Positions 1-36,595 of a DNA stretch of 36,595 nt are shown here, piece after piece; positions within the stretch are counted from its first letter, which is position 1; each line of letters begins with the position of its first letter. The notes beneath the pieces were generated by a model. It saw only the letters and a program-made list of their open reading frames with translations. It was not told the origin of the DNA and searched no databases. The DNA is from Sphingobacteriales bacterium (lineage in GTDB: Bacteria; Bacteroidota; Bacteroidia; Sphingobacteriales; Sphingobacteriaceae), in NCBI GenBank assembly GCA_015654985.1, contig JAATFW010000328.1, forward strand, positions 1 through 36,595, read 5' to 3'. The translations under genes and the position numbers were made by a program.

Positions 1-677
1 CGGCGTTTAATACGGTGAAGGTACTTGAGAAAGCGGGATGTAAAGTGAAGTATAACCCTGAACAGACTTGTTGCGGTCAGGCGTCGTTTAATGCGGGGTT
101 TTGGGATGAAGCGAAAGCTGTGGGGAGCAAATTTCTAAAGGATTTCTCGGAAAATAATTATATCGTGTCGCCTTCCGCATCGTGCACAGGGATGGTGAAA
201 AACTATTATAACGATCTGTTTACAAATACTGCCGTTCATAATAAGTGCAGGGCTATTCAGAGTAACATTCACGAACTGTCTGATTTTCTGGTAAATGTTC
301 TTGGCAAAGATTACTTCGGAGCCGAACTGGAGGGAAGGGCTGTGTTTCATGATTCATGTGCCGGCCTCCGGGAGTGTAAGATCAAAGATGAACCGAGGGC
401 CCTGCTTGCTAAGGTACATGGGTTGGAGCTTGTAGAAATGAAAGATACCGATACCTGTTGCGGCTTCGGCGGAACGTTCTCAGTTAAATTCGACAGTATC
501 TCTGCTGCAATGGCTCAGCAAAAAGTGGATAATGCACTCGCTGTAAATGCAGAATATATCATATCAACTGATGCTTCCTGCCTTCTGCATCTACAGGGAT
601 ATATTGATAAGAACAAGTTACCCATTAAAACAATGCATCTGGTAGATGTGCTGGCACATGGGTGGGGGAACGTGTGA
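1..677 (+). CDS. lutA: (Fe-S)-binding protein, LutA/YkgE type, 5'-truncated by the window edge
   Basis: Cysteine-rich 'CCG' domain protein of the LutA/YkgE family, which in characterised systems is a subunit of the LutABC lactate-oxidising complex. The reading frame is open to base 3 (Ala-Phe-Asn-Thr before a GTG at 15), so the true start lies outside the window; about 20-25 residues of a normal protein of roughly 240 are missing. Counting from the GTG, the expected cysteines are present: C19-C20-G, C57, C115, C148-C149-G and C189, that is two CCG-type modules that bind an Fe-S cluster or pair. No lutB or lutC follows; the next gene is thrS, so any partners would be upstream. The stop codon is followed within one base by a heptamer repeat array. 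The family call is firm; a role in lactate oxidation is inference. Confidence 0.85.
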   Translation, partial: AFNTVKVLEKAGCKVKYNPEQTCCGQASFNAGFWDEAKAVGSKFLKDFSENNYIVSPSASCTGMVKNYYNDLFTNTAVHNKCRAIQSNIHELSDFLVNVLGKDYFGAELEGRAVFHDSCAGLRECKIKDEPRALLAKVHGLELVEMKDTDTCCGFGGTFSVKFDSISAAMAQQKVDNALAVNAEYIISTDASCLLHLQGYIDKNKLPIKTMHLVDVLAHGWGNV

Positions 678-678
678 T

Positions 679-712
679 ACTTACCACTTATAACTTACTA
701 CTTACAACTTAA
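679..712 (+). repeat. Heptamer tandem array A (acttaca type, about 5 units)
   Basis: Units acttacc, acttata, acttact, acttaca, acttaa, exactly 7 bp apart, start one base after the lutA stop and end six bases before the -7 promoter motif proposed for thrS. The array therefore occupies the place where the -33 element of that promoter would be. It is a member of the dispersed heptamer family described in the findings. Confidence 0.8.
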
Positions 713-717
713 TTCCC

Positions 718-725
718 TACCTTTG
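718..725 (+). promoter_or_regulatory. Probable -7 promoter element for thrS operon
   Basis: TACCTTTG matches the Bacteroidota -7 consensus TAnnTTTG. No convincing -33 TTTG is seen because a heptamer array fills that position. Downstream, GATCAC (739-744) and GTGATC (752-757) form a perfect 6-bp stem with a 7-nt loop in what would be the thrS leader. thrS leaders are autoregulated in some bacteria, but nothing here proves that for this hairpin. Confidence 0.45.
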
Positions 726-798
726 CCTCAGAATTGAAGATCACCCTGTACGTGATCGTATTTATAAATAATTTTTTGAATTAAAATCATAGTTGTAG

Positions 799-2724
799 AT
801 GATTAACATTACTCTTCCTGATGGTTCTGTCAAACAGTATGAAAACGGAACCACTGCCTTCCAGATTGCACAATCAATTTCTGAAGGTCTAGCGCGAAAT
901 GTATTAGCGGCTGAAGTAAACGGCCAGGTTTGGGATGCCAGTCGTCCGATTGAGTCAGACGCCAGTGTAAAATTGCTCACCTGGAATGATACAGCAGGTA
1001 AGTCAACTTTCTGGCATTCATCGGCGCATTTAATGGCAGAAGCCCTTGAGGCTTTGTATCCGGGAACGAAATTCGGTATTGGCCCGGCTATTGAAACCGG
1101 CTTTTATTATGATGTGGATTTTGGCGACCGCGAGTTTTCTTCCGACGACTTCAAAGACATCGAAAATAAGATGCTTGAGCTGGCCCGGACGAAATCTGAA
1201 TATGTTCGTACGCCTGTAAGCAAGGCGGATGCTGAAGCTTATTTTACTGACAAAGGGGATGAGTATAAACTCGACCTGATAAAAGATCTGCCCGACGGCT
1301 CGATCACTTTTTATACACAGGGAAATTTTACCGACCTGTGCCGTGGCCCTCACATTCCCAATACAGGGTTTATCAAAGCTGTAAAGCTTATGAACGTTGC
1401 CGGGGCTTACTGGCGTGGTGATGAAAGCCGGAAACAACTGACCCGTATTTACGGGGTTACTTTTCCGAAACAGAGCGAACTTACAGATTACCTGAAAATA
1501 ATCGAAGAGGCTAAAAAGCGCGATCACCGGAAGCTGGGAAAAGAACTTGAGCTCTTTACTTTTTCCGAAAAAGTGGGAATGGGCTTGCCGCTCTGGTTGC
1601 CAAAAGGCGCTGCCCTGAGAGAAAAACTTGTGAACTTTCTTCAGCGTGCTCAGGTTAAAAGTGGATATGAGCAGGTAATTACCCCGCATATCGGGCATAA
1701 AAACCTGTATGTTACTTCTGGGCATTACGAAAAATATGGTGCAGATTCCTTCCAGCCGATAAAAACACCGCAGGAAGGAGAGGAGTTCTTTTTGAAACCC
1801 ATGAACTGCCCGCATCATTGCGAGCTTTATAAATTTAAGCCACGCTCGTATAAGGACCTTCCGGTCCGGTATGCCGAGTTTGGTACTGTATATCGTTATG
1901 AACAGAGCGGAGAGCTTCATGGCCTGACAAGGGTGCGTGGATTTACTCAGGATGATGCGCATTTATTCTGTCGCCCAGATCAGGTTAAAGAAGAATTTAA
2001 GAAGGTGATCGACCTGGTGCTTTATGTCTTTAATGCTCTTGGTTTTGATGATTATACGGCACAGATCTCTTTACGCGACCCTGCAAACAAGGTAAAATAT
2101 ATTGGTTCTGATGAGAACTGGCTTCTTGCCGAATCGGCTATTATTGAAGCTGCGGAAGAGAAAGGCCTGTCTACCGTTGTTGAGCTGGGTGAGGCCGCAT
2201 TTTACGGTCCTAAGCTTGACTTTATGGTGAAAGATGCTTTGGGAAGAAAATGGCAGCTTGGCACTATCCAGGTGGATTATAATCTCCCTGAGCGCTTTGA
2301 GCTTGAATATACCGGCAGTGATAATGCCAAACACAGGCCCGTGATGATTCACAGGGCTCCTTTCGGTTCTCTTGAGCGTTTCGTTGCTGTGCTGATCGAA
2401 CATTGTGCCGGTAATTTCCCTCTCTGGCTTAGTCCCGAGCAATTTATTATCCTTCCAATCTCAGAGAAGTATGAAGATTATGCAAAAAAAGTTTTGGAAT
2501 CGTTGAATAATTCCGATATTCGCGGCTTGATTGACTTGCGGGATGAGAAGATTGGAAGAAAGATCAGGGACGCCGAAGTTAAGAAAATTCCCTACATGCT
2601 TATAATAGGTGAAAAGGAAATGGCCGAAGGAAAAGTTTCCGTTAGGAAACATGGTCAGGGTGATTTGGGAAGCATGGCGGCGGAAGAATTTAAAAAACAA
2701 TTAATTACAGAAATTACGGTTTAA
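799..2724 (+). CDS. thrS: Threonine--tRNA ligase
   Basis: Class II aminoacyl-tRNA synthetase charging tRNA-Thr. Full length at 641 residues. Order of domains: TGS domain (about 1-62), editing domain with HSSAH at 73-77 and the second metal/editing pair C181...H185 in DLCRGPH, catalytic core with NCPHH (zinc ligand C337), class II motif 2 in the stretch beginning [10 protein letters not shown] (about 357), and motif 3 around [11 protein letters not shown], then the C-terminal anticodon-binding domain. It opens the thrS-infC-rpmI-rplT cluster, a gene order widely conserved in bacteria, with only 13 nt to infC. A 310-residue open frame on the opposite strand (1030-1962) is a shadow. Confidence 0.98.
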
Positions 2725-2737
2725 ACAGAATTTAAAT

Positions 2738-3313
2738 TTGGCATTAGGTAGACCAGGTTTTAACAAAGGTCCCCGGGGACCGAGACCTCCGTTTAAGAGA
2801 AAAGAGGCAGAGCATAATATCAATGAGTTCATTAAGGCACCTCAGGTTCGCCTTGTAGGGGATAATATTGAACAGGGAATTTATCCATTAAGTGAAGCCA
2901 GGGCAATAGCCGACGAGCAGGAACTTGATTTGGTAGAGATCTCTCCGAATGCCGATCCCCCGGTTTGCAGGGTAATTGATTACAACAAGTTTATCTACGA
3001 GCAAAAGAAAAAGCTTAAGGAGATAAAGGCGAATGCTAAGCAAACTGTAATAAAGGAAATTCGTTTTGGACCAAATACCAATGAGCATGATTTTCAGTTT
3101 AAACTGAAACACGCCATCGGTTTTCTTGAGAGTGGCGAAAAGGTAAGGGCCTATGTTCATTTTAAAGGAAGAGCCATTGTGTATAAGGAACAGGGTGAAA
3201 TTCTCTTATTAAGGTTCGCCCAGGCCCTTGAAGAAGTTGGAAAAGTAGAGCAACTGCCAAAACTCGAGGGAAAACGGATGTTTTTGATCGTTGGGCCGAA
3301 AGCGAAAAAATAG
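2738..3313 (+). CDS. infC: Translation initiation factor IF-3 (TTG start)
   Basis: 191 residues with the usual two-domain arrangement: N-terminal domain (from about residue 26, [15 protein letters not shown]) and C-terminal domain (from about 85, ending MFLIVGPK), joined by a lysine-rich linker. It binds the 30S subunit and checks the start codon and initiator tRNA. The frame has no ATG upstream of the conserved N-terminus; TTG at 2738 is the only sensible start. A rare start codon is how IF-3 autoregulates in E. coli (AUU there), so the same logic may apply here; that is inference. The N-terminal extension rich in Pro, Gly and Arg before residue 25 is longer than in E. coli. Confidence 0.96.
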
Positions 3314-3320
3314 GGATAGA

Positions 3321-3390
3321 GTTAAAAGTGTAAAGTGTAAAGTTAAAAGTTAAAAGTTAAAAGTTGAAAGTTGAAAGTTGAAAGGTGAAA
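3321..3390 (-). repeat. Heptamer tandem array B (10 units) between infC and rpmI
   Basis: Exactly ten 7-bp units read on the plus strand: gttaaaa, gtgtaaa (x2), gttaaaa (x3), gttgaaa (x3), ggtgaaa. Read on the minus strand they become aactttt/aacttta/aactttc, in phase with the aacttac units of other arrays. It begins 8 nt after the infC stop, inside the translation operon. A second, decayed period-7 stretch (gatactt, gatacca, gatactt, gctgcta, actgata) follows at 3408-3442. Confidence 0.85.
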
Positions 3391-3471
3391 GATCATGCGG
3401 TTGTTTTGATACTTGATACCAGATACTTGCTGCTAACTGATACTAAAAATAAAACAAGTAAAAACAGAGTT

Positions 3472-3672
3472 ATGCCAAAAATGAAGACCAATTCCAGTGC
3501 TAAAAAGCGTTTTAAGCTTACTGGAACCGGTAAAATTGCAAGGAAGAACGCGTTTATGAGCCACATCTTAACAAAGATGTCTACTAAACGTAAGCGTAAC
3601 TTAAGTCAAACCAGCTTAGTATCTGAGGCTGACTTAGGAAACGTTAAGAGAATGCTTTGCATCGGGAAGTAA
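3472..3672 (+). CDS. rpmI: 50S ribosomal protein L35 (bL35)
   Basis: 66 residues starting [20 protein letters not shown], the family signature, and of normal length. The open frame continues 29 codons upstream to 3385, but that extension is encoded by repeat-derived sequence and does not belong to L35, so the ATG at 3472 is chosen. The protein is a basic component of the large ribosomal subunit. It sits 158 nt after infC (unusually far, because of the heptamer array) and 75 nt before rplT. Confidence 0.97.
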
Positions 3673-3747
3673 ATTAATTATTTAACCAGGCACCCGGTTG
3701 TAAGACTGCTGTAACACGCAGCGCCGTCTGCCAAAATCAAAAACAAC
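3673..3747 (+). promoter_or_regulatory. rpmI-rplT spacer with possible structured L20 leader
   Basis: The 75-nt spacer can fold: GGCA near 3689 can pair with TGCC near 3728, enclosing CTGC/GCAG around 3708-3722. L20 represses its own operon in other bacteria by binding an mRNA structure that mimics 23S rRNA, so this spacer is a reasonable place to look. The pairing seen here is short and I cannot match it to a named leader family. Confidence 0.25.
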
Positions 3748-4092
3748 ATGCCACGTTCGGTCAACGCAGTAGCGTCAAGAAGAAGAAGAAAAAAGATCCT
3801 TAAATTAGCCAAAGGTTATTGGGGATCACGCAGCAAGGTTTATACTGTTGCTAAAAATACGGTAGAAAAAGGTTTGCAGTATGCTTACCGCGACCGTAAA
3901 ACCAAGAAAAGAGAGTTCAGGGCTTTATGGATTCAGCGTATTAATGCAGGTGCCCGTCACCACGGAATTTCATATTCTCAGTTAATAGGTAAATTAACGG
4001 CAAAAGGTATTGGTTTAAACCGCAAGGTTTTGGCCGACCTCGCAATGAATGAACCGGAAGCTTTTAAAGCAATAGTTGATGCAGTAAAATAG
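3748..4092 (+). CDS. rplT: 50S ribosomal protein L20 (bL20)
   Basis: 114 residues, [20 protein letters not shown] at the start, followed by the GYWGSRS segment typical of L20; length is normal. It binds 23S rRNA early in large-subunit assembly and, in E. coli and Bacillus, also acts as repressor of the infC-rpmI-rplT mRNA. Last gene of the operon, followed 22 nt later by a strong intrinsic terminator. Confidence 0.98.
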
Positions 4093-4107
4093 AGTCAACA
4101 ATTAAAC

Positions 4108-4143
4108 AAAAAAAGGGAACCAACACAATGGTTCCCTTTTTTT
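4108..4143 (+). terminator. Intrinsic terminator after rplT
   Basis: GGGAACCA (4115-4122), loop ACACAA, TGGTTCCC (4129-4136), then seven T. The upstream A-run pairs with the T-tract, so the hairpin could work on either strand. It closes the thrS-rplT transcription unit. Confidence 0.9.
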
Positions 4144-4197
4144 GTTTTAATGAGGACGGCGAAGGGATAGCCGGGAGATAAAGGGCAGTATGTAAAT

Positions 4198-4247
4198 GAT
4201 AAAATAACTCGGTGCATTTTTATAAAAAAGATTTTCCAGCGGTTTAT
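4198..4247 (-). repeat. AT-rich flank element 1 joined to array C
   Basis: Starts GATAAAATA, contains GGTGCATTTTTATAAAA and TTTCCAGCGGTTTATAC, and runs straight into the heptamer array at 4248. The segment at 13280-13332 has nearly the same sequence in the same order and also runs into an array; looser relatives lie at 24353, 29996 and 30141. Confidence 0.6.
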
Positions 4248-4283
4248 ACTTACTAACTTAGTACTTACAACTTACAACTTAAC
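4248..4283 (+). repeat. Heptamer tandem array C (5 units)
   Basis: acttact, one extra a, acttagt, acttaca, acttaca, acttaac. It ends 7 nt before the ATG of the DUF72 gene, so it lies where the ribosome-binding region or 5' leader would be. Confidence 0.75.
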
Positions 4284-4290
4284 AACAGCT

Positions 4291-5208
4291 ATGGATTTTG
4301 GAAAAGTTCCTGAAACGCAATTACCGGAAATTGATTTTAGTTTGCCGGAAGACAGTACCCTGACAAAGCAGGTTCTTAAAGAAGCTTCAAAAGTTGAGAA
4401 CCCAAAGGTATATGTTGGTTGTGCGAAATGGGGAAGGAAAGAGTGGGTAGGCCTTATTTACCCTGAGAAGACGAAGGAAGCAAAGTTCCTGGACGAGTAT
4501 GTAAAGCATTTTAACTCTATTGAGCTGAATGCGGTATTTTACAATATGCCTAAACCTGAGCAGATCAGCGCGTGGCGCGAAAAGGCAGAAGCAGAAAAGA
4601 AAGATTTTAAGTTCTGTCCGAAGTTCACCCGCAGTATCAGCCATATCAGGCGCCTGAAGAATGCTGAAGAGGATACTACCCGGTACCTCGAAAGCATATC
4701 CAACTTTGGGCCTTGCCTTGGACCTTGCTTTTTGCAGTTAAGCGATAACTTTGGACCGAAGAACCTCGAAGTTTTACAGCAATATCTTAAATCGTTGCCC
4801 GTAGACCTGGATATGTTTGTGGAAGTAAGACATCCTGACTGGTTCGCTGATCCGGCAGCGAGAGAATCGCTGTTCAGTACTCTTCGTCAATTGAACAAAG
4901 GTGCGGCTATTACAGACGCCAGTGGCCGCCGCGATTGTGTTCACATGGAACTGCCCACTCCTCATGCTTTCATCCGTTTTGTGGGGAACGGGCTTCATCC
5001 TACAGATTTCAGCAGAATTGATGAATGGGTAGACCGCATTGCTGTCTGGATACAACAGGGGCTGCAATCGGTGTACTTTTTCCTGCATCAGCATGATGAG
5101 AAAGATACTCCTGTATTAGCTGATTATACTATCAAAAAATTAAATGAGAAAACCGGTACTCACCTTAATTCTCCGGTTTTTGTAAAAAAAGCTTCTGAAC
5201 TGTTTTAA
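4291..5208 (+). CDS. DUF72 domain-containing protein (YecE-like)
   Basis: 305 residues. The core begins at about residue 40 with KVYVGCAKWGRKEWVGLIYP and includes NSIELNAVFYNMP, PKFTRSISH, FLQLSDNF and VEVRHPDWF, the conserved blocks of the DUF72/YecE family, a TIM-barrel fold of uncertain biochemical role related by fold to nucleases and isomerases. The first 35 or so residues (acidic, no signal peptide) are an addition to the core. Probably cytoplasmic. It stands alone between the rplT terminator and the peroxiredoxin gene, with a heptamer array directly in front of its ATG. Confidence 0.9.
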   Translation: MDFGKVPETQLPEIDFSLPEDSTLTKQVLKEASKVENPKVYVGCAKWGRKEWVGLIYPEKTKEAKFLDEYVKHFNSIELNAVFYNMPKPEQISAWREKAEAEKKDFKFCPKFTRSISHIRRLKNAEEDTTRYLESISNFGPCLGPCFLQLSDNFGPKNLEVLQQYLKSLPVDLDMFVEVRHPDWFADPAARESLFSTLRQLNKGAAITDASGRRDCVHMELPTPHAFIRFVGNGLHPTDFSRIDEWVDRIAVWIQQGLQSVYFFLHQHDEKDTPVLADYTIKKLNEKTGTHLNSPVFVKKASELF

Positions 5209-5240
5209 ACTTTGCAGGACATTGATTGTTTCATAATAAT

Positions 5241-5255
5241 CTACTAATTTAGTAG
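5241..5255. promoter_or_regulatory. Perfect palindrome upstream of the peroxiredoxin gene
   Basis: CTACTAA-T-TTAGTAG: two perfect 7-bp arms around a single base, 37 nt before the ATG. It contains TAATTTAG, a one-base variant of the TAnnTTTG promoter element, so a bound repressor would sit on the promoter. Shape and place suit an operator, for example of a redox-sensing regulator; the regulator is not identified. Confidence 0.4.
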
Positions 5256-5291
5256 AGTTAATGTGATCCTTTAATTTAATGTAGTATAAAA

Positions 5292-5927
5292 ATGAGCTTA
5301 AGAATTGGCGATACCGCCCCAAACTTCACCGCCCAAACATCACAGGGCGAAATTAATTTTTACGATTATGCCGGCGACAGCTGGGTTGTGTTATTCTCAC
5401 ATCCTGCTGATTACACGCCGATCTGTACTACCGAGCTTGGTCGTACAGCCTCTCTCAGCGACGAGTTTGCAAAGCGTAATGTAAAGGTGATTGCTTTAAG
5501 TGTTGATCCTGTCGACAAACATAAAGGCTGGATCCAGGACATTAATGAAACTCAGAATGTTGAGGTTAATTTCCCGATTATTGCAGACGAAAACAAGGAA
5601 GTGGCTGAAGCTTATGGAATGATCCATCCAAACGCATCGGAAACCCATACTGTGCGCTCACTTTTTGTGATCGGCCCCGACAAGAAGGTCAAACTGATCA
5701 TTTCCTATCCGGCTTCAACCGGCAGAAACTTCCAGGAAATCCTTCGTGTGATAGACTCACTCCAGCTTACAGCAAATTATAGTGTAGCAACTCCTGCCGA
5801 CTGGAAAGACGGAGAGGATGTAGTGGTTGTGAACTCTATTAAGACTGAAGATATCCCTTCTAAGTTTCCAAAAGGCCACCGTGTGGTGAAGCCTTATTTA
5901 CGGTTTACACCTCAGCCGAATAAGTAA
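5292..5927 (+). CDS. 1-Cys peroxiredoxin (Prx6 type)
   Basis: 211 residues, AhpC/TSA fold followed by the C-terminal extension typical of Prx6 enzymes. The peroxidatic site is HPADYTPICTTELG (T42, C45), with the conserved Arg downstream in the HTVRSLF segment. C45 is the only cysteine in the protein, so there is no resolving cysteine and the enzyme must be recycled by an external thiol. It reduces H2O2 and organic peroxides in the cytoplasm. It appears to be a single-gene unit with its own palindromic promoter region. trxB lies elsewhere in the window (23203). Confidence 0.95.
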   Translation: MSLRIGDTAPNFTAQTSQGEINFYDYAGDSWVVLFSHPADYTPICTTELGRTASLSDEFAKRNVKVIALSVDPVDKHKGWIQDINETQNVEVNFPIIADENKEVAEAYGMIHPNASETHTVRSLFVIGPDKKVKLIISYPASTGRNFQEILRVIDSLQLTANYSVATPADWKDGEDVVVVNSIKTEDIPSKFPKGHRVVKPYLRFTPQPNK

Positions 5928-5956
5928 TAAGTAATAAATATAGTAAGTAATAAAAA

Positions 5957-5995
5957 AGAAACTGAAGAGGAAGCTGTGGTTTCCTTTCAGTTTCT
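5957..5995 (+). terminator. Long hairpin after peroxiredoxin gene
   Basis: Arms 5957-5972 and 5980-5995 pair at 15 of 16 positions (two G-T, one mismatch) around a 7-nt loop. It starts 30 nt after the stop codon. There is an A-run before the stem but no T-run directly after it, so it may stabilise the 3' end of the transcript or terminate only weakly. Short period-7 sequence (aagtaat repeats) lies between the stop and the hairpin. Confidence 0.45.
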
Positions 5996-6072
5996 CAGCA
6001 GAAACGTCTTTTTCTCAATTATTTCGGGGGTAAGATCAAATCCTGCAATTTTTTTATATGCTTTCTATAAAA

Positions 6073-6103
6073 TTGCATATAAAATTTTTTTTATCTAAGT
6101 TTG
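6073..6103 (+). promoter_or_regulatory. Promoter of the cold-shock gene
   Basis: TTG at 6073-6075, 20 nt, then TAAGTTTG at 6096-6103, a good match to the Bacteroidota -33/-7 pattern. Transcription from here would give a leader of about 95 nt, AU-rich, in front of the cold-shock ORF. Long leaders are usual for cold-shock mRNAs. Confidence 0.6.
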
Positions 6104-6206
6104 AATAAATCTCCTGTTCTTAGTTTACCTGATAAATAAATCTAAATTTCTTTTTCAGTTATAATAATTGCGGTTGATTTAGTGGTAATTTTATTTTTAA
6201 TAATTT

Positions 6207-6404
6207 ATGAAAACTGGAAAAGTTAAATGGTTTAATGCTGAAAAAGGCTATGGTTTTATTGTACAGGAAGACGGGAAAGAGATTTTTGTGCATTTTAAAG
6301 ACATTCAGGGAGGTGTAAATGCTTTACGTGATAATGATAGCGTAGAGTTTGAAGTTGCCGAAGGACGTAAAGGCCTGCAGGCCGTAAATGTGAAGAAAGT
6401 TTAA
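6207..6404 (+). CDS. Cold-shock domain protein (CspA family)
   Basis: 65 residues forming a single cold-shock domain. RNA-binding motifs are intact: KGYGFI (13-18, RNP1) and IFVHF (26-30, RNP2). Such proteins bind single-stranded nucleic acid and melt mRNA structure. It starts with a plain ATG, has its own promoter and ends 27 nt before a strong terminator, so it is a monocistronic gene. The name cspA is only a family label here; the number of paralogues in the genome is unknown. Confidence 0.96.
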   Translation: MKTGKVKWFNAEKGYGFIVQEDGKEIFVHFKDIQGGVNALRDNDSVEFEVAEGRKGLQAVNVKKV

Positions 6405-6431
6405 GTCAACATAACCATACTAATTAGTAAG

Positions 6432-6456
6432 AGCCTCCCGCCAGGAGGCTTTTTTT
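6432..6456 (+). terminator. Intrinsic terminator between cold-shock and methyltransferase genes
   Basis: AGCCTCC (6432-6438), loop CGCCA, GGAGGCT (6444-6450), followed by a run of T to 6456. It ends the cold-shock transcript. The minus-strand methyltransferase gene stops at 6462, so the same hairpin could also protect the end of that transcript, but there is no T-run on that strand. Confidence 0.9.
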
Positions 6457-6461
6457 ATAGA

Positions 6462-7640
6462 TTAATTTCTCTCTGCTTCTATAACGATCAGTTTACCCGA
6501 CTGGCCCGTAGTAAAGATCAGGTAGCTATCCCCCCCGTCGCGAAGCCGGTGCTTTTTCTTTAATTCATCTACAGATAAAGGAAAGTTTCGTGAAATAACG
6601 TTAGCTTTTCTGGCCCCTTTATTTTTAGAAAAAGCCTTGTATTCAAACACCGCGACTGTTTTAAATACCTTTCCTGCAAAATCATTAACAGGCAGATCAG
6701 ATGTATAAAGATGTGTATTCGGATGGATTTTAAGAATATTGAATCTTTCAGCAATTAATTTAAAGCAACCTGCTTTCAGCAAAGCTACATCAGGTTCATA
6801 CAGGTAAGGCTTCGGATCAGAAAAATGACCGATAGATATGGCCCTTTCTTCTGAATAGAAAAACAACAGGTTTTTTTCCCCTTCATTGTTCAGAGCCGTA
6901 CAATGGATCCTGGCCTCGCCTTCAAAACCTTTGTCTATTACCCAGAGTAACTCTTTACAATCATTTTTTACGCTTATTACATGTACCTCTGATACCTGTT
7001 GAAGCTCTTTCAGCCCCGATTGGATATCAAACAGCGGAGATGTTTTGATGATAATGCGCCGGGCTTTAGAGAGCAGCAGGGATAAATTCGCAACAACGTC
7101 AGGTTCCGTATCCTTTAATAGGAACATCTTTTTAGTCTGGATCCGCCTGCCGGGATCTATATAGATCGTATCAAAAACTTTGTCTGTACTTTCTAGAAAG
7201 CGAATGCTGTCTGTCTGAATGAAACTAATGTTTTTGATTCCCAGCGCCTCAGAATTATGCCCGGCAATTTCAGATAACTCTTTATTTTGTTCTATATGGA
7301 CCACTTCTTTAGCCCTTTTCGCAAAGTAACAGGCGTCTGCTCCAAAACCGCCTGTAAGATCGGCAAGAGTATCTCCCTTAATTAAACGGCTTTTATATTC
7401 AGCGGTCAGCTCCGAAGAGGATTGCTCGATATTGAGTTTCGGGGGATAATAAATATTGGGCGTATTAAACCATAAGGGTAGTTTTTTTTGACAACGTTTC
7501 CTTCCGTCAATCTGCACAGCAAGTTCCGCTGAAGAGACCTCCGGAAAAGGGCTCTTTTGTAAAGCAATATCAGAGGGGGTATCATCCTGATACCGGCGAA
7601 TAAATTGCTGTACTTCGGTATTTAAAATATGCTTATTCAA
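6462..7640 (-). CDS. SAM-dependent methyltransferase with THUMP-like domain (PG_1098 family)
   Basis: 392 residues. A Rossmann methyltransferase core carries motif I DLTGGFG (94-100), an acidic SAM-ribose position in HIEQN (about 115-119), and the catalytic-loop motif IDPGRR (161-166) in place of the usual DPPY. The N-terminal 80 residues and the C-terminal part (about 300-392, ending near the RDGGDSYLIF segment) match the layout of the Bacteroidota PG_1098 family, in which a THUMP-like domain suggests an RNA substrate. The exact substrate is unknown. The start lies 5 nt after the aspartokinase stop, so the two genes are co-transcribed. Confidence 0.85.
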   Translation of the reverse strand: MNKHILNTEVQQFIRRYQDDTPSDIALQKSPFPEVSSAELAVQIDGRKRCQKKLPLWFNTPNIYYPPKLNIEQSSSELTAEYKSRLIKGDTLADLTGGFGADACYFAKRAKEVVHIEQNKELSEIAGHNSEALGIKNISFIQTDSIRFLESTDKVFDTIYIDPGRRIQTKKMFLLKDTEPDVVANLSLLLSKARRIIIKTSPLFDIQSGLKELQQVSEVHVISVKNDCKELLWVIDKGFEGEARIHCTALNNEGEKNLLFFYSEERAISIGHFSDPKPYLYEPDVALLKAGCFKLIAERFNILKIHPNTHLYTSDLPVNDFAGKVFKTVAVFEYKAFSKNKGARKANVISRNFPLSVDELKKKHRLRDGGDSYLIFTTGQSGKLIVIEAERN

Positions 7641-7645
7641 AGAAT

Positions 7646-8914
7646 TTAATTCATGTCGCGCATTACCATCTGACAGGTATGCCGGCTTTTTACCTCTAAC
7701 AGAACCTTTTTGCTTACTGTAACGCGCTCGATTGTCTGCTGGTTATAATAACGGATCGTTACAAGCTCAAGTCCCTTATTATATTTTACCCTGTAAGTAG
7801 CAGACAGCGTTTCTATAAGTTTCATGATCTTTGCGTCATCATTATCAATGCTTATCGAAAAACTGAGTGCCGTATTAAGCATTGTATTGACCTTAATTCT
7901 GTGCTGATGCAGTATGTCAAAGATCTGGCTCAGGTTTTCCTCTATGATAAACGAAAAATCTTTCGGATAAATAGAGATCAGTACCTGGTCCACTTTAAAG
8001 ATAAAAGAAGGGACCTCCAGAGGTTTATCAGTATTGCCGATTAGTGTTCCCGGTGCTTCAAGATCTAAAAATGACCTGACATGGAGTGGGATACCATTAT
8101 TTTGCAGTGGTTTAATCGTTTTTGGATGGATAACTGTAGCGCCATAATAAGCCAGTTCTATCGCATCGTAATAACTTAGCTGCGGAATAAGTTCGGTATA
8201 GTCGAACCATTTAGGATCGGCATTGAGTACTCCCGGAACGTCTTTCCAGATAGTAACTGCTGCCGCTTTCAGGCAGGAGGCAAAAATAGCAGCGGTGTAA
8301 TCTGAACCCTCGCGGCCAAGGGTTGTTGTAAAGTTCTCTGAAGTGCTTCCAATGAACCCCTGGGTTACTGCTATCTGCTTTTGCAATATGGGTTGCAACA
8401 GAGTCTCTGTGAGGTAGGTGGTTTTGTTCCAGTCGACCCTGCCTTCCCTGTGGGTATTATCAGTTTGAATATAATTCCGGGCATCTACCCATTGATTTAA
8501 TATTCCCTGATGATTAAGATAGTGGCTTACAATTTTAGAAGATACCAGCTCCCCGATTGATACGATCTGGTCGTAGATATAATCGTAATTATCGTAAGGC
8601 TCCTCTTCAATGATCCAGTCTATCTCAACAAAGGTATTGGCTATGTCGTCAAATACCGGATGACCGGTATCTTCAAATAATGCTTCCGCTACCTTTTCAT
8701 GGTAGTCTTTTATGCGGATGAAGATCTGCTGAACATCAGCAGCGCCTGTAAAGTATGCTTTCGCCAGCATTTCCAGCGAGTCGGTAGTTCTGCCCATGGC
8801 CGAAAGCACAATCAAAAGCTGTTTATGAGGATTAAGAGCGATGATACTGGAAATGTTTTTTATTCCTTCTGCATCTTTAAGGGATGCACCTCCAAATTTA
8901 TATACTTCAATCAT
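7646..8914 (-). CDS. Aspartate kinase (divergent paralogue)
   Basis: 422 residues. ATP-grasping KFGGASL at 6-12 (canonical KFGGTSV), substrate loop GREGSDYTAA at 200-209 (canonical GRGGSDYTA), WKDVPGVLNADPKWF (223-237), then ACT-type regulatory sequence after about 310. It should phosphorylate aspartate in the first step towards lysine, threonine and methionine. Two differences from the second aspartokinase in the window (32988) stand out: Thr to Ala in the first motif and Gly to Glu in the second. It is in an operon-like run with a methyltransferase (5-nt gap) and a GNAT protein (12-nt gap), not with amino-acid genes. Confidence 0.92.
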   Translation of the reverse strand: MIEVYKFGGASLKDAEGIKNISSIIALNPHKQLLIVLSAMGRTTDSLEMLAKAYFTGAADVQQIFIRIKDYHEKVAEALFEDTGHPVFDDIANTFVEIDWIIEEEPYDNYDYIYDQIVSIGELVSSKIVSHYLNHQGILNQWVDARNYIQTDNTHREGRVDWNKTTYLTETLLQPILQKQIAVTQGFIGSTSENFTTTLGREGSDYTAAIFASCLKAAAVTIWKDVPGVLNADPKWFDYTELIPQLSYYDAIELAYYGATVIHPKTIKPLQNNGIPLHVRSFLDLEAPGTLIGNTDKPLEVPSFIFKVDQVLISIYPKDFSFIIEENLSQIFDILHQHRIKVNTMLNTALSFSISIDNDDAKIMKLIETLSATYRVKYNKGLELVTIRYYNQQTIERVTVSKKVLLEVKSRHTCQMVMRDMN

Positions 8915-8916
8915 TT

Positions 8917-8951
8917 AAGTTATAAGTTATAAGTAGTACGTTGTAAGTTGC
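8917..8951 (-). repeat. Heptamer tandem array E (5 units) overlapping a gene end
   Basis: aagttat (x2), aagtagt, acgttgt, aagttgc on the plus strand, which on the minus strand are acttaca-type units. The array lies between the GNAT gene and the aspartokinase gene; the GNAT stop (8927) and its last residues (LTTYYL) are encoded by the array. Confidence 0.75.
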
Positions 8952-9394
8952 CTTACATCAAGTGCAACATTTATCCATTCGTTGTCAAAGCGGGGGTTAT
9001 ATTTTTTATAAAAGTTAATTGCCGGAGTATTCCATTCGAGTACCTGCCATACTATACCGTTTAATCCCTGTTCTTTAGCCTCTTCAATTATAGCATCAAA
9101 AAGCATCTTTCCAACTCCCATACAACGAGTCTCTTCTGTTACGAACAGATCTTCAAGATAGAGCCGGCAGCCTTTCCATGTAGAAAAACGTATGTAATAT
9201 AAAGCAAAACCTTCGATACTTCCGTTTATTTCAGCAACAAAAGCTTTCCATACCGGTTTCTCTCCAAAACCTGCGTCTTCAAATTCCCGGGGTGTAACGG
9301 TAACTTCTTCCGGTGCTTTTTCGAACATGGCAAGACCCTTAACAAGTTCCATTAGCCGCGGGCAATCTGTTTTTTTAGCTACTCTTATGTTCAT
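8927..9394 (-). CDS. GNAT family N-acetyltransferase (SSAT-like)
   Basis: 155 residues covering a complete GNAT fold. The acetyl-CoA pyrophosphate loop is RCMGVGK (90-96); the preceding FSTWKGCRLYLEDLFV segment (70-85) is characteristic of the spermidine/spermine or thialysine N-acetyltransferase group, so an amine acceptor such as a polyamine or lysine analogue is likely. The C-terminal six residues come from a heptamer array and may vary in length between strains. Lies upstream of the aspartokinase on the minus strand with a 12-nt gap. Substrate is inference. Confidence 0.88.
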   Translation of the reverse strand: MNIRVAKKTDCPRLMELVKGLAMFEKAPEEVTVTPREFEDAGFGEKPVWKAFVAEINGSIEGFALYYIRFSTWKGCRLYLEDLFVTEETRCMGVGKMLFDAIIEEAKEQGLNGIVWQVLEWNTPAINFYKKYNPRFDNEWINVALDVRQLTTYYL

Positions 9395-9403
9395 TGGAAA
9401 ATA

Positions 9404-9480
9404 GTATCAAGTATCAAGTATCTGGTATCTGGTATCTGGTATCTGGTATCAAGTATCAAGTATCGGGTATCGGGTATCCG
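9404..9480 (-). repeat. Heptamer tandem array F (11 units)
   Basis: Eleven exact 7-bp steps: gtatcaa x2, gtatctg x4, gtatcaa x2, gtatcgg x2, gtatccg. Neighbouring units are identical in blocks, which points to recent slippage or unit-by-unit copying. Read on the minus strand the units are ttgatac/cagatac/ccgatac. Located between yggS and the GNAT gene, 9 nt upstream of the GNAT start codon. Confidence 0.9.
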
Positions 9481-9513
9481 GGCAGGCGTGAGGCTGGCTG
9501 ATAGCATCGTTAT

Positions 9514-10233
9514 TTACGCATCAGCGCCCGGCTTTTTGTCTGCAATTCCTTTCTTCCAGTGAGGGATGATCCGTTTGCCAAAAATAGTGCTTCCAACGCG
9601 GATCATCGTGCTTCCCTGTTCAATGGCTAATTTATAGTCAGACGACATTCCCATAGAGATCTCCTTAAACCCATCGTCTTTTTTAAAGAAGGATTGTTTT
9701 AATCCGTCGAAGAAGATCTTTAGTTCGTAAAATTCATCCCTGATCTGTTTCTCGTTTTGTGTATTGGTTGCTATACCCATTACACCTTTGATTTTTATAT
9801 GTTTCAATTCAGAGAATTCAGGCGAACGAAGCAGCTCTATGGCTTCATCAAAACCTAGTCCGAATTTGGTTTCTTCATCAGCGATATAGATCTGAAGGAG
9901 ACACTCAATTACACGGTTATTTTTTGCAGCCTGCTTGTCGATTTCTGCCAGTAATTTCAAACTGTCTGCAGAATGAATTAAACTTACAAAAGGAGCTATA
10001 TATTTTACTTTATTTGTCTGAAGATGGCCTATAAGGTGCCACTCAATATCTTTGGGAAGATGATCGTGCTTTTCAACCAGTTCCTGTACCTGGTTTTCGC
10101 CAAATACACGCTGGCCCGCATTATAAGCTTCCATGATCTCTTCTTCGGGTTTGGTCTTCGAAACGGCTATCAGCTTTACATTTAAGCGGTCTGCTTCGTT
10201 CTTTAATTCTGTCAAGTTGGCTGTAATGCTCAT
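9514..10233 (-). CDS. YggS/PLPBP-family pyridoxal phosphate homeostasis protein
   Basis: 239 residues, full-length TIM-barrel PLP-binding protein of the YggS (PROSC) family. The PLP lysine is K26 in LIAVSKTKP; GENQVQEL, the HLIGHLQTNK segment and the phosphate-binding MGMSSDY and GSTMIRVGSTIFG blocks are all present. It is not an active racemase in studied relatives but keeps free PLP and keto-/amino-acid pools in balance. Divergent from the DUF4296 lipoprotein gene with only 41 nt between the start codons, so the two share a compact promoter region. Confidence 0.95.
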   Translation of the reverse strand: MSITANLTELKNEADRLNVKLIAVSKTKPEEEIMEAYNAGQRVFGENQVQELVEKHDHLPKDIEWHLIGHLQTNKVKYIAPFVSLIHSADSLKLLAEIDKQAAKNNRVIECLLQIYIADEETKFGLGFDEAIELLRSPEFSELKHIKIKGVMGIATNTQNEKQIRDEFYELKIFFDGLKQSFFKKDDGFKEISMGMSSDYKLAIEQGSTMIRVGSTIFGKRIIPHWKKGIADKKPGADA

Positions 10234-10274
10234 TTATATGTATTTTTAACGCGAATTCACGGCTAAATTAATAA

Positions 10275-10922
10275 ATGAAGCGTTTACTGGCATTGTTTTT
10301 TCTGATCATTTTTTTTGCTGCCTGCAATTCGGACGGTGCTCCGGATGGAATTATTAACCAGGACAGGATGGTTAAAGTATTAACGGATATACATCTGGCA
10401 GATGGCTATGCATCTGTAAACTACGGAGATACAAGCAAGCAACAGATTAAGGCCATGTACCTGGCCATTTATAAAAAATATAATACCGATTCGTTGCAGG
10501 TAAGAAAAAGCCTTGAATTTTATTCGATGCACGCCGACAGGCTAAAGACGATATACGAACAGGTAAGCGCTGCCCTTTTGCAGTTGGAAAAAACACAGCA
10601 ACAGATCGATGAGCAACGAATGAAAATACAGGATCAACGGATGAGAGATTCGGTAAGGTTTGAAGAACTGAAACGCGATACGCTTAATAAAGGGTTTATA
10701 ATCGATACAACGTTCACTTTTCCTTTAAGAATGAACTTTAAGGCAAAGGGAACAGCTATTTTGGAAAAGAAGGGGCAGGTTAAAGCTGATACTTTAAAAA
10801 AGGAAATAAAAAGGGATACGCTTCGTGGAGTCAAACGTCCCCTTAAAAGGCTTTTATTGCCCTATAACAGATTGAAGAAGGAAACCGGAAAGAATGATTT
10901 ATCCGCAAAACGCAACAGATAA
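10275..10922 (+). CDS. DUF4296 lipoprotein
   Basis: 215 residues. Hydrophobic signal (residues 4-16) ending in a lipobox FFAAC with C17, so an envelope lipoprotein. Residues about 28-110 (DRMVKVLTDIHLADGY onward) match the DUF4296 domain, found in Bacteroidota and of unknown function. Residues about 100-125 are likely coiled coil; the tail after 165 is rich in Lys and Arg. Its 3' end overlaps the start of mutS2 by 29 nt in a different frame, implying joint transcription and possibly translational coupling, though the two proteins work in different compartments. Confidence 0.85.
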   Translation: MKRLLALFFLIIFFAACNSDGAPDGIINQDRMVKVLTDIHLADGYASVNYGDTSKQQIKAMYLAIYKKYNTDSLQVRKSLEFYSMHADRLKTIYEQVSAALLQLEKTQQQIDEQRMKIQDQRMRDSVRFEELKRDTLNKGFIIDTTFTFPLRMNFKAKGTAILEKKGQVKADTLKKEIKRDTLRGVKRPLKRLLLPYNRLKKETGKNDLSAKRNR

Positions 10923-13257
10923 ACTAGGATTTACAGAAGTCAAATCGCTGATAAAGTCGCATTGCCTTAGTGAAATGGGCAGACAAATGGTAGACCGGAT
11001 TCAGCCGATGACTGTCTTCGACCAGATAAATAAATTTCTACGGCAGACCAGGGAATTTAAGGAAATTCTTGAAAACGATTCTCCTTTACCTATCAGGCAC
11101 CTGTTTGACATAAAATCACTCGCCGAAAAGATAAGAGTAGAAGGCGCGTTTCTGAGTGAGGCAGAGCTGCACCAGATTCTGCTTTCCCTCCAGACGGTAT
11201 TTTCAGTGATTGGATACTTTAACGAACGGGAGGGAAGATATCCCAATCTGGAAGCCCTGTTCGAACATCTTCCGGTTGAAAAGAAGATTATAAGGAACAT
11301 CGAAACTGTTATAGACGAAAAAGGTAAGATCAGGCCCAATGCCTCGCCCGAATTACAGAATATTACCGCAGGAATTGCAAAGGCCGAACAGGAAGCCAGG
11401 AAAAAGATCGACCATATATTTAAAAATGCTCAAAACAGCGGGTGGACCGCCGACGGGTCTTTAACTATCCGCGACGGACGCTTGTGTATTCCGCTTCTCG
11501 CTGAGAATAAGAGAAAGGTAAAAGGCTTTGTTCATGATGAGTCGGCTTCCGGGCAGACCGTGTATCTCGAACCTGAAGAAGTGTTTCAGCTAAACAACAA
11601 GGTGCGTGATCTGGAATTTGACAAAAGACGTGAAATTGTTAAAATATTAACAGTTGTCAGTACTGAATTGCGGCCTTATGTGCCCCTGCTTTTATCTTAT
11701 CATGGTTTGCTTGCCAAGCTCGATTTCGTGCGGGCCAAAGGGATGTTTGCCATCGATACAGAAGCAGAGATGCCCGTACTGATTAACCAGCCCCAACTGA
11801 GCCTCATCAATGCCCGTCATCCGCTCCTTCTTCTCAATTTTAAAAAGGAAGCACAGACCGTCGTTCCTTTAAATATTAAGATCGACGGGCAGCAAAGGAT
11901 CGTAGTGGTCTCAGGGCCTAATGCAGGAGGCAAGTCTGTATGCATGAAAACCATCGGACTGCTGCAGATCATGGTACAGGCAGGAATACTGATATCAGCG
12001 GACGAAAGTTCGGAGGTTGGCGTCTTTAAACAGATCTTTGCCGATATCGGCGACGACCAGTCGATAGAAAGCGATTTGAGCACCTACAGTGCCCATCTTT
12101 CAAAGATGAAGTATTTTGTGGAAAACTCCGGCGGAAAGACACTGATCCTGATTGATGAGTTTGGAACAGGTACCGATCCCCAGTTTGGAGGACCTATAGC
12201 AGAAGCGGTGCTCGAAACCCTTAACAGGAAGAAGGTGCGTGGGGTTATAACTACTCATTATTCTAATCTCAAGGTATTTGCAAATGGAACAGAGGGGCTT
12301 GAGAATGCTTCAATGATGTTTAATAATCTTGAGATGAAGCCTATGTACATCCTTGAGATGGGTAAGCCGGGAAGTTCCTATGCCTTTGAAATAGCTCAGA
12401 AGATCGGATTGCCTCCCCATGTATTAAATGCAGCAAAAGGTAAGATCGGCGTGCAGCAAAAACGGGTGGATAATTTGCTTGTAGATCTTGAGAGGGATAA
12501 AAAAGAGCTGCTTGAAAACAGGATTGCGGTAGACAAGCAGCAGCGTAAAGTAAACGCCCTGCTGGAGGAGAACGAAAAGCTTAAAAGTTACCTGGATGAA
12601 AACCGGAAGGCTATATTAAAAGAAGCAAAGAAGGAAGCACAGAACATTATTCTGAATGCCAATAAACTTGTAGAAAATACTATTTCTGAGATTAAACAGA
12701 ATAAAGCAGATAAGGAACACACACAGAAATTAAGACAGAACCTCCGCGAAGAACTTAACAAGCATCAGGAAGCCGAAAAAACCGTTGCGGCACCCCAGGC
12801 TGATATTTCTGAACTTTCTGCGGGCGATTGGGTTAAGCTTATTGACTCTGAAACGATGGGGCAGGTGATCGATATAACTAAAGAGAATGTAATACTTGCT
12901 ATGGGCGATCTCCGTTCTGTAGTGAAGCGCAAACGGGTACAGAAGATTGCGAAGAAAGAAGTACCTAAAGAGATCCGGCGTTCTTATTCTTCACAGATCA
13001 CTGATGATATTGCTCAGTTCAGCCCTGAAATTGATGTTCGCGGAATGCGTGGTGAAGAAGCTCTCCATGAAATCGAGAAGTATCTTGATAAGGCACTGAT
13101 GATGGGTTTTTCAAATCTTAAGATCATTCATGGCAAAGGCGACGGTATCCTGCGCAAACTCATCCGGGATTACCTGCGTAAGTATACACCGGTGACACGG
13201 ATGGAAGATGAGCATGCAGACCGCGGAGGAGACGGGATCACTTATGCCTATCTGTAA
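10894..13257 (+). CDS. mutS2: MutS2 family ATPase/endonuclease
   Basis: 787 residues, normal length. MutS-type core without the mismatch-recognition domain; Walker A GPNAGGKS (341-348), Walker B LILIDE (417-422), switch His in ITTHYS (455). A long coiled coil (about 515-630) follows, then a C-terminal Smr domain with EIDVRGMR and HGKGDGILR, the nuclease signature. MutS2 suppresses homologous recombination in some species and, as shown in Bacillus, splits collided ribosomes (RqcU). Which role applies here cannot be told from sequence. ATG at 10894 lies inside the preceding lipoprotein gene. Confidence 0.96.
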   Translation: MIYPQNATDKLGFTEVKSLIKSHCLSEMGRQMVDRIQPMTVFDQINKFLRQTREFKEILENDSPLPIRHLFDIKSLAEKIRVEGAFLSEAELHQILLSLQTVFSVIGYFNEREGRYPNLEALFEHLPVEKKIIRNIETVIDEKGKIRPNASPELQNITAGIAKAEQEARKKIDHIFKNAQNSGWTADGSLTIRDGRLCIPLLAENKRKVKGFVHDESASGQTVYLEPEEVFQLNNKVRDLEFDKRREIVKILTVVSTELRPYVPLLLSYHGLLAKLDFVRAKGMFAIDTEAEMPVLINQPQLSLINARHPLLLLNFKKEAQTVVPLNIKIDGQQRIVVVSGPNAGGKSVCMKTIGLLQIMVQAGILISADESSEVGVFKQIFADIGDDQSIESDLSTYSAHLSKMKYFVENSGGKTLILIDEFGTGTDPQFGGPIAEAVLETLNRKKVRGVITTHYSNLKVFANGTEGLENASMMFNNLEMKPMYILEMGKPGSSYAFEIAQKIGLPPHVLNAAKGKIGVQQKRVDNLLVDLERDKKELLENRIAVDKQQRKVNALLEENEKLKSYLDENRKAILKEAKKEAQNIILNANKLVENTISEIKQNKADKEHTQKLRQNLREELNKHQEAEKTVAAPQADISELSAGDWVKLIDSETMGQVIDITKENVILAMGDLRSVVKRKRVQKIAKKEVPKEIRRSYSSQITDDIAQFSPEIDVRGMRGEEALHEIEKYLDKALMMGFSNLKIIHGKGDGILRKLIRDYLRKYTPVTRMEDEHADRGGDGITYAYL

Positions 13258-13279
13258 TTCTCTTTAGTGTGATGTTAAA

Positions 13280-13332
13280 GATAAAATAGCCCGTTGCATT
13301 TTTTATAAAAGAAAAAATTTCAGGCGTTTTAT
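13280..13332 (-). repeat. AT-rich flank element 2 joined to array G
   Basis: Closely resembles 4198-4247: GATAAAATA, then GTTGCATTTTTTATAAAA, TTTCAGGCGTTTTATACTTA, running into a heptamer array. Lies between the converging ends of mutS2 and the cinA-like gene. Confidence 0.6.
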
Positions 13333-13367
13333 ACTTATAACTTACTACTTATTACGTATAACTTAAC
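13333..13367 (+). repeat. Heptamer tandem array G (5 units)
   Basis: acttata, acttact, acttatt, acgtata, acttaac; the last unit is one base from the stop codon of the minus-strand CinA-like gene at 13369. Confidence 0.8.
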
Positions 13368-13368
13368 A

Positions 13369-13863
13369 CTAGTCAATTTCCTTCAGTTCTTCCAGTATTG
13401 CAAGAGCCGTGGCCTGGATCGTTTGAGCAATGATATCATCCGGACTTCCTTCAAAGAAGTATCTTTTTTGCCAGCTCCTGTCTTTTACATATCCGTGAAC
13501 GAACATGGTGCCTACAGGCTTTTCGTCTGTTTCGCTGCCTCCCGGAGAAGCGAGTCCCGTTACCGCTACCATAATATCTGCAGGTAACAGGGTCTTCAGT
13601 CCGTCTGCAAGAAGGCTGGTCACTTCTGCCGATTCTGCAGAATATCGATCTATAACGGAAGCGGGAATTTTAAAGAGTTCTTCCTTAACGCTCCGGTCAT
13701 AACATACGATACTTCCCCTCACAATATTACCGCAGTCTGGTACAGAAGTGAAATCATAAATAAATCTGCCGGTACTGGCGCTTTCAGCAAACGATATGGT
13801 AAGTTCCTTTTCCCTGATTTTAATACAACAGGCTATTACAGATTGAGCAGGCATATAATACAA
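13369..13863 (-). CDS. CinA-type nicotinamide-nucleotide amidase
   Basis: 164 residues, equal to the stand-alone C-terminal (PncC) domain of CinA; the N-terminal molybdopterin-binding-like half is absent. The active-site region reads AESASTGR (25-32) where the family has AESCTGG, a variation common in Bacteroidota; GSIVCYD, SAEVT, AVTGLASPGGSETDEKPVGT are conserved. Expected to deamidate nicotinamide mononucleotide to the nicotinate form, salvaging NAD. The more internal Met at position 4 is an alternative start. Divergent from fbaB. Confidence 0.88.
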   Translation of the reverse strand: MYYMPAQSVIACCIKIREKELTISFAESASTGRFIYDFTSVPDCGNIVRGSIVCYDRSVKEELFKIPASVIDRYSAESAEVTSLLADGLKTLLPADIMVAVTGLASPGGSETDEKPVGTMFVHGYVKDRSWQKRYFFEGSPDDIIAQTIQATALAILEELKEID

Positions 13864-13982
13864 AATAATTTCTTGCTAACATACGATGCAAAAGAATGTT
13901 TTATCCCGGAGATCCGCGCAGCTTTTTCTTTAGGGGCAATAATAAAATTTCAACAATACGACTTTCTGTTTGTTTAATAAGT

Positions 13983-15041
13983 ATGAGTTACCAGAAAATT
14001 CTTGATCTTTTAGGCGATAGCGCAGAATCTCTTTTGCAGCATGAATGTAAAACAATTTCTAAAGAAGTATTACATCTTCCCTCGCCCGATTTTATTGATA
14101 AGGTTTTTGCCCAGACGAACCGGAATCCGCAGGTATTGAGAAACCTGTCGGCTATTTTTAACCATGGCAGGCTTGCCGGCACGGGGTATGTTTCTATTCT
14201 GCCAATCGACCAGGGAATTGAACACACTGCGGGTGCTTCATTTGCTCCTAACCCCATGTATTTTGATCCTGAAAATATTATAAAGCTGGCTATGGAGGGC
14301 GGCTGCAATGCCGTCGCCACTACGTTTGGAAACCTGGCCATGATGTCGAGAAAGTATGCACATAAGATCCCTTTCATAGTAAAGATAAATCATAACGAGC
14401 TGCTCACTTACCCTGCCAAATACGATCAGATTATGTTTGGTTCGGTAGAGGATGCATGGAACCTTGGAGCTGCAGCCGTTGGGGCAACCATTTATTTTGG
14501 TTCAGAGCAGTCAAGCAGGCAGATTGTTGAAGTTGCCAGAGCATTCGACAGGGCCCATGAGCTCGGTATGGCTTGTATTCTGTGGTGTTATACCCGTAAT
14601 AATGCATTTAAAAAGGATGGCGTAAATTATGAGGTTGCCGCAGATATTACCGGCCAGGCCAACCACATTGGGGTAACAATTCAGGCGGATATCATAAAAC
14701 AGAAGATGCCTGAAAATAATGGCGGCTTTACTGCTATAAATTTTTCTAAAAGCCACCCTGATATGTATTCAAAGCTTTCTTCTGATCATCCTATAGACAT
14801 GTGCCGGTATCAGGTTGCCAATTGTTATATGGGCCGGGCCGGATTAATTAATTCGGGCGGCGAGTCTAAAGGCTCTTCAGACCTGGCAGAATCTATAAAG
14901 ACAACGGTGGTAAATAAAAGGGCCGGTGGAACAGGTCTTATTTTAGGCCGCCGGGCATTTCAGCGCCCCTTTGATGAAGGCGTAACTTTCTTGCAGACTA
15001 TTCAGGATGTATATTTGGCGAAAGAAATTGATATAGCCTGA
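13983..15041 (+). CDS. fbaB: Class I fructose-bisphosphate aldolase
   Basis: 352 residues beginning [20 protein letters not shown]; the open frame extends 29 codons upstream but that part has no family similarity, so ATG 13983 is preferred. Strongly like E. coli FbaB along its length: [89 protein letters not shown]. It splits fructose-1,6-bisphosphate through a lysine Schiff base. Stop and next start overlap (TGATG), so it is translationally coupled to the phosphofructokinase gene that makes its substrate. Confidence 0.96.
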
Positions 15042-15982
15042 TGATAAAAAATATTCTCACAATTACCCTTAACCCTACTGTCGACAAAAGCAGTGCTGTT
15101 GATAAAATAACCCCCGAGAGAAAACTCAGGTGTGAGCAACCTAAGTATGAACCGGGAGGAGGTGGAATAAATGTTTCAAGAGGACTGAGCCGCCTTGGGA
15201 TTTCCTCCCGGGCACTTTTTCCTTCGGGCGGGCGTACCGGAAAGTTACTTGAAGAATTGCTGGAAAAGGAAAATGTGATCATTAACCCTCAGAAAGTTGA
15301 GGGCGAAACACGTGAGAACTTTATCATCGTGGAGAATACTACCAATCAGCAATACCGGTTTGGCATGCCCGGAACAGAAGTTCTTGAAACAGAACAGGAA
15401 AAATTGTTTAGCTGTATTATGGCACTGTCTCCATTTCCTGAACTTATTGTGCTGAGCGGCAGTCTTCCTCCCGGAATAGAACCGGAATTTTTAAGAAGGA
15501 TTGTAAGATCTACGAAAGAAAAAGGTGCCAAAGTAATTGTAGATACCTCAGGAAGTGCATTAAGTGAGGTCCTGGATGAAGGTGTTTTTTTGCTGAAACC
15601 CAACATCGGGGAGCTTGCCAGGCTGGTAGGAGTAGAGTCGCTTGACAATGAATCTGCCGATGAAGCAGCTCAGGAGCTTATAAACAGGGGTAAAACAGAA
15701 GTGATCATGGTTTCCATGGGGCCTCAGGGAGCATATCTTGTAACAAAGGATCGTAACGAACATATTGTGGCGCCTGCAGTAAAAAAGCTTAGTACAGTGG
15801 GGGCGGGCGACAGTATGGTTGCCGGGATGGTATCTGTTCTTGCCAGGGAAGGCAGCTTTTCTGAAATGGCTAAGATGGGTGTAGCCTGTGGAACTGCAGC
15901 TACTATGAATCCCGGTACGGGGCTGTTCAGGAAGGAAGATGCAGAAAAATTATATAAATGGCTTTGCCGTACGAAGCATTGA
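15041..15982 (+). CDS. pfkB: 6-phosphofructokinase, PfkB (Pfk-2) type
   Basis: 313 residues, ribokinase fold. Substrate-binding EPGGGGINV (37-45), PSGG (61-64), and catalytic GAGDS (254-258, base D257) are intact. The run RKLRCEQPKYEPGGGGINVS and the YRFGMPG block resemble E. coli Pfk-2 more than FruK or LacC, so ATP-dependent phosphorylation of fructose-6-phosphate is the best call; a 1-phosphofructokinase is the alternative. Begins on the last base of the fbaB stop codon. Confidence 0.9.
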   Translation: MIKNILTITLNPTVDKSSAVDKITPERKLRCEQPKYEPGGGGINVSRGLSRLGISSRALFPSGGRTGKLLEELLEKENVIINPQKVEGETRENFIIVENTTNQQYRFGMPGTEVLETEQEKLFSCIMALSPFPELIVLSGSLPPGIEPEFLRRIVRSTKEKGAKVIVDTSGSALSEVLDEGVFLLKPNIGELARLVGVESLDNESADEAAQELINRGKTEVIMVSMGPQGAYLVTKDRNEHIVAPAVKKLSTVGAGDSMVAGMVSVLAREGSFSEMAKMGVACGTAATMNPGTGLFRKEDAEKLYKWLCRTKH

Positions 15983-15991
15983 GAAAACAAC

Positions 15992-16016
15992 AGGGGGGAA
16001 ATTAATAAGCCCCCCT
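15992..16016. terminator. Shared hairpin between converging genes
   Basis: AGGGGGG (15992-15998) and CCCCCCT (16010-16016) with an 11-nt AT-rich loop, placed between pfkB and the converging oxidoreductase gene. On the minus strand it is followed by TGTTGTTTTC, so it probably ends the oxidoreductase transcript and perhaps both. Confidence 0.55.
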
Positions 16017-16030
16017 TTGAACAGTTCATT

Positions 16031-17014
16031 TTACAGACCCGCCCACTTGTTTGTAAACCGGTCGATAATTCCCATTACATCTGCACCTTCCTGCCCGGTG
16101 CATGGATTGGGGCCTTTTCCGAGAAAATATTTTACAACCTGCTCAATCATAGGCTGCTGGATATGTTCGGGCAGTGAAAACTCAATTCGTTCTTCCTTCC
16201 CGTTTTTTTCTAACAGATAGTAATTGCCAAATACAGAAAAGCTTATCCTTCCTTCTGAACCTACAATTTCGCAGATATCTTCACTTAGGTTTTCAGGTAC
16301 GCTAAAGCACAACAGACCCTTAAATGGTACTCCATTTTCGAAAAGAATCTCTCCTGAAACAAGATCATCTGCGGAATATGCCCCTGCCTGGTTTAATGAG
16401 AATCCTTCTGCCTTTTTTACCTTGCCGAAGAACCAAGTCATCAGGTCTAGCTGATGGGGTGCCAGATCGTGAAAGAGCCCACCGCCTGAAATAGCAGGAT
16501 CAGTACGCCAGTCTTCTTCTGATTTAGCGATCATATCAGGTTTTAATGGCTGAAGCATGCGGAGGTTTACAAAGCGTATAGCACCTATGGTATGCTGCTC
16601 AAGAAGTTCTTTGATCTTAATAAACAAGGGCAGACCCCGCCTGTAATGCGCAACAGTAAGCTTTGTATGATACTCAGAAGCAGCCTTGTACATTTTAAGA
16701 GCAGAGGCTTCTGAAAGCGCAACCGGCTTTTCAACGTAAACTGCTTTGCCGGCGCGAAGCGCCGCCATAGTATATTCCTCGTGCGATCCCGGCGGAGTGG
16801 CAATATAAATGGCATTTATATCCGGATCGTTGATCAGTTGTCCGGCATTGCTGTACCATTTTGGCACTCCATGCCGTTTGGCGTAATCCTCCGCCTTCAC
16901 TGCATTACGCCGCATTACAGCAACAAGAACGGAGCCGGCCACTTTATTAAAAGCCGGCCCGCTTTTTACCTCTGTAACATTTCCGCAGCCAATAATTCCC
17001 CAGTTTATTTTCAT
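16031..17014 (-). CDS. Gfo/Idh/MocA family oxidoreductase
   Basis: 327 residues. N-terminal Rossmann fold with GIIGCGNVTE (6-15) for NAD(P), ATPPGSH (72-78) and the signature EKP (95-97; K96 is catalytic in relatives), then a C-terminal alpha/beta substrate domain with GGGLFHDLAPHQLD (177-190; H182, H187). Likely oxidises or reduces a sugar or cyclitol; the substrate cannot be read from the sequence. Monocistronic on the minus strand, with a long heptamer array directly upstream of its start codon. Confidence 0.92.
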   Translation of the reverse strand: MKINWGIIGCGNVTEVKSGPAFNKVAGSVLVAVMRRNAVKAEDYAKRHGVPKWYSNAGQLINDPDINAIYIATPPGSHEEYTMAALRAGKAVYVEKPVALSEASALKMYKAASEYHTKLTVAHYRRGLPLFIKIKELLEQHTIGAIRFVNLRMLQPLKPDMIAKSEEDWRTDPAISGGGLFHDLAPHQLDLMTWFFGKVKKAEGFSLNQAGAYSADDLVSGEILFENGVPFKGLLCFSVPENLSEDICEIVGSEGRISFSVFGNYYLLEKNGKEERIEFSLPEHIQQPMIEQVVKYFLGKGPNPCTGQEGADVMGIIDRFTNKWAGL

Positions 17015-17028
17015 GTGTGTGTGTTATT

Positions 17029-17147
17029 GAGTTATGAGTTATGAGTTATGAGTTATGAATTATGGGTTATGAATTATGAATTATGGGTTATGAATTATGA
17101 ATTATGAATTATGGGTTATGAGTTATGAATTATGGGTTATGAATTAT
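17029..17147 (-). repeat. Heptamer tandem array (17 units), left arm of an inverted pair
   Basis: Seventeen exact 7-bp units drawn from gagttat, gaattat and gggttat, starting 14 nt upstream of the oxidoreductase start. Only two positions of the unit vary. Its reverse complement (ataactc, ataattc, ataaccc) is the same unit set as the array at 17283-17422. Confidence 0.92.
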
Positions 17148-17282
17148 CAAAGTAATACAATTGATTATTAGTGTTTAATATTTTATTTAAGAGAACTGGT
17201 ATTGCGTAATACAAACCTGCCTGTACTAAATGATTAGGAGAATAAGTCAACTTATTATGGGCCTAAACCAATTTTTAGAATT
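17148..17282. other. Spacer between the two inverted heptamer arrays
   Basis: 135 nt of AT-rich non-coding sequence. The right part, read on the minus strand from the array outward, contains ATTCTAAAAATTGGTTTAGG, similar to the flank element near the arrays at 29912 and 30080. With the arrays this makes a gene-free stretch of about 410 nt between the oxidoreductase and the esterase. No ORF or promoter stands out. Confidence 0.5.
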
Positions 17283-17422
17283 GCCATAACCCATAACCCA
17301 TAACTCATAATTCATAATTCATAATTTATAACTCATAATTTATAACTCATAACCCATAACTCATAACTCATAATTCATAACCCATAACCCATAACTCATA
17401 ACTCATAATTCATAACCCATAA
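17283..17422 (+). repeat. Heptamer tandem array (20 units), right arm of an inverted pair
   Basis: Twenty 7-bp units: gccataa, then mixtures of cccataa, ctcataa, ttcataa and tttataa. A twenty-first partial unit carries the TGA stop of the esterase gene (17424-17426 on the minus strand). It is the reverse complement in type of the array at 17029-17147. Confidence 0.92.
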
Positions 17423-17423
17423 C

Positions 17424-18338
17424 TCATTCAATCACCCCCAGCCCCTTCAACCAATGTTCTACCCTGTCTGTCCAGTGGTCGGGAGCACGGTTGGAGCGGA
17501 TTCCAAAGCCGTGCCCGCCTTTTGGATAAAGGTGCATTTCCGCAGAAACTCCGTTCTTAACCAGGGCTTCATAAAACTTAATACTGTTAGCCACTTTTAC
17601 CGTTTTGTCATCGGCTGCGTGAATAAGCATTGAAGGAGGTGTTTCCGGTGTGATCTGTAATTCATTTGAAAAATACTTAATCGTTTCCGGTGAAGGATTT
17701 GTGCCAATCAGGTTATCTCTTGAACCTTTATGCATCAAGCTGTCGCTGAAGCTGATTACAGGATAGACAAGTATCATGAAATCAGGACGGAGATTAATTC
17801 CCTCTTTATTATCGATAACCGCTTTTGAAAAATGGGTTCCCGCTGTAGATGCGAGATGGCCCCCGGCAGAAAAACCGATAATTCCAACGCGTCCCGGATC
17901 AACAGACCATTCTTTTGCCCGGCTTCGCACTGTTTTTATTGCCTGCTGCGCATCCTGAAGCGGTCCTGTTGTTTTATCAGCCATGATATTGTCTGATGGT
18001 AAACGGTACTTAAGAATAAAGGCGGCAATGCCCATCTTATTAAATTCGGCGGCTATATCAGTTCCTTCATTTGTATACGAAACAATCCGGTACCCTCCGC
18101 CGGGAATAATTATTACCGCTGCACCTGTCGCTTTTTCTTTTGGAGGAAGATAAATAGCAAGAGTTGGTTCAGAGACTTTTCCATATCTGATTTCCCCGGC
18201 GGCATTTACATCTTTATCTTCTTTTTCCTGTGATGTAACTGAATTTGGAATTTTACCATTATAAAGCGGAATGGTAGTTTGTGCGATACCCCTCATTAAA
18301 CCTGCTGTTAACACTAAAGTAAGGACTAATTTGTGCAT
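17424..18338 (-). CDS. Secreted alpha/beta hydrolase, acetyl-esterase-like
   Basis: 304 residues with a signal peptide (about 1-19, cut after GIAQ). Oxyanion-hole motif IPGGGY (78-83), nucleophile in GFSAGGH (S157), acid in AADDKT (D243 or D244), His in GGHGFG (H276). This layout matches the BD-FAE/acetyl xylan esterase-like hydrolases common in polysaccharide-degrading Bacteroidota, so removal of acetyl or other acyl groups from plant glycans in the periplasm is plausible; no glycosidase or SusCD genes are nearby to support it. The stop codon falls in a heptamer array. Confidence 0.88.
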   Translation of the reverse strand: MHKLVLTLVLTAGLMRGIAQTTIPLYNGKIPNSVTSQEKEDKDVNAAGEIRYGKVSEPTLAIYLPPKEKATGAAVIIIPGGGYRIVSYTNEGTDIAAEFNKMGIAAFILKYRLPSDNIMADKTTGPLQDAQQAIKTVRSRAKEWSVDPGRVGIIGFSAGGHLASTAGTHFSKAVIDNKEGINLRPDFMILVYPVISFSDSLMHKGSRDNLIGTNPSPETIKYFSNELQITPETPPSMLIHAADDKTVKVANSIKFYEALVKNGVSAEMHLYPKGGHGFGIRSNRAPDHWTDRVEHWLKGLGVIE

Positions 18339-18554
18339 GGAGCTTTTTTTTGTGCAATATACTGATTGTTTCCGGTGAGGTTATTGCAAAAAATAAATTT
18401 CCCAGCCGGGATTTATTTCCCCTCAATTTCCCAAATTTCCCCGCTTGATAAAGCCGGTTTTTTTTTAAAAATGGACTTCTTCTTCTTCTGTACATGAAAT
18501 GTGTCTTTTGATTTTCGGGTTACTGTTTGGTCTCCGTTTTGTAACCACCAGTGT

Positions 18555-19058
18555 ATGGCGAGATACATACTTTTATTCCTTTTATTTATATCAGGTTTTT
18601 CTCTCAGAGCCCAGTATCTGAACTGGTTTGTTTCCGCTCAGACAGGAGGCAGCGGTTATGGATCAACAAACGTTCATGGTGCTGTTCTGGCAGGTTTTAA
18701 AACAGAAACCGGGCAGCAGGTGTCATTCGGCCCCGTAGTAAAAGGATATTTGTCTGACCAGAAATTTGGTAACATTGTAGGCGCCCGCTTATATTCTCAA
18801 ATGAACCTTTCCGGGAATATCGGGATTTATATGCAATGTGATATCTCTAACGGCAATCAGTTCAGGGCAGTGAGTATGACGTCTCCCCTCCGTCTTGAAA
18901 CCGGGATTGGCGTCAACTATATGATGAGCGAAAAAATAGGCGTTGGCGCAGGATATAATTTCGACGATTATAATCCCTTAAACAATTCAAGAAAAAGCAG
19001 TCCCGCTATTAAGCTTGTTTACCTTATTCCATTCAGAAGCAATAGCTGGGGATATTAA
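18555..19058 (+). CDS. Small secreted protein, probably an outer-membrane beta-barrel
   Basis: 167 residues from ATG 18555 (MARYILLFLLFISGFSLRAQ), which gives a clean signal peptide ending in RAQ; the open frame reaches back to a GTG at 18501 but that would bury the signal. The mature part alternates hydrophobic and polar residues and is rich in Gly, Tyr, Ser and Asn, and it ends with an aromatic residue (SNSWGY), as beta-barrel outer-membrane proteins do. No family recognised. Divergent from the esterase. Confidence 0.65.
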   Translation: MARYILLFLLFISGFSLRAQYLNWFVSAQTGGSGYGSTNVHGAVLAGFKTETGQQVSFGPVVKGYLSDQKFGNIVGARLYSQMNLSGNIGIYMQCDISNGNQFRAVSMTSPLRLETGIGVNYMMSEKIGVGAGYNFDDYNPLNNSRKSSPAIKLVYLIPFRSNSWGY

Positions 19059-19111
19059 TCCTTTTTACCCCTTTTAAATATCGGCAATTAAGAGTTCACA
19101 ACCTTTTCAGG

Positions 19112-19119
19112 TATCTTTG
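19112..19119 (+). promoter_or_regulatory. Probable -7 element for the alpha/beta hydrolase gene
   Basis: TATCTTTG fits TAnnTTTG and lies 44 nt before the start codon. No clear TTTG is seen 20 nt upstream. Confidence 0.4.
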
Positions 19120-19163
19120 TGTTCATTAAGAAACTGTAATGTTTAACTCTTAATTTCCATGGT

Positions 19164-19982
19164 ATGATAGAAAGCCGGTTTATTAAAATAAATGATCTTG
19201 AAGTTTCTTTCCTCAGAAAACTCCCAGCGGCTCCTGAAGTAACTATTGTTTTTATTCACGGATTTCCATTCAGTTCGGCAATCTGGACTCAGCAACTTGA
19301 ATCACTGCCAGGCAACGTCCAGGGGATTTCATACGATATCCGCGGATACGGGCGCAGCAGGGGAGGCCATCCATATTACAGTATTGATCTTTTTGCCAGG
19401 GACCTCCTGGAGTTGTTACAGTCTCTTTCATTAAAGAATGTAGTGTTATGCGGTGTATCGATGGGCGGATATATTGCATTAAGAGCTTTGGAAATTTCAC
19501 CTGAAAGAATAAAAGGACTTGTTTTATGCGATACAAATTCAGCTTCTGATACCAATGAAGGCAAGATCAAGCGGTTTGCTTCTATTGAGCAGGTGATAAA
19601 AGATGGGAAGGAAGTATTTGCTGATAACTTCATGAAAAATATTTTCAGCGACAAAACTTTTTCTGATAACCAGCCTTTAACAGAATCTATCCGCGAAATT
19701 ATTTTGAATACATCCACAGAAACAATTTGTTCAACCCAGATGGCACTGGCCTCGAGGACTGATACCACCGATATGCTTGCAGCTATCAAAATGCCGGTTT
19801 TGGTGGTAAGAGGGGCCGAAGACCGTCTAATGACCCAGGACCAGGCAGAACAACTAAAAGATGCAATTCACGGGGCAGAACTGGAAGTAATACCAAACTC
19901 CGGGCACTTGCCCAATTGCGAGGCTTCTGAATTATTTAATGACATTTTGAACAGCTATCTCAGAAAACATTTTCTTTCCTGA
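19164..19982 (+). CDS. Alpha/beta fold hydrolase
   Basis: 272 residues, cytoplasmic, no signal peptide. HGFPFS (32-37) forms the oxyanion hole, GVSMGGY (97-103) holds the nucleophile S99, D220 in RGAEDR is the acid and H248 in NSGHLP the base, so the catalytic triad is complete. It belongs to the broad group of 3-oxoadipate enol-lactonase/esterase-like hydrolases; substrate unknown. Fifteen nt separate it from the topoisomerase gene, so the two are probably co-transcribed. Confidence 0.9.
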   Translation: MIESRFIKINDLEVSFLRKLPAAPEVTIVFIHGFPFSSAIWTQQLESLPGNVQGISYDIRGYGRSRGGHPYYSIDLFARDLLELLQSLSLKNVVLCGVSMGGYIALRALEISPERIKGLVLCDTNSASDTNEGKIKRFASIEQVIKDGKEVFADNFMKNIFSDKTFSDNQPLTESIREIILNTSTETICSTQMALASRTDTTDMLAAIKMPVLVVRGAEDRLMTQDQAEQLKDAIHGAELEVIPNSGHLPNCEASELFNDILNSYLRKHFLS

Positions 19983-19997
19983 TTGTTTTTATGAGCG

Positions 19998-21062
19998 ATG
20001 ACGGAAACCGAACAGTTGCTCAGCGAAAATAACCTGATCTATATAAGTGATGCCTCTCCTGGTATAACCAGAGAGATTACTGAAGACGGCTTTGTTTATT
20101 TAAACAAAAAAGGCGAAAAAATAAGCGACCCGAAAATACTCGAAAGGATCAGGAAACTAGCCCTTCCGCCGGCCTGGCAGAATGTTTGGATCGCCGAAAA
20201 GGCTAATGCCCATCTTCAGGCAACGGGTACAGATCAGGCAGGAAGAAAACAATACAGGTATCATAATAACTGGTCGCAGTTAAGAAACGAAAATAAATTT
20301 TACAGGCTCCTTGAATTCGGAAAGAAGCTCCCCGAATTCAGGCGAAACCTGCAGAAAGACCTTCGCCGGCAAAAACTTGATCAGCGCAAAGTTCTGGCTA
20401 TTTCTGTTTTCTTTATGCAAAAAACGCTTATAAGAATCGGAAATGAATCATATAAGCAGTTATATGGCTCGTATGGGTTAAGCACGCTCAGGGATAAACA
20501 TGTTAAGATTGAGGGCAATCTGATGAAATTATCCTTCAGGGGGAAAAAGGGAATAATGCACGAAATTAGTCTGAACGACAGAAATCTGTCGAGGCTTGTA
20601 AAAAAATGCAGGGATATTCCGGGGCAGGAATTGTTTCAGTATTATGCCCCTGATGGTGAACGCTGTTCTATCGATTCGGGTATGGTTAATAAATATATTA
20701 AAGAAATTACCGGCTGTGATTTTACCGCCAAGGATTTCAGAACATGGTCTGGAACAATGGAGGCTTTGAGAAGCTATTCTGAATATGAATACCCTGATTC
20801 TGAGTTTAAACGGAAGAAGATAACTTTAGCAGTTCTTGATACTGTTTGTTCCAGGCTGGGCAATACCCGAACCGTATGTAAAAAATATTATGTTTTTCCT
20901 CCGCTGATCGAAGCTTATGAAAGCGGCTTATTGCTGCCCTTTTTGAAGAAGATAAAGAAAAATGAGCTTTTGGTATCAGAAACAGGGTTAAACAGCGACG
21001 AAAAGGTATTGCTTTCTTTTTTGAAGGCCGAACGGAAGAAACGACAGGTTTTAAAGCAGTAA
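19998..21062 (+). CDS. DNA topoisomerase IB (poxvirus type)
   Basis: 354 residues. N-terminal domain with KLALPPAWQNVWIAEKANAH (54-73) and YRYHNNW (86-92), catalytic domain with R146 in IRIGNESY, the lysine loop in RGKKG (181-185), R248 in KDFRTWSGT, and the nucleophilic tyrosine Y298 in VCKKYYVFPP, aligned to the SYIHP position of bacterial relatives. It nicks one strand through a 3'-phosphotyrosine and relaxes supercoils without ATP. Present in many environmental bacteria alongside topoisomerase IA and gyrase. Confidence 0.93.
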   Translation: MTETEQLLSENNLIYISDASPGITREITEDGFVYLNKKGEKISDPKILERIRKLALPPAWQNVWIAEKANAHLQATGTDQAGRKQYRYHNNWSQLRNENKFYRLLEFGKKLPEFRRNLQKDLRRQKLDQRKVLAISVFFMQKTLIRIGNESYKQLYGSYGLSTLRDKHVKIEGNLMKLSFRGKKGIMHEISLNDRNLSRLVKKCRDIPGQELFQYYAPDGERCSIDSGMVNKYIKEITGCDFTAKDFRTWSGTMEALRSYSEYEYPDSEFKRKKITLAVLDTVCSRLGNTRTVCKKYYVFPPLIEAYESGLLLPFLKKIKKNELLVSETGLNSDEKVLLSFLKAERKKRQVLKQ

Positions 21063-23021
<1,959 letters not shown>

Positions 23022-23154
23022 GTTTTTAAAACCCTCTAACCGTGCGCTTGTTCTAAATGAAAGTAATCCCACTGTTCTGATAGAAAAGATGCTCGGGTTT
23101 GATGCTGTTCCCAACGAAGGTTGGTTTAAAGACCGTAATCTGACATGAAAGCTA

Positions 23155-23185
23155 TTGATTAGCCCTTAATAAACTCGTAAATTTG
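23155..23185 (+). promoter_or_regulatory. Promoter of trxB
   Basis: TTG (23155-23157), 20 nt, TAAATTTG (23178-23185): a full Bacteroidota-type promoter, ending 18 nt before the start codon, so the leader is very short. Confidence 0.6.
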
Positions 23186-23202
23186 CACACTAAATAAAAT
23201 TT

Positions 23203-24156
23203 ATGTCTCAGGAAACAGAACATGTACAATGCCTTATTATAGGTTCGGGCCCCGCTGGATATACCGCAGCAATCTATGCAGCCCGTGCCGATTTAAAGCC
23301 TGTATTATATACCGGAATTGTTCCGGGAGGGCAGCTCACCCAAACTACGGATGTTGAAAATTTTCCTGGTTATCCTAAAGGTATCATGGGCCCTGAAATG
23401 ATGGAAGACTTCAGGCAGCAGGCCGAACGCTTCGGAACAGATATCCGCTTTGGATATGTTACCTCCGTTGATTTTTCGGGCACTCCTCATAAAATAGTTA
23501 TCGACGAACATAAAACTATCACTGCCGATACCGTGATTATTGCTACCGGCGCCTCGGCAAAATGGCTGGGACTGGAAAGCGAACAGAAATATAACGGGTT
23601 TGGCGTTTCTGCCTGCGCTGTTTGCGATGGCTTTTTCTTTAAGGGAGAGGAAGTAGCCATTGTAGGTGCCGGTGATACGGCTGCCGAAGAAGCTACTTAT
23701 CTGGCTAAATTATGCAGCAAGGTACATGTGCTGGTACGCCGCGATGAATTCAGAGCCTCTAAAGCAATGCAGAACCGCGTTTTAAACACTCATAACATTG
23801 AAATCCATTACAATACAGAAACAAGGGAAATTGTAGGCGACGGTCAGAACGTTACCGGGATTAAAGTGTTTAACAATAAAACGCTTGAAGAAAGGGTGAT
23901 CCCTGTTTCCGGTTTCTTTGTTGCTATCGGGCATAAACCCAATACAGATATTTTCAAAGGCTGGCTGGATATGGATGAAACAGGCTACCTGATTACCAGG
24001 CCAGGCACTACCCAGACGAATATTGAAGGTGTTTTTGCCTGTGGAGATGCTCAGGACAAAGTTTACCGTCAGGCTGTTACCGCTGCGGGTACCGGTTGCA
24101 TGGCTGCTCTTGAAGCTGAAAGATACCTCGCTGAAAAGGAGTTTGAAGAGGCATAA
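23203..24156 (+). CDS. trxB: Thioredoxin-disulfide reductase
   Basis: 317 residues, low-molecular-weight type. FAD site GSGPAGYTAAIYAARA (14-29), redox-active CAVC (C138, C141), NADPH site GAGDTAAEEA (155-164), and GDAQD near the C-terminus for FAD. Passes electrons from NADPH to thioredoxin, and so serves thiol peroxidases and ribonucleotide reductase. No trxA is adjacent. Confidence 0.96.
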   Translation: MSQETEHVQCLIIGSGPAGYTAAIYAARADLKPVLYTGIVPGGQLTQTTDVENFPGYPKGIMGPEMMEDFRQQAERFGTDIRFGYVTSVDFSGTPHKIVIDEHKTITADTVIIATGASAKWLGLESEQKYNGFGVSACAVCDGFFFKGEEVAIVGAGDTAAEEATYLAKLCSKVHVLVRRDEFRASKAMQNRVLNTHNIEIHYNTETREIVGDGQNVTGIKVFNNKTLEERVIPVSGFFVAIGHKPNTDIFKGWLDMDETGYLITRPGTTQTNIEGVFACGDAQDKVYRQAVTAAGTGCMAALEAERYLAEKEFEEA

Positions 24157-24406
24157 TCTGCAGTCTGCCGTTTTTCTTTCTGAAATACCCGGGATTCTGC
24201 AGAACAATCTTTATTGAAATTTGTTTAAAGGTAAATGCAGTTTACAAAGTAGTGTTATAAAGTTTATAAAGTAGTATTATAAAATAGATATAAAGATAGC
24301 GGCTTGTTACTTTTTATCTATAAAACAGTTCTTCAATGGAACATGAGAGACCGATAAAACTGTTTTATATCAATTTTATAAAACAATACACTTCGGGCGT
24401 GTTTGA
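24157..24406. other. trxB-bTHX intergenic region with repeats
   Basis: Contains a direct repeat AAAGTAGTrTTATAAA (24246-24261 and 24268-24283, 22-bp step) and a 12-bp inverted repeat TATAAAACAGTT (24319-24330)/AACTGTTTTATA (24358-24369). The final part, 24353-24406, is flank element 3 (GATAAAAC...CAATTTTATAAAAC...TTCGGGCGTGTTTG), reading into the heptamer array. The inverted repeat could regulate the downstream ribosomal protein gene. No terminator for trxB is clear. Confidence 0.5.
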
Positions 24407-24469
24407 ACTTACAACTTACAACTTACAACTTACAACTTATAACTTACAACTTACAACTTACAACTTAAC
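24407..24469 (+). repeat. Heptamer tandem array (9 units) upstream of bTHX
   Basis: acttaca x4, acttata, acttaca x3, acttaac, exact 7-bp period, ending 9 nt before the start codon. A spurious 73-codon reading frame (24336-24557) crosses it and yields a repeating LTTYNLQ peptide. Confidence 0.92.
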
Positions 24470-24478
24470 AATAGTATT

Positions 24479-24601
24479 ATGGGAAAAGGTGATATCAAAT
24501 CAAGAAAAGGAAAAATTACCAACAAATCATTCGGAAAGAAAAGGCCTCACCAGCTAAAAAAAGCGTCCGAAACGGTTAAAAAGGAAAAAGTTGCTGAATA
24601 A
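24479..24601 (+). CDS. 30S ribosomal protein bTHX
   Basis: 40 residues, MGKGDIKSRKGKITNKSFGK at the start, 14 of the 40 residues basic. The opening MGKGDxKSrKGKI and the following S-x-G-x-x-RP match the small bTHX family that binds at the top of the 30S head in Thermus and is annotated in many Bacteroidota. Too short for usual ORF cut-offs. Start ATG 24479 is 9 nt after a heptamer array, and the stop overlaps the first base of a strong terminator, so it is a monocistronic gene. Confidence 0.88.
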   Translation: MGKGDIKSRKGKITNKSFGKKRPHQLKKASETVKKEKVAE

Positions 24602-24623
24602 AAGTGCCCCCGGGCACTTTTTT
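24601..24623 (+). terminator. Intrinsic terminator after bTHX gene
   Basis: AAAGTGCCC (24601-24609), CC loop, GGGCACTTT (24612-24620) and further T to 24623. The stem begins on the last base of the stop codon. Confidence 0.9.
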
Positions 24624-24634
24624 GTTAAATAGCT

Positions 24635-25231
24635 ATGGCGTCCACCCCGGTTAAATTCAGAATTTCCGTTATCCTGATCACTTCTATAGTAAGCGTTCTG
24701 TTCCTGATCTTCCTGTTCTTTTACGTTAAACGACAGTTTACCCTGAACAGGACAGAGGTAAGCGAAGATGTGATGATCGAAAAGATTACCAGCATAGGTA
24801 AACTTGAACTTGTGAAATATAGCATGAAGGACGTTCTTGAAAAAAAAGAATTACGTGTCTTTTTGCCTGATAAACGAATTCTTTTCGTTGCTGCAGGAGA
24901 AGTTGCCGGATGTATAGACCTCACCAAAGTATCCAAAGATGATATCGTGAAATCGTCGGCTGATTCTGTTACCATTTACCTGCCAAATCCTGAGATCTGT
25001 TATACCAAGCTTGACCATAAGCGATCTAAGGTGTACGATGTTTCGGGCACATGGTTCCCTGCAGACACTAAGGAGATGGTTGAGGGAATATATAAATTAG
25101 CAGAACAACGAATCCTGCAGAATGCTAAGGACATGGATATCCTTGGAAAAACCCGTCAGAATGCCTTTGTCATCTTTAAGCCTATGCTTGAGAATATTTC
25201 AGGAAAAAAGGTGGGAATAAAATTCAGGTAA
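24635..25231 (+). CDS. DUF4230 membrane-anchored protein
   Basis: 198 residues. One transmembrane segment near the N-terminus (about 9-31) followed by a soluble domain (about 45-198) matching DUF4230: the IGKLELVKYSMKDVLE start, AAGEVAGCIDLTKV in the middle and LPNPEICYTKLDHKRSKVY after it. The family is common in Bacteroidota and Firmicutes; function unknown. The topology suggests the domain faces the periplasm. Starts only 11 nt after the bTHX terminator, so its promoter must overlap that region. Confidence 0.85.
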   Translation: MASTPVKFRISVILITSIVSVLFLIFLFFYVKRQFTLNRTEVSEDVMIEKITSIGKLELVKYSMKDVLEKKELRVFLPDKRILFVAAGEVAGCIDLTKVSKDDIVKSSADSVTIYLPNPEICYTKLDHKRSKVYDVSGTWFPADTKEMVEGIYKLAEQRILQNAKDMDILGKTRQNAFVIFKPMLENISGKKVGIKFR

Positions 25232-25256
25232 CATTTTCATTTTACCGCGTCTTTAT

Positions 25257-25264
25257 TAGCTTTG
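25257..25264 (+). promoter_or_regulatory. Probable -7 element for the lipoprotein gene
   Basis: TAGCTTTG fits TAnnTTTG; TTTT lies at the -33 distance. The resulting leader of about 115 nt would contain the long hairpin at 25284-25337. Confidence 0.4.
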
Positions 25265-25283
25265 GGTAATATTCTCAAACTGA

Positions 25284-25337
25284 GATGAATTGCTTTTATG
25301 TTCAAAATACATAAATCGAATATAAAAGCAATTCATC
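25284..25337 (+). promoter_or_regulatory. 20-bp hairpin in the leader of the lipoprotein gene
   Basis: Arms 25284-25303 and 25318-25337: the outer 16 bp (GATGAATTGCTTTTAT/ATAAAAGCAATTCATC) are perfect, and four more pairs (one G-T) extend it, with a 14-nt loop. There is no T-run after it, so it is not a standard terminator. It may be a leader structure, a protein-binding site, or a small palindromic repeat. Confidence 0.6.
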
Positions 25338-25388
25338 GATCTCTGATCAGCCTTTGAGAAACAGTTTTATAGATCAAAATATAAGCCG

Positions 25389-26027
25389 ATGAGCAATTTA
25401 AGAGTTTATTCTCAAAGACACTTCTTTTATATTTCAACCATTTCGTCCTTCATTCTTTTTTTCATTGCTGCCTGTACTTCTGATAAACCGAAAGAGCCGG
25501 AAAAAACTTTGGTAAAAGTGGTACTTCCCGAACCTTTCCATTTTCATAAAGCAATAGAAGTAAAGCCGGGACTAACTTTTGATGTAGTAAGCTGGGGCCG
25601 GGGATCTGAGCTTACCGGTGCTTTTCTTATAATGCGTTCTGATTCATCAGGCATGAAATATCGTTCTGCTTCGGGAGACCTGGAAGGGCGTATTAAAGAT
25701 GCCTGGAATATGGATATGGATTCGGATGGTAATCCTGAAATTTTTATAGAGGCCGTAGGCGAAGGCAAGGATAATTATCTTAAAATGTACGTTTATGAGT
25801 TTGATGATAACGGAACCGCCCGCGAATTACGATTCCCTGATCTCACCTCATCTACTAAAAAGAATTACCGGGGGAAGGATTCTGTTTATATAAAAGAGGG
25901 CGGCTTATACCGTGAGTTTCCATTATATGATGAAAAAGATACAGCCGGTCTTAAACCTACCGGGAAAAAATTGATAGAATATGTTCTGAGAGGAAATAAT
26001 TTCTCTGTAAAGGATGCTAAACCCTGA
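25389..26027 (+). CDS. Lipoprotein, possibly PliI-like
   Basis: 212 residues. Signal with lipobox FIAAC (C29), then a low-complexity stretch rich in Lys, Glu and Pro, and a beta-rich domain. It contains DMDSDGNPEIFI (about 119-130), a calcium-loop-like DxDxDG sequence, and a C-terminal block GGLYREFPLYDEKDTAGLKP followed by TGKKLIEYVL. That block recalls the tail of PliI-type periplasmic lysozyme inhibitors annotated in Bacteroidota; the similarity is from memory and weak outside this block. Otherwise a hypothetical envelope lipoprotein. Converges on the sigma-factor operon with 13 nt between stops. Confidence 0.6.
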   Translation: MSNLRVYSQRHFFYISTISSFILFFIAACTSDKPKEPEKTLVKVVLPEPFHFHKAIEVKPGLTFDVVSWGRGSELTGAFLIMRSDSSGMKYRSASGDLEGRIKDAWNMDMDSDGNPEIFIEAVGEGKDNYLKMYVYEFDDNGTARELRFPDLTSSTKKNYRGKDSVYIKEGGLYREFPLYDEKDTAGLKPTGKKLIEYVLRGNNFSVKDAKP

Positions 26028-26040
26028 ACAGCAAGCCCTT

Positions 26041-26655
26041 CTAAATTTCTTCGTCTGCAGCCGAAGCGTTAAACTGTTTCTGCAATCTTTCGAGGTTTCC
26101 TATCATTTCATATAGCTTTTCCTGCTCCCTGCGAATGTAAATCCGCATGAGTCTCCAGCATATAACAAACCATGCTATGGTAAATAATATTCCTGTAACC
26201 GTTTGCCATAGAGGAGCAACGAAATAAAGCTCAACGAAATACAGCCCAAAAGCTATCCCAATAAAAATACTGTAAACCGAATACTTTCTGGTGTTTAAAA
26301 CATAACGGTTACGCCTGTAATTTTTCAGGTAACTGATATATTCTTCCGGCTGTTTTAACAGCGACTCGCTGTTTGAAATACTGCGGTAATCCTTTAGTTG
26401 TATAACAACATAATACAGGCAGCATAAAATAAAGATAAGCAGGGAAAGGTGGGTGGTCCACATCATAAAGGGATTACTTATCCATACCCAAAGGAAAATG
26501 ACCACGCCGGCCAGCATTCCTCCCGTTTCCAGAAGCAGCTTGTTGCCGAAGCTCCTCTTCGATTTTTTAAGATTCTTAACAAGATCTTCGTAGCTGATCC
26601 CGGGCTGCAATACCTGACCGTTCCATATATCCTTCAGTGCATCAAAATCTTTCAT
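26041..26655 (-). CDS. Four-helix membrane protein encoded with an ECF sigma factor
   Basis: 204 residues. Soluble N-terminus (1-38, starting MKDFDALKDIWNGQ), two transmembrane segments (about 42-60 and 67-88), a basic cytosolic loop (90-122), two more (about 126-146 and 150-170) and a charged C-terminal helix. Its start overlaps the sigma-factor stop by 14 nt, so the two are translationally coupled. That arrangement and the membrane location suggest a regulator of the sigma factor, but there is no recognised zinc-binding anti-sigma motif (HxxxCxxC); function is inference. Confidence 0.7.
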   Translation of the reverse strand: MKDFDALKDIWNGQVLQPGISYEDLVKNLKKSKRSFGNKLLLETGGMLAGVVIFLWVWISNPFMMWTTHLSLLIFILCCLYYVVIQLKDYRSISNSESLLKQPEEYISYLKNYRRNRYVLNTRKYSVYSIFIGIAFGLYFVELYFVAPLWQTVTGILFTIAWFVICWRLMRIYIRREQEKLYEMIGNLERLQKQFNASAADEEI

Positions 26656-27139
26656 AACGATTATATATTTCCGTCAGCTTGTGTTTTATCCTGTGTATTT
26701 TAACACGAAGATTTCCTTCTGAAACCCCTGCAATCTCAGCAATTTCAGCATACGGCACTTCATCCAGCACCATAGTTATTATTATACGTTCATTCTCTTC
26801 GAGTTGGGCAATACATTTATAAAGGAGGCCTGCCTGTTCGTTCTTTTCAGAAAGTTCTTCCCGTTTATTTTCAATGATATTTTCGGTAAGTTCTTCTTTT
26901 GCCTGTCGCTTTTCCACCCTGAGCCAGGAGAGGCAGGTATTTACGGCTATGCGGTAGATCCAGGTAGAGATCATGGCCTGATTCCTGAATTTATCCAGAT
27001 TTTGCCAAACCTTCATAAAGGTTTCCTGCATCAGATCGTTTGCCGCGTCATTATCGCCGGTATATCCATAGCATAAATGGTAAACTCTTTTGGAGTTAGA
27101 CCTGAAGATTTCTTTAAAAAGAGCTTCCTTGTTTACCAT
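26642..27139 (-). CDS. ECF-type RNA polymerase sigma factor
   Basis: 165 residues. Region 2 spans about 8-76 with DLMQETFMKVWQNLDKF (35-51) and STWIYRIAVNTCLSWLR (58-74); region 4 has the helix-turn-helix YAEIAEIAGVSEGNLRVKIH (130-149). No region 1 or 3, hence an extracytoplasmic-function factor. Starts with VNKEALFKEIF after Met. Target promoters unknown. No TAnnTTTG motif precedes it on its strand, so it may be autoregulated from a promoter of its own class. Confidence 0.93.
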   Translation of the reverse strand: MVNKEALFKEIFRSNSKRVYHLCYGYTGDNDAANDLMQETFMKVWQNLDKFRNQAMISTWIYRIAVNTCLSWLRVEKRQAKEELTENIIENKREELSEKNEQAGLLYKCIAQLEENERIIITMVLDEVPYAEIAEIAGVSEGNLRVKIHRIKHKLTEIYNRYERF

Positions 27140-27169
27140 TTATATTTAGATAAGTACATCAGAAATTTG

Positions 27170-27691
27170 TTACAACATAAATTCCTTTTCATTAATAGCG
27201 CTTATTTTACCGGCTGCCTTTACAATAAGGGCATTAAACCCTTCTTTATAATCAAACTGCAGGTCTTCATGAAGTTTTAAGATTGTTTTTCTGACCTTTT
27301 GCAACTGTCTGATCAGTAACATATATAATGCTTTCTGTGATGATTTTATACTTCCATGCTCCAGAAGATTATCGCAATACCAAAGGAGAAGTTCAACCTC
27401 AGCTACCGGCATACCGGTATACTTTATATGTTTATTGAGGATGCGGAGTATTTTTCGTAACTCTTTTGTTTTCTGATAAGAGTTCCGCGAGAGAATATGG
27501 AAGCTTTCCTGTAATGAAAGTTTTACAGACTGAAGGTAACTTTCAGGATTGGCTGATTCAAACAGTAAATAATTAAGAAACTCTTTATTATCCCTTTTAA
27601 ATTTCGCCAGTTTAAGGCAGATTTCTACCAGCGCGGTACTTTCAAGTAATTTTAATTCCTTTTTAATTTCACTTATTCTTTCTGGTTTCAT
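27170..27691 (-). CDS. Hypothetical helical protein
   Basis: 173 residues, almost entirely predicted helix and strongly basic, with Lys/Leu-rich stretches (for example KELRKILRILNKHIKYTG at about 76-93). No signal peptide, no membrane segment, no motif I recognise. Two nearby cysteines (C20, C106) are not arranged as a metal site. It lies 30 nt upstream of the sigma factor on the same strand, so it may be the first gene of that operon, and it is divergent from the symporter gene. Confidence 0.65.
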   Translation of the reverse strand: MKPERISEIKKELKLLESTALVEICLKLAKFKRDNKEFLNYLLFESANPESYLQSVKLSLQESFHILSRNSYQKTKELRKILRILNKHIKYTGMPVAEVELLLWYCDNLLEHGSIKSSQKALYMLLIRQLQKVRKTILKLHEDLQFDYKEGFNALIVKAAGKISAINEKEFML

Positions 27692-27704
27692 TCTGAAGCT
27701 GTAA

Positions 27705-27736
27705 TTTGGCAGGTAAAGCTAATTATTTTACATTTG
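27705..27736 (+). promoter_or_regulatory. Promoter of the symporter gene
   Basis: TTTG (27705-27708), 20 nt, TACATTTG (27729-27736): close to a perfect Bacteroidota promoter, 20 nt before the ATG. Confidence 0.65.
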
Positions 27737-27756
27737 TCGACGGTTAATTTGTTTAC

Positions 27757-29154
27757 ATGAAGTTAAAACAAGCAGGTTTTACTGCTATTATTACCATATC
27801 TATAGCAGCAATTCTTCTCTTTCTTAATCATTACAATCTGCTTGCTGTCCCTGGTCCCGTTCTGAAGTTTTCGAGATGGCTGGCAATAGCCGGCCTGGTT
27901 CTGTATGGAATTAAGAAAAGATCGCTTACTTCATGGATCCTGATTGCTATGATGATCGGTGCTGCCATAGGTCATGATTATCCTGAGCTTGCGTTAAACC
28001 TGCAGGTTTTGAGCAAGATCTTCCTTAAAATGATAAAAACGATCGTAGGTCCCCTGCTTTTTGCTACGCTGGTTTATGGCATTGCCGGTCATGCCGATTT
28101 GAAACAGGTAGGACGAATGGGCTGGAAATCTATTCTGTATTTTGAAATTGTAACCACTGTGGCCCTGTTTATAGGACTTGCAGCAATTAATATTTCAAAA
28201 GCGGGGGTAGGTATTAAAATTCCCCCAACGCTTCATGAGGAACTCCCTCAGGTGCCTCCGCAGTCTGCCAATGACATCATCCTGCATATCTTTCCTGAGA
28301 ATATAGCCAAATCAATGGCCGAAGGGCAAATTCTCCAGATCGTTATTTTCAGTATCGTTTTTGGCATCGGGCTGGCTCTCGTTCGTGAAGATAAACGGAT
28401 GCCCATGCTGCGCTTTACTGAAAGCCTGGCAGAGGTAATGTTTAAATTTACCAATATCGTAATGTATTTTGCCCCTATCGGGGTAGGCGCTGCTATTGCA
28501 TATACCGTTGGACATATGGGATTAGGCATCCTGGTGAATCTTTTTCAGTTGCTGGCTACTTTGTATGTCGCGTTGATCGTTTTCCTCCTGGGCGTTTTAT
28601 TACCGATTGCTTTTTTTACCGGCGTCCCTCTTAAGCGCTTTATTGGAGCTATTGCAGGCCCCGTTTCTATTGCCTTTGCCACCACCAGTTCCGAAGCGGC
28701 CCTTCCAAGGGCTATGGAAAACCTTGAGAAGCTTGGTGTTCCTCGTAAAATCGTAGCTTTTGTGATGCCTACAGGCTATAGCTTTAATCTTGACGGCACC
28801 ACTTTATACCTGGCTCTTGCAGCTATATTCGTTGCCCAGGCCGCCGGTATGCATCTTAGTTTCGGGCATCAGCTTCTGATCGTTTTTACCCTGATGTTAA
28901 CCAGTAAAGGAGTGGCCGGAGTGCCGAGGGCTTCCCTGGTTATTCTTCTCGGAACGGCTTCTTCTTTCGGGATGCCAAGCTGGCCCATCTTTATTATCCT
29001 TGGTATTGATGAACTGATGGACATGGCCCGTACCTCAGTGAACGTTATAGGGAACTGCCTGGCCACCATCGTTGTTGCCAAATGGGAAAAAGAGTTTAAT
29101 CCTGAAGACCAGGTATCAACCCATAATCAACAACCCATAACTCATAACCCGTAA
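27757..29154 (+). CDS. Dicarboxylate/amino acid:cation symporter (DAACS family)
   Basis: 465 residues. Full GltP/DctA-type membrane transporter: two extra hydrophobic helices at the N-terminus, FLKMIKTIVGPLLFATLVYG (about 90-109), the serine-rich re-entrant loop ATTSSEAALP (about 308-317), PTGYSFNLDGTTLY (about 334-347) with its cation-binding NLDGT, and the second hairpin around SKGVAGVPRAS. Imports glutamate, aspartate or C4-dicarboxylates with protons or sodium. The last 11 or so residues (THNQQPITHNP) and the stop codon come from a heptamer array. Confidence 0.93.
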   Translation: MKLKQAGFTAIITISIAAILLFLNHYNLLAVPGPVLKFSRWLAIAGLVLYGIKKRSLTSWILIAMMIGAAIGHDYPELALNLQVLSKIFLKMIKTIVGPLLFATLVYGIAGHADLKQVGRMGWKSILYFEIVTTVALFIGLAAINISKAGVGIKIPPTLHEELPQVPPQSANDIILHIFPENIAKSMAEGQILQIVIFSIVFGIGLALVREDKRMPMLRFTESLAEVMFKFTNIVMYFAPIGVGAAIAYTVGHMGLGILVNLFQLLATLYVALIVFLLGVLLPIAFFTGVPLKRFIGAIAGPVSIAFATTSSEAALPRAMENLEKLGVPRKIVAFVMPTGYSFNLDGTTLYLALAAIFVAQAAGMHLSFGHQLLIVFTLMLTSKGVAGVPRASLVILLGTASSFGMPSWPIFIILGIDELMDMARTSVNVIGNCLATIVVAKWEKEFNPEDQVSTHNQQPITHNP

Positions 29155-29399
29155 TTCATAACTCATAACCCGTAATTCATAACTTATAATTCATAACTTA
29201 TAATTCGTAATTCATAACCCGTAATTCATAACTTATAATTCATAACCCATAATCCATAACTCATAACCCGTAATTCATAACTTATAATCCATAATCCATA
29301 ATCCATAACCCATAACTCATAACCCATAATTCATAACTTATAATCCATAATCCATAACTCATAAGTCATAATTCATAACCCATAATTCATAACTCATAA
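29120..29399 (+). repeat. Heptamer tandem array, 40 units
   Basis: 280 bp in exactly forty 7-bp steps with no insertion or deletion, built from cccataa, ctcataa, ttcataa, tccataa, cttataa, cccgtaa and a few single variants. Higher-order patterns recur, for example cccgtaa-ttcataa-cttataa. The first five units are coding (end of the symporter gene); the array ends 11 nt before the next start codon. It is the longest array in the window. Confidence 0.95.
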
Positions 29400-29410
29400 T
29401 TTATTAAAGC

Positions 29411-29911
29411 ATGAGCGATAGAGGAAAAAAGATATTTTTAGCACTGAGTATTGTGATCCCTTTTCTCATATACTGTGTATATTATTACGGGATGATGGTA
29501 AAAAATGCGCCATACAAGTTTTCAGAATTCGAATCGATGACCTTTAAATATGGGCTGGGAGATAACATGGTTAATCAGTATGATTCCAGGACTGCACGTT
29601 ATCAATACCTTAACGATAAAGATTCTTTAGTGCAGAAGCAGGTGAAACTTACTAAAGATGATTTACTTTATCTGCACAGGAAAGCCGCAGAATATGGTTT
29701 CTGGGACTTCCCCTCCGAAATGAAAGGCCCTGCACTGACCCCCGGTCAAAGCTCACCTCATTATTATCTGGAATTTAAATATCAGCGAAAATCCAAAAAA
29801 GTAATGTTTGACCTGAACTATAATGGAAATCCAAAACTAAAAGATGCCGTCAGGCAGTTGATAGAAATTGTCAGCAAAACTATTAATACAGCAGAAGAAC
29901 GCGGTAAGTAG
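29411..29911 (+). CDS. Hypothetical membrane-anchored protein
   Basis: 166 residues. One N-terminal transmembrane anchor (about 8-30, after the basic RGKK), then a soluble domain outside the membrane with TFKYGLGDNMVNQYDSRTA and a helix-rich segment YLHRKAAEYGFWDFPSEM (about 86-105), which resembles small Bacteroidota proteins of unknown function that sense or bind envelope components. No catalytic motif. It is preceded by the 40-unit array and followed at once by another array. Confidence 0.65.
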   Translation: MSDRGKKIFLALSIVIPFLIYCVYYYGMMVKNAPYKFSEFESMTFKYGLGDNMVNQYDSRTARYQYLNDKDSLVQKQVKLTKDDLLYLHRKAAEYGFWDFPSEMKGPALTPGQSSPHYYLEFKYQRKSKKVMFDLNYNGNPKLKDAVRQLIEIVSKTINTAEERGK

Positions 29912-29995
29912 GTTGCGGGTTGTGAGTTGTAAGTTGCAGGTTGTGAGTTGCTGGTTGCAGTTTGTAAGTTGCTGGTTGCAGGCTGTGAGTTATGG
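29912..29995 (-). repeat. Heptamer tandem array (12 units)
   Basis: gttgcgg, gttgtga, gttgtaa, gttgcag, gttgtga, gttgctg, gttgcag, tttgtaa, gttgctg, gttgcag, gctgtga, gttatgg, starting on the base after the stop codon of the preceding gene. Read on the minus strand the units are of the aac-yy-nn type. Confidence 0.88.
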
Positions 29996-30046
29996 GTTTC
30001 CAGCGATTTTAAAAATTGATTTAAATATACAACACACTTTTATAGC
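29996..30046 (+). repeat. AT-rich flank element 4
   Basis: GTTTCCAGCGATTTTAAAAA, then TTGATTTAAATATACAACAC to TTTTATAGC. Repeats with small changes at 30141-30193, in both cases directly after a heptamer array. Confidence 0.6.
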
Positions 30047-30079
30047 TGATAATCATAGAGTTGGAAATGTGTTCTACCG

Positions 30080-30141
30080 TTTGTAGGTTGCGGATTGTAA
30101 GTTGTAGCTCTAGGCTGTGGGTTGCAGGTTGTGAGCGATAG
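30080..30141 (-). repeat. Heptamer tandem array (about 9 units, one slipped)
   Basis: tttgtag, gttgcgg, attgtaa, gttgtag, ctctag (6 bp), gctgtgg, gttgcag, gttgtga, gcgatag. Same unit set as the array at 29912, but more decayed. Confidence 0.75.
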
Positions 30142-30193
30142 TTTCCGGCCATTTTCTGAAAATTGATTTAAATCTGTAACAGATGTTTTGCGG
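30141..30193 (+). repeat. AT-rich flank element 5
   Basis: GTTTCCGGCCATTTTCTGAA, then AATTGATTTAAATCTGTAAC, AGATGTTTTGCGG. Matches element 4 over its first 45 or so positions. Array plus element therefore occur twice in a row here, about 150 bp apart. Confidence 0.6.
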
Positions 30194-30450
30194 TTCGTAG
30201 CCGTTTAGTAGGGGAAGGTACCGTGTGGTTTATAATTTAGTTAGTAAGTTTCGGCAATTATAATGCGTCCTGTCCTTATGGATGGACGAATTTAATTCAG
30301 AATTAATTGTGATGAATTTGCCGTAATTGCATCTAAAGCCAGGCGGCAGAACAATTTAAAGCCAGTGTTAACTACTGGATAGAGAATAAATAGAATAATA
30401 AATAGCAATAGTATCGGGCATTCTCCCTCTCTCTTTAATTGTTGATCTTT
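30194..30450. other. Gene-free end of the 29912-30450 region
   Basis: 257 nt after the two repeat units and before the permease stop codon. Short dyads are visible (CGTCC/GGACG around 30265-30288; CGGCAA near 30252 with TTGCCG near 30319), but nothing that I can call a gene, terminator with T-run, or known RNA. Confidence 0.4.
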
Positions 30451-31821
30451 TTAATTATTGATCTTTGAAGTTTCAGGTACAAAATAAATATAATAGATCA
30501 GTCCCGTAGCTGTCAGGGCTATTCCCAGCAGGGAAGGAACAAGTGCGGTTATAAGGGTGGCCACCATGAAAGTTACCTGAATCAAAAGCACAATTATAAG
30601 AGTATAGGGATATCCCCATGCTTTGTACGGGCGCAGAATTTCCGGGTACTTTCTTCTCAGTACGAATATCGATGCAAACGTTAAAACATTAAACACTGCG
30701 GAAGTAAAAGAGAAATAATCGATTACAGCTTCGTATGCACTTTGAGCCAGTGTAGAAAAAAGAATAAGGATGGTTGCCCATATTGCCTGCGCAAAAATGG
30801 AATGATTGGGCGTTTTGTATTTAGGATGAATTTTTGAAAGGGGACTGAAAAACAGCCCGTCTCTTGACATCGCAAACCAGGTGCGGCTTTTAACAAATAT
30901 TTGTGCGTTAACATTGCTAAAGGTATTTATCATGATTGCAATGACCACAAACAAAGCTCCTGCAGAACCTATCGCTGCCTGCATTGAATCTACTGCTACT
31001 GCTTTTGATGCAGCCATTTTTACAGGCCCCAGCAAATTTATATAGGCAGAGTTGATCAGCAGATACAGAAGCATTACCAGTCCGATACCAGCAAAGAGCG
31101 AAACAGGCAGATTTTTCGAAGGATTTTTTACCTCCTCTGCAACATAAGTTGCACCTTCCCACCCGCTATAGGCAAAAAAGCCATATCTTAAAGCGGTAAA
31201 TATCGCCAGTAAAGCGCCCCATCCCGACATGTTCGTAGCGGGCGACGAAAAATTTTCTTTATGGATGCCTGATGAAAATGCGGTAACTACAATGAGGATC
31301 AGTATGGCAATTTTCAGAAGACCAAATATATTCTGTAGAAATCCGCTGAGCTTTATTCCGCAGGAATTAAACAGGGAAAGTATTAATACAATGCAGATCG
31401 CCATAAAGGCAACCGGATATTTTGCAGGGCCCGGCAGAAAAAGAGATACCGCATTTTCTGAAAAAAACAGGGCTACAGCAGCTATGGCGCCTGTTTCTGA
31501 TACAAAAAACATAGCCCAGCCCCTTAGAAAAGTAATTATCGGCGGATACGCAGCTTTCAAAAAAACATAAGGCCCGCCCGAACGTGGCATCATTGCTACC
31601 AGCTCGGCATAGCATAAAGCCCCAAGAATAGTAGCGATCCCTCCCACAATCCAAACCCCATAGAACATACTTACCGAAGCGGTAATAAACATGATAGGAG
31701 CAGGAGTCCTGAATATTCCCGAACCAATAATCCGGTTAATTACGATGGAAAGGGTTTCCGGAAGTCCTAATTTTCTCTGAAGTTCTGTTTTTTCATCAAA
31801 CAGCGATTTTTTGTTTTGCAT
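30451..31821 (-). CDS. APC-superfamily amino acid permease
   Basis: 456 residues, about 12 membrane spans. The family start is clear: LGLPETLSIVINRIIGSGIF (19-38), where GSGIF is the substrate-contacting break in helix 1, followed by GALCYAELVAMMPRSGGPYV. The layout is that of the LAT/YfnA-type amino acid transporters, exchanging or importing neutral or other amino acids; the substrate is not evident. Stands alone on the minus strand, with a stem-loop region 100-160 nt upstream of its start codon. Confidence 0.9.
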   Translation of the reverse strand: MQNKKSLFDEKTELQRKLGLPETLSIVINRIIGSGIFRTPAPIMFITASVSMFYGVWIVGGIATILGALCYAELVAMMPRSGGPYVFLKAAYPPIITFLRGWAMFFVSETGAIAAVALFFSENAVSLFLPGPAKYPVAFMAICIVLILSLFNSCGIKLSGFLQNIFGLLKIAILILIVVTAFSSGIHKENFSSPATNMSGWGALLAIFTALRYGFFAYSGWEGATYVAEEVKNPSKNLPVSLFAGIGLVMLLYLLINSAYINLLGPVKMAASKAVAVDSMQAAIGSAGALFVVIAIMINTFSNVNAQIFVKSRTWFAMSRDGLFFSPLSKIHPKYKTPNHSIFAQAIWATILILFSTLAQSAYEAVIDYFSFTSAVFNVLTFASIFVLRRKYPEILRPYKAWGYPYTLIIVLLIQVTFMVATLITALVPSLLGIALTATGLIYYIYFVPETSKINN

Positions 31822-31917
31822 TCAGTTACTTTAAAGCAGCAATATAGGTATTTGTATCCAACCTCCATCCCTTACAACCCCACAAATGCCCCCGATATTT
31901 GCTTTTCTCATTCGATT

Positions 31918-31978
31918 TGCGGGTTGTTTTGAGCAGCAGCGTAAATGAGGCCCGGGGACATTGCTCAATTCACCCGCA
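31918..31978. promoter_or_regulatory. Interrupted stem-loop upstream of the permease gene
   Basis: TGCGGGT (31918-31924) pairs with ACCCGCA (31972-31978), and inside it TTGAGCA (31929-31935) pairs with TGCTCAA (31962-31968), separated by unpaired 4 and 3 nt. On the minus strand it would lie in the leader or promoter of the permease gene. I see no match to a known riboswitch. Confidence 0.45.
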
Positions 31979-32067
31979 GAGTGATAAAAAGCACGTAAAA
32001 CAGACTGGAATGAGAAATATATATATATGAAATAAGAAAGTATTAAAATATCCGAAGATTCTGTACC

Positions 32068-32098
32068 TTTGTTTAAAGCAAACCGGATGCTACCTTTG
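32068..32098 (+). promoter_or_regulatory. Orphan plus-strand promoter in the gene-free region
   Basis: TTTG (32068-32071), 19 nt, TACCTTTG (32091-32098): both Bacteroidota elements at the right distance. A second TACCTTTG overlaps the first element (32064-32071). The nearest gene downstream on this strand is lysC, 890 nt away; the nested dyad starts about 100 nt after the expected transcription start. Confidence 0.55.
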
Positions 32099-32202
32099 GG
32101 TTTCCCCAAGAAACAGGATCAACCTCATAGCCTTTTCCGGCACACATTCATTCTTCGTAAAAACACTTTACCGTCTTTAGCTCACGGAACCTACCCGGGT
32201 CG

Positions 32203-32352
32203 TACCTGCTTCGTACCTGCTTCTCCATGAATGAAGGCAGAGTGCATGGTAACTCCATGGCGAGTCCACATTAGTATAGATAAACGTGGACTCGATATGG
32301 AGTTACTGCACTTACACTAAAGAGTCATAGCGAGCCAGGTACGAAGCAGGTA
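32203..32352 (+). ncRNA. Nested 150-bp dyad: candidate structured RNA or palindromic repeat
   Basis: Outer arms TACCTGCTTCGTACCTG (32203-32219) and its exact complement at 32336-32352 (17 bp). Inside lies a second hairpin, 32241-32312: AGTGCA/TGCACT, GTAACTCCAT/ATGGAGTTAC and GAGTCCAC/GTGGACTC, all perfect, separated by 2- and 3-nt bulges, with a 16-nt loop at 32270-32285. CGTACCTGCTT is also directly repeated at 32201 and 32212. No reading frame is conserved through it. Either a non-coding RNA made from the promoter at 32068, or a MITE/REP-like dispersed repeat; I cannot decide between these. Confidence 0.55.
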
Positions 32353-32514
32353 TGGATCAGGAGGGTACAGGGGCCAGGCTGTATATGATATTAATAAACT
32401 GTTGGGGACAAAATGGCCGGGAAGCCGGTACAGCGTGGAAAACGTTTTGCTAAATTAGCTTTTTCAGAATAAAAAAGTAAATTTTTTCAATCCCGGCCGA
32501 TGCCCTGGAGCAGG

Positions 32515-32603
32515 GGGCTATGCCAACTTAAAACAAACGGGTTACGATAGCGGACTGGCAGAACGAGCTGGAACTGTAGAGGGCAATACCAACTTAAAAC
32601 AAA
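32515..32603 (+). repeat. Direct repeat of 23 bp in the gene-free region
   Basis: GGGCTATGCCAACTTAAAAC plus AAA at 32515-32537 recurs as GGGCAATACCAACTTAAAAC plus AAA at 32581-32603 (21 of 23 identical, 66-bp step). CTGGA precedes both. The last 15 bp are identical. Confidence 0.7.
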
Positions 32604-32987
32604 GGTAAATTCCCGGTCCGGGCCGTAAATGTAGCGGGCAGCTTTGGGAGAGGGTATAACCACTGGGGAGTTTTACGGTCAATTAATAAGGGGTTAAAAT
32701 TAAATATCAGCGTTAATTTTTCAAATCAGACAAAAAATATCAGGCTTTTGACTAATTTTAGCGCCTAAATTGAGAGATCAGAATAGGCTTCTTTGCAGCG
32801 TTTAAGCCTTATTTGAAATTATACTAATGAAGTTATCATGAGCATTTGCGGAAGATTACAACCAGGGAAGGACTTAACGACGTATCTTTCATTGATCGTT
32901 TAAAAAATAATATACTATATCAATAACTTAGCGAAGCGATCTCATTGAGGCCTTCAAAAAACAAACATTATATCAATATTTATACAA

Positions 32988-34298
32988 ATGAAGATTTTAA
33001 AATTCGGAGGAACGTCAGTTGGTAGCCCGGAGCGAATGAAAAAATTGCTTGATATTATCCGTCCTGAAGAAAAACAGATTGTAGTATTATCGGCTGTTGC
33101 AGGAACTACAAATAGCCTTGTGGAAATTTCACAAGCTTATTTAAACGGAGATAAACGGAAGGCTAAACAGCTTACTGATGTGCTTTTCGAGAATTATAAG
33201 GTTTTTGTAAACGATTTGTTCAGTACAAAGGAAGGCCGCAATAATGGAAATGAGCTGATCAACTATCATTTTACCCTGATCGGTTCATTCTCTACAGATT
33301 TATTTACCCCGGTTGAAGAAAAGATCATTTTAGCCCAGGGAGAGTTATTATCCACCTCCCTGTATCACTTTTATCTTACAGAAACCGGTGTGCGTTCGGT
33401 ATTGCTTCCGGCTCTCGATTTTATGAAAATTGATGAGGATAACGAACCTGTGGTGGAATACATAGGTTCGCACCTTCAGCCGATGCTTGATGAACGTGCC
33501 GATCAAACGCTGTTTATCACCCAGGGTTACATCTGCAGGAATTCATTTGGCGAGATTGATAACCTGCGCCGCGGGGGAAGTGATTATACCGCCTCGTTAA
33601 TAGGGGCAGCGATCCGTGCGGATGAAGTCCAGATCTGGACAGATATAGACGGCATGCATAATAATGATCCGCGGGTTGTAAAAGGGACTTCGCCGATCGC
33701 TCAGCTTTCGTTTGATGAGGCTGCCGAGCTTGCTTATTTTGGTGCAAAGATCCTTCATCCGCAAAGTGTTTTTCCGGCCCGGAAGTATCAGATTCCGGTA
33801 CGGCTGCTCAATACCCTGGAGCCTTCTGCTCCCGGAACCTTAATCACCAATGAGAGTGAAAAAGGCAGAATAAAGTCTATAGCTGCAAAAGATGGTATTG
33901 TAGCGATTAAAATACATTCGAGCAGAATGCTGCTGGCTTATGGTTTCCTTCGTAAGGTGTTTGAGATTTTTGAACGGTATAAAACGCCTATCGATATGAT
34001 CACAACTTCTGAGGTGGCAGTTTCTGTAACACTTGATGATACCCGTTACCTGGAAGAGATCTTAAAAGATCTGCAGGATTTTGGTACTGTTGAGGTTGAT
34101 AAAGATCAGACTATTGTATGTGTGGTTGGCGACTTTTCTTTTGATTCGCATGGTTTCGCTGCGCGTGTTTTCGAAGCGTTAAAGCATATTTCAATAAAAA
34201 TGATCTCTTACGGGGCCAGTAACTGTAATATTTCGTTGCTGGTAGATTCTTCAGATAAAACGGAAGCTTTAAGAAGCCTCCACGACCGTCTGTTTTAA
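32988..34298 (+). CDS. lysC: Aspartate kinase (lysine-branch operon)
   Basis: 436 residues. KFGGTSV (5-11), RRGGSDYTAS (194-203), WTDIDGMHNNDPRVV and FGAKILHP are all canonical, followed by two ACT-type regulatory segments (about 300-436; VAISVTLDDT and VCVVGDFS). Phosphorylates aspartate at the head of lysine/diaminopimelate synthesis; feedback by lysine is usual for enzymes with this architecture. It is followed by lysA after 43 nt, with a terminator-like hairpin between. Compare the more divergent paralogue at 7646. Confidence 0.94.
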   Translation: MKILKFGGTSVGSPERMKKLLDIIRPEEKQIVVLSAVAGTTNSLVEISQAYLNGDKRKAKQLTDVLFENYKVFVNDLFSTKEGRNNGNELINYHFTLIGSFSTDLFTPVEEKIILAQGELLSTSLYHFYLTETGVRSVLLPALDFMKIDEDNEPVVEYIGSHLQPMLDERADQTLFITQGYICRNSFGEIDNLRRGGSDYTASLIGAAIRADEVQIWTDIDGMHNNDPRVVKGTSPIAQLSFDEAAELAYFGAKILHPQSVFPARKYQIPVRLLNTLEPSAPGTLITNESEKGRIKSIAAKDGIVAIKIHSSRMLLAYGFLRKVFEIFERYKTPIDMITTSEVAVSVTLDDTRYLEEILKDLQDFGTVEVDKDQTIVCVVGDFSFDSHGFAARVFEALKHISIKMISYGASNCNISLLVDSSDKTEALRSLHDRLF

Positions 34299-34306
34299 TA
34301 CACTAT

Positions 34307-34334
34307 CCCTTCCCGCGGGGAAGGGTTTATTTTA
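34307..34334 (+). terminator. Terminator-like hairpin between lysC and lysA
   Basis: CCCTTCCC (34307-34314), loop GCG, GGGAAGGG (34318-34325), followed by TTTATTTTA. It ends only 8 nt before the lysA ATG. It may end the lysC transcript, limit read-through into lysA, or act as a leader structure for lysA. Confidence 0.65.
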
Positions 34335-34341
34335 GTTGCAC

Positions 34342-35502
34342 ATGTTTTCACCTGATACAATAAACCGTTTTGAGTCTGCACAGACTCCATTTTATTATTA
34401 CGACCTGCAGTTACTAAAGCAAACGTTAAATGCCTGCAGTGAAGCAGCCGGAAAATATGGATTTCAGGTTCATTATGCAATGAAGGCAAACTTCAACCAG
34501 CGCATTCTTGAAATTATTAAAGATGCCGGGTTGGGGGCCGACTGCGTAAGCGGTAATGAGGTAAATAAAGCCATAGAAACAGGTTTTTCGCCGGATAAGG
34601 TAGTTTTTGCCGGGGTTGGTAAATCCGACCGGGAAATTACGGAAGCATTAAACCATGAGATATTCTGTTTCAATGCAGAATCTGTTCAGGAGCTTGAAGT
34701 GATCAATACTCTTGCTGCAAAGCTTGGAAAACGTGCCCGCATCGCTTTACGTATTAATCCTAATGTGGATGCCCACACGCATCATAATATAACAACCGGC
34801 CTGGAAGAGAATAAGTTTGGCATAAATCAATGGGAATTGCCCGCTTGTGCAGAGGTTCTGAGCCGCTCAGCTAATTTATGGCTTGAGGGGATACATTTCC
34901 ATGTGGGTTCTCAGATTACAGACCTGAATGTTTTTAAAAGCCTCTGTATAAAGGTAAATGAAATAAAAGCATGGTTTGAGGAAAGAGGATTTAATCTGAA
35001 TAGTCTTAATGTAGGCGGCGGACTGGGGATAGATTATTATCAGCCGGATGAAAATGCTATTGTTGATTTTACGAAATATTTTGAAATATTTAACCAGTTT
35101 CTGGAACGTAAGCAGGCACAAACAGTGCATTTTGAGCTGGGGAGGGCATTGGTTGCGCAATGCGGAAATCTTATCAGCCGTGTGCTGTACGTGAAAAAAG
35201 GGATAAAGAAGAATTTTCTGATCCTTGATGCAGGAATGACTGAATTAATGCGGCCGGCACTTTACCAGGCGTATCATAAGATTGAAAATATTACGGGCAG
35301 GCATAATGCTTCCCGGCCTGTAATTAAATATGATGTGGTAGGGCCAATATGCGAATCTACTGATTGCTTTGGAAAAGAGGTTGAACTGGCAGAGTCAGAA
35401 AGGGGCGATCTGATCGCTATTCGTTCAGCAGGCGCTTATGGTGAAGTAATGGCTTCGGGATATAATCTCAGGGACAGGGTTGTAAGCCTTTATTCTGAAT
35501 AG
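34342..35502 (+). CDS. lysA: Diaminopimelate decarboxylase
   Basis: 386 residues from ATG 34342 (MFSPDTINRFESAQTPFYYY); a TTG two codons upstream is also possible. Fold type III PLP enzyme: PLP lysine K48 in HYAMKAN, HVGSQI, the glycine loop in NVGGGLGIDY, and CESTDCF near the C-terminus, which supplies the active-site cysteine across the dimer. Converts meso-diaminopimelate to lysine. Follows lysC, so first and last steps of the pathway are paired. Its end overlaps the converging cheB gene by 13 nt. Confidence 0.95.
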   Translation: MFSPDTINRFESAQTPFYYYDLQLLKQTLNACSEAAGKYGFQVHYAMKANFNQRILEIIKDAGLGADCVSGNEVNKAIETGFSPDKVVFAGVGKSDREITEALNHEIFCFNAESVQELEVINTLAAKLGKRARIALRINPNVDAHTHHNITTGLEENKFGINQWELPACAEVLSRSANLWLEGIHFHVGSQITDLNVFKSLCIKVNEIKAWFEERGFNLNSLNVGGGLGIDYYQPDENAIVDFTKYFEIFNQFLERKQAQTVHFELGRALVAQCGNLISRVLYVKKGIKKNFLILDAGMTELMRPALYQAYHKIENITGRHNASRPVIKYDVVGPICESTDCFGKEVELAESERGDLIAIRSAGAYGEVMASGYNLRDRVVSLYSE

Positions 35503-36092
35503 GACCTGTTGTGTGAGAGCATATTGATGAAAGATGCAATTTCATGGTTGTTTAAAATATAATCGACCTTAGTTTTTGCAAGAGCCTGGTTGGGCATATA
35601 AGATACTTCTGCAGTAGCAGGATTTTGTACGGCGGTTATTCCTCCTTCGGAATGAATCATTTTCAAACCTGCAGCCCCATCTGCATTTGCCCCGGATAAA
35701 AGTATTCCTGCAGTTGCCTGACCATAGGCTTCTGCAGCGGTCTCAAACGTTGCGTCGATAGCCGGTCTTGAATAATGTATCCGTTCTGAATAATCCAGGG
35801 TTAATGTGTGGTCTTTCTCAATCAGCAGGTGATAATCAGCCGGAGCAATGTAAATGATGCCTTCTTTTAACTGATCTTTATCTTCAGCTTCTTTAACATG
35901 AAGGGCCGATTTGTCTGTAAACAGGTCGATCAGAGAAGAATCAAAAGAATTCTTTCTGTGCAATACAATGATCAGAGGAAAGGCGAGGTCTCTGCTTAAA
36001 TCAGGAAGCGTATGCAGTATAACCTCAAAGCTGCCTGCTGAGCCGCCAATGACTACCAGATCAACAGAATGATTTATGCTATTTTCCGCCAT
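35490..36092 (-). CDS. CheB-type protein-glutamate methylesterase domain protein
   Basis: 200 residues, only the catalytic domain; the receiver domain of classical CheB is missing. The triad is present: S18 in IGGSAGS, H45 in VLHRK, D138 in LLSGANADGA. Such stand-alone domains in Bacteroidota sit beside CheR and hybrid sensor kinases rather than flagellar chemotaxis genes. Its start overlaps the cheR stop by 19 nt, so the pair is translationally coupled. The absence of a receiver suggests control by partner proteins, not by direct phosphorylation. Confidence 0.9.
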   Translation of the reverse strand: MAENSINHSVDLVVIGGSAGSFEVILHTLPDLSRDLAFPLIIVLHRKNSFDSSLIDLFTDKSALHVKEAEDKDQLKEGIIYIAPADYHLLIEKDHTLTLDYSERIHYSRPAIDATFETAAEAYGQATAGILLSGANADGAAGLKMIHSEGGITAVQNPATAEVSYMPNQALAKTKVDYILNNHEIASFINMLSHNRSYSE

Positions 36093-36595
36093 ATTTTTTC
36101 CTTATTTAGTTGTCTGAACCTTGAATAAATATTGGAGAAACGCAAGGTCTCTTTTGAGCCGAGCGCAAGGTATCCCAGATTTTCGAGGCTTTCTTCGAAA
36201 AGATCAAAAACTCTTGCCTGCAGATCCTTATCAAAATAGATTAAAACATTGCGGCATAAGATAAGCTGAAACTCGTTAAAGGAGTGGTCTGAAACAAGGT
36301 TATGAGCTGAGAAAATCATTTTTTTACTGAGGCTTTCATCAAATATTACCTTGTCGTAACTGGCAGTATAATAACTGGAAAAATCTTTCTGTCCTCCGGA
36401 TAAGATATAATTTTCAGAATACTGCTTCATATGGCTCAGCGGGAATATACCTTTTCTTGCCATTTCAAGAACCTCGGGATTAATATCTGTTGCATAAAGC
36501 AAAGATTTATGAAGAAGATTAGCCTCTTTCAGCATAATAGCCATTGAATATACTTCCTCACCGGTAGAGCAACCCGCATGCCAGATCCTGATGAG
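36074..36595 (-). CDS. CheR-type protein-glutamate methyltransferase, 5' end beyond the window
   Basis: The minus-strand frame is open through the right edge of the window; the 17 codons before the first Met read LIRIWHAGCSTGEEVYS, containing the SAM-binding AGCSTGEE, so the gene is 5'-truncated, with 173 residues visible. Further motifs: ATDIN (SAM contact) and CRNVLIYFD near the C-terminus. It lacks the N-terminal CheR domain only because of the window edge. Methylates glutamate residues of receptors or other sensors, countering CheB. Confidence 0.9.
   Translation of the reverse strand, partial: LIRIWHAGCSTGEEVYSMAIMLKEANLLHKSLLYATDINPEVLEMARKGIFPLSHMKQYSENYILSGGQKDFSSYYTASYDKVIFDESLSKKMIFSAHNLVSDHSFNEFQLILCRNVLIYFDKDLQARVFDLFEESLENLGYLALGSKETLRFSNIYSRFRQLNKEKIWRKIA

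Follow-up and report, generated by a model that had tools for sequence, protein, structure and literature searches.

Heptamer arrays between the genes of a Sphingobacteriaceae bacterium often form mirrored pairs with a fixed polarity, and some copies show signs of spread

The short intergenic 7-letter repeats of this bacterium are confirmed as real, and they follow a common layout. Read outward from the nearest gene, most arrays are of the GTT type, and neighbouring arrays mostly form inverted pairs with a GTT-type array on the left and an AAC-type array on the right, an architecture missed by an earlier sequence-only reading of the window (the whole stretch of 36,595 nucleotides analysed here). 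The reading also overlooked a linked core of about 88 bp and further dialects, one of them of 8 bp. Some copies show signs of having spread across the genome. We tentatively interpret the arrays, with a probability of about 45%, as the arms, or leftover single arms, of fold-back-like intergenic repeats located mostly at gene 3' ends.

This kind of pattern is known from other bacteria, where it is little understood; new here are the units, the dialects, the comparison of gaps and the linked core. Heptanucleotides were reported to outnumber the other classes of long 5-11-nt simple repeats in most surveyed genomes (Mrazek 2007, as cited in PMC4679880), an abundance with no accepted cause. The combination of an outward G-rich strand, often mirrored pairs and differing dialects sets a precise target for any explanation. 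The rule holds here in two genera and for units of 7 and 8 bp, and published work shows it for Xanthomonas and Nostoc; the species-specific core is a handle for finding what spreads the mirrored structures.

Results

Period-7 arrays in the window

Twelve period-7 arrays had been claimed. Eleven of them passed our own lag-7 scoring at a bar of 12, with scores from 13.4 to 117.2, but the one at 30080 did not (19/35 lag-7 matches). TRF reported period 7 at 10 of the 12 places, the array at 29120 only as the multiples 14, 35 and 49, and 30080 not at all. Two hundred dinucleotide shuffles of the window yielded a mean of 0.01 array at a score of at least 12, never more than one per shuffle, with a best score of 14.0, within whose reach falls the weakest passing array, a TACTTAT array in a convergent gap (13333..13370, plus strand; 13.4). 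When at least 28 of 35 matches were required, only 7, 14, 21, 28 and 35 scored among lags 2 to 40. The lag scan, the shuffles and the background rates of the consensuses given below ruled out chance or composition as the source of the arrays. Rfam gave no relevant match in the window, its one weak hit being unrelated.

The longest array (AACCCAT/AACTCAT/AATTCAT; 29118..29404, plus strand) runs into the 3' end of a dctA-like gene and keeps a single register throughout its 287 bp. Neighbouring units are often identical. AACTTAC arrays occur on the plus strand at 679..711, 2 bp past a stop codon and in violation of the polarity rule described below; at 4248..4286 by TRF (4256-4281 by lag-7 scoring), upstream of the start at 4291; and at 24406..24467, with about 9 units, by both methods. 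On the minus strand, a GTT-type array is flanked by two minus-strand genes (8916..8950), and a GTATCAA/GTATCTG array of the TTGATAC dialect was delimited by TRF and lag-7 scoring (9403..9481).

Abundance, placement and consensus in the host genome

The claim had been staked on period 7 being commoner than other periods, and in the host genome (G000, Sphingobacteriaceae) it was: the 744.7 kb sampled, which take in stretches picked for their hits, contained 57 period-7 arrays versus at most 4 for any other period from 3 to 13. The expected enrichment between genes was also recovered, 66/69 arrays with a score of at least 14 lying mostly outside predicted genes. To say that they fill the intergenic spaces was an overstatement, since only 45/411 gaps of at least 20 bp hold arrays in a sample itself enriched for them. 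The window is unusually dense, with 10 arrays of score at least 14 per 36.6 kb: 30 contigs taken by arbitrary number, 331 kb in all, gave 9, and another contig set, part of which was known beforehand to hold hits, gave 20 in 213 kb.

The proposed consensus [A/T]A[C/T][C/T]nnn does exist, but it is too permissive: WAYYnnn, in whichever phase or strand, matches 53% of background intergenic heptamers, so its fit to 10/10 window arrays is moderate evidence. The informative core is AACYYNY, which reads GTTRNRR on the opposite strand: against a background rate of 6.2%, AACYY fits 9/10 window arrays and 48/59 elsewhere in the genome (57/69 array consensuses in total). The shared consensus thus did not vanish in a phase-free comparison, although the four-letter version alone is near chance, and the view of the arrays as a family of related heptamers is supported. 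The commonest unit in G000 is AACTTAC/GTAAGTT, without a GGG run; some units, such as AACCCGC, carry one.

Polarity at gene edges

Outward from the nearest gene, and whatever its direction, arrays were GTT-type in 42/46 gene-edge cases in G000 (binomial p 5e-9), 11/14 in G005 (p 0.057) and 54/59 in G045 (p 2e-11). Single arrays obeyed the rule in 25/32, 7/10 and 33/38 cases, respectively. A second genus follows the same outward-GTT rule. Mucilaginibacter G066 has an octamer dialect in which 29/33 runs obey the polarity, with 9 mirrored, 5 same-direction and 0 reverse arrangements among 14 octamer neighbour pairs; arrays of period 7 and period 8 coexist in this genome.

Stop edges carried 36 arrays for 396 edges and start edges 10 for 426 (Fisher p 3e-5, arrays being counted instead of edges). 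Arrays at start edges were AAC-type in 10/10 cases in G000, 2/3 in G005 and 15/18 in G045. Promoter spacing had been suggested as one role; promoter regions instead look avoided, with arrays in 1/69 divergent gaps of G000 and in 6/43 of G045, where the depletion is not significant.

Mirrored pairs and predicted hairpins

Neighbouring arrays at most 250 bp apart were GTT-AAC in 14/15 pairs of G000 (the other being AAC-AAC) and in 3/4 pairs of G005. The 49 pairs of G045 comprised 23 GTT-AAC, two groups of 15 and 8 same-direction pairs and 3 AAC-GTT. The largest pair of the window consists of a GTTATGA-type left arm (17028..17150, minus strand, by TRF, lag-7 scoring and folding), a spacer (17151..17283) and a TCATAAC-type right arm (17284..17427, plus strand) that overlaps the stop of the next gene. 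Another begins 7 bp past the infC stop, with a GTTAAAA/GTTGAAA left arm (3320..3391, minus strand) and a weak TACTTGA/TACCAGA partner delimited by eye (3404..3429, plus strand; TRF 3406-3429, score 34). This infC-rpmI gap is an example of the operon-like gaps in which pairs also sit, and several Mucilaginibacter have mirrored repeats at the same place with differing units.

The two arms of a locus share their spelling: the proportion of 7-mers in common was 0.39 vs 0.16 (n=14, permutation p 0.0002) and, in a second set, 0.30 vs 0.09 (n=22, permutation p 0.0002), with p 0.33 for the three pairs of G005. Unit order was mirrored between arms in only 3/21 pairs, as expected if the arms slip separately, which led us to reject the idea that pairing arose when one arm was recently copied from its partner. 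Predicted hairpins had a median z of -4.7 across 39 pairs on both strands, and the predicted fold of the window pair was -161/-172 kcal/mol; for 9/22 pairs of G045 the z did not fall below about -2 on either strand. Mirrored pairs with shared spelling display the terminal inverted repeats by which a MITE or fold-back element is recognised; single arrays do not.

A dispersed core and the gaps of relatives

A GTT-type array that begins at a stop codon (GTTGCAG/GTTGTGA; 29911..29985, minus strand) adjoins a copy of a species-specific core of about 88 bp (29995..30090, plus strand). To its right lie degenerate GTT-type units below threshold (30085..30135, minus strand), which correspond to the 30080 array mentioned above. 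An inverted repeat, ACAACACA/TGTGTTGT, is part of the core consensus; it is imperfect in the window copy. The core has at least 46 copies; the 47 matches in G000 are a lower bound, 40/86 candidates having been scored. We found none in G001, G002, G003 and G005, one 22-bp hit in G004, and no plasmid match. Among 39 distinct copies on the loci examined, 23 had a passing GTT-type array to the left and 3 had one to the right, while 15 had none on either side; no AAC-type array adjoined the core on either side. Of the dispersed copies expected of a MITE or fold-back element, the core gives 47 matches, while most pair spacers look mutually unrelated.

One core copy occupies a gap whose flanking matches lie about 36 bp apart in G005. 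Three array-holding gaps of 256-478 bp here measure 6-80 bp in three relatives: the Gfo-esterase gap (409 bp vs 8, 6 and 8 in G002, G003 and G004, and 195 with arrays in G005), the dctA gap (256 vs 23 in G005 and 8 and 7 in G002 and G003, G004 being not comparable) and the trxB gap (478 vs 239, 72, 80 and 73). Some array-free gaps are constant (30/30/30/30/31 and 65/62/63/60/63); others vary (157 vs 88, 30, 42 and 40; 181 vs 976, 640 and 976), and G005 has a longer, array-free counterpart (969) of the gap at 29911-30451. That some relatives have such compact gaps suggests that the mirrored structures were added, although these relatives may have lost arrays instead of never having had them.

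Y1 transposase, the sole class sought, was found in 0/6 genomes of the genus (G000 being 88% complete), with hits in 5/14 controls, and REP/RAYT or IS200/IS605 elements were rejected on this absence. The only candidate target duplication, AAGGT, lies within purine-rich heptamer-like DNA and is ambiguous. GTT and AAC arrays separated by 250 bp to 6 kb, between which an autonomous parent element might lie, occurred once in G000, six times in G045 and once in G005.

Discussion

A fold-back-like origin

Drosophila fold-back transposons (FB, Galileo) have inverted arms made of short tandem repeats. Those elements are eukaryotic, whereas here no transposase of the Y1 class was linked to the arrays and no target duplication was clear. 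Our interpretation starts from features visible in the DNA itself, namely pairing, polarity, abutment on gene edges, arm spelling, gaps longer than in some relatives and the one-way joining of the core; from these we infer mobility and function. A complete unit would consist of (GTTRNRR)n - spacer - (YYNYAAC)n in the gap separating two genes, each arm abutting a gene end. Such units may spread into compact gaps, either as elements copied with the core or by recombination between arrays; the arms would afterwards lengthen and homogenise separately through replication slippage, and the loss of one arm would leave a single array retaining its polarity. Selection would act against insertions in promoter gaps and tolerate those after stop codons, whose long hairpin, once transcribed, may protect the mRNA or end it.

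Several observations count against this interpretation. Mostly unrelated spacers are odd if the pairs are copies of one element. The lack of Y1 transposase in the six genomes, the ambiguity of AAGGT, the varying length of some array-free gaps and the weak folding of nine G045 pairs weigh in the same direction, as does the polarity of the Beggiatoaceae arrays described below. The infC-rpmI repeats found at the same place with different units, together with the report that two Xanthomonas species have most of their repeats between the same genes (Rehm et al. 2015, PMC4692102), point to long residence and turnover in place.

Alternative explanations

Short seeds at gene ends could instead expand in place by slippage, with polarity selected at the RNA level and not inherited, arrays being kept as a 3' hairpin past the stop (with a G-rich 5' arm) or as a G-poor unstructured leader before the start. 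The excess at stop edges (36/396 vs 10/426), the single array-holding divergent gap in 69, the strong predicted hairpins and the use of one gap by several species with differing units all agree with this, as do the same strand preference with other units in Xanthomonas and Nostoc (PMC4692102) and the forward orientation before starts in Beggiatoaceae (PMC4679880). It does not account for the sharing of one vocabulary by dozens of loci per genome or for the single orientation in which arrays join the core. Operon-like gaps such as infC-rpmI are also unsuitable places for a terminator, and Rehm et al. report that a regulatory role was sought in Xanthomonas and none identified. We consider this explanation rather unlikely.

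That the arrays are neutral simple sequence repeats from polymerase slippage alone, with neither function nor spread, would account for adjacent identical units and for the mostly unmirrored unit order of the arms, and a tendency of heptamers to slip has been proposed (Mrazek 2007, as cited in PMC4679880 and PMC4692102). It is improbable given the fixed polarity and inverted pairing, the polarity counts already disfavouring it, and given the common unit vocabulary and the dispersed core.

The arrays might instead be the targets of a nucleic-acid-binding protein (Csp, S1 or DNA-binding), a role already suggested for TAACTGA, and their dialects would then follow that protein. This would suit a genome-wide vocabulary, differing dialects and the AAC-type arrays before starts. 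The wide variation of units within one genome, the coexistence of periods 7 and 8 in G066 and the location of most edge arrays at stops rather than starts make this quite improbable. We regard as highly improbable a process common to Sphingobacteriaceae, Xanthomonas, cyanobacteria and Beggiatoaceae in which an unknown templated enzyme would lay G-rich 7- or 8-bp repeats, spelled in a dialect of the lineage, outward from the two genes that flank a gap, the polarity being that of telomere-like 3'-end addition and a mirrored pair a healed and rejoined break.

Comparison with described repeats

Two comparisons were set aside: integron attC sites, in which the order of the GTT and AAC boxes is reversed, and an analogy with DNA-uptake sequences. 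In the open-licence literature we found no paper on Mucilaginibacter or Sphingobacteriaceae arrays. The sequence-only reading knew of no equivalent for this lineage; MacGregor (2015, PMC4679880) reports TAACTGA and other heptamer arrays in five Bacteroidetes, the other heptamers standing beside TAACTGA in Gramella, Aequorivita and Elizabethkingia. TAACTGA is an AAC-type heptamer, as here, and similarly some relatives' gaps are shorter and lack repeats; in the phase AACTGAT it is absent among the 30 commonest G000 units. In Beggiatoaceae and Flexibacter litoralis it precedes start codons in forward orientation, with one F. litoralis set reversed right past a stop, and a Microcystis sample breaks this start-side rule with a mixed orientation (6 forward, 8 reverse). 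Guaymas Beggiatoaceae have one exact unit in 2-6 copies and a single indirect repeat, whereas the present arrays have many spellings, great length and mirrored pairs and lie mostly at stops. The start-side orientation with one indirect repeat implies that pairing is not needed for polarity.

The GGGAATC / GGGGA(C/T)T type of Xanthomonas and Nostoc (Rehm et al. 2015, PMC4692102) likewise consists of intergenic degenerate heptamers with a core (66/69 and, for AACYY, 57/69 here). Inverted pairing and strand preference are alike in Xanthomonas: its pairs are convergent and inverted (14/15 neighbour pairs in G000), and the G-rich strand is coding after stops and non-coding before starts (42/46). 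Few repeats are paired in Nostoc, whereas pairs are frequent here. The Xanthomonas unit GGGANTN is G-quadruplex-capable, unlike GTTRNRR, many units of which lack a GGG run, and in this comparison the linked core and the 8-bp dialect in a relative are found here only. The BrickBuilt MITE of Porphyromonas gingivalis, also a member of Bacteroidota, is described (PMC4596501) as always intergenic and as a tandem repeat in a dispersed inverted-repeat element, as here; its 23-bp unit lies within an element that has leader and tail parts, whereas the 7-bp units of the present arrays themselves form the arms.

Period-7 arrays in the window and the host genome

The sequence-only reading had listed twelve intergenic period-7 arrays of related sequence in 36.6 kb and left their role open. 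Eleven reached a lag-7 score of at least 12; the one at 30080 fell below this value and was also absent from the TRF listing, which gave period 7 at 10 of the 12 places and showed the array at 29120 only as periods 14, 35, and 49. Over 200 dinucleotide shuffles, the mean number of arrays of score ≥12 was 0.01 and the best score 14.0; within the window, only lag 7 and its multiples passed. We recovered 32 arrays in 317.5 kb of the host genome versus none in a dinucleotide-simulated control and, in 744.7 kb, 57 arrays of period 7 versus at most 4 for each of the other periods between 3 and 13, confirming the prominence of this period. The window was denser in arrays of score ≥14 (10 in 36.6 kb) than other sets (9 in 331 kb, 20 in 213 kb). 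An additional weak period-7 stretch (5919-5940, score 12.8) had escaped the first list.

The host assembly comprises 4.73 Mb in 355 contigs (88% complete), the window being one entire contig (C223), whose ThrS has its closest named matches in Mucilaginibacter, Pedobacter, and Olivibacter (87-90% identity), which places the host in Sphingobacteriaceae. Several small contigs start or end in an array (L140, L144, L153, L168); arrays therefore probably cause assembly breaks, and their count here is probably too low.

The proposed consensus of the units survived in part. The original WAYY, in any phase or strand, was too loose, matching 53% of background intergenic heptamers, whereas AACYY matched 6.2% of this background (taken from the host genome only) and fitted 9/10 window arrays and 48/59 other host arrays. 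Elsewhere, AACYY fitted 8/17 arrays in G005, of the same genus, and 41/123 in G045, of another genus of the family. Of 61 genomes searched in the family, 25 contained runs of more than three AAC units, whereas G002, G003, and G004 had none; the reversed-pattern control for this search was not clean, since it overlaps the motif and thus also scores in array-rich genomes.

Pairing and polarity at gene edges

Arrays reading GTTRNRR on the plus strand were called G-type and those reading AACYYNY A-type; genes were predicted with an in-house hexamer scorer that misses small genes such as rpmI. Neighboring arrays at most 250 bp apart followed the order G-A in 14/15 cases in the host (one A-A), 3/4 in G005 (one G-G), and 23 of 49 in G045 (15 G-G, 8 A-A, 3 A-G). 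Read outward from the nearest gene, arrays were GTT-type in 42/46 cases in the host (plus one ambiguous), 11/14 in G005, and 54/59 in G045 (three ambiguous), leaving out 22, 3, and 61 arrays, respectively, located within a gene, with a gene on one side only, or farther off. This polarity was observed for single arrays (25/32, 7/10, and 33/38) as well as in multi-array gaps (22/26, 6/6, and 46/59). Arrays were commoner at stop edges (36 at 396) than at start edges (10 at 426), and where an array lay no more than 40 bp from a predicted stop, it began at most 5 bp from that stop in 21/36 cases in the host and 29/41 in G045. Only 1/69 divergent gaps contained an array in the host (p 0.003), and 6/43 in G045 (not significant).

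In the host and G045, spelling was common to both arms of one locus more than between loci, the order of spellings being mirrored in just 3/21 pairs. Predicted RNA folding was strong on both strands for most pairs, the window pair 17028-17427 being extreme; 9/22 pairs in G045 had no strong predicted fold.

We consider the arrays most likely, with a probability of about 0.45, to be a fold-back-like intergenic repeat whose heptamer arms would be lengthened by slippage. This reading is favored because it covers the pairing, the polarity of single arrays, the way arrays abut genes in gaps that relatives keep short, the shared arm spelling, and the core described below. Geometry, counts, and extra gap length were observed directly; the units would have spread and some would have lost an arm, and any function is inferred.

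The host arrays show the strand preference of the Xanthomonas (GGGANTN)n arrays, for which Rehm et al. (2015; PMC4692102) give 70 and 75 convergent pairs and identify no role; Nostoc arrays have the same preference and few pairs (PMC4692102). TAACTGA arrays have been reported with five Bacteroidetes among their hosts (MacGregor, 2015, PMC4679880). The host arrays thus belong, as a variant, to an already known, unexplained kind. The strongest rival, selection on transcript structure near gene ends, draws on this same polarity published for other units and on the use of the same gaps by several species; we regard it as less likely.

Gap lengths in relatives

The extra length of array gaps in the host was striking. 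The esterase-like and Gfo/Idh-like genes are separated by 409 bp in the host and by 195 bp in G005, where the gap holds mirrored arrays; in G002, G003, and G004 the distances are 8, 6, and 8 bp, respectively. The gap 3' of the dctA-like gene measures 256 bp versus 23, 8, and 7 in relatives (G004 not comparable), and that 3' of trxB 478 bp versus 239, 72, 80, and 73. The C-terminus of the dctA-like protein (27757-29154), ending in STHNQQPITHNP, enters the array and differs from that of relatives. The gap 29911-30451 is longer in G005 (969 bp), without an array there. Some array-free gaps were constant (30/30/30/30/31 bp; 65/62/63/60/63 bp) and others varied (157 vs 88, 30, 42, and 40 bp; 181 vs 976, 640, and 976 bp); gap length therefore also changes for other reasons. 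Relatives may have lost arrays, as an alternative to gain in the host.

A linked core and other dispersed repeats

The core at 29995-30090, beside the array at 29911, had at least 47 matches in the host (46 with E < 1e-13) among the 40 candidates scored out of 86, and none in G001, G002, G003, and G005. The copies aligned over ~88 bp and enclosed an inverted repeat (ACAACACA/TGTGTTGT); by eye, (GTTRNRR)n adjoined them on the left in one register. Among 39 distinct copies, a GTT-type array passed on the left of 23 and on the right of 3, and an AAC-type array on neither side of any; 15 had no passing array on either side, some having no array at all. One copy occupies a 183-bp convergent gap whose flanking matches are separated by ~36 bp in G005 and by about 51 bp in G001 (G003 and G004 not comparable), with a candidate 5-bp duplication, AAGGT, made uncertain by its repetitive context. 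No Y1 transposase was found in six genomes of the genus.

The core also occurs as head-to-tail copies ~94 bp apart (C343:9208-9495, C339:14687-14913, C199, C249, and C295). Another dispersed intergenic set in the host, CTCTCATC..TTTTATAGATGAAAT, was seen at L022:7129-7750 and linked loci. BLAST linked 58/441 host intergenic regions into one cluster, with arrays in 20 of the 58. In G045 (L183-L202), inner ends of arrays were often followed by CTGGGCGGA or ACTAGACGCT, and TGGGCG occurred within 45 bp of 15/123 arrays, 11.5 times background. AACTTAC-type arrays (window 4248-4286 and 24406-24467; L025:8664, L026:5663, L028:8332, L030:11312, L182:17797) have in common, by eye, an AT-rich stretch on their inner flank (around CGCCTGAAATnCTTTGTTTTATAAAAATG), which may be a promoter or a second core.

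Repeat dialects and the infC-rplT gap

The infC-rplT distance, rpmI included, was 303-313 bp in 8/9 measured Pedobacter loci, 395-433 bp in 7/7 named Mucilaginibacter loci, and 438 bp in the host. Mirrored repeats with other units followed the infC stop in several Mucilaginibacter (by eye, partly scored): 8-bp GATGTGCA type in MD40, UBA5151, and M. agri, 7-bp GAATCAA/ATTCTTG in BO124, and GATTAGA in L196. The octamer doublet was found in 5 of 11 searched genomes (2 to 22 matches each), with no match in the host, G005, two Pedobacter, and two other Mucilaginibacter. BO124 was among the positives, so dialects mix inside one genome. In 17 stretches of UBA5151 picked for the octamer, 29/33 runs followed the polarity of the host arrays and the 14 neighbor pairs were mirrored (9) or same-direction (5), never reversed; period 7 was also found in octamer-selected stretches of this genome. 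BO124 carries a further mirrored 8-bp pair, GTCATTGA / TCAATGAC, at L048:18209-18309.
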